Shown here piece by piece: positions 1-64,000 of a DNA stretch of 64,000 nucleotides (its first letter is position 1; the number at the start of each line of letters is the position of its first letter). Made by a program: the position numbers and the translations under genes. The notes under the pieces were generated by a model. It ran no database searches and was not told the origin of the DNA. It was given only the letters and a program-made list of their open reading frames with translations. This stretch comes from Liolophura sinensis (Eukaryota > Mollusca > Polyplacophora > Chitonida > Chitonidae): positions 19,379,764 to 19,443,763 of the forward strand of contig NC_088306.1 of assembly GCF_032854445.1 (NCBI RefSeq), written 5' to 3'.

Positions 1-3000
1 TCAGTGAGACCACCACAGAATCACCAGAGTGTGAGCTGGGGAATTGCATCGGTGCGATCACCACAGAATCACCAGAGTGTGAACTGGGAGACTGCATCGG
101 TGCGATCACCACAGAATCACCAGAGTGTAAACTGGGAGACTGCATCGGTGCGATCACCACAGAATCACTAGAGTGTGAACTGGTGGACTGCATCGGTGCG
201 ATCACCACAGAATCACCAGAGTGTGAACTGGTGGACTGCATCGGTGCGATCACCACAGAATCACCAGAGTGTGAACTGGGGAATTGCATCGGTGCGATCA
301 CCACAGAATCACCAGAGTGTGAACTGGGGGACTGCATCGGTGCAATCACCACAGAATCTCCAGAGTGTGAGCTGGGGAATTGCATCGGTGCGATCACCAC
401 AGAATCACCAGACTGTGAACTAGGGAACTGCATCTATGCGATCACCACAGAATCACCAGAGTGCGAGCTGGGGAACTGCATCGGTGTGATTAGCACAGAA
501 TCACCAGAGTTTGAACTAGGATGCTGCATCAGTGCGATCACCACAGAATCACAAGAGTGTGAACTGGGGAACTGCATCGGTGCGATCACCACAGAATCAC
601 CAGAGCGTGAACTAAGGTACTGAATCAGTGCGATCACCACAGAATCACCAGATTGTGAACTAGGGAACTGCATCAGTGCGATCACCACAGAATCACCAGA
701 GTGTGAACTGGGGGACTGCATCAGTGCGATCACCACAGAATCACCAGAGCGTGAACTAGGGAATTGCTTCGGTGCGATCACCACAGAATCACCAGATTGT
801 GAACTGGGGGACTGCATCAGTGAGATTACCACAGAATCACCAGATTGTGAACTGGGAGACAGCATCAGTGCGATCACCACAGAATCACTAGAGTGTGAAC
901 TGGGGTACTGCATCAGTGAGATCACCACAGAATCACCAGAGTGTGGTGTGGTCACCACAGAATCACCAGAGTGTGAACTAGGGTACTGCATTGGTGCAAT
1001 CACCACAGAATCACCAGATTGTGAACTGGGGGACTGCATCAGTGAGATTACCACAGAATCACCAGAGTGTGAACTGGGGGACTGCATCGGTGTGATCACC
1101 ACAGAATCACCAAAGTGTGAACTGGGGAACTGCATCATTGAGACCACCACAGAATCACCAGAGTGTGAGCTGGGGAATTGCATTGGTGCGATCACCACAG
1201 AATCACCAGAGTGTGAACTGGGGGACTGCATCGGTGCGATCACCACAGAATCACCAGAGTGTGAGCTGGGGAATTGCATCGGTGCGATCACCACAGAATC
1301 ACCAGAGTGTGAACTGGGGGACTGCATCGGTGCGATCACCACAGAATCACCAGAGTGTGAACTGGGGAATTGCATCGGTGTGATCACCACAGAATCACCA
1401 GAGTGTGAACTGGGGGACTGCATCGGTGCGATCACCACAGAATCACCAGAGTGTGAGCTGGGGAATTGCATCGGTGCGATCACCACAGAATCACCAGAGT
1501 GTGAACTAGGGAACTGCATCAGTGCGATCACCACAGAATAACCAGAGTGCGAGCTGGGGAACTGCATCGGTGTGATCAGCACAGAATCACCAGAGTTTGA
1601 ACTGGGATGCTGCATCAGTGCGATCACCACAGAATCACCAGAGTGTGAACTGGGGAACTGCATTGGTGCGATCACCACAGAATCACCAGAGCGTGAACTA
1701 GGGTACTGCATCAGTGCGATCACCACAGAATCACCAGATTGTGAACTAGGGAACTGCATCAGTGTGATCACCACAGAATCACCAGAGTGTGAACTGGGGG
1801 ACTGCATCAGTGAGATCACCACAGAATCACCAGAGCGTGAACTAGGAATTGCTTCGGTGTGATCACCACAGAATCACCAGATTGTGAACTGGGGGACTGC
1901 ATCAGTGCAATCACCACAGAATCACCAGAGTGTGAACTAGGGAACTGCATCGACGCGATCACCACAGAATCAGAAGAGTGTGAGTTAGGGAATTGCATCG
2001 GTGCGATCACCACAGAATCACCAGATTGTGAACTGGAGGACAGCATCGGTGCGATCACCACAGAATCACCAGAGTGTGAACTAGGGAACTGCATCGATGC
2101 GATCACCACAGAATCACCATAGTGTGAACTGGGGAACTGCATCAGTGCAATCACCACAGAATCACCATAGTGTGAACTAGGGATCTGCATCGGTGCGATC
2201 ACCACAGAATTACTAGAGTGTGAACTGGGGAACTGCATCGGTGCGATCACCACAGAATCACCAGATTGTGAACTAGGGAACTGCATCAGTGTGATCACCA
2301 CAGAATCACCAGAGCGTGAACTAGGGTACTGCATCAGTGCGATCACCACAGAATCACCAGATTGTGAACTAGGGAACTGCATCAGTGTGATCACCACAGA
2401 ATCACCAGAGTGTGAACTGGGGGACTGCATCAGTGCGATCAGCACAGAATCACCAGAGCGTGAACTAGGGAATTGCTTCGGTGCGATCACCACAGAATCT
2501 CCAGATTGTGAACTGGGGGACTGCATCAGTGCGATCACCACAGAATCACCAGAGTGTGAACTAGGGAACTGCATCGATGCGATCACCACAGAATCACCAG
2601 AGTGTGAACTAGGGAATTGCATCGGTGCGAACACCACAGAATCACCAGATTGTGAACTGGGGGACAGCATCGGTGCGATCACCACAGAATCACCAGAGTG
2701 TGAACTAGGGAACTGCATCGGTGCGATCACCACAGAATCACCAGAGTGTGAACTAGGGAACTGCATCGGTGCGATCACCACAGAATTACCAGAGTGTGAA
2801 CTGGGGTGCTGCATCAGTGCGATCACCACAGGATCAATAGATTGTGAACTAGGGGACTGCATCGGTGTGATCACCACAGAATCACCAGATTGTGAATTGG
2901 GGGACTGCATCGGTGCGATCACCACAGAATCACCAGAGTGTGAACTGGGGAACTGCATCGGTTTGATCACCACAGAATCACCAGATTGTGAACTGGGTAA

Positions 3001-4717
3001 CTGCATCGGTGCGATCACCACAGAATCACCAGATTGTGAACTGGGGGACTGCATCAGTGCAATCACCACAGAATCACCAGATTGTGAACTGGGAAACTGC
3101 ATCTGTGCCATCACCACAGAATCAATAGATTGTGAACTGGGAAACTGCATCTGTGCCATCACCACAGAATCAATAGATTGTAAACTGGGGAACTGCATTG
3201 GTGCGATCACCACAGAATGAATAGATTGTGAACTGGGGGACTGCATTGGTGCGATCACCACAGAATCACCAGATTGTGAACTGGAGGACTGCATTGGTGC
3301 GATCACCACAGAATCACCGGATTGTGAACTAGGGAACTGCATCGATGCGATCACCACAGAATCACCAGAGTGTGAACTGGGGAATTGCATCAGTGCGATC
3401 ACCACAGAATCACCAGAGTGTGAACTAGGGAACTACATCGGTGCGATCACCACAGAATTACCAGAGTGTGAACTGGGGTGCTGCATCAGTGCGTTCACCG
3501 CAGAATCAATAGATTGTGAACTGGGGGACTGCATTGGTGTGATCACCACAGAATCACCAGATTGTGACCTGGGGGACTGCATCGGTGCGATCACCACAGA
3601 ATCACCAGATTGTGAACTGGGAAACTGCATCTGTGCCATCACCACAGAATCACCAGAGTGTGAACTGGGGAACTGCATCGGTGCGATCACCACAGAATCA
3701 CCAGATTGTGAACTGGGGAACTGCATCGGTGCGATCACCACAGAATCACCAGATTGTGAACTGGGGGACTGCTTCGGTGCGATCACCACAGAATCACCAG
3801 ATTGTGAACTGGGGGATTGCATCGGTGCGATCACCACAGAATCACCAGTGTGTGAACTGGGGGACTGCATCGGTGCGATCACCACAGAATCACCAGAGTG
3901 TGAACTGGGGAACTGCATCGGTGCGATCACCACAGAATCACCAGATTGTGAACTGGGGGACTGCATCGGTGCGATAACCACAGAATCACCAGATTGTGAA
4001 CTGGGGAACTGCATCGGTGCGATCACCACAGAATCACCAGATTGTGAACTGGGGGACTGCTTCGGTGCGATCACCACAGAATCACCAGATTGTGAACTGG
4101 GGGACTGCATCGGTGCGATCACCACAGAATCACCAGAGTGTGAACTAGGGTACTGCATCGGTGCAATCACCACAGAATCACCAGAGTGTGAACTGGGGAA
4201 CTGCATCAGTGCGATCACCACAGAATCACCAGATTGTGAACTGGGGGACTGCATCGGTGCGATCACCACAGAATCACCAGAGTGTGAACTAGGGAACTGC
4301 ATCGGTGCGATCACCACAGAATCACCAGATTGTGAACTAGTGTACTGCATCGGTGCGATCACTGCATCTGTGCTATCACCACAGAATCACCAGTGTGTGA
4401 ACTAGGGTACTGCATCGGTGCGATCACCACAGAATCACCAGATTGTGAACTGGGGGACTGCATCGGTGCGATCACCACAGAATCACCAGTGTGTGAACTA
4501 GGGTACTGCATCGGTGCGATCACTGCATCGGTGCGATCACCACAGAATCACCAGTGTGTGAACTAGGGTACTGCATCGGTGCGATCACCACAGAATCACC
4601 AGAGTGTGAACTGGGGGACTGCATCGGTGCGATCACCACAGAATCACCAGACTGTGAACTAGGGAATTGCTTCAGTGCGATCACCACAGAATCACCAGAG
4701 TGTGAACTAGGGAACTG
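1..4717. repeat. 48-bp minisatellite, about 98 units
   Basis: The whole stretch is a tandem array of a 48-bp unit that includes CACAGAATCACCAGAGTGTG and continues through an (A/C)TGGG(G)-(A/G)ACTGCATCGGTGCG segment. It begins before the window and ends at about 4717, where the sequence becomes unique. As 48 is 16 codons, several frames on both strands stay open for hundreds of codons: plus frame ITTESPECELGDCIGA, minus frame VVIAPMQSPSSQSGDS. Units vary at a few sites (GAT/GAG, GGGGAC/GGGAAC, CGGT/CAGT). Distinctive variant blocks recur: a GAGTTTGAACT-type unit near 505 and 1590, and a GAGCGTGAACTA-type unit near 603, 1690 and 2309, indicating higher-order duplication. Shortened units containing a 17-bp partial duplication occur near 4360 and 4518. 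I treat it as non-coding satellite: no start context, no flanking exon, and a one-base deletion near 1845 breaks both open frames together. Confidence 0.95.
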
Positions 4718-5641
4718 TACTCACGCTAAGGCCTGCATTCTGAATATAGACCTGCTCCCTTATATTAACATATCACCACAGACAATTCTCTGTATTTACA
4801 CATTTTATTCATTCCTGACTGGGCATCGGGGTGCTGACCAATGTTAACACCTTACAATGGGCCTCCGTGGGTGTGGCCATACACAGGTACATGTAGACGC
4901 TCTTAAATATTATGAAATATGGCACCAATGGCTGTTTGTGACTGTGTGCAAGGGCATAAATGGAGGAAAAGAGAAAACAACACTTCCACATGGCTGAAGC
5001 AAAACATCCAGGAACAGCTTAGCAACACCTAACAACAGTATTCCTATCTCAAACATAAAGGCATTATTGTATTTGTATTCTGCAAAAGTTCTTCCTTAGG
5101 ATATAATTCTTAGTATATTCTTAATGTATCAAAGTTGAATAAACTCTGTAAAATTTAAATTAATTTAAATTATCAGGGCCAGGAACTTTGTATTACAGAG
5201 TATCAAGCAGTATGCATATATACATTACTTCATGTACTGGCATATATATATATATATATACATTACTATATTACTATATATATATATATCTGCCACGCTT
5301 TTTTATTCACCAGCACCTTATTAAAACCAAACTGGGTTGTGCATCTACTTAGGAAGCAGGAGACAAAACAACTTATAACCAAATCTTCAACGGGCAAAAA
5401 CTAGTACACAGCATACTGACACACATAAATATTGATAACATACAGGTAAATGTACACATCAGATATTACAACTAAGACAAATTCCATACACGAATATGTA
5501 TATCACAAGCTATGCGAAATCAATTCATACAGCAGATTTCTTGCAGACTTTAAACTATTTTTATTAATAACATAATCCCTAATTACTGGAACTCTCCAAT
5601 TCGTCGTAAAACACTATTTGTTATTTATAAGCCCTTACAGG
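4718..5641. other. Non-coding stretch with TA microsatellite
   Basis: Unique AT-rich sequence after the 48-bp array. It contains TA-rich runs at about 5238-5290. No coding similarity, RNA gene or mobile element is recognised. Confidence 0.6.
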
Positions 5642-5913
5642 GACCTCTGAGGCTCAGTTGTTTAGCGTGCTAGCGCAGCGTAATGACCCAGGAGCCTCTC
5701 ACCAATGTGGTCGCTTGAGTTCAAGTCCAGCTCATACCCGCTTCCTCTCTGGCTGTACATGGGAAGGTCTGCCAGCATCCTGCGGATGGTGAAGTGGGTT
5801 TCCCCCCCAGGCTCTGCCCGGATTCCTCCCACCATAATGCTGGCCTCCGTCGAATAAGTGAAAATATTCTCAAGTACGACGTAAAACACTAATCAAATAA
5901 ATAAAATAAATGA
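5642..5913 (+). mobile_element. tRNA-derived SINE, family A, full length
   Basis: The 5' head is tRNA-like (GGCTCAGTTGTTTAGCGTGC as box A, GAGTTCAAGTCCAGC as box B). A conserved central domain follows (GGAAGGTCTGCCAGCA, CATAATGCTGGCC), then a tail GTAAAACACTAATCAAATAAATA. The direct repeat GCCCTTACAGG flanks it at 5631-5641 and 5914-5924, a target-site duplication. The layout resembles the MetaSINE-type superfamily described from bivalves and other animals; that assignment is from memory and unverified. At least 18 other copies or fragments lie in this window. Confidence 0.9.
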
Positions 5914-6053
5914 GCCCTTACAGGCACCCAGCAACATATACAACAAAAAGAATTAAGGCATTTAAATATTTCTGGCAAGAATATCACAGTATGTCCCACA
6001 AAGTCTTTAGACAAAAAATGCACCATGCTTCTATATAGAGCAAACTGTTTCAA

Positions 6054-6171
6054 TTTATTTATTTATTTGATTGGGTTGGGGTAAAACCGGGCAGAGCCCG
6101 GGAGAAACCCACGACCATCTGCAGGTTGTTGTCAAACCTTCGCACGTAGGGCCAGAGAGGAAGCAAATTGT
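6054..6171 (-). mobile_element. SINE family A fragment
   Basis: Partial minus-orientation copy: the TTTATTTATTTGATTGG tail, then an internal deletion joining to ACCGGGCAGAGCCCGGGAGAAACCCACGACC and GAGAGGAAGC. The tRNA-like head is missing. Confidence 0.8.
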
Positions 6172-6204
6172 TTCAAAGAAAGAGGTATCCATTATTTGGA
6201 CTGC

Positions 6205-6690
6205 TTTAGTAGCATTATGATTAGTGCATCCACCTCGAAGTCCAGAGACCTGGGATCAGGCCCAGGTTGACTCCTACCACATCCACCTCGAAGTCCAGAG
6301 ACCTGGGATCAGGCCCAGGTTGACTCCACTCCTACCACATCCACCTCGAAGTCCAGAGACCTGGGATCAGGCCCAGGTTGACTCCTACCACATCCACCTC
6401 GAAGTCCAGAGACCTGGGATCAGGCCCAGGTTGACTCCTACTGACAACTACAGATTTTACTTTTTGCTGCCTCGCTTGGCACTCAGCATTGAGAGGTTAG
6501 AGCAAGGAAACAGGCTTGGTGTCAGTATAATGTGACTGGGTGAGGTGTCATGTCTGGTGTCTTCAGCATGATTGGCAGCATGGGCTCGCCACAAGAAGAC
6601 ACAGTATATGTTCACTCGCCTAATGACTGCTCAATGTCATATGGCTGAAAAGCCGGTATGTAAGCATGCATACATACATACATAAACACT
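6205..6690 (+). mobile_element. SINE family B with internally amplified head
   Basis: A second SINE type. The body has TCAGTATAATGTGACTGGG, GTCATGTCTGGTGTCTTC and CTCGCCACAAGAAGACAC, then a tail around CATATGGCTGAAAAG followed by CATA repeats. Its tRNA-like head region (CACCTCGAAGTCCAGAGACC) is tandemly repeated four times; see the separate repeat entry. Related copies lie at 18960-19255 (minus), 30372-30607, 42775-42870 and 51122-51335. Confidence 0.75.
6227..6441 (+). repeat. 53-bp tandem repeat inside a SINE head
   Basis: Four near-identical copies start at 6227, 6280, 6338 and 6391, with spacings 53, 58 and 53 (one copy has a 5-bp insertion). The unit covers CATCCACCTCGAAGTCCAG through CAGGCCCAGGTTGACTCC and corresponds to the box-B side of the family B SINE head, compared with the single copy at 51160-51185. 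Confidence 0.9.
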
Positions 6691-9097
6691 ATCTCTAACA
6701 TACATGTGTCCACTGTGTACAGGTACTTGATGTTTGACCATTAATATGTAGTATAGCATAAACGCTCTAACATTTGATGAAAAACAGCCAAAGTATTAAC
6801 TTAAACCACATCTGTACACAAGCATCTGTGGCCTCATGCTAAAACATATGGTGGGCAACTTCTGCCAAAAGTGCAATTTTTACAACAAAATGACATGGTA
6901 AGAATTGTTCAATTATTAAATACTTGTACATGTACATGTATAAAACCTCAATTTAAAAAGCCACAGCCAAACGAACGAGTTAAATTACGTGTGACGTAAA
7001 TCATCGCTGTAGGCTAAATCTCCCCAAAATTCACCCATGACTAAGTCGGACATTTGGTAATACTGAGGGCTGAACCGAACTACAGAGCTTTGCTGTTAGA
7101 ACCGAACTACAGAGCTTTGCTGTTAGAACCGAACTACAGAGCTTTGCTGTTAGACATGCAACAGTACTAGCCTGTGTGTTTGATTGGAGTTTAATACCAG
7201 TGTGTAGTTAACAATTTCATTTGAAAAATGGCAGTCATGATCAAGGTACCGGCTCTACAGCGACAAGAGCGATGTGTTAAACCAACAACAAAAACCTTCA
7301 CAACAAAAGCGAACGAACAACTTAGCAGTGCGGCGGGTAATAACAAAACAGTGACACTTTGCAGACAGAATGCAAAATCTCAAACTAATAACCGTAATAT
7401 ATGAGTAACACTAGATCCATCCATGAAAAAAGCCACTGCATCAATGCAACAACAACAACTGGAAACAAAACAAGAAAAAAACTACCACGCCATATCAAAC
7501 AACCTAAAACTTTTCACTGGGTTACATATAATACTCACGTTGACATACCTTGTTTCTGGTTGAAAACCTGCACCACATGATTTCACTAACAAAGCCAGAC
7601 ATAGGTTACCTACATGTATATAAAGTCACAGACCATCAGTTGGGCATCGAGGTCAAATGAGTCCGTTAAGGTCAAGGTAGTGTGTCAAGGTTAAAAAGTG
7701 TGTCACACAATTACCTGTATGCTTAATCAAGTTGTCACATTTATGTTAGTTTTACATGGTGGCATTTTACATGGTGGCACTACCACCTATGTCGGTCCCC
7801 GGTATCACGCAGCGATCCTAGACTAAAGTCAAAGTTTCAAATGACTTTAAAATGGCTATTTCTGAATCAACTACAGCCCTGTTCGCCTTTCTTGCCACAG
7901 AAGCCTCAAAAAGACGAAAACGAAATAATTCAAAAGAGAAGGTGGTACATGTACATGTATGTCCATTTTTGACTGAAAACCAATTGGGTCATCGCATCTC
8001 TCATGTACGTCTAGGTTGTGAACCGCTATGCTATTTTCACAACTTCCTAGAATTGCACGAACTCCACATGAAACCCACTTAAACCCCATATTAACATCTC
8101 TCCGCCAGACAGACCATGTCACTCGGAAATTCTCCTTTACAGTGTATTTTGGAATATTAGAGATCTTGCCTGATAACGCATGAAAAAGCCAATCTCAGAT
8201 TTAACTCCATTAGCTCTGCCAATAGGTGTGGTTATTTCCCCTGGGTGTTCACAAAAGGTTTTTTGTCCTCCTATAAACTACCGACAACAAAGAGCCAAGA
8301 AACATTTTTTCATGTTTTTCAGACATCATTCAATAATGTAATCTCCAGAAGACAACACTTGACAAAGCAAAAACCACTGGACTGTTACTGAATTGTGTCA
8401 CAGAAACATTAAAGTAAGAAGTATGCATTTTAGGGTGCATTTTAAACACGGAACCAGACATTGTACACCATAAAGGCCCATCAGTACAAACATACACATC
8501 ATGTAGAATGTAATTCCCCGTTAGACAAGGTTGGGCCAAGGAAATATTAATTATAATAGCACCCAAGCTTTGACCAAACAAGGGGAGATAACTATCCTCC
8601 TGAAAGGAAAAAATCATTCACTGCTACAACTGAATATAAATGTTCAGTATGGTGGCCTATAAACTAACTACAGTAGCATGGCATACAGAATATTGTTCCA
8701 CAGAAATTTTAACGTATTTGTCATTCAAAATCATTGTTATGCATTAAAAAGAAACAAACATGAATCCAATACCTAATACACGAACTCAGCTCACAAATAT
8801 GAGATTTTAAAGTCAGCACATGTGCTAAAGATACAAGCATTTCTACAAATATTACACTAGAAAAATTAAAATTTAGGTTTAACACATAATGCTGCTTTTC
8901 TTCTTGTAAAACAATTTACAGTATTTGAGTATTGCATAAAAGGAATATTGTGTGAAATGCAGACAAGGAAATTTCCTTCAACATAAAATAACTTTTCAGA
9001 ACATAAATACTGCTGACCTCTTGTATGACAAATGCTTTTGCTAGTCTTGCAAACACTAAGACTGCTAGCAAAACTAAAATACTTCAAAAACTACAGC
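6691..9097. other. Non-coding stretch downstream of MPI
   Basis: Mostly unique AT-rich sequence. A 27-bp unit beginning GAACCGAACTACAGAGC is repeated three times at 7072-7152. Short open frames such as 7852-8082 show no similarity that I recognise and look like chance. No RNA gene seen. Confidence 0.6.
7072..7152. repeat. 27-bp tandem triplicate
   Basis: Three copies of a 27-bp unit (GAACCGAACTACAGAGC then TTTGCTGTTA) start at 7072, 7099 and 7126, essentially identical. Confidence 0.9.
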
Positions 9098-9176
9098 ATT
9101 CCACCCACTACAATGCTGGTAGTATAACTGTATAAGTGAAATATTCTTGAAGTTGGCGTAAAAAATCAATCAAATA
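9098..9176 (+). mobile_element. SINE family A tail fragment
   Basis: Only the 3' portion remains: CACTACAATGCTGG, TATAAGTGAAATATTCTTGA and a terminal AATCAATCAAATAA. Diverged from other copies. Confidence 0.65.
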
Positions 9177-9455
9177 ACTACATAAAGTAGACAAAATGAC
9201 CTTCACTATAGAACTGACCTCACAGTAAACCTCTGCACACGCAATGTTATCTAGCCAATCAACCATTCTTTCTGCTCTTTGCAATATGCTGGCGAAAGCA
9301 GATGTGCTTTCCACAAATGAACACTTCTGTGATACTCCCAACAAATGTGATAAACACTTCTAGTCAATTGTTCACATAACTGACAATATCACTTTACAGA
9401 TTAATGAAAGTCTTTAAATCTGATCTGACCACTAATCTCAATATGACATAAACTA

Positions 9456-9664
9456 ATTCTTCAACCTTTTCACATATGAAAGAGCAACTTTCAGTGTAAT
9501 TTATGCACATTTTTCATTTGATTTTGGAGACACACCTACATTAGTTTGATTAGCCAATTTCAGGACCTCTCAAAAAGTATTAATTTTATCAGTCTACACC
9601 CAATATTTGCCTTCAGAATATGTATCAATAAACACCTTGCAAACATGCTAATAGGTTGAAGAAT
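9456..9664. mobile_element. MITE, about 209 bp, with TIRs
   Basis: The ends are inverted copies: ATTCTTCAACCT at the left and GTTGAAGAAT at the right. The left flank is TA, so a TA target duplication as in Tc1/mariner-type elements is likely. The interior includes CATTTGATTTTGGAGACA and AAACACCTTGCAAACATGC. Close relatives lie at 10401-10568 (reversed), 23130-23313, 30813-31019 and 35089-35275. None encodes a transposase. Confidence 0.8.
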
Positions 9665-9950
9665 TGTAGTATGACAGATTGGGGGCAGTACTGAATACAG
9701 CAGATATACTCCGTGTTTGAGGGAACACAAGGATTGAACCATGTCACCAAATATTTCTTTCACATTTTATAGCAGTTCATAAAGCCTTGCTATATTCTAA
9801 AAATGACATAAAATATCGTTTGAGACTAAGCTGCTTACTTGTCCCAATTTGATACAGTCTATGGCCTATAAAATGGTGTTTTGAGGTTTCTGGAAGGTAT
9901 ATGTGGAATAACATCCTGGACATTGGTAAGTTTCAGCACCAAAAATAATG

Positions 9951-9956
9951 TTTAAT
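9951..9956 (-). promoter_or_regulatory. Candidate MPI poly(A) signal
   Basis: On the minus strand this reads ATTAAA, about 180 nt after the MPI stop codon. No canonical AATAAA was noticed nearer. Weak evidence. Confidence 0.3.
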
Positions 9957-10133
9957 AACCTTCAATTGCCTCTAAAAAAGGCCCTTTTCTTTGTCAAAAT
10001 TCTAGGTCACTGACAATTACATACAGAAGTTGGCGGAACATTCCATGAAATTATACAAGAAGTTCTACTGTACTTTTAAGATTACTCAGATCAGGCCCTA
10101 ATATTACAATACATCAAGCAAAGCTTCAACCCA

Positions 10134-10367
10134 TCAGCAGACTAGATACCTTGTTGCCAGGTTACAATAGGCCCTGAATATTATCATATCTCCTTTATTG
10201 ACTATGATGACTTTTTCCTCTGCGGAGACGAAGAACACCACACCTCGTTGTAGAGATATCGGCTTCGGAAGACTGTCATTCTTTGCCTCCCCTTCGCCCT
10301 GAGTCACGATACAAATGCTGGCACTATCCAATGAACAGAGGGTATAGTTGCTTACAGAGTGAGACAG
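10134..10367 (-). CDS. MPI: MPI exon 8 (last coding exon)
   Basis: Encodes [18 protein letters not shown] through [13 protein letters not shown] and ends with TGA at 10136-10134. The acceptor is a T12 run then GCAG; phase 0. The C-terminal beta-rich motif IIFRAYC matches the family's conserved end, but this protein runs about 9 residues past it. A reversed MITE ends at 10401, about 32 nt upstream of the acceptor. Confidence 0.9.
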   Translation of the reverse strand: MSHSVSNYTLCSLDSASICIVTQGEGEAKNDSLPKPISLQRGVVFFVSAEEKVIIVNKGDMIIFRAYCNLATRYLVC

Positions 10368-13300
10368 CTGCAAAAAAAAAAAAGCATGGTGGTCACTATA
10401 ATTCTTCAACATTTTTGCACATCTGCAAGGTGTTTATGCAAGCATATTCTGAAGCCATTATTCTGTGTAAATTATTCATTTTGTGAAGCCCTGAACAAAG
10501 GGCCAATCAAATCAATGTAGTTTCGCCTCCAAAATCAAATTCTAAACATGCATAAATTGCACTAACATTTTTCTTACATACATGTATGTGAAAAGAATGT
10601 TGAATTAGGGAATGGGTTTATTTATCTGTTTGATTGGTGTTCAGGGTTTTCATTTGGTAACTAGAGCTCAAAAGTAGGCGACTGAACTGAAAAGTCAGTG
10701 TAGTCAAAATAGGTAGTTTCAACTTTCTGCAGATCTACTTGCCCTTTTTGAACACCCTGTGTGCTTAATGCCACACGAAAGTATGGTTTGTTTTAATGAT
10801 GATGATGATTTTGATCATTGTTTAATGGCGTAATAATAATAAATATAATAATGGTTTAGTGATGAAAATTATACCAAAAGTTTTCTCAAGAAAAAAAAAA
10901 AGTCAACAATATGAGACTGTTATAAATTGTGTAAATGACTTGCAGTAAAGATAATTTCCATTAATCCATTTGCAAAAGCCAATGTTAAATGTGACAAAAT
11001 GTGATAATGTTAAATGCAAAAATACATGCAATCAAAATCTCCTCCAAGCATTTGAGAAAATTCATTAATATGCACAGGTAGTAACTGTTGGTCTAATTAC
11101 CTCTAGCAAACTGATGTGTAATAAATAAATGAGGGGGGCTTCGTGGCCAAGGCAGTTAGCACTCCAGCACGAAGCAATGACCCAGGAGCCTCTCGCCATA
11201 GCTGTCATTCAAGTTCAAGTCCGCCTCATGCTAGCTTCCTCTCTAACCATATGTGGGAAGGTCTGCAGCAACCTGCAGATAGTTTTGGGTTTTCCCCAGG
11301 CTCTGTTCTGTTTCCCCCCGCCATAATGCTGGCCACAGTCATATAAGTGAAATATTCTTGAGTTGGGCGTAAAACACCAATCAAATAAATAAATAAGTAA
11401 ATAAATAAATACAATGAATGAACGATTAAGTAGGTATAGGGATGTATCCAGACAACCACTGTCCACCTACATGTACATGTGGGCCTCGTGCTGGCTTCCT
11501 CTCCAGCCGTACGCGAGACCTACGTGGCAACAACCTGCGGATGGTCGGTGGTTTCCCCCTGGCTGTGCCCGGTTTCCACCCACCATAATGCTGGCCGCCA
11601 GCGAAAGTGAAATATTCTTGCGTACGGAGTACAACACCAACCAATAAAAAAATGAATAAATACACTTGGGCACAACCCTTAACATCTACATGTATGCATG
11701 GCGTTATTAGCCCCTTACCTGGACCTTTGAGACACAAAAGTCTTTCACCCCTGGCTCATAAAGTTCCACGCAGGGGTCGTGCTTGTCCTTCCGAGGTTTG
11801 AACAGGTTCCTGGTGGCCGGTTGGCCTGTGTAGTTCAGCATCTTCACTAAAGTGACCTTGTCAATGTACTTGCTGGTCAGACCGGCACGGATCACATTGT
11901 CAGAGCATGCCATACACTCCATACAATCTGCAAATACACAGAGGATATTGCATAGTGATGGATGAATACTGTAAATACTGTCTGAGTGAGAGATGGAAAT
12001 CAATATTCATGAGACGCGGCAGTTAAATGATAATCCATGAGACGCGGTAGTGAAATGATAATCCACGAGATGTGGCAGTAAAATGATAATCCATGAGACG
12101 CGGCAGTGAAATAATCCACGAGACGTGGCAGTTAAATGATAATCCATGAGACTCGGCAGTGAAATGATAATCCACGAGACGTGGCAGTAAAATGATAATC
12201 CATGAGACTCGGCAGAGCAGGGCTTTGTGATCTGGTCCCTAACTGTGTGAAATATCACTTTAATTGATGAAGGAAATTGAGGTATTTCACAATTACATAA
12301 ATAATAAAAAACAAATACAAATATTGTACATGCAAGGGGGACACATTGACGGGTTCTGGTGAGAGATATTGTTATCAATGAGAGATAATTCAATGCACTA
12401 TTTCATTTTCTTGATTATAATTGTATAACATTTCATTACCTGAATTTCCATACAAAGTAATACTGTATTGCCATATGTGTCCTTGCACAGTGAAATTTCT
12501 TTTCCCACACGTCTTTGTGAAGTAATATTTCAATAAACTACATGTACGCTTCCTCTACACTTTTGATAATATTATTTTACCCGACATTTTCTTTATGATA
12601 GGGTGTTTTTTTTTTTTTACCACACTGTATATTCCCCATCACGCGTGTTTTGCTTTGATCGACTAATACCTATTGCCATACATGTGCACAAAAACATTTC
12701 ACTGATATGACACTTAGTGTCATGACTGGAGGAAACCACAGTCCCCTGAGTATAAAACCACTAACATTTGGAAAGTAACTGACGAACATGAACACGCCGA
12801 ATGAGCTCTATTAGTGTAACTGGAGCAGCTTTCCATTGCTTACACTAAATGTAGCTGGTAGAAATTTGCCTTTAGCTCAGTTGGTGGAGAGCTCAACTTT
12901 AGCTGCTGGTACCCGTGTCTGAATTCTGGTGTCATCCACGAAGTGAAATCCTTCAACCATTACGTGTATGTGCGGAATCGGTTGAAAGCAAGAAAATCTC
13001 GAAAGAACTTCATGTAACACCACCTGAGTCGTACAAGACAAAACAAGAATTGCTGCATGTGCATTTTAAGCATGTGGAAGATTAGCTGGTGTCCTCAACT
13101 GTGAGAACCATGTGTCCTTCGGAGACAATGCTCCCCCTCCCCTTCCCCCATCACTATCACCTGCACCCCTAAGAAAAGCCCCCTGACTTACTGCCAGACA
13201 AGCACGGGGCAGATTAGCCACTGTCCTCTCTTGTGAGAACTATATGTCCTTCAGTGACAACGTCCCCTCCCTCACCACTATCACCCACAACCCTGAGACA

Positions 13301-16300
13301 AGCCTCCTGACTTACTGCCAGACAGGTAAGCATGTGGAAGATTAGCTGGTGTCCTCACTTGTGAGAACCATGTGTCCTTCAGAGACAATGCTCCCTCCCC
13401 CCACCCTCCCACTATCACCGCCACCCCTAAGACAAGCCCCCTGACTTACTGCCAGACAGGTAAGCATGGGGCAGATTAGCCTCCAGGAACATGGCTTGTC
13501 CAGGCTGAAGCTTCATTAGGTTCAGAAAGTAGGCCACAAAACATCCAATATCCCCAGGAAACTCGCGGTGTAACTTCAGCAGGATGTCCCCGACAAACGG
13601 TGACGTGTCCCCTTTGTCCTCTTCTGTTAAAAGAAAAAAACAACAAATATTTGTCACTCTAATTTTTGAGGTGGAAAAAGACCTTAAAAGCTACATCCAT
13701 TTTTTTCCTGACAGAATTAGTATCCCTATAAATCAACTTTTAATCTTGAATTTATGCCATGGGATATACCGTATTAGAAAAACATAATATCACCTGTGCA
13801 AAAGGAACTGCTTGTCAGTCTATATCTCAGAAGGCAGAGCAGGGGTCGTGTGAGGTCACAGTGAAAACAGGTGCATTCTCAGTCTGTTGAAATGACTTAG
13901 GTCTGATAAGTTAAATACCTCCATTCCTGCATTTTTGCTCACTTTGAAACTGTTATACAGTTGTACCTCCATATACACCACAAAATTATACATCAGTAGG
14001 TTTTCCTTTCAAACATTGGATTCTGGGGTGGGGGGATAGGGGCTAGTGTCTTCCACAATTATTTATTCGCTTATTTTACCTATTGATGTTTTACGCCGTG
14101 CTCAAGTCTATTTCACTTACATGATGACAGCCAGTATTATAGTGAGAGGAAACCGAGTATAGCCCAGGAGAAACCCATGGCCATCAGCAGGTTGTGTCAA
14201 CAGCCTGATAGAAATCCAGCATGAGGTGGATTCACAGTGACCGCATTGGTGAGAGGCTCCTGGGTCATTGCACCGCTCTGGCACCCTAGCCACTTCTCAA
14301 AGAAACAGAGGGTCAGAAGCACAGCTTTACAACTTTTGATGTTTAGATGTTTTCCTCCAGCTTTTGATTTTGATTGTACTTTTTCATTTCCACTGGCTAA
14401 ACCATGAGAAAATAAGACGTCTAAACATTCACCGATCTGCTGAACTTTCCCCACAAGTTTGCCCAGTTCCTCTTTAACGGCATCTTGATCCTGGTTCATC
14501 AGAGAGTTAAAGCACTCCTTCATGGCCTCTCTATGGAATGGCATGTCCATGGTGCGGCTCGCAGCAATCAGCTTCAAAGTGTACTCGTTCCCCACGGCTG
14601 CCCGCAGCTCTGGTATTGCTGCAATATAAGTCATAAAATCTCCTCAAAACTCAACCATCAGCTTCAAAGTGTACTCGTTCCCCACGGCTGCCCGCAGCTC
14701 TGGTATTGCTGCAATATAAGTCATAAAACGTCCACAAAACTCAACCATCAGCTTCAAAGTGTACTCGTTCCCCACGGCTGCCCGCAGCTCTGGTATTGCT
14801 GCAATATAAGTCATACAATGTCCTCAAAACTCAACCATCAGCTTCAAAGTGTACTCGTTCCCCACGGCTGCCCGCAGCTCTGGTATTGCTGCAATATAAG
14901 TCATAAAATCTCCTCAAAACTCAACCATCAGCTTCAAAGTGTACTCGTTCCCCACGGCTGCCCGCAGCTCTGGTATTGCTGCAATATAAGTCATACAACG
15001 TTCTCCAAACAGATATTAGCTTCAAAGTGTGCTCTATACAAACAGCTGCCCGCAGCTCTGGTATTGCTGTAATACAAGCCATAAAAATTCATCAAAAATC
15101 AACCATCAGCTTCAAAATGTACTCAATACAAACAGCTGCCTGCAGCTCTAGTATTGCTGTAATACAAGCCATAAAATGTCATCAAAAATCAACCGTCACC
15201 TTCTCATTAGCGTTCTCATTACTGACGACCTCTGGCATTACTGCAATATAAGTCATAAATTATCCTCAAAAATCAGCAATTTTCAAATTCTGTGTGAATT
15301 TTTACAGTGCTGTATTTCACACAAACTTTGGTATGTAATTTATTTTATTTATTTATTTGATTGGTGTTTTACGTCATACTCAAGAATATTTCATTTATAC
15401 GATAGTGGTCAGCACTGTGGTGGAAAGAAACCAGGCAGAGCCCGGGTGAAACCCATGACCATCAACAGGTTGCTGACAGATCTTCCCAAGTACAGCTGCA
15501 CAGGAAGCCAGCTTGGTGACAGGCTTCTGCGTCATTATGCTGCACTGGCGCGCTAGCCCCCTCGGCCATGCAGGCCCCATTTGGTATGTCAAAATGCACT
15601 TTCAGAAGCACATAAAGGTGTTCAAATGATACTGTTGATGCCAACACTTGTGTTTCTCTGATAAAGAATTAATCAAACTTCACAAAAAATCTCTTGTGTC
15701 CCTGTAAGGCCAAACAATTAACCAGAATGAAGCAAAATATGTCACTTGCAAAGGGCCAAGCTTTAGGTCAACTACAGTATTTGTATCAGGGTCAGAGAAG
15801 ACTGCTGTTGAGGGCCCAGAGGGTTGGGTGCCCATCCAAAGCTAAAACAACAGATGCTGTATAACTTATACCTGTTTACTAGCACATTTTTTATCTTACT
15901 TTTTAATCGTTTTATCTGTTTTCTTGATGAAGCAAATTAAATTTTCAAATTCTGTGTGAATTCTTACAGTATCTGTACCATAGTCAAAATGATATGGCAA
16001 CAGATTGATTTATTTATTGATTTTATTGGTGCTTTATGACGCACTCAAGAATATTTCACTTATACGACGGCGGCCAGCATTATGGTGGGTGGAAACCGGG
16101 CACAGCCCGGGGGAAACCCACAACCATCCGCAGGTTGCTGAAAGACCTTCCCACTTACGGCCGGAGAGGAAGCCAGCATAAGCTGGACTTGAACTCACAG
16201 CGACCGCATTGGTGAGAGGCTCCTGGGTCATTATGCTGCGCTAGCGCGCTAACCGACTGAGCCACGGAGGCCCCATATGGCAACAGATAACAAGGTGCCC

Positions 16301-19300
16301 ATTAAGAGCATTATCGGGATTTCAAATGCGGAAAGCAGTCAAATCAAAATGTCATCACACAAAACAACCCAAACTGAAGTGTCAAAAGAGTCCTCCTCAT
16401 TGTGACTGTATTTCAATTAAAAGTTTGATATGCAAAAAATGGACTTTCAGAAGAACATAAATTAAAGCCTTAAAATAAGTTTTTGATGCCAACACTTTTT
16501 TTTCTGATCAACACAACAAGTTTTTCTGATAAAAAAATAAATCTAACTTCACGAAAAAAAAAAAAAAAAAAATTGTTATCAGGTGGAGGAATCAATCAGA
16601 ATCCAGCAAAATGTGCCACTGGAAAGATTAGAGAACAGTGAATACCTATCAAATCAAAAATCAGTTACATGTATGTGCATACATTTACAAACAAACAAGA
16701 TGACATATATATGCAGAGAGATTGTGCCAACTATCTCACTTACTTTCCAGGAAGTTAGCCACCTGTTTGATCGGTCTGAACCCACACAGGCCCTGGAATG
16801 GCGTGAGGGCGATGGCCAGCTCTGGTTTGTGGTTAGCATCTTTGTACAGGTCAGGCCGGGCCTTGTGGAGGGCTTCAGCTTGAACCTGGAACAGTAGAAG
16901 TTAAAAAATTAGTGTCCAGATTGGTGATTTATTCATAATTAACTACCCCTGTATACACTGTTAAATTGAGTGTAAAAAAAATTATTGGAAAAAAGTACAG
17001 TAGTCTGAGTAATATGGCACTAACATCACTAGTTAATAAGGCTGGGTTTATGTATCTTTTCTGCCAACACCCGGTAGTCTCCGTCAAATGAAGTCCAACC
17101 TTTACGAGCTATCAGGGCCTCATCATTCAGTCCAGTATTAAAAAGCCACACGTGACAACAAGCATGTATCTGCATACAGTTGTAAAAATTCAATCTGACA
17201 TACACACAAAAAGTAGACCTCCAGTGTAACACAGGATAAAACTGCAGCTTACCAGCCCGTTTTTGCCAGTGCGCTTGGAAATACCTGGACAAAGATCAAA
17301 TCCAACGTCTGAAAACTGTCATAAATCATAACCTAAAGTTGTCCACTCTAATCGATACAGCAGTATATTTGCTTCTGTGTAGCTAGAATCCATCTTGAAA
17401 ATAACATCGTTTTGATACGCATTCCCAGGTTATATAGGCCAGCTAGACTTGGGTTGGCCATCTATGACATAATCCACAGAGCTTTTTTGGGTGGCCGACT
17501 GGAGATCTGCTAGGGTAGTAACCGTGTTGTTTTTGTTGGATTTAAAGTCATAATTACACTTCTCAGAGGCTCTCCTGGTAACATACTGTTAAACAGGTTA
17601 TAATCTTTATACTTAGGACAAGTAGCTAAATCTGAAAACTAATCCTTTAACAAACAATGGCATAGGTGTGCCCTAGTGGCAGAGCATTAGTGTTGTGAGT
17701 TGGAGACCTAGGGTTTTAACAATCTGGTGTAAAACAAAACACACTTTTCAAAATTTAATGTTAACAAATTATTATACAACTTCCACGCTGCTTATGTTTT
17801 ATATTATTAAACATTGTGACAAATGTGCTGAATAAGTTTCATATTGCACATCACTATTAGCAACACTCATAAGGCACATTGTCATTGTCTTAGTATGTCA
17901 ACTATTGACACTGCATTCTTTCTCAATGTTCATTTTCTTGCGCCATTCATAAATATATGTAACAAATTTTACTACTGTACATTTTACTTGCCAAGGTTCA
18001 TTTTCGGCAAGTAAGTTTACTCAATTTTGCTCCCCACTTGAATTGTGCAATGTTTGGTGTATTACATATACACTGGTTAATGTGGATGGGCAAGCTGATT
18101 CAAGCTATGCAAAAACAGAACAAGTTCACATCAGCCTGTATTCATTCAATGACTTATAATAATTGATACGGCATTTATAGTGTCACAAGACTGTGATTGG
18201 GTGAGGTGTCCAGTACACCTTTCCAAAATCTTGGTCTTGTTGAGAAAAGATAAATCTTAAAGAAAGATCTCTATAAGTACAGTATGTCCAACACCTGACC
18301 TCCCCCATTTTCCCACCTTCATGCGCATGGCTGCATCAAAAACATTAACTCAATATTTTCTGGAAGATGACATTGAGAGTCCAATATTTCATGTTTGCAC
18401 TTTGTGTAGAACAAAGATGTGTACAGCTCGATGATAAGGGTAAAAAAAAATTATCAATACATAAAACAGTAGTGCCCAAAAAATACACCTGTCCACGATT
18501 GTCGTCCCTAACACGCAAACTGTTACAAGATATTTCACAAGGTAAAATACAGATTCATCAATCATGGCTTATCTGCAAATCGTTCACTTAAAACTGCAGA
18601 CCAGACATTTATGTATTTATTTGTTTGATTGGTGTTTTACGCCGTACTCAAGAATATTTCACTTATATGACGGCGGCCAGCATTATGGTGGAAGGAAACC
18701 GGACAGAGCCCGGGGAAAACCCACGACCATCCACAGGTTGCGGAAAGACCTTCCCACTTACGACCGGAGAGGAAACCAGCTTGAGCTGGACTTGAACTCA
18801 CAGCGACCACATTGGTGAGAGGCTCCTGGGTCGTTACGCTGCGCTAGCGCGCTAACCGACTGAGCCACGGAGGCCCCTCAGACCAGACATGGATTCACCA
18901 AGACCAAACCACGACTTCAGGGAAGTCAGGTCTTGGGCATACTGTTTGCATGTATGAATGTATGCATGATTTGGGTTTTATATCATACTTAACGATTTTC
19001 CAGTAATATGGTGAGTAGATCGGTGCGTGCATATATACTATGTCTTCTTATGGCAAGGTGAGCCAAAGAGCCCCTGAAGTATCATACCAATGACACCCCC
19101 ACTCAGTCATATAATATGGACACCAAGCCAGCCAGTCCTGCTTTTTTACTCTAACCTCTAAATGTTGCGCACCATGCGAGGCAGCAACAAGTGCCATTTT
19201 TAACGTTTTTGGTACTAGCTAACCCAGGATTGATCCCAGGCCTCTCACCTTTCTCTACACGTTGCTGGTGCAAGAAAGGTTAAATTTACCTTGTAAGTGA

Positions 19301-22300
19301 TACTTGCCTTATTAGGGTGTGTCTGTATGGACAATGACGTGTTCACAGAGAGCACCTTAAACAAGAATGGCAGCTGACCATCAAACTCAGCCTTAACTTT
19401 GTCTCCTAGCTGGTCTGGATGTTTCCTTATCCAATCACTGAGTAGCATTTCCTTGCCATCAGAGAAGACTGCTGTTGAGGGCCCAGAAGGGTGGGTACCC
19501 ATCCAAAGCTGAAACAACATAGACTGTATAAGTTGCCCGTTTACTATCACACTCAACTATAAATTCTTAATCTTTTTATCTGTTTTCTTGATGAAACTGA
19601 AAGAAGAACATATGCATAACTAAATGGGAATGCCAACCTTTAAAAGAATGTAGGAACAGATGATATTTTTACACATTTCAAACATAAACAATCTGACCTT
19701 TAATTCATTTCAATCTTAAACACCAGAATCCCGGATATGTATGGCGCTAATACTTGTGATTTTGTTTTACACTTGCACAGGTTGCCTGGAGTTTTTCAAT
19801 GTATCCAACTAATTGTGGAAAGGAGCCAGCTGCACGTACATGAAGTATGTAAGTTTTGCTTGGGTCCTGTTTAAAACCTCATTATCGTGAACTGATCAAG
19901 TTTAAATAGGAATACATCTGTCCTGAAAAAAAACACTTTTCATACCTTTTCAACTTCAACACCAAGAGTCTAAGAATGGGTTTTAAAATCAGTATTAAAA
20001 TTCAGTAAAAACTGGCTTAATGAAATCAAACTAGAGTCCAGGAGAACCAAGACTGCCAGCTGAAATGCCTAATGCCTGACACAAGCATGGGTATGCTCTG
20101 TTTTCTACATGTTGATAGGGTTCAGTTCTTCATGTAGCCTAAATGACGTCCAAAAAAAGTCCATTTTAAAAAGCAAATAATGTCCTAAAATATTATATTT
20201 GGTGCTGAAACTTACAATTTTCCCATATTTATTTATTTACTTATTTGACTGGTGTTTTACGCCGTACTCAAGAATATTTCACTCACACGACGGCGGCCAG
20301 CATTATGGTGGGAGGAAAACGAGCAGTGCCCGGGGGAAACCCACAACCATCTGCAGGTTGCTGGCAGACCTTCCCACTTAAGGCCCAACTTTTCAACAGA
20401 GTATCATCCCATGTTCTAAACAAATATCACAACACCTTTCTAAAATGAACAGAACTCCCCAAATTTAGAAAAAAAAAATCCATGCTAGTCATGCACGAAA
20501 ATTCACTGTCATTTAGCCTACATTACTTCCCAATGTTTAGATTTTGTGTTTATCAACACGCGCAGATTATACACACGTCACAGGAGAAACCAATACAGTG
20601 CAGATATATGCCATGAAATGAATGTCATATCAAGTTCATGTGAATGGAATCAGAACAGACATCATTTCAAGGTCGGCTGAATTTCAAACAAATTACAGGT
20701 GCCAAATAAAATGATCTAAAATAATCGACACAGTGTATGAACATATTTTATTGTTGTTTTGTTCATGTATAGGAGAGTTACAGGGAACTGACACATTTAT
20801 TTATTTGATTGTTGTTTTACACCGTACTCAAGAATATTTCACTTATATGACGGCGGCCAGCATTATGGTGGGAGGAAACAGGGCAGAGCCAGGAGGAGAT
20901 TCACGACCGGAGAGGAAGTCAGCATGAGCTGGACTTGAACTCACAGCGACCGCATTGGTGAGAGGCTTCTGGGTCATTACGCTGCACTCGTGCCACAGAA
21001 GCCAAAACAATCTCCAATGATAGCTCCATGTACGCTGAATCCAAAACAAACTGTGAATCCTTGTGAGAAGTTCTACATGTACCTCCACTTGGAACTACAT
21101 CTCCACTGAGAACTACATGTAAATCTCTGGAGAAAATCTCCTGTGAAACTACATTTCCATTGAGAACCACAGGAGGAACTATACGTACATCTCAAGTGCA
21201 CCTTGAACTACATCTTCCACTGAGAACTGCATGCTCAGTGAGAAATGTATCTCCACTGAGAAGCTCTACATATACATCTCCAGTGAGATCTACCTCCACG
21301 GAGACCTACACATACTGAAAACTGCATCTCCACTGAGAACTACATGAACATCCCTAGTGAGAAAAGTATCTCCACTGAGAAGTTATACATGTACCTCCAC
21401 TTGGAACTACATCTTCACTGAGAACTACATGTAAATCTCTGGAAAAAATCTCCTGTGAAACTACATTTTCACTGAGAACCACAGGAGGAACTATTCGTAC
21501 ATCTCAAGTGCACCTTGAACTACATCTTCCACTGAGAACTACATGAACATCCCTAGTGAGAAATGTATCTCCACTGAGAAGCTCTACAAGTACATCTCTA
21601 GTGAGATTTACCTCCACTGAGACCTACACATACTGAAAACTACATCTTCCACTGAGAACTACATGTACATCCCCAGTGAGAAATGTATCTCCACTGAGAA
21701 GCTCTACATATACATCTCTAGTGAGATTTACCTCCACTGAGACCTACACATACTGAAAACTACATCTCCACTGAGAACTACATGTACATCCCCAGTGAGA
21801 AATGTATCTCCACTGAGAAGCTCTACATATACATCTCTAGTGAGATTTACCTCCACTGAGACCTACACATACTGAAAACTACATCTTCCACTGAGAACTA
21901 CATGTACATCCCCAGTGAGAAATGTATCTCCACTGAGAAGCTCTACATATACATCTCTAGTGAGATTTACCTCCACTGAGACCTACACATACTGAAAACT
22001 ACATCTCCACTGAGAACTACATGTACATCCCCAGTGAGAAATGTATCTCCACTGAGAAGCTCTACATATACATCTCTAGTGAGATTTACCTCCACTGAGA
22101 CCTACACATACTGAAAACTACATCTCCACTGAGAACTACATGTACATCCCCAGTGAGAAATGTATCTCCACTGAGAAGCTCTACATATACATCTCTAGTG
22201 AGATTTACCTCCACTGAGACCTACACATACTGAAAACTACATCTTCCACTGAGAACTACATGTACATCCCCAGTGAGAAATGTATCTCCACTGAGAAGCT

Positions 22301-24921
22301 CTACATATACATCTCTAGTGAGATTTACCTCCACTGAGACCTACACATACTGAAAACTACATCTCCACTGAGAACTACATGTACATCCCCAGTGAGAAAT
22401 GTATCTCCACTGAGAAGCTCTACATATACATCTCTAGTGAGATTTACCTCCACTGAGACCTACACATACTGAAAACTACATCTCCACTGAGAACTACATG
22501 TACATCCCTAGTGAGAAATGTATCTCCACTGAGAAGCTCTACATATACATCTCTAGTGAGATTTACCTCCACTGAGACCTACACATACTGAAAACTGCAT
22601 CTCCACTGAGAACTACATGAACATCCCTAGTGAGAAATGTATCTCCACTGAGAAGCTCTACATATACATCTCTAGTGAGATCTACCGCCACTGAGACCTA
22701 CACATACTGAAAACTGCATCTCCACTGAGAACTACATGAACATCCCTAGTGAAATGTATCTCCACTGAGAAGCTCTACATATACATCTCTAGTGAGATCT
22801 ACCGCCACTGAGACCTACACATACTGAAAACTACATCTCCACTGAGAACTACATGTACATCCCTAGTGAGAACTGTATCTCCACTGAGAAGCTCTACATG
22901 TACATCTCTAGTGAGATTTACCTCCACTGAGACCTACACATACTGAAAACTACATCTCCACTGAGAACTACATGAACATCCCTAGTGAGAAATGTATCTC
23001 CACTGAGAAGCTCTACATATACATCTCTAGTGAGATCTACCGCCACTGAGACCTACACATACTGAAAACTATATCTCCAGTGAGAGCAAAAGTCTCACTG
23101 GTCATCCCAGATTCAAATGATATACCCAAATTTCTCAACCTTTTCACACATAAACGAGCAACTTTCATTGCAATTTATCCACCTTTTTCATTTGATTTTG
23201 GAGACAAAACTACACTGGTTGGGTTGGCCGATTGCAGGGCTTCACAAAAAGCATAATGCCCTCAGAATATGTTTAAACAAACAACCTGCAAACATGCAAA
23301 AAGGTTAAAGAATTACTGTAAACACAGCATATATGAACACACGTTTAATACATTTTTTACTGTACAAGGAAACTACTACAGGACGCTTCACCAAACACAC
23401 AGGTACACAGTTTTACAATGTAGCTGTGTTATAATGTACACAACTGTTATCATAAAAATGTTGTACCAGCTGCAGTATTGATTCTTTCTCTGCTGATCCA
23501 GCCCACGTGTATGATCCCTTCACAGAGCACAGCAGTGCTGTATATGTCAGTGTACTTTTGTCAGAAAGCGGTCTAATATTTCAGTGAACAAGCAAATAAA
23601 TGAAAATTTAATACCAGTATTTTTGTCATACCTGGTCCGTTTTTTTGACCTGCTGGACCCTGATTAAACCCGCAGTAGATTGCACAAGAAATGCTTATAT
23701 TATTCTCATGCTGTTACTTTGTAACCGTATTATAGGTCCTGGCACAAAGGAAGAGTCTAGCAAAAACTGGCTACCATCATGTCAACGTCGTATATATGGT
23801 CTAAATAAGGACATATATGATGAAAGTTTCATAAATTTGTATCACATCTGTTATATTTAGAGTATACATAATTAATTTATGCATTAGATTCCTATTACAC
23901 CAAGAGGTGGTCCCAAACATCAAGCACATTGCTCTGGACTGTCTTGTTACAGGCGGACATTTAAAAGTTCTCCATTACCACCTGCTGGTTAACATCAGCA
24001 GAATGACTTACATAAGCTGGCGATATCTCTGATAATCATACTTTGAAAATAACTGTGTTCAGAATAAATACAGACAAGCATTTATTTTATCGAAGCCACT
24101 TAGCACCATATCCGAATAGAAGAAAACAGACCTAGAAGCTCTTTTGGTTTTTAAAAGATGTAAATTCAACAAGGTGTCCCCCGTAATGCTTATTCATGAA
24201 ACTCTGCTCTTTCTCCACAAGAACTGGAATGAGAACTTTCATTGCACATCAGTTTCATCAGTTTTCAGATGATGGGTGGAGAAATATAGGGCAGAGGGGG
24301 AATCTAGAAATAAAAATTTTGACCTCCTCATTAATACTATCTGAAGACAAATGTGTCAAAGTTCCAGTGTGAGTAGCAAACAATAAGCATTGTGACAAGA
24401 TTTTAAATTTCGACTGGTCAGAAATAGCCTTGAGGAAATGGTCACTGACGTGTATGAATTGAGGCAGTGTAGCCTTGTCCTTCCCGAAATGTTAATGAGG
24501 CCCACACCATTCTTCAACATAGGGGGTGCAATCATGTGGCATGTATATATAATGTGGGCCCATACCATACCTCTGCATAGGGGGTACAGTCATCCACCAC
24601 AAACCCATGGTCGCCACTTTCTGCCAGAGATGCCACTTCACTCTCGCGACCATACTTGCCCCAGGCATACTTCTGCACCGAGCACTTCAGCTTGAAAACT
24701 GTCAATGTAAGGATTACAAGAGTTCCATGTAACATGATGATGCCACAGTATGGGTTTAAATTAATTATGATATCTTCATCAGGGTTTAATCCACAGATTT
24801 TGGGAAAGGCCCTGTGGGCCCGCAACTAGGAAAATTTTCAGTACCAGGGAGTTGTGATTTTTCAGTACTGTGTACTGCACAGTTAACTGGTATTTAACAG
24901 AGATCATATACCTTGAGTACA

Positions 24922-24973
<52 letters not shown>

Positions 24974-26950
24974 TATTTAAGTTAGAACCAAACTCAAAAC
25001 ATACAAACTTTCACTTCTCATATCTTCAACCTTACCCAGCTGTCCACACAATAAAAGAGCAGTGTGAATATCTGAAAAGTGTACCCTACATTTCTTCTCA
25101 TTTCTAGGCCAGATATAAGTAGTGCTGAAAGCAAAAAAATTACATTTCTTTCTCAGCTTTTGGGGGAAAACATTAAAGATATGATACCAACATGAAAGAT
25201 ATGAATATGTTTGTCATTAGATGTACTAACCATGTACTAACCATGTGAAAAAAAAAAGAAACTAAATATTCCTGCTATAATTATATGTATACTGGGGTGG
25301 GGTGGGGTGGGGTGGGCTGGGGGAGTGAGGTGTGCCTGGATAAATATTCTGACTCAATAAGTTCAGTGAGCCATAACAAAGGGGCTGTGTTACAAATGAC
25401 ATGAATGTTTTAAATTTGCAATGTCATGTTTACTGTTCAGTATTATATGCTATACTCTGTTTCAGTAGTTTTCAGGTGCCCTATTTCTTTGACTGATCAC
25501 ACGCCATGGATATTGATGAGAGAATAGAATAATTAAACTAAATAAGGTACTGTGAAGTCTCAAAAATGATGATGAAATCAGATAATAACCAGCTTATATA
25601 CATGCAGGCTGAATGGCTGATGTTCCTGCTGGTTTTACCGACAAAAATGAGTTTTATCAGCGAGGCAAATCAGCTAAAATGGATATCATTAGAGTCAGTT
25701 ATCCAGCAAACACAAAAAGGTTATCGCAATTCTACTGAAATGTAATAAACAAGATACATGTACATATTTTTTGAGAATTTTAGTGAGCTTTTCGCACATG
25801 GCGAATATTTATCTCATCACGCCAATATTGGGTATTGCTCTTAATGTAACGTCACAGTCAGGGTTATTTTTCCATGCAAGGTCAGCAAAAATGTCACATC
25901 ACTTGAATCATAACAGATGCACTCCGCTGGTGTCATTATGTTTGTGATGAAGCTCTGAATGCAAAATTGCAAAATTCAAATTCAAATTCGTCAATGGTGG
26001 TATTATTTCTATGGTAATCTTCAAAGCAACCCATTTTGCTGCCTGCCTTCTTATTTGATAAGAGCAGGTCACTGACTCATATTTTGGAGCCAACAAAACT
26101 GTGCCAAACATCATGATCAGAGCAATGTCAGACTAATGGAGATGAGAGAGATTTTCTACATGCCTGAAACACACTGTATGTGCAAGAAATGTCACTGTAG
26201 GTATGTGGTACACATAACATCTATATTCATTCTCATTTCTTTTCTTTTTTCTTTTCTTGTTTTGGAATATTTTGCTCAAGACTAGTTTACTATTTATTAA
26301 CAAGAATTCTATAACCCTCAAAGTTTTGGTATTACATAGCCTACATGTACAAAGAAGACAATCAAGACTAAATCTCACATTTAACACTCTTTGGTGCGCG
26401 CATGCAAAACGTTTTAGGCTATGCCTTCTGTCTAAAATAACAACCCGTCCACCCAACTGCCTATAAAACTGCCGCTATACACCCATAGCAGAAGCATTAT
26501 TTCTTTAATAATATTAACCCTGCTAAAATTAAAAATGTTTGCAAGGTTAATGGAGAATACTTTATATTACTATCACTAGCAGACTAGCCATTATTATGTT
26601 TCAAAACAAAATTTTATACTCTACACTGCATCTTAAAATTACCAAGGTCAAACGCTATGCTTGAACTACCCCCCGACTTCATGCTAACCGTAAAATAGCA
26701 ACTTGCAAGCCTATCGTGTTGTCATTTGACATTCACCGGTCAACTCATTCTTCCAGTCCCACGACACATATTTTCGAAACACCCAGTGAAGAATTTCCTT
26801 CTGCACATTTTATGACTTTCTCGCTGCACTAGGTCAAGGTTAGGGCAAAAGAGCTATGCAACAGACATCGACAGTTAATGATTATGCATGCCAGTACTTT
26901 ACATCGAACTTTTCAAGTAGCTGAGCTCTCTCACCTTTTTCGTCTGCCAT
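10134..26950 (-). CDS. MPI: Mannose-6-phosphate isomerase gene, 8 coding exons
   Basis: Type I phosphomannose isomerase (cupin fold, Zn-dependent) interconverts fructose-6-phosphate and mannose-6-phosphate in the cytosol, feeding GDP-mannose and glycosylation. The joined exons give about 429 residues; the human enzyme has 423. Expected metal ligands are visible as Gln110 and His112 in SIQTHPNK, Glu137 in [10 protein letters not shown] and His277 in NLPHAYLSG. The catalytic arginine is in VIRAGLT (about Arg296). Other family motifs are [33 protein letters not shown] and ECMACSDN. Coding exons in order: 26950-26936, 24698-24571, 19508-19308, 16885-16744, 14618-14433, 13623-13450, 11927-11719, 10367-10134. 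Oddities are amplified splice sites around exons 5 and 6, a GC donor after exon 3, and a phase mismatch between exons 1 and 2. Identification is secure; exact ends of exons 1 and 5 are less so. Confidence 0.95.
10401..10568. mobile_element. MITE, reversed and truncated copy
   Basis: Starts TA-ATTCTTCAAC, then runs through the complement of the family interior (GCAAGGTGTTTATGCAAGCA, TTGTGAAGCCCTGAA, CTCCAAAATCAAATTC). The distal inverted repeat is lost near 10568. It sits just upstream, in MPI sense, of the last exon's acceptor. Confidence 0.75.
11128..11412 (+). mobile_element. SINE family A, near full length
   Basis: Head GGGCTTCGTGGCCAAGGC, box B TTCAAGTTCAAGTCC, central CCATAATGCTGGCC, tail GTAAAACACCAATCAAATAAA with extended AAAT repeats. 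It lies in the last MPI intron, antisense to the gene. Confidence 0.88.
11482..11662 (+). mobile_element. SINE family A, head missing
   Basis: Begins at GGGCCTCGTGCTGGCTTCC and runs through CCATAATGCTGGCCGCC to AACACCAACCAATAAA. It is 5'-truncated and lies about 60 bp upstream of MPI exon 7's donor side. Confidence 0.82.
11719..11927 (-). CDS. MPI: MPI exon 7
   Basis: Encodes (N)[17 protein letters not shown] through [16 protein letters not shown]. Contains the ECMACSDN block and the RAGLT catalytic-arginine motif. The acceptor is TATTTGCAG; the donor CAG/GTAAGG ends in phase 0. Length 209 nt fits both neighbours' phases. Confidence 0.95.
12005..12215. repeat. 28-bp tandem repeat in MPI intron
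   Basis: Eight copies of a 28-bp unit (AATCCATGAGACGCGGCAG then TTAAATGAT), with GAGAC starts at 12011, 12039, 12067, 12095, 12120, 12148, 12176 and 12204; one unit is 25 bp. Alternate copies share CATGAGAC(G/T)CGG versus CACGAGA(C/T)GTGG, suggesting amplification as a dimer. Confidence 0.9.
12865..12945 (+). mobile_element. tRNA-like SINE head or tRNA pseudogene
   Basis: TTTAGCTCAGTTGGTGGAGA resembles a tRNA A box and D arm. GTGTCTGAATTCTGG 55 bp on is a degenerate B box. No intact cloverleaf or anticodon stem could be drawn, so a functional tRNA is unlikely. Confidence 0.4.
13068..13465 (-). repeat. Tandem copies of MPI exon 6 / 5' splice site
   Basis: Units of 124-134 bp carry the last ~28 nt of MPI exon 6, its donor, and about 100 nt of intron. 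Donor GT pairs (minus strand, followed by AAGTCAGG) are at 13449-13448 (the real exon), 13315-13314 and 13191-13190. A further exon-end copy at 13068-13090 has lost its donor. Shared intronic text includes GTGAGAACCATGTGTCCTTC on the plus strand. Confidence 0.88.
13450..13623 (-). CDS. MPI: MPI exon 6
   Basis: Encodes [17 protein letters not shown], then [16 protein letters not shown] and [11 protein letters not shown]. His277 in NLPHAYL is the expected third-block metal ligand. Acceptor TTTTAACAG; donor GGCA/GTAAGT; phases 1 in and 1 out. The exon end and donor are repeated twice more in the following intron. Confidence 0.93.
14062..14297 (-). mobile_element. SINE family A in MPI intron
   Basis: Minus-orientation copy with tail GATGTTTTACGCCGTGCTCA, central AACCGAGTATAGCCCAGG and head GAGAGGCTCCTGGGTCATTG. 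It is diverged, has a shortened central part, and ends about 135 nt downstream (MPI sense) of exon 5. Confidence 0.8.
14433..14618 (-). CDS. MPI: MPI exon 5
   Basis: Encodes (T)[18 protein letters not shown] through KLVGKVQQI(E), the helical domain segment. The acceptor is TTATATTGCAG and joins in phase 1 to exon 4. The donor chosen is ATCG/GTGAAT at 14432-14431. It is the only one found giving a phase that joins to exon 6 without a stop and a length near the family's; AGTT/GTAAAG near 14330 would create a stop at the junction. Its first 48 nt are amplified upstream. Confidence 0.85.
14571..15262 (-). repeat. 90-bp tandem array of MPI exon 5 acceptor
   Basis: The unit is 48 nt of exon 5 start plus 42 nt of preceding intron. 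Near-perfect period of 90 is shown by TCAACCATCA at 14651, 14741, 14831 and 14921. Minus-strand acceptor AGs are at 14620-14619 (used), 14710-14709, 14800-14799, 14890-14889 and 14980-14979. Decayed copies are at 15068-15067, 15158-15157 (TTACAG) and 15242-15241. Each unit repeats TTATGACTTATATTGCAG, so carries its own possible branch point. Reading through a distal copy meets TGA after CTGATGGTTGAGTTT. Confidence 0.93.
15275..15760. repeat. Local duplication, copy 1 (with 15935-16620)
   Basis: Shared landmarks in order are TTTCAAATTCTGTGTGAATT, then (after a SINE in each copy) GACTTTCAGAAG-like text, TTGATGCCAACACTT, TCTGATAAAGAATTAAT and GCAAAATATGTCACT. The counterparts lie about 650-840 bp downstream. 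The SINE in each copy sits at a different site. Confidence 0.75.
15337..15579 (-). mobile_element. SINE family A with TSD
   Basis: Full-structure copy from TTTATTTGATTGGTGTTTTA to the head's CGGCCATGCAGGCCCC. It is flanked by TTTGGTATGT at 15327-15336 and 15580-15589. Mildly diverged. Confidence 0.92.
15784..15930 (-). repeat. Decoy copy of MPI exon 3 start
   Basis: Matches 19455-19597: about 58 nt of exon 3 plus the upstream intron. The minus strand reads TTTTAG then codons for [17 protein letters not shown], against [17 protein letters not shown] in the real exon, and then diverges. It lies in the intron between exons 4 and 5, with an apparently intact acceptor but no matching donor. Confidence 0.88.
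15935..16620. repeat. Local duplication, copy 2 (with 15275-15760)
   Basis: Contains TTTCAAATTCTGTGTGAATT near 15943, TTGATGCCAACACTT near 16484, TTTTTCTGATAAAAAAATAA near 16519 and CAGCAAAATGTGCCACTGG near 16602. All match copy 1 in order with small indels, plus a longer poly-A run at about 16554-16571. Confidence 0.75.
16006..16274 (-). mobile_element. SINE family A with TSD
   Basis: Complete copy: tail, central domain (CGGCGGCCAGCATTATGGTG, ACCGGGCACAGCCCGGGG), box B and A region (GCGCTAACCGACTGAGCCAC). It is flanked by ATATGGCAACAGAT at 15992-16005 and 16275-16288. One of the least diverged copies here. Confidence 0.95.
16744..16885 (-). CDS. MPI: MPI exon 4
   Basis: Encodes [20 protein letters not shown], then [20 protein letters not shown] and QVANFLE(T). 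Glu137 in NHKPE is a metal ligand. Acceptor CTACTGTTCCAG (phase 0); donor GGAAA/GTAAGT (phase 1). Confidence 0.95.
18609..18878 (-). mobile_element. SINE family A with TSD
   Basis: Complete copy flanked by CAGACCAGACAT at 18597-18608 and 18879-18890. It lies in MPI intron 3, in the same orientation as the gene. Confidence 0.95.
18960..19255 (-). mobile_element. SINE family B, diverged
   Basis: Reverse copy: TTTTATATCATACTTAACGA (tail), ACTATGTCTTCTTATGGCAA, CACTCAGTCATATAATATGG and a head CCAGGATTGATCCCAGGCC. It ends about 50 nt downstream, in MPI sense, of exon 3's donors. Confidence 0.7.
19308..19508 (-). CDS. MPI: MPI exon 3, probable GC donor
   Basis: Encodes [20 protein letters not shown] through [20 protein letters not shown], holding Gln110 and His112 of the metal site. 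Acceptor TTGTTTCAG; 67 whole codons. The best family alignment ends the exon at AATAAG followed by GCAAGT (a GC-AG intron). A GT donor 18 nt on (TACAAG/GTAAAT, exon end 19290) would insert ASITYK. Confidence 0.92.
20227..20386 (-). mobile_element. SINE family A, 5'-truncated
   Basis: Tail and central domain (ACGACGGCGGCCAGCATTAT, GGCAGACCTTCCCACTTA), then unrelated sequence. The tRNA-like head is absent. Lies in MPI intron 2. Confidence 0.88.
20796..21004 (-). mobile_element. SINE family A with internal deletion
   Basis: Tail and central part run to GGGCAGAGCCAGGAGGAGAT, then jump to ACGACCGGAGAGGAAGTCAG and the head (GAGAGGCTTCTGGGTCATTA). About 50 nt is deleted. Confidence 0.88.
21058..23085. 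repeat. 119-bp minisatellite in MPI intron 2
   Basis: About 17 units of 119-120 bp: ACATCTCCACTGAGAACTAC, then CCCCAGTGAGAAATG, CTCCACTGAGAAGCTCTAC and ATCTCTAGTGAGATTTACC, ending CACATACTGAAAACT. Each unit is built from five or so degenerate copies of a shorter CTCCACTGAGAACTACAT-like motif. Units at 21762, 21881 and 22001 show the period. The first ~480 bp carries a different, larger repeated block (CCACAGGAGGAACTAT near 21167 and 21480). Confidence 0.93.
23130..23313. mobile_element. MITE copy
   Basis: ATTTCTCAACCTTTTCACA at the left and GGTTAAAGAAT followed by TA at the right. Interior CATTTGATTTTGGAGACA and GGGCTTCACAAAAAGCATAA. About 25 bp internally deleted relative to 9456-9664. Confidence 0.8.
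23314..24570. other. MPI intron 2 remainder
   Basis: Unique AT-rich intron sequence between the MITE and exon 2. No further repeat, RNA or exon recognised. Confidence 0.5.
24571..24698 (-). CDS. MPI: MPI exon 2
   Basis: Encodes (V)[16 protein letters not shown] through CTPYAE. The SVQKYAWGK block is the family's N-terminal signature. Acceptor ACATTGACAG, donor GCAGAG/GTATGG (phase 0). Its 128 nt need one base from exon 1, which the apparent exon 1 donor does not supply. Confidence 0.93.
24923..24970. repeat. (TA)n microsatellite
   Basis: A nearly uninterrupted TA run of about 48 bp in MPI intron 1. Confidence 0.95.
25294..25321 (+). repeat. G-quadruplex-like G-runs
   Basis: Five successive G3-G4 runs separated by single T, plus a further GGGGG after C. 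This matches a strong G4 motif on the plus strand, in MPI intron 1. Confidence 0.85.
26936..26950 (-). CDS. MPI: MPI exon 1 (tentative)
   Basis: ATGGCAGACGAAAAG then GTGAGAG: a five-residue start, MADEK. The length and position fit the family (five residues before the VF of exon 2). However, splicing at AAG/GTGAGA gives phase 0, whereas exon 2 needs phase 1. A one-base assembly error, a variant, or an unseen exon could explain this. Confidence 0.65.
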
Positions 26951-29900
26951 GCTGATCGTCCGGGTTAAAATTGACGTGCACAGCTACTCCACTTGCCACA
27001 GCTTCGTACAAAATTGTTAGTTATCCAGCGATACAACAACTAGCGGCCAAGTTCTTTTATGAAATCCATTGATTAATAAATCTGATTCTTTGTATAATTT
27101 TTACATTAGTTTTGAACAGAACTGTATAAAATACGAAATGCGGCTGTATAATAACAGGATCTCTACCAGAGTCACGTTTTCGAGGTTTGTATAATTTACG
27201 TACAAATGTCGCATGATTCCGATGAACATTTCAGCAAATATATGTGGTTTGTTTTGTGAAACAGTTGTCTGAAGTCTTTATAAGTTGTATCAGAGTATTT
27301 CATTCGTTTAGTTAATCGACAAATCACAATAAAGATCGTGCCTAAGAGCGTACAACAACAACAACAAAAATGTTGCTCTTATCTGGATGGACTCACTGTG
27401 CTATTTTAATACTCTGACATTCATCTTAACACTGAGTGGGAGTTGTAAAGATTAGGGTCATAGGGAATTTTAAACTTCAGGGTGGTGTCACCTGGTAAAG
27501 TGACGTCAATTCATTCAAGAAGCGACTTTTCACAATAAACATCTGAGAAGGAGCTCACTGACTAACAAAAGGGTCACCCTAGCTCTTGAAATCGGTTGGC
27601 CATGCTACCAGCTTATAACTTCCACATTAAACGCTCTGAACCATTACATTCACTAACTCAGTTGTGTCCTCTGCGCTGTCTTCAAAGTGCCAACGCTGTA
27701 TGCCACAAAAAGAGGTTTGCCATGATATTAAAGTAATTCTGAATTCATATCACCTCATTATGTGGGAATATTAAAGACCATAATATCGCAAATAACACAA
27801 ATGTATCGACGCACCCACTTGCACAGCATCAGAACTTTGCAAGCTGCCATTTTCAAATCGTGACTCGATAGCTAGAGTGGACTTGCCTGCTCTTCCCAGA
27901 GTAAGACCATCTTTTTTCACAATATAATTGATTATAGTTCATTTCTGTTCATTATTAACACACAAAGTTAAGACTCCCAAATAATCTGTCGATCGCCATT
28001 TAGATGGTGTATATCTCGTTGGTTTCAATCAAATCGTGCCACAAGTTTATCTTTTTCCGAATGATGGCGAGTGCGGGCGACTCAAAATTGAACATGGCGG
28101 GTAGCAAAGTTTGACTTGCTGCCGATCTAACAGATACATTTGTGCTAATTGTGACGTTATGGTCTTTATTATTCACCAATAACTAAATGATATGAAGTAA
28201 GACTTACTGAAGGATTACAGAAACTTGTTTTTACGTGGAAGGACCTAGTTCTATGTTAGTAAACGGAAGAGCACAGATCTGTATTTCTGAAAGTTAAGCT
28301 TGTGCTTCTATGAAAATGAATGAATGATCTCAGATCTAGACTCACCCTAGTCTTTACGACTGCTGGGTAATGTTTACGTGCTGATTCTTATGTCATTTTT
28401 TCCCCCCACGCTCATGTGCTTTTACTAATTTTTCATTGGTTAAAATTGAATGGGGAGATGTTCAATTTGCATACAAAGAAAAACAGCGTAAATTAACCTA
28501 GTTTCTTACACGTGTCACTGTCATATGAGGTTTTTGCACTGTATTATTCGCGGCTCATACATTTTTGAAAAGATTTACTCTGTTGTGAAATACTCTGGAT
28601 TCAAACTTCCATCAAACAGCATGTTGGGTTTATAGCCAGTTGCTTATACCACTTCACCAGCACTTGAGTTGTAGTGCTAGAACGTGGGTTTTGGCGTCTG
28701 TAAGACAGATAAACATGGTAACGGTCTCCTCCATATTTGGCCAGCCTCATTCAGGAAAGCACAATTGAATTGACGGAGGGAGTGACGTAGAATGTTTTAC
28801 ATATTAAAATATGACCATAGTCTTTACAACTGCCCACTGAGTCCATCAACGCTTCTTAAAAAAAACATGGCGTGGATTTCAAGCCGCCATCTCCTAACTT
28901 ATGGCAATCAAACACTCTTTCTCTCAGCAAATATGTGTAAATTTTCCAGTGGAATCCCTAATGCTATCCTCTTAATTTACTATCCTTGCTGAGTGAAGCC
29001 CTCAGCAGCATGGCAGGTCCCGTGTGAACATGTACATTTTTAGGTTTCAGGTGTTCGGAAAATGCTGAAGGAAGAATCTTTGAAATAGTATCCTGCTCTG
29101 GTTTGAACACTACAGGCCTACCACATGTATTTTGATTGTTAACATGAACACATTTGAACAGCAAAACATTATGTCAAGTGTGAAAGCCTAAAATAGATAT
29201 AAATGACGCTTTTGATTAAAAAAAAACAGCATGAGCTGGGCTTGAATGATAAGCAATTGCATTGGTGAGAGACGCATGGGCTATGGTGCTACGCTGGCAC
29301 CCTAACCACTAGGCCATGGAGGCTTCCAACAATGTTAGAATCCTGTTACCTATTTATATCAGTGAGGCAATTGTCACATCAGAATCTCTGAATAATGTAA
29401 ATAGAGAATGACAGCAAGCAGAACTGAGTCATGATTTTCTTCATGTCATTCTGTGAACCAGCAAGGTTAACTGGTGTTGCTAGCTCTCTCCTAAACATGG
29501 CATCTGAAATTAAATGTCATTGAAAGTGTATGTACATGTATGTCATGTTGGTGAGAGGCAAGTTGTCTACAGAGTAATACATGTAAGACTACACATGAGG
29601 ACTGAACAGTTTATTGCCACTAAGGCCTCGAAAACCAATGCAGCCAGGGAATCTCAAAATTTCACACATCTTGAGTGACCTAGAAACTGAAAGATAAACT
29701 CCTTATTGAATCTGCCTTATGTGGATCTTTTCTGAATCTGATTATTAAGACATTCTTTGATTCCTTGGTTCCCATTAGTTCTAGAGCATTAAAAATCAAA
29801 CAGGCAGGTTTGTCCTATAGAATAGCATATCTTCATATTAATCAGCCAGTTATCTCCCCTTTAATCTTTGATATCGTAGTCTACGCTACTGAGACTATGA

Positions 29901-30022
29901 TGTAGCCTCTGGCCTTGCATATTAGAAATGCGGGTTAGCTCAAACTTGCAGTGTCCATAGTAACTACTAAGGCACGTCACTTCTTATTTTGTCTCCAGCA
30001 GGTACTACCAAACTCTGGTAAG
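26951..30022. promoter_or_regulatory. Divergent MPI / ENOX intergenic region
   Basis: The start codons of MPI (minus) and ENOX (plus) face away from each other across about 3.07 kb. No TATA box stands out near the MPI start. Two ATGGCG elements, resembling YY1-type promoter motifs, lie at 28064-28069 and within AACATGGCGG at 28091-28100. A good 5' splice site (CCCAGA/GTAAGA) at 27900/27901 could end a non-coding ENOX first exon. All of this is inference; no transcript evidence is available. Confidence 0.45.
29230..29326 (-). mobile_element. SINE family A head fragment
   Basis: Only the tRNA-like head survives: CATGAGCTGGGCTTGAATGA, GCATTGGTGAGAG, and CTAACCACTAGGCCATGGAG. It is diverged. Confidence 0.75.
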
Positions 30023-30119
30023 ATGGATAGGCCATTGGAATTTAACATGGACAAGATGGGGCGGACAATTTCGCTGGCTGGTAATGGGAAAAAGCAGGAC
30101 CGTGCTCACCAAGCTCAAG
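30023..30119 (+). CDS. ENOX1/ENOX2-like: ENOX exon 1 (first recognised coding exon)
   Basis: Encodes MDRPLEFNMDKMGRTISL through DRAHQAQ. The exon is preceded by a CAGCAG double acceptor (ending at 29998 or 30001) and ends CAAG/GTAAAC in phase 1. Codons VLPNSGK upstream of the ATG are in frame, so an earlier start in an unseen exon is possible. Confidence 0.7.
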
Positions 30120-33100
30120 GTAAACACATGGTTTCAAACAGGTGGTAGTGTCCTTGAATTGTAGAGTTTTTTTTTTCCCTTGTTTACTTTAAATCATACA
30201 CATACATGTAAATGATGTAACTTTTTGACCATAGCAGACTATGGTACTCATTCTGCCTGATTCTGAATTCCATGCATCGCGGCACTCCTGTTTCCTTTAC
30301 CATGATCATGAAATTAACCAACAGTCACTGCATAACTGAAATATTCTAAAGAACAAATTTTATAAATCAGTCCAGCACTGAGAGACTAGAGCAAGGAAAC
30401 AAGACTAGTTGGTCTGGTGTCAGTAGAATGTGGCTTGGTGGGGTATCATGTTTGGTGTCTTCGGCATGATACCTCAGTGGCAGCAGCACTTTGATGGCAT
30501 GGACTTGCCCTATCACAAGCAGACATGGTACATGTACACACACCTAATGACTCATCGTCATATGACTGAAAGATTGTTAAGTATGACATAAAACCCCAAG
30601 CATACATAAATGCCAGCGGCTGGTTTCATGAAGCTGACTTAGCTAAGTAAGCCCTTTACTACCATGGCAACATATATTGTACAGATATAAAGTGTTCATG
30701 GCTAAGGGCAACTTAACACAAAGTAAGCTTCATGAAACTGTACCCAGTCAGTGAGTCTAATAATGTGGCGTATAATGTATGTATGTATGTATGCGTACTT
30801 TAATTAAATTTAATTCCTCAAACTTTTTGCTGTTGAAAGAGCAACTTTCAGTGCAATTTATGTTTGTTGTTAATTTGATTTTGGAGGCAAAGCTACATTG
30901 GTTGTATTGGTAAATTTCAAGGCTTAAAAGAAAGATCAGTTTTATCAGTCTACACAGAATGATGCTCTTAGAATTTGCTTGAATAAACACCTTGCAAACA
31001 TGCGAATATGTTGAAGAATTACAGTAATATTCTTTTACTGACAGATGTCTCCACCTCCAGCGATATTCACCAATCACACATGTCAGGTGGGGACGGAATG
31101 ATGCAGCCGCAGATGATGGGCATGATGGGTGGGCCAATGGGAAGCGGACCCATGGGGCCTATGGCTGGACCTATGGGAAGTGGGCCTATGGGGGGAATGG
31201 GCTACCCTGGAGCAATGAATATGATGACCCCAGACCCCAGCATGATGATGATGGGGCCTATGGGAGGAATGGGGTTCAACCAGGTAATTTGTGAAAAGCT
31301 GGTTTAACTTGCAAAAAAAAATAAAATGTTTTTATAAAGCCATCACGTTTTCACGGCTAGTTAAGCTGCCTAGTTTTAACTCACTTCTCTGTTAAAATTT
31401 TCATATTTATCAGCCACTCATAGTGGAAGAAATTTTGTGACACATTTGATGACATGTGCCTAGTGTTCCTGTGTAACCTATTTGAGAGCTTTCTTGAGGA
31501 CATCTCACCTGACAAACTGTAGTTTTCCTTGAATTCACAAACCTCTTATCTTCTCACCAGTTTCAGTCCAGTATCTACAGACTCATTTGCCAGGTACTCG
31601 GAATGGTTCACTATATTATCACTCGTCTTGGCTATAACTGCTTTCCACATTAAAACCAAATGGATGCCATATTATGCAAAAAGCCTTAAACATATTGATA
31701 ATTGCAACATAAAACAGGAATGAAATAGTTACACAAATAAAGACAAAACGTAGGCAAAGATTAATGCATATATTATTATTGTGTATGTGGGAAGGTCTGG
31801 CAGCAACCTGCGGATGGTAGTGGGCTTCCCCCGGGCTCTGCCCGGTTTACCCCACCATAATGCTGGTCGCCGTCGTATAAGTGAAATATTCTTGAGTATG
31901 GCGTAAAACACCAATCAAATAAATAAAATGTATTATTATTATTGTTGTTGTTGTTGTAGTTTGGTGGATACATGGGGCCTATGGGCCAGGGTGTGGATTG
32001 TCCCCCAGAGTTTATCCGTAAGGATGTGATCGAACTAAAGTTTGGGGTCCTGTATCCGCCACCACCAGGTAAATTGTGGTTTTGCTTCTGCATATAGTAA
32101 TGCCGTTTCACTGCACAGAATTATTACACAGGCTTCCCCCTGGGATAAAACTTGCATTGCTGTAAGGTATTTACCTTTTTTAAAAAGCCTTGCGCTAAAG
32201 ATTACAAGCTCTTGATCTGCTGAGTTCTTGGGGTTACGCAGACAAGCCTGACTACTGTCCTACAAGGAAAATGTATGGATAGATGTCGTAAAACGTGACT
32301 GAAATACAGGGATGTTTGTTAGTTGATAAGTTGATTGTTAACTCGATGATTCCATAGTGAGCAGATTTTGCTTCAGAAGACAGTCTGACTGTGTAGATTG
32401 TGGGGATTGTGTAGATCACTAAGACATTTCCCCATGTGCCTCTCCCCTAAGTTTGTCGTAATGCTGCGTTTTATATGGCCATACATGCATCTGTAACTTG
32501 TTTCAGCCGCAGCTCTGCGAGTACGGGAAAAGGTCTGCCAGCAGCATGTGGATGGTCGTGTGCTTCACCAGGTCTCTGCCTGGTTTCCTCCCACCATAAT
32601 GCTTGCTGCCGTCATTTAAGTGAAATATTCTTTAGTGCGGTGTAAAACATCAATCAAATAAATTAATAAATAAAAGTTTCAGCTGTGGCTTTAAGTTGCC
32701 ATGTTGGTCCCTGGTTTACTCCTTTCGTTGTACTAAAAATAATGTTAAAAATGACTTTTAACCCAAAGCACCCATAAAATCCAGCAGGAAATAAATTGAT
32801 AAATGTACAAGCCATGTGTACTTCATGCTACACGAATCTCTGTCACATTTGTTTAGGAGCGCCACCTAGAAGCAGACGAGAGAAACCACCAGGATGTCGG
32901 ACTATTTTTGTAGGAAGCCTACCCGAGGGAGTTACCGAAGAAAATATTTACGAAATCTTTGAGCGCTTTGGAAACATTCTGTCAGTACGGCTGAACAAAA
33001 ACAACTATTGTCACATACGATACGAGTTCGAGGACTCCGTAGAAATGGCTCTTCTTCTCTCAGGTAAGACTAACTTACCTAGTTACCTGTGGGTACATTT

Positions 33101-36100
33101 GCAACCATTATTTAGGGGTATCTGGTTTTGCTTCGTAAGCCACATATTCAGAAATATTCTGCAGTTTTTCACACCAAGAGAGCATGTATTCAATTCGCGA
33201 TGAGTGCCAATCTGTTCACAAAGTGTCATCATACATCGTGCATGATGAATTGTAGAAAGTCTAGCAGTGGTGAAGAATCGTTTTTAAAAATTGCTGGATT
33301 CAGACCTGCGTGAGCACGATAATGAAATTAATTGCTGCACGTGTGCCAGGGCCAAGCTGTGCACAAAATCTCATCAAATTCTGGGTGCATAATTATTTCA
33401 CGAATGTACAGACATTTGATAAAGGCAAGAGTTTATCCAAAATTTACTGGATTTAAACAAAAATGAAGAAAAATGTAGGCATTTACCACATTGACACAGG
33501 CGTACCATAACCATAGCAAATGACCTGAAATTTCACCCCAAAAGCACAATTTTAGATGCAGTAAAATGTCAGAAAGTACAATATTAAACCTGTGGCAAAT
33601 GACGTAAAATTCACCAAAAAGTTTATCTTTGAAAGCAAATAAATTTCATGAAATATGAAAACTGTGGTAAATGATCTAAAATTTCACTCCCCAAAAAGTT
33701 CAGTTTTAGAGACAAATAAATGTCATAAAGTACAATAACAATGGTAAATTACTTCTTTTAGGCAAAAGTAAATGTCATATAATAGTATTTTCAGTGCTGA
33801 AATTAACATTGGATATCATTCTAGTTTCGAAATGAATTTCACAACACTTTTCTGAGATCAGTAGAACCTTGAAGATGAGACAAAATGTGCAGCACAGCCA
33901 TGGGTGATATTCTAGGTCATTTAGCGTGTAAAGCCTGCAGTGAAAATCTCTTGAATATGTGACTTTGATGATCTATTGTTACACGGGTATCACATCCTAG
34001 ATCACACATGCTGTTGTAGGTTACACCCTGAAGATTGAATCTGATGGTGACGCTGTCAAGAGCAAACATATCCACGTAGACTACGCTCAGGCCCGTGACG
34101 ACCAGTATGAATGGGAGTGCCTACAGAGGGCGCTAGCTAGAGAGAACCGGCATCGGCAGCAGATTGAAGAAGCCATGCTCCGCCCACCTAGCCCACCTCC
34201 TGTGCTCAGATACTCGGAGTATGAAGCACAGATACTCCTAGAGAACTTGAAAAGTGAGTAAAATTACATCATTGGCTGAGTATGTAGTAGTGTTAATAAT
34301 GAAGTCTGAATTCACAAGTGTGCGAGAATCAGTGTACATATATATGATGAGATAAGTTGCGTTAGTGCCTTCTGTCAGACTACTGCATTTCATCTAAGGT
34401 TTAGCATTTTTCAAGTGACAAATTTTTGTTTGATTCTGATTGACTCATCCGCCTTTTATAGGACGGCTTAAGAGTTTTTGTTTTGAATTTTGATTCATAT
34501 CTTATCAGAAAAACTTAAAAGGTTTTTACACACACCTTTTTTTATACCCCTCTCAGCGAAGTTAGAGGGAGGTATACTGGAATCACCCTGTCTGTCCATC
34601 TGTTTGTCTGTCTGTAGACATGATTTTGTCCATAAGTCTTCTCCCAAACTACTGCACCAATTTCGATGAAACTTACTCTACATCTTACCTATCATCTGAA
34701 CTTGTGCATGTTTAAGTTTAATGGCAGCTGAGTAATTATTTTTGTGATTAACCCTCTTTTAGGACCTGAGGACTATAACAGTGACCATATATTTAGATTT
34801 CCTTGATGTATCAGACGTACAATCAGTGCACACCACAAATGGCATATAACAATCTATATGAAGCCAATCAAAGCAACATCATGTCATTTCTTTTAAGGTT
34901 TTCTTAGTTTTCTTTCTGTTATTTCTGGAAATGTTGGGGGATAGAAGCGGGATATTTCGTACATGCAGATTCTAGTTTGTTATGTTAATAGATGAAACCT
35001 TTTTTATGTGGGTTTGTCATAGGCTGGCACCTGCCATTTGTTTTCACGCAAAGGCAACTGCTCTTTGACACCTATTTGCAGTATCCTAATTCCTCAACCT
35101 TTTGGCAAATGAAAGAGCCACTTTCAGTGCAGTTTATGCACATTTTTAATTTGATTTTCGTGACAAAACTGCATTGGTATGATTGGCCAGTTTCAGGGCT
35201 TCACAAAAAGTACAATTTTTATCAATCCACACAGCATAATTCCTTCAGAAGAGTCTTGAATGAACACCTGGTAACTTAGTAGTCGTGTCTATTGCTAGAT
35301 GACGTCACTTGTTTTTGTCATGTTTTTGTTAACAGGGAACACTCGTATTAACATATTTATTGCTAAATGACACTGGTTTTTATATTTGTCACTGAAGGAC
35401 ACCTGTTTTTGTCTTGATTGTCATCAAATGACACATTTTGACACAAACCTGCTTTATCCCTAGATGATGAGACCTTCATGCAGAGCTCCAATACACTGTT
35501 GTCGTGGCTGACTCGTGGCGAGTGTAGTCGCAAAAACGCCAACGTTTTCTACAGTCTTATCCAGACAACCAATGCCCATGTGCGGCGATTGCTGACTGAG
35601 AAAGAGAACCACGAACAAGAGATTGAAAACATGAAGGCGAATTTCCGCCAACAGATCCAAGGAATCTTGCGACAATGTAAGTGTGTCATTCAGTGTCTGT
35701 GTGTGCATGTGACAGGTCTTCGTGAGTCATGTACAGGAAACTGAGGTCATAGGAGCTGCTGGATGAATAAAAAGCACAAAGCTTTCCTCTTCTAAATTCC
35801 TGAAAATCTCTGAACATGAACTCGTACAACAGAATCATGGTAAATCTCAAAGAGGAGTACGACCTTCCGTTGTCAGAGGTTGCAGGTCATCAGAGGATAA
35901 GATAAGCTTTATTAAAGTACCTTCCATTGGACCGGTCTCACATAAATCATACATGTATATTGTAGATGTTCATATGGGGGGATCACATGATCATGTGACA
36001 CTCTATCTGCTCAGACTCAAGGGCCAAGAGGTAGTTTTGTTATTTAAATGTACTACTGTTTCCAAGGTTTGTTCCATTGAAGTTGAGGCAATGGTGATCC

Positions 36101-39100
36101 TGTTAAGGCTAAACAGGTGAAATACAGGTAGAGCATATATGTAGGTTCATTGTTTTACCTGAGATTGGTTTTCTGTCCAAACTTACATGTAGTATACATA
36201 AGTAAAAGACAAGAAAACATTGAAACTTTACCTATAGGCAAATCGTGATTGCTGATTTTGTTTGTAGATATAACAGAACATTGTTTAAAAAAAAAAACAG
36301 CTAGCTTCTGAGTTGAAACTACCATTAGGCTATAACTGTAGAGCACATAGATTTGCAGTCACTTTGGCCACAGCAACAACAAAAAGAAAACAAAAAAAAA
36401 AAAAACTTTTGGTATCATATTTGGACACCTAACCGTCCAAACAACAGTATTATCTTCACCAGATTTTGAGTGGCCAAAGAAGCAGTGCTTGGCCCAGTTT
36501 CACAAAGCACTATTAACATTACATTCCTTGACTACCCCAGCAACCAGTAGGCATTACATCGTCATGGTAGTTGCGAGCCTGTAACGTTAAGAGAGCTTTG
36601 CCTGAAACTGAGCCTGATCATTTTGCGTCCTGTGTTATTAAATTTACCAAGACAACATGTGCATGTATGTGAAGGGCTGCTAATAAGTATTCTGACCAAA
36701 AGTGTCAGTATTAAGGAAATATCCTTTGGTGTTAAACCACATCAAGAAGATTGGACAACAACTCGTTGGCAGCAGGAAGCAGTCTGACTGCTGATAAGAG
36801 CGGGTGACTTCTTGTCAGAAATGAAGGCATGTCATCCTTCATGGCAGCGGGCAATGTCCTAGCCCCCTCACTTTTGTGTCTTGACATGTACATGTATTTG
36901 TGTACAATCAGCTTGATTTGATTTGGCTTTCAAGAGCAGTGCTTTTAGGCAATCATCCTCATGCATAAAACAGTGTGAAGCAAACAGGGATTGTGCTTGA
37001 CAATGAGATAGCACCAAATTAACTCTCTGGAGCTAACTCTCCCATTTAAATGTACAGGTGTAGTATACTTCAGTAGGTCTCAGTAGTTTCAGGCCTCCAA
37101 AACTAACCTGGTGACGTCATTGCAGCTGTCATGCGACAAGGGAGGTAATTCAAGGAAAGCCTGTTATTGATTGATTGATTGTTGTTTTACGCTGTACTCA
37201 AGAATATTTCACTCATACGACGGCGGCCAGCATTATGGTGGGTGGAAACCGGGCAGAACCCGGGGCAAACCCACGACCATCCGCAGATTGCTGAAAGACC
37301 TTCCCACTTACAGCCGGAGAGGAAACCAGCATATCCTGTTATTGAAGTACAGGAAGCTAAACCAGTGATGGGATTAAAACCTACCTACAAGTATACACTA
37401 TTGGTTTTTGCAAAAAAGTGTTATTGTTATGAGCTAAAAAGGTTATTTTTCTTGTTGTCCAAAATTAATATAACACGTACATGCACATATCAAAATTTAA
37501 AAAAAAAAAAAAAAAAAAATTAGCATAATTTTTTTTCTCAGGATACATGTACCCCAAAAATTACAGGTTGACGATATTCTGAATGGTCAAGATTTATGGG
37601 TATGGTCAAGAGTGCTTGTGAAGCAAACCAGTGGTTGACCTAGCATTTACCCTTTGCATGCAAGTGAACGGAACGTGTTAAAATGTGTATGTGGTTGGTT
37701 GTGAGCTAGTGTTCATGGTCTTCCTATACATACTAAACTCTCTTGTCCGTATACGCCAGCGTCAGATGTCTCCCACACAGTGTAAGACTTCAATTCTACA
37801 TGTACAGTTTTGTTTCTTGTCTTCAAGTTGAACACATAGAGAGAATCTTTTCCGAGGCTCAAAAACAGCGGGCATCCGACCACTTCTCAAAGGCTCAGCG
37901 CAAGAGCATTGATGTCTGGTGCAAGCAGATTCAGGTAGGTGGTGAGAGCGCTGCTGTCTTTACTGAAGCTGTGACTAAGAGTTTGTAACACATCAATGTC
38001 CCGAAACTCCCGGGGTTGTGTGTTGGACAAGACTGACCTGACTGAACAAAACTGGCATGGACAAGAAGAGAAACACAAAAGAAAATCACTTTTGATCAGG
38101 GTTGAATCAGTGTGGTGGCTAAGATCTCTTGGAAACTTTTTTGCTATTCTTTTTCAAATTTATCACCAGGATTCACTCACTAAAAGTTTCATGGCGACTT
38201 TAATACTTAGGCAAGATTGTTGCGCAAAAAGAGAAACAAAAAAAGATTAGCACACTTTGGTTAAATGGTGCCCAAGAGGGTCATCAAACATCAAGATGTG
38301 CAGTACAGAAAAGTTTTTTGGCATCTAGCCAGTAAATCAGTAATAAACTGGATAGCTGTTTTCAGTGCGCATGAATGAGATTTCATTGCTGCGATACAAA
38401 CAAATCTTCATGACCATGTTAAAGCCTTGTGACCATTGGCATTTACACACAGCAAAATCTGTGTATTTTGAGACTTTACAAGGGTTCAGCAGTTTCAAGT
38501 TAAAAAATTGGACTGGAGTTGAATTCTGGGCTGTCGCTGAAGACTGTAATGTTCTACCATAGGCATAAATGATCATAGCCTTTTGTTTATCCCACCTATG
38601 ACAAGTTGCACACATGTACTGAGACACCTCTCGAAACAGCTATCTGGCTTATTTGTCCAGTCAGTATATCAGATCTAATAATGACACAACTTAGTAAACA
38701 CAGCACTGCTCTCTTTCTGGGGAGTTTATCAGTAATATTCATTCTTGACACCAATGTACAAGATGTTAGCACTTTTTGCTGCTTTTGTTTCACTTGGCAG
38801 TTTTGTTGGCAATCCGTCCTCGTCATCTTAAATATGTTGGATATGACGTCTTGATATACTTAAAATTGACCATTAAGAGGAAAAGTGCATTTGGGCTGCA
38901 TCTTGCACATTGGTGAAATGTCTAAAATAGTTCTTGAATGTTCATTTACCAAATATTGAGACACTAACAGTTTGAGGGAATGTTGTGAGTCCTTTTTGTC
39001 CACAGTGTTTGTTATGGGCAAATTGTCCACAATACCCTGCCTTAGCACTTGTAATGGGCCTCAGTTCTCCAATGGGTCCACTATGATAATTTCCACAATT

Positions 39101-42100
39101 GGCCACATTACTTGTTCTGGGCCATGGATTCTGTAATGGGCCATGGATCTTGTAATGGCCACAGAACTTGTAACAGGCAAAACAGTTTTCAAATGGGACT
39201 ACATCGACAATGGGCCACAGTTCTCAAATGGGACTACATCCACAATGGGCCACAGTTCTCAAATGGGACTACATCCACAATGGGCCACAGTTCTCAAATG
39301 GGACCACACCCACAATGGGCCACAGTTCTCAAATGGGAGCCTTTGAGTTTATGGGATTCAAGAAGTTTAAACAAGGTGCAGGTTGAAATAAGTGTAGCGT
39401 AATGCGTGTTAAAATTTGTTAAAGGTGTAGTGGTCAAAAACATATTGATAGGAACTGCACATGTAAGATCACGCATTCTGTAGAAATGTAGGTAAATGCT
39501 AGGAAGAGTGAAGAAAATGATATATCAGGGGTGGAAGTAGACGTATTTTTGGGGCCAAATGCTCCTAAATTTCTACGTTATTAATTCCATATCCCAAGGA
39601 GCCAAATTGGGTATCAAACAGATCATCCGTCCCAAGTTAAAAACAAACATTTCAAGCTCGGGACACCCAGGGCCTATAAACACAGGTTACTGAGGATATG
39701 TATGAGTCATCCGTTACCCTCATTGTGGTACACATTCTATTAGTGTGTATAATATGTGTGCAGAGGAGGTTTGGTAAGTTGTCTGTAATCAAATGAAGAT
39801 CTAATTAAAATCCTGGCCAGGAGTTGGTAAGTTAATACTGTGGTACAGTAAACACATCAGATCATGCCATCCAACCTTTCATGGAGAAAACTGAGTAAGT
39901 ACAGGAGAAATGTCTTTTTGTAAAACATGTATTTTTATTGTCAACCTATATATCTAAGGTGAAACATTTTTTGTTTTTGTTTATGTTTTGTTTTTATATA
40001 TATATATATATTAACAGCTGTTTTCATTTGAATTGCAAGAAACATTTATATTTTCAATATTACTTTATATAATAAAAGTGAGTACTTTTGAAGGCGAATT
40101 GTTAAGATGATTCGTATAAATTTTTTTTGGAAGTTTTAGTTTTTATAATGTTCATCTTCAGAATACAAAAGAATGGAAACAAATTCAGACTTTTCCTGTT
40201 TAACTCTTAACTAAAATCTGTTTCACAAGAGTTTTTTTTGTTCAAAAACATGGCTTACAAAAGTAGAATTCCATGGAAACATACTAGATGTTGAATGTAA
40301 TGTAGGTTGTTGGTCTACAGGAAATCAAACAAGTTGAGCAAGACAAGTTCCTGTCTGATCGCCATGAGGACGAGATGGAAATGTCCGACACTGATCAAGA
40401 TGATGATCAAGAAGGGCCAGCCACCAAACGCAAGAAAGTCGATCAGGGTAAGATGGTGTTGATTTTGGGGGGTACCAAATCAGGGCATCATAACACAATG
40501 TCATCAACACAGCATTTACGACTGAATGTCAGCTTTGTGATACTAGCCACAGATAGACATCTTTGTAAGTTCTTCCTATATACAGGTAGTGTGTTTGATC
40601 ATTCAGGAACAGTTGTCTTGAATATCCTAATTCTGTGTATATGAGTTACGCAATTGCTGTTTAAAATATTGTCTGCTCGAGGTACAAAAGCTTGTAACTT
40701 TTGATTTTATTGCTGGTGCTATACCTGCAGCATCGTTTTCCAGTTATTTGTTGAAAAAGTGACAACTTACCCAAACAGATAATCTATATATTTATTTGGA
40801 CAGATTATGAAGAATCTACATCAAAATGATATGAAGTCTCTTTTTTTCACCAAAACACTATTTTGTGGCTGTTTTCCTGTGTTTTCCCCACAGGGTCTCA
40901 GCATGAGTTGTATCGACTACGCGATGAGAATGACTCTCTGAAGTGCCAGCTTGAGGCGTACAAAAATGAGATCGACATCATGAAGCAGGATCTGCAGATG
41001 CAGCTGGCAGAGAAGGACAAGCAAATCAAAGTGCTGCAACAGGCACTGCAGGGCATGCAACAGGTGAGCCATAAGCTGAATAAGGTGCTTTAACAGGCAC
41101 TGCAGGGCATGCAACAGGTGAGTCACAAGCTGAATAATGTGCTACAACAGGCACTGCAAGCCATGCAACAGGTGAGTCACAAGCTGAAGAAGGTGCTTCA
41201 ACAGGCACTACAGGGCATGCAACAGGTGAGCCATAAGCTGAACAAGGTGCTGCTTCAGGCACTGCAGGGATTACAACAGGTGAGACAAAAATAGTTCAGG
41301 GTGCTGGAACAGGTGAGTCACAAGCTGAACAAGGTGCTGCTTCAGGCACTGCAGGGATTACAACAGGTGAGACAAAAATAGTTCAGGGTGCTGGAACAGG
41401 TGAGTCACAAGCTGAACAAGGTGCTGCATCAAGCACTGCAGGGATTACAACAGGTGAGACAAAAATAGTTCAGGGTACTGGAACAGGTGAGTCACAAGCT
41501 GAACAAGGTGCTGCTTCAGGCACTGCAGGGATTACAACAGGTGAAACAAAAATAGTTCAGGGTGCTGGAACAGGTGAGTCACAAGCTGAACAAGGTGATG
41601 CTTCAGGCACTGCAGGGATTACAACAGGTGAGACAAAAATAGTTCAGGGTGCTGGAACAGGTGAGTCACAAGCTGAACAAGGTGCTGTTTCAGGCACTGC
41701 AGGGATTACAACAGGTGAGACAAAAATAGTTCAGGGTACTGGAACAGGTGAGTCACAAGCTGAACAAGGTGCTGCATCAGGCACTGTGTGGCTCATAGGA
41801 AACTTGTGCAGCTTGTACAACAGCTACCAGATTTTGCACATATATTTTATTTAAATGCAAAAAGCTGTATAATTATTACAGTCATATAGGGACTTTATGG
41901 CTTTACGTGCTTTCACTGTGTGTGGTGTTTTGGTGACTACAAGTGGTCCGTGATTCTAGTGTGTCCTTTTGTGCTGTCTGATATTGCAGTCTAATATTGT
42001 CTGACTTGTCTTGTCTGTCCACCATGTCGGTTTGTCATGTATGGGGAAATTCTTCAGTAACTTGCCAAAGGTTGGTGGTTTAACCCACTAGCACTCCACT

Positions 42101-45100
42101 TCCTTCCACCTACAAAAATGACATTCATTCTATTTGTGCAAAATTGTTGATTAGGGCGTTTAACAGAAATAGGGGAAAAAAATCCAGTGAATTTGTTTAA
42201 CGACATCAAACAGATGTATAGATGCAATTTTAGTATTTTTTTGTGTTCCCCTTTGTCACCCTTGACTTGGCTATTTATGATATGCACAATGTAAACATGA
42301 TAAAAATATACCTGAATTACAAAACAGATACATATGGTACACTTTCCAGTGGTCCTAACTTTCTGCTTCTTCTTTTCCCCAGCAATTGATCTCTTTCAGA
42401 CTTCTAGCACAGGAGAATAAAAAGGTGAGGATTATTCCTACTGAACAAAAGTAAAAGGTGGCGGGGGAATAATGGTTGTAGAATCTCGTTGTAGACAAAT
42501 GGGTTATTGGTCACAAGTAACCTTGGGACTGCCTGACTTTGAGCTCGCCATGTTAAAGGGCTCAGAGCAAGTACATGTTGACCCAGTGACAGTACAATTA
42601 CTGTAAATCTTCAACATTTTCAACACCTCCATGGCACTGTTTTTCAATGGAATTTTTTGCATACTATTATTTATATCAAAATCGGATACTGAAAATGATT
42701 AGTTTGCGTCACTAATAAGGCAAGCTTCACAAAACGGCAAATTCTCTCAAATGTTTCAAAATATTGGTTGCGTGTGAGGGCTGAAGAATCAAGGTACATT
42801 GTGACTGGGTGTAGTGTCATGTCTGGTTGTGTCAGCAAGACTTTTAGTGAGGTAGCACTAATAAAATACATGTACATATATGTTAGCCTTGATATTGGCT
42901 CACAGCGAAGGGAAACCATAGCAGGATAACCAAGGCTGATTTGCTATCAAGTGTGTCATGAAGTATGTGTAATTAGAGTTTAACCCTTAGTTCTTTCCCT
43001 TAAATTGGATATTCCACCAATACTGATGGTTTTGTTTCTTTCTCCTAGACAAGAAACGTATAAATGTTGAAAAGAATATAACACAGAGCCAGGTGTTTTG
43101 AGAGCCAGCTTTTTCTTGTATTTGAATGATGTTTTAATGCTTGTGTCAGCCCTGTTGTCTGAAAAGCTATTCAAATAAAAGAAGCTATACCTTAAAGGAC
43201 AAGACGGCACCTGGCTAAAACATATTTCAATCAAAAGTAGGGTAGTCAAGCTTTCTAAAAAGTGTCGTACTTCATTATTTTAATGAGATTTCACCAAATA
43301 ACATACAGAACAACATCACAATACTGTCACAAATGGCAGGTGTGAATCTAGGCAGCCATATTGAGAATTTTATCCAATCAGACGCGTTGCTGTCACTGTT
43401 GCTGTGACATAGCCTTTACCCAATAACTCGATTGAAGTAACATATGATACGACAGATCTACTGCATAAGACATCATTTTGAGATCGTTTGTAATGATTTA
43501 TTGACGTGTAGCTGAAGGGTCATTTCATGCAGTCTTGTGGGACAGGCCTGTATCAGTTACGGATCGCCACAGACGTAAAATCAGTTGACAGTGCTTAAAA
43601 TTAATTGAATCTTTTGATATAATTTTTTGCCCCTGAATTTATACGAACTGAAGAATTGAAGTTTTGATCTTTGTCTTTCTTTTATGAAATAGAGTAAAAT
43701 TATTGAAACGCTGCGTTCATGCCAAGGTGCTTTCTCTGACGTCTGCGATAACTAGGTCAGCACTGCTCTCATCTTAGAAGCCACCACTACAAAATTGAAG
43801 CAACAATCAGCGACAGTCGAATGCCTAGATCAGCCTCTGTGGTGCTTAGATTTATTTCCATTTGTGTCAGAATTGAGCATGAATCCAGTTGTACAACAAT
43901 CCTATAGTAATTTTGTAAACATTTAATAGGGATCAGAATAACTGGTAACAGGCCAACCCCTCTGAAGGCTACAACCTGAACCAGGAATACCCTGGCCATG
44001 CATCTGCAGACTACTCGTTAACTGTATAAATGATATAGTAGGCCTACTGTATGAACAGTTCAAGCAGTGGAAGAAATATCCTTCCAGTGTGTCCAATTTC
44101 CGAGAAAGCTGTTTATCACTTGGTCCTTTTTTGCCGTAGTCCACAGCTATTTTTCTGCCGTAGGCTACAGCTTAGATTATTATACGGAAAGATTATACGA
44201 AACATTAGAGAACTGGAGCACACGTGAGATCACCTTGATGTAGATAATGGAGACGCGCTGAAGCTGTGACAAGATGAATTTTCACTAAATTTTTTTTTTT
44301 ATTGAAAGAAACCTGAAAAAATATTTAATGCCAATTTAAGATATTTTGAATGGTTGTATATCAGTGGACATAAACATTAGTCAGGTGATGTCTTTCACTT
44401 TAACTCCATTGTAATGTTTTTGTTTTTTTCTGATGTTGGCAAGTTGTCTCCCACACCAAAAACACCAATAATTGTAAATAAATTAAAATGTGAGCAGTCA
44501 TTAATTTAGTAGTAAGATACAAATCATAGAAATGGTTTTTCCTTGTTTTGTCAAATTAATCAGATTTTGCGAACCTATACAGAAAAGTGCAAGTATAAAC
44601 ACAGCTTAAGAATATATCACATCCTTTGTTTAATCTGGGAACGGTAAAAAATTACGGATGTACTGGGTTAGAAAAATTTTGTGTAATTTTTCTTTGACTG
44701 ACATGGGAATGCATGAAGTAAGAAATTTACCAGATCCATTGTTCTGTCCACAGAAAAGTACAGAAGAATCGAACAGCACTTCAGAGAAAACAACAGAAAA
44801 GGTAGTGGATAAAGAGGCAGATGTCCTGGCAGAGCTGGCAAGGCAAGAAAGTTCTGAGACTGACACAGGGGAAAACTTACAGACAGAGAAAACTGTTGAG
44901 GGTGCAAAAGAGCCAGACCCTGCAGAGTGGGAGGCGAAACGTCTGGCGTCAGAACTGGAGGAGAGGAGGAAACGTGAGGAGAGAGAAAAGAGCCAGGCAG
45001 AAACGCCGAGCAGTAGTACGACATTTGCACTCTCAGAGAAACAGACCAAAATCATAGGTATGGTGTTAGTTCCATATCTTCCATGATACTCAGTTTGCAA

Positions 45101-47061
45101 ATAAATGTTACACTCTTTTTTTTTCTCCCAAGGTGTTTTCTTCAGGATTGTTTAATTTTTTGAAAATTTGCAGTTCTTTTTGTTGAAAATTGCTTATTCT
45201 GTCCTCAAATTTCGTTGAACGTTGTCAGGAAATGAGAAATGGTTCTTCTAAAGAAGGTGTTGAAAAGTCCTCGAAACTACTGTTTGAAAGTTATAGTGAA
45301 ATGCTTGTTTTTGTTTAAGTGTTGCAACATATCGGGAGGAGTGTTTTACACAACACTCTGATAGTTCATAGAAGATTTAGTTTGATTTTCCTGTCCTGCA
45401 AAGTGTTTCATTTATCACTCCTTGAAAGTTCAGAGGAAATGACATTTAATTTTCCTGTGGTGCAAAGTGTTTCAAATTATACTTTTTTGAGGCCCAAAGT
45501 AAAGAGTGCTTTTTTCCCCCAATGCTTTAACGTTCTTTAAACCACATTACTTGATTGCTGCACCGGGAAATATCCATGGCCTGTTTTGCACATTCTTATG
45601 TCAATAACCTTCATAATCCTACCTCCTATTCTACTACAGTGTTTCCAAACCTTCATCTCAGCCCTCTTCTTGATAAATACTAATTTTTAATAGTTTAAGG
45701 TAAAAATAATACTTTGAAACATAAATAAGACTTAATCGCAAAATCTCAATGTTTAACAGGTTAAGACGTACACCTACATGTAGCCACTGAAAGGGAAAAC
45801 CTTTGGTCCAACACTGGTATCAATACATTCCAGTTTAGAACATTTACATTTAGAAAGAAATGTCATTCAGATTTATATACAGGTTTAATTCATTTGGCTA
45901 GAACATTCCTTGCATCCGTCCATTATCTTTGAAAAGTGTTGACTGCTGCTCTTTGCATGAATTGGTCCTAATTTCTTACTTTTCAAAATAGTGCTTTATC
46001 ATAATGCTAGTTTTGCCATGATATGGCAAATATTGTTGATGTGGCGTAAAGCCATTCATTCATTCATAATACTAGTTCCTTGGTGGCTTGTTTTGAATGC
46101 TGTGTTGAAATGGGTCTTGCACATACCCCAATTCTTCTAATTTTTGGACCAGCCCCGATAATACAGTTGTTAGAGTGTCTACTTCAGGAGCAGTAGATCC
46201 AGGGTCAATCCTGGATTGAGTCACACCTAAGACCTTAAAAGAGGAAGTTGTAACTTCCTTGCTTGTTGTTCAGTATGAAGGGGATAGTGCAACGACTGGT
46301 TTACCCATATCTCTATAATGCCTTGGGCGGGACGGCTTACTTGCCTTCGGTAAGGTATCTCAGTGAAGCAACACCAGAGAAAAGAGCAGTGAAAATCCAT
46401 CCTGCAACAAGGAGGCACATTACACGCACTCTGAGGATTCCTTCATAATCACATGACTGAAAAATTGTTAAGTATGACATTAAACCCCAAGCACTAACTC
46501 ACTCTGATTTTTGGGACATCTGGTCTGCTCTTTTAATAGAGCAATATACATGTAATTATATCTAGTTTCTTTTTTTTCACATGGTTAGTCCATCTAATGA
46601 ACAACATGCATCTTTACTTTTACAAAAATATGGGGGAGGAATATAGTTAATATATAGTAATATAGTTAAGCTTAACTAATATCTGTCCTAAAATTTATAG
46701 GAATTAGCATATTGACACAGAGCGTCGATTTTGTTAATATACAATGTTTTCTGACGTACATGTAAATTTCGGATCAAAGCTTGATGTGCGCCATGTCGTT
46801 GATTTTAAAAAGATGTTAACTGGATGTAATGAGTTGGTTTGTATTTCAGGGTTGGTATCCTGCTTCCTACATGTTCACCCATTTGGGGCCAGCACAGACT
46901 ACTTGTGGTCGTACCTACAGAGGCTCAACTTGTTCTGCAGGCCCAGCGAGATTGAGGACCTGATGGAACGATTGCCCATGCTGTACAAGATAGATCTGCA
47001 TGGTGTGGGAGCCTCCATCGAGAGGCGCTGGAAATTCATTGGCTATGCTGGATTCAACTGA
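30023..47061 (+). CDS. ENOX1/ENOX2-like: Ecto-NOX (ENOX1/2-like) gene, 12 coding exons
   Basis: Ecto-NOX disulfide-thiol exchangers are reported as cell-surface proteins with oscillating hydroquinone/NADH oxidase and protein disulfide-thiol exchange activity; that biochemistry is literature, not visible here. Exons: 30023-30119, 31045-31283, 31960-32068, 32857-33063, 34020-34253, 35464-35676, 37828-37934, 40321-40447, 40894-41063, 42383-42424, 44754-45057, 46850-47061. All junction phases agree and total 2061 nt (686 aa; human paralogues are about 610-643). Order: Met/Gly-rich N-terminus (to about 112), CPPEF...ELKFGVLYPPPPG, RRM (about 163-235; TIFVG at 164, RNP1-like YCHIRYEF), WECLQRALARE helix, coiled coil, PATKRKKVD basic patch, acidic low-complexity exon 11, and HVHPFGA C-domain. 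Start is tentative: the frame is open upstream of the chosen ATG to the acceptor. One copy fits the single ENOX gene of many invertebrates. Confidence 0.95.
30372..30607 (+). mobile_element. SINE family B
   Basis: Body GGTCTGGTGTCAGTAGAATG, GGTATCATGTTTGGTGTCTT, GGCATGGACTTGCC; tail CATATGACTGAAAGATTG then TTAAGTATGACATAAAACCC. The head is partly lost. Lies in ENOX intron 1. Confidence 0.8.
30813..31019. mobile_element. MITE abutting ENOX exon 2
   Basis: ATTCCTCAAAC at the left and GTTGAAGAAT at the right, with TA on both sides. Interior CAATTTATG, TTAATTTGATTTTGGAGGCA, AAACACCTTGCAAACATGC. Its right end lies 25 nt upstream of exon 2, so the element forms most of the region where a branch point would be expected. 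Confidence 0.85.
31045..31283 (+). CDS. ENOX1/ENOX2-like: ENOX exon 2, Met/Gly-rich
   Basis: Encodes (D)VSTSSDIHQSHMSGGDG, then GMMQPQMMGMMGGPMG-type low-complexity repeats to MGGMGFNQ. The Met/Gly/Pro-rich stretch is like the N-terminus of ENOX proteins. Acceptor CTTTTACTGACAG, donor CAACCAG/GTAATT, phases 1 in and 0 out. Confidence 0.9.
31785..31927 (+). mobile_element. SINE family A, 5'-truncated
   Basis: GTGGGAAGGTCTGGCAGCAA through CCATAATGCTGGTCGCC to AACACCAATCAAATAAA. It ends about 32 nt upstream of ENOX exon 3 and is followed by a TTG repeat that forms the acceptor tract. Confidence 0.88.
31960..32068 (+). CDS. ENOX1/ENOX2-like: ENOX exon 3
   Basis: Encodes FGGYMGPMGQGVDCPPEF, then IRKDVIELKFGVLYPPPP(G). 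The CPPEF...ELKFGVLYPPPPG block is a family hallmark. Acceptor is a TTG repeat ending TTGTAG; donor CACCAG/GTAAAT. Confidence 0.95.
32512..32672 (+). mobile_element. SINE family A, 5'-truncated
   Basis: Begins CAGCTCTGCGAGTACGGG, then GGTCTGCCAGCAGCATGTGG, CCTCCCACCATAATGCTTGC, ending ACATCAATCAAATAAATTA. Diverged; in ENOX intron 3. Confidence 0.82.
32857..33063 (+). CDS. ENOX1/ENOX2-like: ENOX exon 4, RRM first half
   Basis: Encodes (G)APPRSRREKPPGCRTIFVG, then SLPEGVTEENIYEIFERFG and NNYCHIRYEF to LLLS(G). Contains RNP2-like TIFVGSL and RNP1-like YCHIRYEF. Acceptor TTTGTTTAG, donor CTCTCAG/GTAAGA. Confidence 0.97.
33505..33790. repeat. Degenerate 72-79-bp tandem repeat
   Basis: Four diverged copies beginning GCAAATGACC, GCAAATGACG, GTAAATGATC and GTAAATTACT, each followed by TAAAATTTCAC-like and AATGTCA(T/G)AAAGTACAAT-like text. 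Lies in ENOX intron 4. Confidence 0.75.
34020..34253 (+). CDS. ENOX1/ENOX2-like: ENOX exon 5, RRM end and linker helix
   Basis: Encodes (G)YTLKIESDGDAVKSKHIHV, then DYAQARDDQYEWECLQRALA, AMLRPPSPPPVLRYSEYE, to LLENLK(N). The DYAQARDD and LRPPSPPP motifs are strongly conserved. Acceptor TGTTGTAG, donor TTGAAAA/GTGAGT. Confidence 0.96.
34541..34740 (+). mobile_element. Interspersed repeat, TATACCCCTCTCAGCGAA type
   Basis: The stretch with GAGGGAGGTATACTGGAATC, a CTGTCTGTC run, GACATGATTTTGTCC and TCGATGAAACTTACTCT resembles a repeat common in molluscan and other marine invertebrate genomes. That recognition is from memory, only one copy is in this window, and the class is unknown. Confidence 0.4.
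35089..35275. mobile_element. MITE copy, right end lost
   Basis: ATTCCTCAACCTTTTGGCA, AATTTGATTTTCGTGACA, GGGCTTCACAAAAAGTACAA and GAACACCTGGTAAC. Left flank TA; the right inverted repeat is absent. Lies about 190 nt upstream of ENOX exon 6. Confidence 0.75.
35464..35676 (+). CDS. ENOX1/ENOX2-like: ENOX exon 6
   Basis: Encodes (N)DETFMQSSNTLLSWLTRG, then ECSRKNANVFYSLIQTTNAH and VRRLLTEKENHEQEIENM to ILRQ(F). Matches the WIERGEVNRRSAN...HVRRLMNEK region of vertebrate ENOX. Acceptor TTTATCCCTAG, donor CGACAAT/GTAAGT. Confidence 0.96.
37165..37330 (-). mobile_element. SINE family A, 5'-truncated
   Basis: Tail TTGATTGATTGTTGTTTTAC, central CGACGGCGGCCAGCATTATG, ending at GGAGAGGAAACCAGCAT. Lies in ENOX intron 6. 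Confidence 0.88.
37828..37934 (+). CDS. ENOX1/ENOX2-like: ENOX exon 7
   Basis: Encodes (F)EHIERIFSEAQKQRASDHF, then SKAQRKSIDVWCKQIQ, corresponding to the QFEQIVAVF...DHFSKAQRK block. Acceptor TTGTCTTCAAG, donor ATTCAG/GTAGGT; phase 1 in, 0 out. Confidence 0.95.
39183..39345. repeat. 35-bp tandem repeat in ENOX intron 7
   Basis: Units beginning CAATGGGCCACAGTTCTCAA are at 39208, 39243, 39278 and 39313, each followed by ATGGGACTACATCCA. Older, degenerate GGGCC(A/T)-type copies extend upstream to about 39050. Confidence 0.88.
40321..40447 (+). CDS. ENOX1/ENOX2-like: ENOX exon 8
   Basis: Encodes EIKQVEQDKFLSDRHEDEME, then MSDTDQDDDQEGPATKRKKV and DQ(G). EMEMSD is a family motif, and TKRKKVD is a basic patch that could act as a nuclear signal. 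Acceptor TGGTCTACAG, donor ATCAGG/GTAAGA. Confidence 0.92.
40894..41063 (+). CDS. ENOX1/ENOX2-like: ENOX exon 9, coiled coil
   Basis: Encodes (G)SQHELYRLRDENDSLKCQLE, then AYKNEIDIMKQDLQMQLAEK and DKQIKVLQQALQGMQQ. Heptad-like coiled coil, matching the LKEENDSLRWQLDAYRNEVE region of the family. The exon ends GCATGCAACAG/GTGAGC. Its last 33 nt plus the first 21 nt of intron are the seed of the array that follows. Confidence 0.95.
41031..41802 (+). repeat. Array of ENOX exon 9 5' splice sites
   Basis: A 54-bp unit (33 nt of exon end plus 21 nt of intron start) is repeated at once after exon 9. It then passes into an 87-bp unit (54 plus a 33-nt insert with its own GTGAGAC). ACAG/GTGAG-type junctions have GT at 41064, 41118, 41172, 41226, 41280, 41313, 41367, 41400, 41454, 41487, 41541 (GTGAAAC), 41574, 41628, 41661, 41715 and 41748. 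The 54-bp units are in frame with the exon (VSHKLNKVLQQALQGMQQ-like). The first has TAA at CTT-TAA, and the 87-bp units have TAG after CAAAAA. Confidence 0.95.
42383..42424 (+). CDS. ENOX1/ENOX2-like: ENOX exon 10, 42-nt exon
   Basis: Encodes QLISFRLLAQENKK, continuing the MQQQL... coiled coil of the family. Acceptor CTTCTTTTCCCCAG, donor AAAAAG/GTGAGG; 14 whole codons, so it could be skipped without a frameshift. Confidence 0.88.
42775..42870 (+). mobile_element. SINE family B fragment
   Basis: CATTGTGACTGGGTGTAGTG and TCATGTCTGGTTGTGTCAGC match the middle of family B; head and tail are missing. Confidence 0.5.
44754..45057 (+). CDS. ENOX1/ENOX2-like: ENOX exon 11, charged region
   Basis: Encodes KSTEESNSTSEKTTEKVVD, a Glu/Lys/Ser-rich stretch with EERRKREEREKS, and ALSEKQTKII(G). 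Low complexity, variable in the family; probable helix then disorder. Acceptor TTCTGTCCACAG, donor ATCATAG/GTATGG; phase 0 in, 1 out. Confidence 0.9.
46143..46500 (+). mobile_element. SINE family C
   Basis: Head-like GTTAGAGTGTCTACTTCAGG with GATCCAGGGTCAATCCTGG. Body GAGGAAGTTGTAACTTCC, CTATAATGCCTTGGGCGGGA, CTTACTTGCCTTCGGTAAGG; tail CACATGACTGAAAAATTG then TTAAGTATGACATTAAACCC. A reverse copy is at 58238-58570. The tail is the same as in family B. Lies in ENOX intron 11. Confidence 0.85.
46850..47061 (+). CDS. ENOX1/ENOX2-like: ENOX exon 12 (last)
   Basis: Encodes (G)LVSCFLHVHPFGASTDYLW, then SYLQRLNLFCRPSEIEDLME and GVGASIERRWKFIGYAGFN, stop TGA. HVHPFGA and GVGA..E.RWK are the most conserved C-terminal motifs; HVH has been proposed as a copper site in human ENOX2. 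Acceptor TGTATTTCAG. Confidence 0.97.
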
Positions 47062-48984
47062 AGAATGGACATCCTTTCAATTCATGACTGTTCTTCAGTG
47101 AGAGCCAAGAAATTGGCTAGCATTGTTTGAGAAGAAAGGCAACTGCTTATGTTCATGAGAACTAAAAAGAACCTGATACCATTGTTTTTGTCATGTGAAC
47201 TGAAAAGAACCTGATACCATTGTTTTTGTCATGAGAACTGAAGAAAGGCCGTTTTTACAGGACTGTTCATAAGAACCAAAAGGAGCCTGATACATTGTTT
47301 TTGGCATGAATAAAGACCATTCCTTTACATAATTTTGTGAGAACCAAAAGTAAGCTTAAAACTTTGTTTATGTGACTGAACAAAAAAGGCCATACCTTAC
47401 AGGCCTGTTATTTGGAACACAAGGAAAGCAGAAAGCATTTTTGTATGTGACTAAGGAATGGTCGTTCCTTGTTTGAGAAGTTTCTGAAGGATTTATGTGA
47501 AAGGAAACTTTGTAATCATTATGTAACAGAAGAAAAGTCATTCCTTATATGAGAAACTTTTATAATAACCTGGAGGAAGCTGTTAACATGTTTTGTATCA
47601 CTGCAGAAAGACCATTTCTCCAAGGCCTGTTGATTAGAACCAGTTTTTGATATGACTGCAAATAGGCTGTCTTAAATGAGACAGAATGTTAATAGCATTC
47701 CTCAGGAAGACCCTATTGTGGTATAGTAGAGTAACGATAACCAGTCCAAATGCTTGGTTGTATGTTTGATATTCTTTTGTCCATGGACAGAATATTGTTT
47801 TGGTTGGATGTAAATTAATCAATGCAAAGTCTTTAGAGTTCTGTGTAGAATGGAAACCAAAAGAAAAGGATGAGAACGTGTATTCTTTACCCATCTGTTC
47901 TGTATTATTTTCGTTTGGTGTAAGATAAGAAATGCAAAGTATTTGACTGTACGTGTGGCTAAATTTAAAAGGAAACCATTAATATTCTTGATCCATCTGC
48001 AAGAAAGGCAATAATTTGGTTTTTTTGTAAGATAAGCGATACATCTTGTTTCAACTCGTGGTATTAATGGTTCTAACAGTGCTGCCCAACATATCTGGCA
48101 GTCATTTTTGTTGTGATAGACACAGAATTCAATGCCAGTTGGGCAAGCTCTTGGGCTGAAGGCAGAGATACACTCTTCCATTTTTAGGAATATTAGTAAC
48201 GAATGACAACTGTATTTTGTTGAATGGACACCTTATTAAAATACATTCACATGCCTGACTGCATTTAAAGGAAGTTAAAATACCATTCTATTGAACATGG
48301 GCTGATTGAACGGCGTTGATGTCACTTGTTGGCAGAAGGGACTGTTATTGTTTATTATTCTGACTTGGTTGGTTTTTTTTTTTTTTTTTTGGTTTTTTTT
48401 GGGGGGGTTTTTTCAACCAAGTTGCCATGCAACAAGGAAAATACCCAACCTATAAACTTATATCAAATAGAACTTTGTTTTCGGCTTTTCTGGGAGGAGT
48501 CCAAAGACTTTGTATATTTTTTCTTTAAAAAAACATAAAGGCTACTTGTGTATACAGCACATGGTGAAATAAGAGGTATCTGCCCTTGTGCTACCATTGT
48601 ATAGATTCTTTTGTTTTCTAGATGTGTGATAAACATGTTTACGTACAGCTACTGATGGGGCAAGAAACTGTTGAAACAAGTAAAAACTATTATCCACAAT
48701 GGGTGTTGCAATGACAAGTAGGAATTGTGGTACAAGAAAACCTGTTGTGTTGACTGTAAAAGGCATATCACCAGATTACATAATGAAGTATCATTGCAAG
48801 TTACAAACAGTGTTCAGGTTTTGTGATTATCCGAATCCTAGGATGAGCTGCTTTACAGTGGGTTCCAAGTCAGGGGGGTTCTGCGGGTAATTTGTGCAGG
48901 TTAGTGGTTACAACGGCTACACGGATTTCCTCCAGCCATGAACAATGTCGTCGTCATAAAAGTGAAACGTAATAAGTGATTAAC
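47062..48984 (+). other. ENOX 3' region, probable 3' UTR
   Basis: Non-coding, AT-rich, with candidate poly(A) signals AATAAA at 47309-47314 and ATTAAA at 48235-48240. The first part carries a 38-bp tandem repeat. T- and G-rich runs lie at about 48370-48412. Short open frames show no recognised similarity. Confidence 0.55.
47154..47300 (+). repeat. 38-bp tandem repeat in ENOX 3' UTR
   Basis: Units start at 47154, 47192 and 47230 (CATGAGAACT..., CATGTGAACT..., CATGAGAACT...). The first two share AAAGAACCTGATACCATTG then TTTTTGT. Degenerate copies continue for a few hundred bases (GAACCAAAAGGAGCCTGATA near 47274). Confidence 0.8.
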
Positions 48985-49405
48985 GGAGAAGTGGCAACGC
49001 AGTGACCCAGGAGCTTCGGACCAAAGCAGTTGTTGTGAGTAAAGTCCAGTTCATGCAAGTTTCCTCTGCGGTTGTACGTGGAAAGGTCTGCCACAAGCCT
49101 ACAGGTTTCCTCTGCGGTTGTACGTGGAAAGGTCTGCCACCAGCCTGCAGGTTTCCTCTGCAGTTGTAAGTGGAAAGGTCTACCTCCGGCCTGCAGGTTT
49201 CCTCTGTGGTTGTACGTGGAAATGTCTGCCACCAGCCTGCAGGTTTCCTCTTCGGTTGTAAGTGGAAAGGTCTACCTCCAGCCTGCAGGTTTCCTCTGCG
49301 GTTGTAAGTGGAAAGGTCTACCTCCAGCCTGCAGGTTTCCACTTATCATAGTGCAGACCACCTTCGTGTAAGTAAAATATTCTGATTCGAGAACGGCGTA
49401 TAACT
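48985..49405 (+). mobile_element. SINE family A with internal minisatellite
   Basis: Head GGCAACGCAGTGACCCAGGA and AGTAAAGTCCAGTTCATGC, then an expanded middle (49040-49345), then TCCACTTATCATAGTGCAG, GTGTAAGTAAAATATTCTG and a worn tail. The middle corresponds to the TTCCTCTCCGGCCGTAAGTG then GGAAGGTCTGCCAGC part of other copies. Confidence 0.85.
49064..49340 (+). repeat. 46-bp tandem repeat inside a SINE
   Basis: About six units of 46 bp: GCAGGTTTCCTCTGCGGTTG, then TA(A/C)GTGGAAAGGTCT and (A/G)CC(A/T)CC(A/G)GCCT. The unit joins the SINE's TTCCTCTCC...GGTCTGCC segment to itself through the downstream CCTGCAGG text. Confidence 0.9.
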
Positions 49406-49644
49406 ACTCTAGGGTTACATTTTGATTAGAAGCCCGAGAGCAATGTGACTTTATCAGACAAGTAAGAAAATCTCTGCTGTAGGAAATATTGTGCAGGTGG
49501 GCTTAGACACACCCGGAATCCTGCAAAGAGAACCAGTCCCAGAGTGTTTTTTTTTTTTTTGTTTTGTTTTTTTGTTTCTTCGTTGATTTATGGAAAATGG
49601 TCTTGCGATTATTGACTCAGTTGGATCATTCACAACCTTCATAT

Positions 49645-49838
49645 TTATTTGATTGATGTTTTACACTGTATTCAAGAATATTTCACTTATACGACGGTGG
49701 CCAACAGGTTGCTGGTAGACATTCCCACCTACGGTTGGAGAAGAAGCCAGCATGAGTTCACAACGACCGGATTGATGAGAGGCTCCTAGTTCATTACGAC
49801 GCGTTGGGGCACTACCCACCTCGGCCACGGAGGCCCCC
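49645..49838 (-). mobile_element. SINE family A with internal deletion
   Basis: Tail GATTGATGTTTTACACTGTA, CTTATACGACGGTGGCCAAC, then a jump to AGGTTGCTGGTAGACATTCC and head to CTCGGCCACGGAGGCCCC. Confidence 0.88.
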
Positions 49839-51121
49839 GATAACCGTTCTTTGTACTACATGTACACGGCACAGGATAACAACGAAAGTGTATAACTTAT
49901 GTCCATGAACTTTCATGTATATTATCAAATCTAAAATGTCTTTTTCCTAATAATATAGATGCGACATATCAGTGGACTCACCGTTGCAGAACTACGTATG
50001 CACATATTTTGCAAGACTGCGTATGCATATATTTTTCAAGACTAGGTATGCACATGTATTGCAAGATTACATATGCACATATTTTGCAAGACTACGTGTG
50101 CACATACGGATATACAAACACGATAACTGTAACCGTTTGAGCTAACACACGAAGAAACTGCTATTTCGCTGAGTAGGCCTAAATACAGTTCATGTTGGAA
50201 TGAAGTATGACTACCTTACAAGATATCTGTATCTATACTGACATGTATGGCGACTGATATCCGTTCATACTCCTTGCAGCGCATGCGCCGCTCTCTCTGC
50301 TGGCCTTGTATCACCAGTAGACAAGTTTGACCTGTGGAACATTTGCGACGCGCGTATAAGCTTGTTTACATTTGCTGCCATTATCACTGGTATCCTCGCG
50401 TGGAACTATTTCATCAGCATTTATGAATAAAATTGTTTCAAGTGATGAATGTAATAATGTTATAAACTACATGTATTTGAGTAAAGAGAAATTATGTATA
50501 TCATGTATTGTAAGAAGCAAATGTACCGGTACTGAGATTTTTGTGTTTTCAGAATTTATTTCCTTCCTCATGACCGTTGTTCAAGAGTACTGTACAAAAT
50601 TTGTTGGTGGTAACAGTGATGTAGAGCTGCGAATGTAGAGGGCAACGCATGCGCTGTAACAAGTATGAACGTATACACGTCGCAGAGACGACGCAATGTG
50701 ATCACGTATCAGTTTACGTGATGGTCAGAGACATCTCTAATGCCAAGCGTCTGTGCCACACCACCTGATGGGTAACATCGCTTTGTTTTAAAATGTTAAA
50801 TGACTAGTCGCATTCCATGGGTTGAAATGGCAACTAAATCGCACGGTGTGGATTTCTATTTCTATTTATTTGATTGGAGTTTAACGCCGTACTCAAGTAT
50901 AAGCACCGCGTGAAAGCGGTTTTGAGTGCTGTCCACGTAATACCAGAAGTCGCCAACCAATCAATAGTTTTCAATAGTTTCATATACACTGAGTACGAAC
51001 CGATAGAGCATTTTAATGATATTTTTTCATTGCCTGTGTTTTATTTACATAGATTCAGTAGTTATGCCTATGTATTTTCTACACACCAGTATACAATGAT
51101 AAACGAGCATCTTGAGACAGC
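49839..51121. other. Non-coding stretch
   Basis: Short direct repeats of GCACATATTTTGCAAGACTA type at 49995-50100 (about four copies of 32 bp). A SINE family A tail scrap lies at 50862-50900 (TTGATTGGAGTTTAACGCCG). Nothing coding recognised. Confidence 0.55.
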
Positions 51122-51335
51122 TTCGATGGCCTAACGGTTAGAGCGCCCCCCCCCCCCCCCCCTCGAAGTCGGGAGCCCTGGTGTCTTAGGCATGATACTT
51201 CATTGACGGCAGCACTTTGGCGTCATAGACTGACACTGTGACAAGAAAACATAGTATATATACGCATACCTAACAACACCTATTCGTCATATGAAAAATT
51301 GTTAAGTACGACTTAAAACGCCAAATAAAACAAAC
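51122..51335 (+). mobile_element. SINE family B with C17 run in head
   Basis: tRNA-like TTCGATGGCCTAACGGTTAG, a run of 17 C at 51146-51162, TCGAAGTCGGGAGCCCTGG, then GGCATGATACTTCATTG, GCACTTTGGCGTCATAGAC, and tail CATATGAAAAATTGTTAAG then TACGACTTAAAACGCC. (CATA)n follows. Confidence 0.85.
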
Positions 51336-51345
51336 AAACAAACGC

Positions 51346-51404
51346 ACATACATACATACATACATACATACATACATACATACATACATACATACATACA
51401 TACA
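51346..51404. repeat. (CATA)n microsatellite
   Basis: About 14 CATA units following the family B SINE tail; the same motif follows the copy at 6205-6690. Confidence 0.95.
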
Positions 51405-52109
51405 AACGAGCGTCTTCATTACGCAGCAGTCGTACTGTCTTCGACAGAAAACTCTGCAGAGTTACAGTCTCTCCTAATTGTGACATTCGATTTACATGGC
51501 AGCGTCATGCTTCTCTAATTTACCGCCGATGTTTTTTTCGTCTGTGAAAGCTTTGTAAAGTATATTTTGTCACTTTCCACTTCAGCAATATGAATAGTTT
51601 CATTTGAACAAGAATTAAACTGAAATTGCATTTCTCCCCCTCTTCCGGATTATTCGCCCGAATAAACAACGGGACTATTCCTGCCTGGTGTTGTGTCGTA
51701 CAAACAGAGAGTAACTTTATGTTTATAATTTCCACGAATTGACCATTAAATATTGATGTCAAATTAATGCGAAATTCCCCACTAGTGTAAACTGTTCTGA
51801 TTCTACACACGTAAATTGTGTTACTGAGTTCGTGAGTCTCGGGATCTGGGTCGTGAATCGTGCCTTCCTGACAACACTAGAAACTTATCAGGGCATATGT
51901 TTTACCATCTTGTCTGTTACCGTGTCTTGAATGAAGAAGACTTGATAGTTTGTGTTGAAAAGGGGTTTTATTTTCATTTTAAAAACAGCTTTCATATATA
52001 ATTCAAGAATGGCCTTCTGGTATTAGTTCAGATCAGTTTTGTTTTTGTATTTAACAACAATTTTGATTGTTGCTGGATTTCATGAATGACTTTTGTGTTG
52101 ATCTTCATG

Positions 52110-54340
52110 ATTGGATGTGTCCGTTAGTCTTCAAAAGCGATTTGTGGATGTCGGTCTTCTGAAGCCATTTTTGCGCTGGTCTACAAGAACGATTCATATG
52201 TGCTGTATTGCGGGAAACGTTTTTTCTGTTGGTCTTCAGGAACGGTTTTTGTGCTGGTGTTCAGGAGAGGTTTGTGTGATGCTTTAGGCCATGTTCTGGT
52301 CTTCACGAACGGTTTGTGGGCTGGTCTTCAAGAACAATTTAGGCTATGCGCTGGTTAATTCGTGAACGATTTGTGTATTGATGTTGAGGAACGGTTTTTC
52401 TTTTGATTTTCAGGAAAGGTTTATGTGTTGGTCTCCAGGAATGTTTTTTTGCTTGTCTTCAGGAACGGTTTATGTGCTTGTCTTCAGGAACGATTTTTGT
52501 GCTGGTTTTCAGGAATGGTTTTCAGGAACGGTTTATGTGCTTGTCTTCAGGAACGACTTGTATGCCCGTCTTCTGGAACGGATTATGTGTTGGTCTTCAG
52601 GAAAGGATTATGTGCAGATCTTAGCGAACGGTTTATGGGCTGGTCTTCACTAACGATTTTTGTGCTGATTTTCAGGAACGGTTTATGTGCTTGTCTTCAG
52701 GAACGACTTGTATGCCCGTCTTCAGGAATGCATTATGTGTTGATGTTAAGAAACAGTTTATGTGTTGGTCTTCAGTAACGATTTTTGTGCTGGTTTTCAG
52801 GAACGGTTTATGTGCTTGTCTTCAGAAACGATTTTTGTGTTGGTGTTCAAGAAGAATTTAGGCCATGTGATGAACGATTTGTGTTCATGTTCAATTTTTG
52901 TGCTGGTCTTCAGGATCGGTTTATGTGGTGGTATTCAGGAACGATTAATGTGCTGTTCTTCAGGATCATTTTTGTGCTGGTCTTCAGGATCATTTTCGTA
53001 CTGGTCTTCTGGAAGGATTTTTGTGCTGGTCTTCAGGAACGGTTAATGTGCTTGTTTTCAGGAACGGTTTATGTGCTGGACTTCAGGAACGATTTATGTG
53101 GTGGTATTCAGGAACGATTAATGTGCTTATCTTCAGGAACGGTTTATGTACTGGTCTTACGGAATAGTATATGTGATAGTCTTCAAGAATAATTTAGGCT
53201 ATGTGGTGAGTCGTTCCATGAACGATTTGTGTTGATGTTAAGGATCATTTTTTGTGCTGTTCTTCAGGATCATTTTTGTGCTGGTCTTCAGGATCATTTT
53301 TGTGCTGGTCTTCAGGATCATTTTTGTGCTGGTCCTCTGGAAGGATTTTTGTGCTGTTCTTCAGGAATGGTTTATGTGCTGGTCTACAGGAAAGGTTAAT
53401 GTGCTTGTTTTCAGGAACGGTTTATGTGCTGGACTTCAGGAACTATTTTTGTGCTGATCTTCAGGAAGTATTTTTGTGCTGATCTTTTGGAACGATTTTT
53501 GTGCTGGTCTTCTGGAACGACTTTTGTGCTGGTCTTCAGGAATGGTTAATGTGCTTCTTTTCAGGGGCTGTTTATGTGTTGGTCTTCAGGAACTTTTTTT
53601 GTGAATGTATGTAGGAACGATTTATGTGCTTTTCTTCAGGAACGGTTTATGTGCTGGTCTTCAGGAACTATTTTTGTGCTGGTCTGCAGGAACGGTTTAT
53701 GTATTTGTCTTCAGGAAAGGTTTATCTGCTGGTCTTCAGGAATGGTTTTCGCGCTGGTCTTCAGAATCGACTTTTGTGCTTATCTTCAGGAACGATTCAT
53801 ATGCTGGTCTTCATGGAGGGGGGGGGGATATCTGTTGGTTTTCGGAAACAACTTATGCGCTTGCTTTCAGGAACGGTTTATGTACTTTGTTCAAAAACGA
53901 TTTATACATACTATATGGCAGGAACGATTTTTGTGCTGGTCTTCAGGAACGGTTTATGTGCTGGTCTTCAATAATTTAATAATTTAATAATTTAGAAAAA
54001 GAATAATTTAGGCCACATAATGGCTCATTACATGAACAATTTGTGTTGATGTTAAGGACAGATTTTTGTGCTGGCCTTCAGGAACTGTTTTTGTGCTTGT
54101 CTTCAGAATCGATTTTTTGCTGATTTTCAGAATCGATTTTTGTGCTGGTCTTCAGGAACAGCTTATGTGCCGGTGTTCAAAAACAATTTAGGTTATCTGA
54201 TTTGTGATTCTATGAACGATTTGTGTTGATGTTAATTTAATGCTGGTCATCAGGATCGATTTTTGTGCATGTCTTCAGAATGGGTTTATGTGCTGGTCTT
54301 CAGGAACAGTTGATGTGTTGGTGTTCAAGAAGAATTTAGG
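52110..54340. repeat. 25-bp minisatellite, about 80 units
   Basis: The unit is AGGAACGGTTTATGTGCTGG then TCTTC (25 bp), in runs interrupted by a longer spacer (TTTAGGC(C/T)ATGTGAT...CATGAACGATTTGTGTTGATG) that recurs near 52340, 52858, 53190, 54010, 54190 and 54330. As 25 is not a multiple of 3, successive units are read in rotating frames. This gives look-alike open frames in all three plus frames (VLVFRNGLCACLQERF). Confidence 0.93.
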
Positions 54341-54949
54341 CAATGTGATTGGTCATTCCATTTGTGATTAATCAAAAAGGAAGAAAGTTGCTTTCATAGC
54401 AATTCGCCATAGAATATATACATTAATGTTCTGTCTACGGCCAAGCAGCCTCTGAAGGACCCCGCTGTGCAAGAAGTACTTGTTGACCTTCAGAGAGAAT
54501 TTGTTATTGTTTCAGCTTACAAAGTTAATAATGACATCTTTATTTACAAGAATTATTATTACTATTATTATCACATTCTTATAGCGGAGCAAAATACATC
54601 TACAACAACACCCGCGACTTCTGTTATTACATACACTCTGGAAGAATAATGCGACAGACAGAAAAGCCTTTCTCAAAGACAGAAACATAAACATACCTTC
54701 CCGTCATACTGATGCAATACAACTTTACTGGATTCCCAATAGCCAGAAATCCCTGTACAACGTTGTACCACCAAAGCTTTCACAACTCTAGTAGCAAAAG
54801 CTCTACAAGAAATAAAACCAGTTTGAAGTAAGGAGTGTTGTGCCATTATAATTAATGGTGTTCACTAAATGGCCCACCGTTGCATTAATGTCAACAGCAA
54901 CAAGGTCTTCTTTAGTTCTGCTTCTTATTACTGTTACTGGTTGTAAGTT

Positions 54950-55232
54950 TCTCCCGGGTTGTTCCCTGTTTACTCCAACTATAATGCTAGGCATCGTCGT
55001 GTAAGTAAAATATTTCTGAGTACGGCGTAATATTTATTTATTTATTTATTTATTTATTTATTTCACTGGTGTTTTACGCCGTACTCAAGAATATTTCACT
55101 TATACAACGGCGGCCAGCATTATGATGGGAGGAAACCGGACAGAACCCGGGAGAAACCCACGACCAACCGCAGCTTGCTGTCAGACCTTCCCAGTTACGT
55201 CCAGAACGGCGTAGAAGATCAATCAAAGAAAT
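54950..55232 (+). mobile_element. Nested pair of family A SINEs
   Basis: An older plus-strand copy (CTCCCGGGTTGTTCCCTG through GAGTACGGCGTA at 55029) resumes at 55206 (ACGGCGTAGAAGATCAATCA). Between them, 55030-55205 is a minus-strand family A copy without its head, beginning in TATTTATTT repeats. The 8-bp ACGGCGTA at 55022-55029 and 55206-55213 is the target duplication. Confidence 0.88.
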
Positions 55233-56460
55233 ATATAATGTCACCATTCATGTGTGTGTTTCATTATTCAGTGAATTCCTGGAAGTCCTCGTCAATAATA
55301 TTTGTGTAAAATTCATACCATTACCATTGATACCATTTACCAACAATGCACTGTTTTTCCATTGGGTACCAATTGCGCACCTCTATTGGCAGACCTATAC
55401 TGTAAATAAATCTTTTTATTATAGTTGTTGATTTAAAAAGTAGTATTTCATGGATACTGTGTCAAATATTGATTTCATTCCTTCGCCTTAAACATACCTA
55501 GCACCTAGCATCTTTCCAACACAACTGAAAACTATTGGCTGCAGCTCTTAGCATACATCCGTCCTCATTTCATACTTCCTTAGTATTTTGGTGGTTTGTG
55601 TTGAATGTTCTTTTGAGATTTAACCTTGCGATTATTGACCCGAACGTCCTTCTTGGTTGACGCTTGGTTTTGACGCCTAAATTCACCAGAACGATTTCTG
55701 CTTTTATTTTCTAAGGCGATTTTTGCGCTGGTGTTTTTTTTTTTTGTTTGTTTGTTTGTTGGCTGTTGATCTCAGCCAACTGTTGGACGGTTTAGCTTCT
55801 ATTTTAGCGATCAGGAGCGCTTTTTGTGCTGTTTTTCACGAATGGTTCATCTGTTTGTTTTCAAGAAAGGGTTTTATTTCGATCTTCAGGAAGAGTACGT
55901 CTTGGTGATTAGGTACTATTCATGTATTGGGAATCCAAGACACGGTTTTCGGTTGGTCTTCAAGCAAGGGTTTTTGGACGATCATCAATAAAAGGTTTTC
56001 TGATGGTTTTCTGGGACGATTTAATTGTTGGTTTTTACGTAAGGTTTCTGTTCTAAACTTCATAAAGTTTTTTGTGAGCCCGGACCTTTTAAGAGCGCTT
56101 TATACAGAGATCTACCGGGAATATATTATGGACTACGGTAGTCTTCAAGACCATTTTTTTTCTCGTCACCAAACACGGGACATGATTTTTGCGGGAGAAA
56201 GAGTGAGTTGATCGTAACCATGGCAAAGGTTTTGGAATTCGGATTAGAGAAAGTGGTTGACTATTCAACCAATCAGTCAGTGAACTTTGTTTTTTTTTTT
56301 TTTTTAAATAATTTGAGCTTTATTTATGACAATTTAGCAAAATTACTCTCAAGAAATAACAACCGAGAGTTAAGGGAGGTAACTCGTGTCAGATCGTGGC
56401 TAGCTGCTGTCGATGAGCATTTGGGGAGACTTTCCGGAATATGATGTAGATGTGTGGTTA
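55233..56460. other. Non-coding stretch with degenerate 25-bp repeats
   Basis: From about 55630 to 56100, phrases such as GGCGATTTTTGCGCTGGTG, GATCAGGAGCGCTTTTTGTG and GATCTTCAGGAAGAG look like eroded units of the 52110-54340 array. No gene recognised. Confidence 0.55.
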
Positions 56461-57200
56461 TAAAAGCTAGGAGGCCTGGCGTCTACAAGCGTATCGATCT
56501 GTTCCGACTGTACATTCAGGAGGTCGGCTCGTGTCACCCTTAATCTCCATCCTCCCTTTACCACCGATCACGATGGAACAAAGCCTCCTATACTCGGGCT
56601 GGCCGGCCCACAAAAGCCCCAACATATGGATTTTGTGCAAACAGGCGGATTTCTCAGGCTTCGTATTAACGCTCGTTTGTCCCGTGGTCATTTTGATCGA
56701 GTCACATCCGGGCTATGTCCATTGCGAAGAAGGGCGACGCCTGGCGGCGAGTCCGGCACGCACAACGCCCGGCGTGCCAATTCCGAACAATCGGTGTCGC
56801 TCCATTCATGTGTGGATGTTTCAATCTGACAGTACATTTGCTCGGAGACTTCTTTGCTGAGGCTAGAACTGGGCCAAAGACAGGTCAATTAACGAAATCA
56901 TGAATATTTAATAGTTCCCGAGCTCCGCGGGCGGACATAGACAACTTTTTACGCTTACGGGCTGTCGGTGTTGGAATGAACAACGATGGTCTCTTCTGTA
57001 TGTTCCTTTTTTCGGTTCCAACTCGACGGACATGTGAGACAGATTGATTGACTGTGGTATTAATTATTCCGCGGCCCCGTTCATATCGTTCAATACATTA
57101 GCTACATATGGGTTTATTGATAAACCGTTTAACCAAAGAACTGATTCATTGAGTTGTGGATTGATATGTCTTTCTTACTGATAACACCTATGTCCAGGGA
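56461..57200. other. CpG-richer block, unidentified
   Basis: Noticeably richer in G+C and CpG than its surroundings, especially 56560-57000. Open frames exist on both strands (56531-56860 plus; 56467-56691 and 56688-56888 minus), but none matches a family I recognise and none has clear splice sites. It may be a promoter-associated or exonic block. Confidence 0.4.
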
Positions 57201-57204
57201 TATT

Positions 57205-57325
57205 ATCGATCTTGAAAGGTTCAGCCTTCTCGGGTTTATTGAATGAGCGGTCCGGCGTTCGTCTTTTACGCTGGACCGCTCATTCATTAAACCCAGGCCT
57301 AAAACTGTCAAGGATAACGCGGAAG
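57205..57325. repeat. Foldback palindrome
   Basis: Inner arms of 26 bp (57232-57257 and 57269-57294) pair with 2 mismatches around an 11-nt loop; key text is TGAATGAGCGGTCC on the left and GGACCGCTCATTCA on the right. Weaker pairing extends outwards (TTATCGATCTTGA against TCAAGGATAA). No coding content. Confidence 0.85.
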
Positions 57326-57330
57326 TTTAA

Positions 57331-57420
57331 TGACGTCATTTCCTTAGCTCGAGATGCCTTATGGGTTTTGAAGGGGTATAAGAAGAACGCAGTGAACACA
57401 GAGGCTGTGTGACAGTCCGG
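57331..57420 (+). promoter_or_regulatory. Candidate core promoter with CRE and TATA
   Basis: TGACGTCA (a perfect CRE palindrome) at 57331-57338, then GGGTATAAGAAG with TATA at 57377, followed by AACGCAGTGAACACAGAGG about 15-30 nt on. The spacing suits a TATA promoter firing rightwards. No coding exon is recognised downstream. Confidence 0.45.
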
Positions 57421-58237
57421 TTTTGTATGAAGAATTTCGGGGCTACGGGTTGGATGTAAAGACGTTCATTTTATTTTGAGATTTCTGTGAAAAGAAGGAT
57501 ATCAAAACTTGAGTTAGAAACCGCATGCATTCAAATACTCAACAAAACATAACTCCACTGTGCTCCCATAAACAAAGTCAAGAATAACTGTGGCACTGTA
57601 TGAAGTGTACACTGTCAACAAATCTTCCAACAAAATTGCCTTGTAGAAATATCTTCAAAACTCTTTAACAAACAAGCCTGAAATATTAGTCTCAGTATTA
57701 GAATTACCAAGTTGAAATCCCATAATCTGTTAATTATTTCTTGGACTTCATTGACAGTTAAACAGTCTGTTATATGAATATTCATGGGTAGCGCTTGTGG
57801 TTTACCAGTGTAGTATTTTTCACCTAGTAGACAAGATTTGAATTGTGGCCTTAATTCTTGTAATGTTTACTTTTGCATTTTACACGTGTTGTTCTGCAAA
57901 GAAGATACTCCAAATAAAATTGCGAAGAAAATAGATGACAGCTTTCGCAATACGCACTAACAATATGTTCCCTAAAGCACATTTTAGAATTCAATACTTT
58001 TCAAACCATTCTTTTGTGAACTACTGTTTCCAAATACATACATTTTAAACATTTTCCGTTTTAAACATTATTTTTCATGTTGTATGTCCCTGATACATCA
58101 TACATGTATTTGTTTATTTATTTGATTGCTGTTTAATGGATAAAAAGTACTACAAAAGGCAAATGACAAACATATGCAAAAAAGAAATTAGAAAAAAAAA
58201 TTCTTCGAGGCATACTTTGTATTTCCTAATAAGTCAG
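57421..58237. other. Non-coding stretch
   Basis: AT-rich unique sequence, with a family A tail scrap at about 58105-58140 (TTATTTATTTGATTGCTG). No exon, RNA gene or array recognised. Confidence 0.5.
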
Positions 58238-58570
58238 CCAGTGAGTGTTTAGGTTTAACGTCGTACTTAACAAGTTTTCAGTCATGTGACGACGAAGGAA
58301 TCCTTAGAGTGCATGTAATATGCCTCCTTGTTATAGGACATATTTCCACCGCTCTTTTATCTAGTGCTGCTTCACTGCGACTCCTTACCGATGGCAAGTA
58401 ATTCGCCCCGCCCGAGCCATTATACTGATATGGGTCAACCAGTCGCCGCACTATTCCCATCACGCTAAACGCCGAGCGAGGAAGTTACAACTTCCTCTTT
58501 TAAGGTCTTAGATGAGACTCGACCCAGGATTGACCCTGGATCTACCGCTCCCGAAGCGGATATTTCTTAA
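58238..58570 (-). mobile_element. SINE family C
   Basis: Reverse-orientation relative of 46143-46500: tail GTCGTACTTAACAAGTTTTC, body CTTACCGATGGCAAGTAATT, GAGGAAGTTACAACTTCC, head GACCCAGGATTGACCCTGG. Around 80% similar by eye; CpG sites account for many differences. Confidence 0.85.
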
Positions 58571-60264
58571 TAACCCCTCTATTTTACGGATATTTCCGTG
58601 AATGGTTGTAAATATTCGGAAATTGTGTCATCGATGAATATAATGGGAACCCGAAACCAGCTTAAAGCCCCCCCCCCCCCCCTCCCCAAGCCTCTGCCCT
58701 CAACAAAGTTACTCTGACAGCTGTCGTCGTTGACGTCGCCACAACACAGTGCCATTAAAAGCCAAGCGTTTCATGTATTATTCATCACCATACCCGAGTA
58801 CTTACTGTAAATCTTTAGAATTTCGACCTCTCAAGCACTTTTTTTTCAGTGGAATTTATGAATACAATTGTTATGAAAATTGTTTGTCTGTTTGTTCGTT
58901 TGTTTGTTTATTCACCGACAGTCAGAATGCAGATGTATAACGTATAACAAGATAATAGTATAATGAATCTTTATGATTATAACAAATATTTATATGACTG
59001 CAAGGCGGGAATAAAGTCCGGATGGACTTGTTCCATATCGTTATAGTTAAATCTGCATACAGTATGAATAATCAGAGAAGAAAAGAATTAGACATGCATA
59101 TATGTACCGATATGACGAGATACAAGGCTGCCTGATGGTGATACGATATAAGGTTAGTTTGTTGCTATAGATCTGATTTCACAATATTCATGAGGTGATC
59201 CTTTAATTTATTTTTAAATAGAGAAAAAGTTGATAGTTTTGAGATAGTGGAGAAGTTTGTGCCATTATCGAGGACCTTTCGAATGGATGGAATGTATCGA
59301 GAGGTTAGTTTTTGCAAATGGCCTATGGAGATTTCGTCTGTGATTTCGTGTCGGATATCAGACTGCATTTTGAAACTGGTGTGAAGCGTTGTTGGAAGGT
59401 GGAAGGGACTATATGTAAACTTATGGACAACCTGGAGGCAAGAGAACGTGTTGAGTTGAAATATATCAAGGATTTTTAATTCATGGAATAAGGGCTGGGT
59501 GTGTGTAAGTCTCTGTGATAAAATGATAATGCGGATTGTCCGTTTTTGCAAAAAAAAAACAAAATATGAAAATGACACCAGAAATGACATATTTGACGAA
59601 GATGCAAGATTTGTAAAACTGTGCATATTATTTCTCTACACCCCTCCCAGAATCTCTTAGTTCTCTCAGAATGTTTCAAAATGTTTTGTTACGGCGTTGG
59701 TTGAAAAGGGAAAAGAATTAGGGTACATGGACACGATGACGGTTAGCTTCACGTGTGTAGCAAACCGAAGAGGCAAGTTACGTACGGACTTTCCACGTCT
59801 TGCATCATAAATAATTTTACCATTACAGCTGTATTATCCTTGCCAGCTTTTTGTGTCGTTGCTATGTTAATATATTTAAAATTCCTAGCAAACGTTCAGT
59901 GATTACTGTATATGTTTTACATATATTGTGTAAATGTTTACCTTTTACAGTAAACATTCCACATTTATAAGATGAACTAATTCAGGTGTGTTTACTTGAA
60001 ATAGTAATCTTTTATACATTGCGATAGTAACAGTCAGTTAACATGTACATTTGCAGGCACGGGTATATCACACTTTCCACTCAAATGGCTGAACGTTCAC
60101 ATTTGGTCACGTAAGACGCTTGTGTATTTAAACTGTGTATTAAATTACTATTTTCCTAAAGCAAACCTACCGCAGCATGAATGAATGAATGAGGACTACA
60201 GATCTATGCTTCACCTCTTTGAGTAAATGTTTCAGTAAAGGTTGACTCATGAGCTGTAAAAGTT
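58571..60264. other. Non-coding stretch
   Basis: C15 run at 58668-58682, otherwise unique AT-rich sequence. A 153-codon minus open frame at 59165-59626 (MHSFTNLASSSNMSFLV...) ends in KLSTFSLFKNKLKDHLM, which resembles the C-terminal tail of LINE reverse-transcriptase ORFs (SxFKxxLKxxL). This might be a decayed LINE end, but evidence is slim. Confidence 0.4.
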
Positions 60265-60515
60265 TATTTTGATGGCACGAAGCGATGGCACGATGGCAGG
60301 AAGCGATGGTACGATGCTAACATCATCGCTTCGTGACATCGCGCCTTCGCATGTTGCCATTGTGTCATCGCAACGTGCCATCGCTTCGTGCAATCGTGCC
60401 ATCGCGTTTTGCCTTGCGTCCTGTCATCGCTTTTTGCCATGCGTCGTGCCATCGCTTCGCATTATCGTGCCATCGTTTCGCATCATCGTGCCATCGCCAT
60501 CATTGCCGGACGATA
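60265..60515. repeat. Self-complementary CATCGTGC-type array
   Basis: Degenerate repeats of GCCATCGCTTCGTGCCATCG type. The first 50 bp are in the opposite sense: GCACGAAGCGATGGCACG at 60275-60292 is the exact reverse complement of 60374-60391. A stable hairpin is possible. Confidence 0.85.
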
Positions 60516-60647
60516 GAAAGATGGTACGATGATGGCCTTATCCGGCGTCCATACTTGACTGTGGGTGCACACCGAGTTGTTGCCGACGGTGATTCGGATA
60601 CTAGGGTGCTTGCCAGTCCTGATATACTCCACAACATGTATTTAGTG

Positions 60648-60915
60648 AAGCGGACTATGGCCGAGTGATTAAGTGGTCTTCCATTCGTTATGACACATAC
60701 TGTGTGGGTTCAAACCCAGACTGAGCGGATATGTGTAAATTTTCGTGCTCTTCAGTTTACCAATTATTTCGTGACGATAGAGTGCACGTTTACGCAGCTT
60801 ACCATTCGTTAGAGACAATTGTCTATCACCAGTATTCTGCACGTATATATGTTCTCCAGAAACGTCACAATGGTGGTTGGTTTCTCCTGGGCACTCCAGA
60901 AGGAAGTGGTAAATT
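60648..60915 (+). mobile_element. tRNA-derived SINE, fourth type (single copy)
   Basis: GGACTATGGCCGAGTGATTA and GTGTGGGTTCAAACCCAGAC resemble tRNA-Ser/Leu D and T arms (GTGGG/CCCAG pairing around TTCAAA). The body ends GGTTTCTCCTGGGCACTCCA. No anticodon stem, so not a functional tRNA. Only one copy is seen here. Confidence 0.55.
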
Positions 60916-62269
60916 TTTGAGTAGGAAGTAAATAAATATAGATCAAAAGGGCCTGTAGAGCTCTCCCATAGAAGGATTTATAGGCCCTCGGGGCTAGGGG
61001 CGGTATATCTATCGTGTTGAATTAGATCGCCACGTTAGATATATGAACAGTTGTTACCAAAGAGCAACTGAGATACATATTTTGTTATCGACAACTTATG
61101 TTCTAGCATAATACATGATTTGAATACTAATTTCACTTAGTCGGTTCAAACATACCTTGCGTCTTTCCAACATCATTGACTGTTGACTGCTTCTCTTTGC
61201 ATGATTCCGTCCTATTTTCGTACTTCGTATACTTTCTTAGGTCTTTGGTGGTTTGTTATACATCGTTTTGGGAATTGACTTCTGGTCTTCTGACCTCTCG
61301 CTTTCTCAACCATTTGTACTTTTGTAGCCGATTCTACAATGAAGTTTTTAAAACGTCAATATAACACGCAGTCTATGACTCCATAAACTGAAATTGTTGT
61401 ACACGTGTCAACATAACACTTTCCACGTGGTCGCAATCTTGTATAGTTAAAAAATATTTGTTTTATTCACTATTTATATTTTGACTTGTCAAAAAAATGG
61501 CATCGTGGAATCGGCCCCTGTGGTGGACACTGTCTGTTTATTTAAATGATCAGCAATGAAATAAATTAAAAATATTATTAAAAATTAAAATATTTTGTGT
61601 GGTTAAAGTAAACGTTTTGATTTGGTAATCCTGTAGCATTTAGGGATTAAAGCAAAAGAGGAGGAAAAACTTCTGGATCTTACAGGTGAACATAGAGATT
61701 TTAGGGAATTTATTTTTATTTATTTGATTGGTGTTTGACGTGTTACTTAAGAATTTTTAAAACCACGGCGTTTTTGAGTTCATATATGGAAGTACATAAC
61801 ATAGTTCACGAAGTGAAGCTCTAGCCGAAAATGATCAGCGAGAGCTGGGTTTGAAATTGCGACCGTAATGGCCAAGAGACGGGCAACTTCCCGGCGTACT
61901 TAGCCCTAAAAAATTTGCGTAACAGTATGAACTAGATCTGCTGCTCTTGTGCTTCGATTTTGGAGAACGGCACTGGCTGCTGAATGGGCTAAAATCGTAA
62001 ATATAAATGATGATTTGAAACCAGCATTAGCTAATACACTTTCAAACACCTCGGGCCTGCATCATAATAAGGTTAGGCCGATTCCATAAAGATGTTTCTG
62101 ACTTAACTAAAAATTCAAATTCTCTTTACGATGCTTAGATATTGGTTCTTGAAGTTGAAATTTGGACACCTTTGTCTTATGATAACATTGATTAGGTGGA
62201 CAAAATTTTAATGTGTTCTTCCAAATAGTAAGCGTTATGGTGGCATTTTCAAATTTTGACTTAAGTCAG
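60916..62269. other. Non-coding stretch
   Basis: Unique AT-rich sequence with a worn family A relic at 61708-61910 (TTTGATTGGTGTTTGACGTG). No gene recognised. Confidence 0.5.
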
Positions 62270-63780
62270 ACAATCGGCCAATGAAATAGTTAGTTAGTTA
62301 GTGGGTCGGTAAGTTAGTAAATTAATGCATCAACTAACCAATTAGTCAAATGATTAGTTAGTCAGGTCAGTCCTTTTTTCAATCAGTCAGTGATTTTATC
62401 CCTCGCCAGGCCCATCAGTTAGTGTCAATCAGCCACTCAGTTAGTCATTCGATCATCCAGCGGGTCAATTTGACAGTCAGTTACTGGTTTAGTCAGACAA
62501 TAAGTCAGTTCGTTTACATGTCAGCTACTGTGATTCTTTAAACTTTCAGCATGATCGCAAGGTGTTTAGGACCAGAATATCCCGAGGATATAGTTCTGTC
62601 TAAACATGCAAATAAAACTATTTTGTACAACCCTTAATTTGGCTCTAAAGACGTGGACTAGTAGCAATGAAAATTGCTCTTTATTTATACGAAAAAGTTG
62701 AAATAATAACAGTCTATCAGTTTAGTTAACCAATCAGATAGCCATTAGATAGTCCAACAATGAGTTGACCAGTCGATTAGCCAATCAGTCAGCAGTTAGT
62801 CAATCAATGAGTTGGTCAGCCAATCAATCAGTTAACCAACAGTTAGTCCATCAATGAGCTTGTCAGTCAATCAATCCGTTAGTCAGCAGTTAATCAGTCA
62901 AAGAGTTGGTCAGCCAATCAGTCTGTCTGTCAATCAATCAGCCTGCCAGCCATCATCGAGTCGGGCAATCAATCAGTCAGCTAGCCATTAGTTAATCTGT
63001 TAGTCGGTCAGTCAATCAGTCAGTCAGCGAGCACTTAGTTTATCAGTTAGTTGTTCGGCCTGCCAATTTGAAAGCAATTAGTCAGTCAGTGAGTTGGTTA
63101 GCCAACCAGTCTGTCAGTCAGCAGGTAGTCAATCAGTGAGTTGGACAGTCAACCGGTGAGTCAACCGGCGGTTAGTTCGTCAGTGCTGGTCAGCCAATCA
63201 ATCAGTCAGTGAGTTGGCCAGCCAACCAGTCTGTCAGTCAGCAGGTAGTCAATCAGTGAGTTGGACAGTCAACCGGTGAGTCAACCGGCGGTTAGTTCAT
63301 CAGTGTTGGTCAGCCAATCAATCAGTCAGTGAGTTGGTCAGCCAATCAGTCAGACAACAATTAGTCTATCAGTGATTTGATCAGGCAATCAGTCAGTCAG
63401 TATTCTATCAATCAGTGAGTTGGTCAGTCTATCACGCAGCCTGTCAGCCAGCCGTTAATCCATCTGTGAGCTGGTGAACCAGTCAGTCAGTAATACATGA
63501 TTCAGTAAGTAGGTCAGCCAATCAGTCAATCAAACAGCAGTTAGTTAATCATGGAGTTGGTCAACCAATCAGTCAGTCAGTCTGCAGTTAGTCACTGAGT
63601 GGGTATGTCAACCAATCAGTCAGTAATCCAGGAGTTAGTCAATTAGTGAGTCGATCAGCCAATCAATCAGTCATCCAGCAGTTAGCCAATCAGTCAATAA
63701 GCCAGCAGTTAGTCAATCAGTCAGTTAGTCAGTCAATCAGCTAATCGATGAGTCAATCAATCAGTCAGCCAGTATTTGGC
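62270..63780. repeat. TCAG/TCAA tetranucleotide-based array, 1.5 kb
   Basis: Nearly all text is built from GTCAGTCAATCAGTCAG-like four-base steps with GAGTTGGTCAGCCAATCA phrases. A 120-bp higher-order unit is duplicated: GCCAACCAGTCTGTCAGTCA starts at 63101 and 63221 and the following ~90 bp match almost exactly. Confidence 0.9.
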
Positions 63781-64000
63781 AAAAACCAAATTTGACAGTT
63801 CACTGGCGCAGACTAAAATTTCATACATTCATGTACTCTTAAGGTATTCGACTGTACACCTATTCTCTTTGCACCGAGTTGATCATGCCATTTGATCAAT
63901 ATCTGAACAGGTATATATGCCACAGCTCGCACGCGAGGCCGGGATTATCTTTAAATATCTGCGACAGTTTTCTATTTGAGCTTTAATGATAGTGGTTCAG

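Follow-up and report, generated by a model that had tools for sequence, protein, structure and literature searches.

Within the window analysed here, a stretch of 64,000 nucleotides from the genome of the chiton Liolophura sinensis, tandem repeats lie across exon-intron boundaries of two genes, which raises the question whether splice junctions attract duplication, whether the duplicated splice signals are held by selection, or whether repeats that happened to include a boundary have simply been tolerated. The ENOX gene, on the + strand, is represented by 11 exons found in an open stretch of 526 residues, in which the Pfam domains ENOX1 and RRM_1 both score above the cut-off. The MPI gene, on the - strand, comprises 8 exons and encodes a product of 429 residues, of which the 267 from exon 5 onward match the PMI structures 1pmi and 5nw7 (E about 5e-34). 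Together, the two models place 35 junctions in the window; an Rfam scan of the window produced 0 matches.

Three of these junctions, two donors and one acceptor, fall within arrays detected by TRF (Table 1), namely, the ENOX exon 9 donor (41063/41064), the MPI exon 5 acceptor (14618) and the MPI exon 6 donor (13450). The ENOX array contains 16 CAG/GTGA sites (the slash marks the boundary), one authentic and the rest decoys, along with 9 weaker AAG/GTG sites, and the MPI exon 5 array has 6 decoy acceptors upstream at 60% identity or more; the donor score matrix behind the decoy listing and the splice-site calling was set by hand. The copies within each array are non-identical. Copy numbers of about 16, 8 and 3 had been noticed in the first-pass annotation, together with a dispersed copy of the MPI exon 3 acceptor, and all four structures are borne out, the last by a single gapped local alignment (19595-19459 against 15931-15792). 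In a genome search that skips very common words, the units of each of the three arrays matched their own locus only, which speaks against a dispersed mobile element as their source. Use of any decoy (15 in ENOX, 6 in MPI exon 5 and 2 in MPI exon 6) would bring an in-frame stop, so that the main product is presumably made without them. No new intron is seen at the array sites of ENOX and MPI: in the gene models from this assembly, the products are continuous, with one intron per site.

Table 1 Arrays, dispersed copy and adjoining exons in the window.
Feature	Position	Strand	Basis and details
ENOX exon 9 donor array	41031..41786	+	TRF, decoy list; 54-bp units, then 87-bp units; 15 CAG/GTGA decoys
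MPI exon 5 acceptor array	14567..15275	-	TRF, decoy list; 90-bp unit, 8.0 copies
MPI exon 6 donor array	13067..13480	-	TRF, decoy list; 134-bp unit, 3.2 copies, 2 decoy donors
Dispersed single copy (MPI exon 3 acceptor region) lying within intron 4	15792..15931	-	Local alignment
Source of dispersed copy: MPI intron 2 end and exon 3 start	19459..19595	-	Local alignment
ENOX exon 9, authentic donor CAG/GTGAGC	40894..41063	+	ORF across 11 found exons; Pfam ENOX1, RRM_1
ENOX exon 10, acceptor 3' of array	42383..42424	+	Joining to exon 9 leaves frame open
MPI exon 5, authentic acceptor at 14618	14433..14618	-	Frame; PDB match of product
MPI exon 6, authentic donor after 13450	13450..13623	-	Gene model, decoy list

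The window is rich in arrays, and some could have fallen on junctions by chance. Judged by coverage, this is what the data look like, with 3 junctions overlapped where 4.5 would be expected (rotation P 0.76). An array grows out of the sequence at its own site, however, so that a coverage-based null asks the wrong question; it was set aside and replaced by seed-unit and control-point nulls. Given that the repeat units contain the junction, the seed-unit null is the proper one, and it leads to an expectation of only 0.44 (simulated) to 0.48 junction arrays in the window, with a probability of 0.005 for at least three, in a test picked after the data had been seen. The rate in the genome sample described below (22 of 570 edges) gives 1.35 expected in the window and a probability of 0.15 for at least three, such that arrays at 3 of the 35 junctions are unremarkable beside that sample. 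The suggestion that three hits are more than coincidence thus holds under the seed-unit null and fails under the coverage and genome-rate comparisons. An accident peculiar to this window appears quite unlikely to us, considering both the seed-unit expectation and the presence of the same structures elsewhere.

To be precise about the latter, a survey of other parts of the chiton genome took in 570 exon-match edges belonging to five protein families, an upper bound on true junctions because some match edges are domain ends or matches running over introns. A junction-spanning array was recognized by eye at 22 of them (3.9%), the reading being limited to edges that TRF flagged as overlapping an array or lying within 60 bp of one; the first-pass impression that such arrays are no accident of the window is therefore upheld. 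The first sample covers 180 regions drawn at random from 212 and holds 241 of the 287 Pfam exon matches, and the second covers 20 SNF2 regions and holds 44 of the 58 matches; a search with AMP-binding was excluded, as 7 of 18 matches extend over almost all of the domain in a single open frame, implying few introns there. Match edges and reading by eye took the place of automatic splice-site calling, which yielded 225 sites only. The repeat unit is about 26 to 140 bp long and consists of exon and intron sequence; past the authentic junction, its copies follow one another head-to-tail within the intron. Donors account for 17 cases (285 edges) and acceptors for 5 (285 edges), a disparity with P 0.017, some calls being borderline. 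Rows were dropped where the true donor lies upstream of the match end (L101, L114), for match overrun or borderline status (L125, donor and acceptor), for an exon duplicated within the gene that also contains L153 (L099) and for an overlap of 10 bp (L006). Four rows with an exon overlap of only about 8-10 bp (L021, L065, L194, L197) were kept, which is not fully consistent with the removal of L006; leaving them out results in 15 donors and 3 acceptors.

The recurrence of the pattern at 22 sampled edges also makes it hardly credible that the arrays are an assembly artefact. The published assembly is built from PacBio HiFi reads (mean length 8,347 bp, 14X) that exceed the array lengths, and the copies within arrays differ among themselves.

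Is duplication, then, targeted to junctions, as had been raised as a possibility? When TRF was run in segments of equal length, arrays were found at 17 of 546 junction points (22 before the removal of 5 rows by eye) and at 57 of 2381 intronic control points, that is, with no clear overall excess: the ratio, computed on the 17 curated junction hits, is 1.30 (CI 0.72-2.33). Five rows recognized by eye (L021, L041, L056, L077 and L194) were unflagged in this test. General targeting of duplication to junctions is not supported, whereas a bias restricted to donors is possible. Arrays occur at 13 of 273 donors compared to 28 of 1162 intronic controls (ratio 1.98, CI 0.94-4.22; bootstrap fraction at or below 1, 0.035), and at 4 of 273 acceptors compared to 29 of 1219 controls, with no enrichment. 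Donor junctions might thus be hotspots of minisatellite birth, with duplication directed to the vicinity of the 5' splice site by, for example, R-loops, a paused polymerase or U1-bound nascent RNA. The bootstrap, the preponderance of donors by eye and the arrays at 3 of the 44 donor edges of the second sample all point in this direction, but the confidence interval of the donor ratio spans 1, acceptors are unenriched, curation by eye touched junction hits and left the controls uncurated, and the array edge lies within the exon at a variable distance, estimated at about 9 to about 90 bp. On balance, we regard such hotspots as fairly unlikely. An initial hazard estimate gave 15 donors where 3.0 were expected and 5 acceptors where 4.3 were; region ends and long units had biased it, and it was left unused. 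A distance profile was discarded as too coarse.

Once formed, decoy donors could be selectively kept, either for U1 docking, in exon definition or in protection of the intron from premature cleavage, or as a reserve of splice sites. The GT is retained in 106 of 113 donor decoys from 19 arrays. Homogeneity among decoys only is greater for GT than for other bases of the same arrays, at 0.879 vs 0.747 in the first 15 arrays (P 0.017), 0.877 vs 0.735 in 18 arrays after addition of the second sample (P 0.004, post hoc) and 0.943 vs 0.744 in the 14 arrays judged to have a protein-set exon end (P 5e-5); these P values are all post hoc, come from several ways of testing and are uncorrected, and copies within an array are not independent. 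In 8 arrays, GT reaches 0.95, compared to 0.76 for the exon part and 0.76 for the intron part, and in intron-only arrays (12 array-strands), AGGT is not specially retained (0.685 vs 0.742). Against selection, 4 of the 18 arrays run in the opposite direction, and in a junction-centred profile, the dinucleotides at -5, -1 and +1 to +3 are rather uniform as well (0.84-0.89, with GT at 0.88). Acceptor AG is kept in 28 of 34 copies (in MPI exon 5, one of the 7 copies is the authentic site, the reference being an identical decoy) but shows no clear excess in homogeneity (0.85 vs 0.72, P 0.18; 5 arrays). The idea of selection for redundant splice sites thus draws some support from the retention of GT, but any use of the decoys would be hypothetical, and a selected role for the decoys, as judged from sequence, seems to us unlikely.

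The explanation that we consider probable is that the arrays are minisatellites of the type known as mirages, local tandem duplications with a unit that happens to include an exon-intron boundary. Ordinary slippage or unequal exchange would start such arrays in any part of a gene, at roughly the intronic rate, and the junction copies would persist where the exon-proximal copy remains the splice site in use. In donor arrays, the decoys lie downstream of the authentic donor and would be transcribed later, so that splicing could ignore them; in acceptor arrays, the decoys lie upstream, would be transcribed earlier and may be riskier, such that these arrays would be partly culled. A greater risk of acceptor decoys would account for the 17 donor and 5 acceptor cases.

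Several features of the data do not fit tolerance alone: the roughly twofold rate at donors relative to intronic controls, with its wide interval, the better retention of decoy GTs than expected of neutral copies and the excess of the window over its own seed-unit null, a post hoc result. A stronger possibility, which we hold to be improbable, is that minisatellites arise preferentially at chiton donor junctions and that selection for some splicing-linked role, such as U1 docking, keeps the decoy arrays intact; thousands of genes would then carry multi-copy 5' splice sites, provided that the sampled rate is general.

Tandem repeats bearing repeated donor sites, like the chiton donor arrays, have reportedly been seen in human: going by its title, a 1995 study by Turri et al. 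concerns a minisatellite with multiple splice donor sites in an interferon-induced transcript, the gene being, reportedly, 6-16/G1P3/IFI6. There, the donor sites are said to serve a transcript, whereas use of the decoys in the window would, as read from the translations, bring stops. Although the first-pass annotation took multi-copy junction arrays to be undescribed, the amphioxus mirages are the same thing, namely, tandem duplications of exon-intron boundaries in Adh3, TnC, globins and PGBD5, suggested to be general in cephalochordates and possibly to seed new introns (PMC3087553, PMC3902484). There, as in the chiton, the unit (10-160 bp in amphioxus) spans a boundary, either 5' or 3', beside an otherwise intact gene, and AG or GT is kept in many copies (PMC3087553, PMC3902484). 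The type is further characterized by undisturbed regular splicing and by length instability between haplotypes or in somatic cells. Most copies in the chiton arrays keep AG or GT, and those of the three window arrays are local to their gene in the search that skips very common words. The amphioxus cases described in those reports are single genes (PMC3087553, PMC3902484), whereas the chiton belongs to Mollusca, Polyplacophora, and its arrays were measured over a genome sample. In human genes of segmental duplications, internal tandem repeats of variable length likewise occur where exons meet introns; among the paralogs, they are tied to the appearance of introns and to alternative transcripts (PMC2812944). 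Splice signals are also multiplied when exon segments bearing AGGT are duplicated in tandem, a route proposed for intron gain (PMC4974935), but the array sites of the window show no new intron, with the frame running from exon to exon and one intron each.

The presence of mirages at about 4% of the sampled exon edges of a mollusc indicates that they are not confined to lancelets and that the phenomenon is measurable. The chiton genome should provide many natural experiments on how the spliceosome selects among near-identical adjacent splice sites, and it should make it possible to test if junction arrays become new introns or exons.

The tandem arrays that the first-pass annotation placed on exon-intron boundaries in the window lie across three true junctions, as determined with TRF and the gene models: the ENOX exon 9 donor, the MPI exon 5 acceptor and the MPI exon 6 donor. 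A local alignment also confirmed that the acceptor of MPI exon 3 has a single dispersed copy. In a search of the genome (632 contigs, 609,464,459 bases), the only match to the units of each of the three arrays was their own locus. The ENOX product contains the Pfam domains ENOX1 and RRM_1, both above the cut-off. For MPI, the 267 residues tested yielded two PMI domains above the Pfam cut-off and matched PMI structures with an E-value of about 5e-34 in a structure-sequence comparison.

Genes, junction arrays and other repeats in the window
Feature	Position	Strand	Description
ENOX	30001-43129	+	11 exons found; joined, one open stretch of 526 residues; start not fixed
MPI	26950 to about 10130	-	8 exons; 429-residue product
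ENOX exon 9 donor array	41031-41786		
MPI exon 5 acceptor array	14567-15275		
MPI exon 6 donor array	13067-13480		
MPI intron 3 donor	19308		GC donor (AAG/GCAAGT); correct frame join to exon 4 with it
MPI intron 2 array	21518-23085		119-bp tandem array, ~13 copies, 97% matches
Satellite array	4-4717		48-bp unit, ~98 copies, higher-order periods
Degenerate array	52168-54331		25-bp, TTCAGGAACG units; marked skew in GC and AT; not within the ENOX or MPI models
Interspersed element	18910-18610, 16270-16020, 31790-31930, others		several copies
Short repeats	60271-60497		GATGGCAC and its reverse complement, a short distance apart

Copies of the interspersed element share a common tail ending AATCAAATAAATAAATA, and some carry a tRNA-like head. 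We take this element to resemble a mollusc SINE; the Rfam scan of the window produced no match to it.

The suggestion that three such hits are more than coincidence held under one null model and failed under two others. With random placement of finished blocks, 4.5 of the 35 junctions were expected to be hit and 3 were observed. However, each repeat unit includes the junction, which the original seed unit must therefore have spanned; when six arrays with their own unit lengths were randomly seeded in ENOX and MPI, 0.44 spanning arrays were expected, and at least 3 appeared in 0.5% of the runs. This test was picked after the data were seen and is thus post hoc, so the rest of the genome was used to decide.

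For the genome sample, 287 Pfam exon matches (myosin head, 81; CCT, 50; kinesin, 132; class I aminoacyl-tRNA synthetase, 24) were combined to give 212 regions (+-450 bp), of which 180 were drawn randomly, comprising 241 matches and 482 edges, that is, match ends that stand in for junctions. A second set consisted of 20 regions with 44 of the 58 SNF2 matches (88 edges), picked by coordinates, mostly for their clustered exons, prior to viewing the sequence. Reading by eye was restricted to edges flagged by TRF as overlapping an array or lying at most 60 bp from one. The first set contained 14 donor and 4 acceptor mirages (tandem duplications whose unit spans an exon-intron boundary), and the SNF2 set contained 3 donor mirages and a two-copy acceptor mirage. 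Together, mirages were found at 22 of the 570 edges (3.9%, 570 being an upper bound on the junctions), with an exon overlap of merely ~8-10 bp in 4 of the 22. Junction arrays are real and common in the chiton genome. At the 3.9% rate, 1.35 arrays are expected in the window and the probability of at least 3 is 0.15, so that the window is an ordinary draw and junction arrays are a feature of the genome at large. The published Liolophura japonica assembly was built from PacBio HiFi reads (PMC11068029).

The end of a kinesin exon at C11:27412533-27415280 (sampled regions L153 and L099) is itself duplicated ~1.7 kb downstream, with a similar donor array on both copies. This is a mirage within a larger tandem duplication and possibly a step towards an extra exon.

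Duplication targeted to junctions, one of the proposed explanations, found no overall support. Using TRF in windows of equal size, we compared junctions, curated by eye, with intronic control points 60-180 bp away, which were uncurated and counted in the first array unit only. Positive junction points numbered 22 of 546, or 17 of 546 once five false, borderline or duplicate rows were removed by eye, against 57 of the 2381 control points; with the latter junction count, the ratio is 1.30 (95% CI 0.72-2.33), and a general junction preference is not supported. For donors only, the counts are 13/273 vs 28/1162 (ratio 1.98, CI 0.94-4.22), and for acceptors only, 4/273 vs 29/1219 (ratio 0.62); the uncurated first sample gave 14/231 vs 22/987 and 5/231 vs 25/1036, respectively. 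By eye, there are 17 donor mirages and 5 acceptor ones (P = 0.017); including two borderline acceptors raises the latter to 7 (P = 0.06). A preference for donors is possible.

Across 19 donor arrays, including the two in the window, GT is kept in 106 of the 113 decoys, the copies of the splice site beyond the authentic one. Restricting the retention test to decoys, with the remaining intron-part dinucleotides of each array as the comparison, frees it from the constraint on the authentic site. Uniformity of the junction dinucleotide was 0.879 vs 0.747 in the first 15 arrays (P = 0.017) and 0.877 vs 0.735 in 18 arrays with the second sample added (P = 0.004; 14 arrays higher, 4 lower); the second-sample arrays agree (0.867 vs 0.671) but are few (n = 3). 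In the 14 arrays with the exon end judged to be set by protein homology, the values were 0.943 vs 0.744 (P = 5e-5). Among decoys of the 8 arrays rich enough in both parts, exon and intron were equally variable (0.76), with GT at 0.95. The junction-centred profile indicates that dinucleotides close to the junction are fairly uniform too. AGGT in intron-only arrays showed no special retention (0.685 vs 0.742; 12 array-strands from 43 arrays), and the same kind of test revealed no clear effect for the acceptor AG. Retention of decoy GT above other bases of the same arrays is suggestive, the tests being post hoc and multiple.

Read-through from the ENOX exon 9 donor would run for nine codons before a stop; every one of the 15 CAG/GTGA decoys lies past this stop, and one weak AAG/GTG site precedes it. 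With any of the 6 MPI exon 5 decoys in use, a stop would follow after 21 to 51 codons, and read-through from the MPI exon 6 donor would reach one at the eighth codon, ahead of the decoys. Given these stops, a normal protein must, judging by the reading frames, depend on the exon-proximal site. Scored with a generic donor matrix, 8 of the 15 ENOX decoys exceed the authentic site (12.0 vs 10.4), 6 equal it and 1 falls below. Because most decoys score at least as high, the choice, if the authentic site is used, would be set by position, not strength.

A minisatellite carrying multiple splice donor sites was reportedly the subject, by title, of Turri et al. 1995. Such arrays, not known to be described according to the first-pass annotation, were already known as mirages from amphioxus, in Adh3 and globin genes (PMC3087553) and in PGBD5 and troponin C (PMC3902484), and human exon-intron boundaries with tandem repeats are likewise reported (PMC2812944). 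No report of mirages in molluscs was found in the open-access literature, which was covered in part, and there the matches for chiton minisatellites, by their titles, all concern the parasite Theileria parva. The chiton junction arrays are mirages, a known kind of structure in a new phylum, and two testable points arise from them: an apparent bias towards donors and the keeping of GT in decoys.
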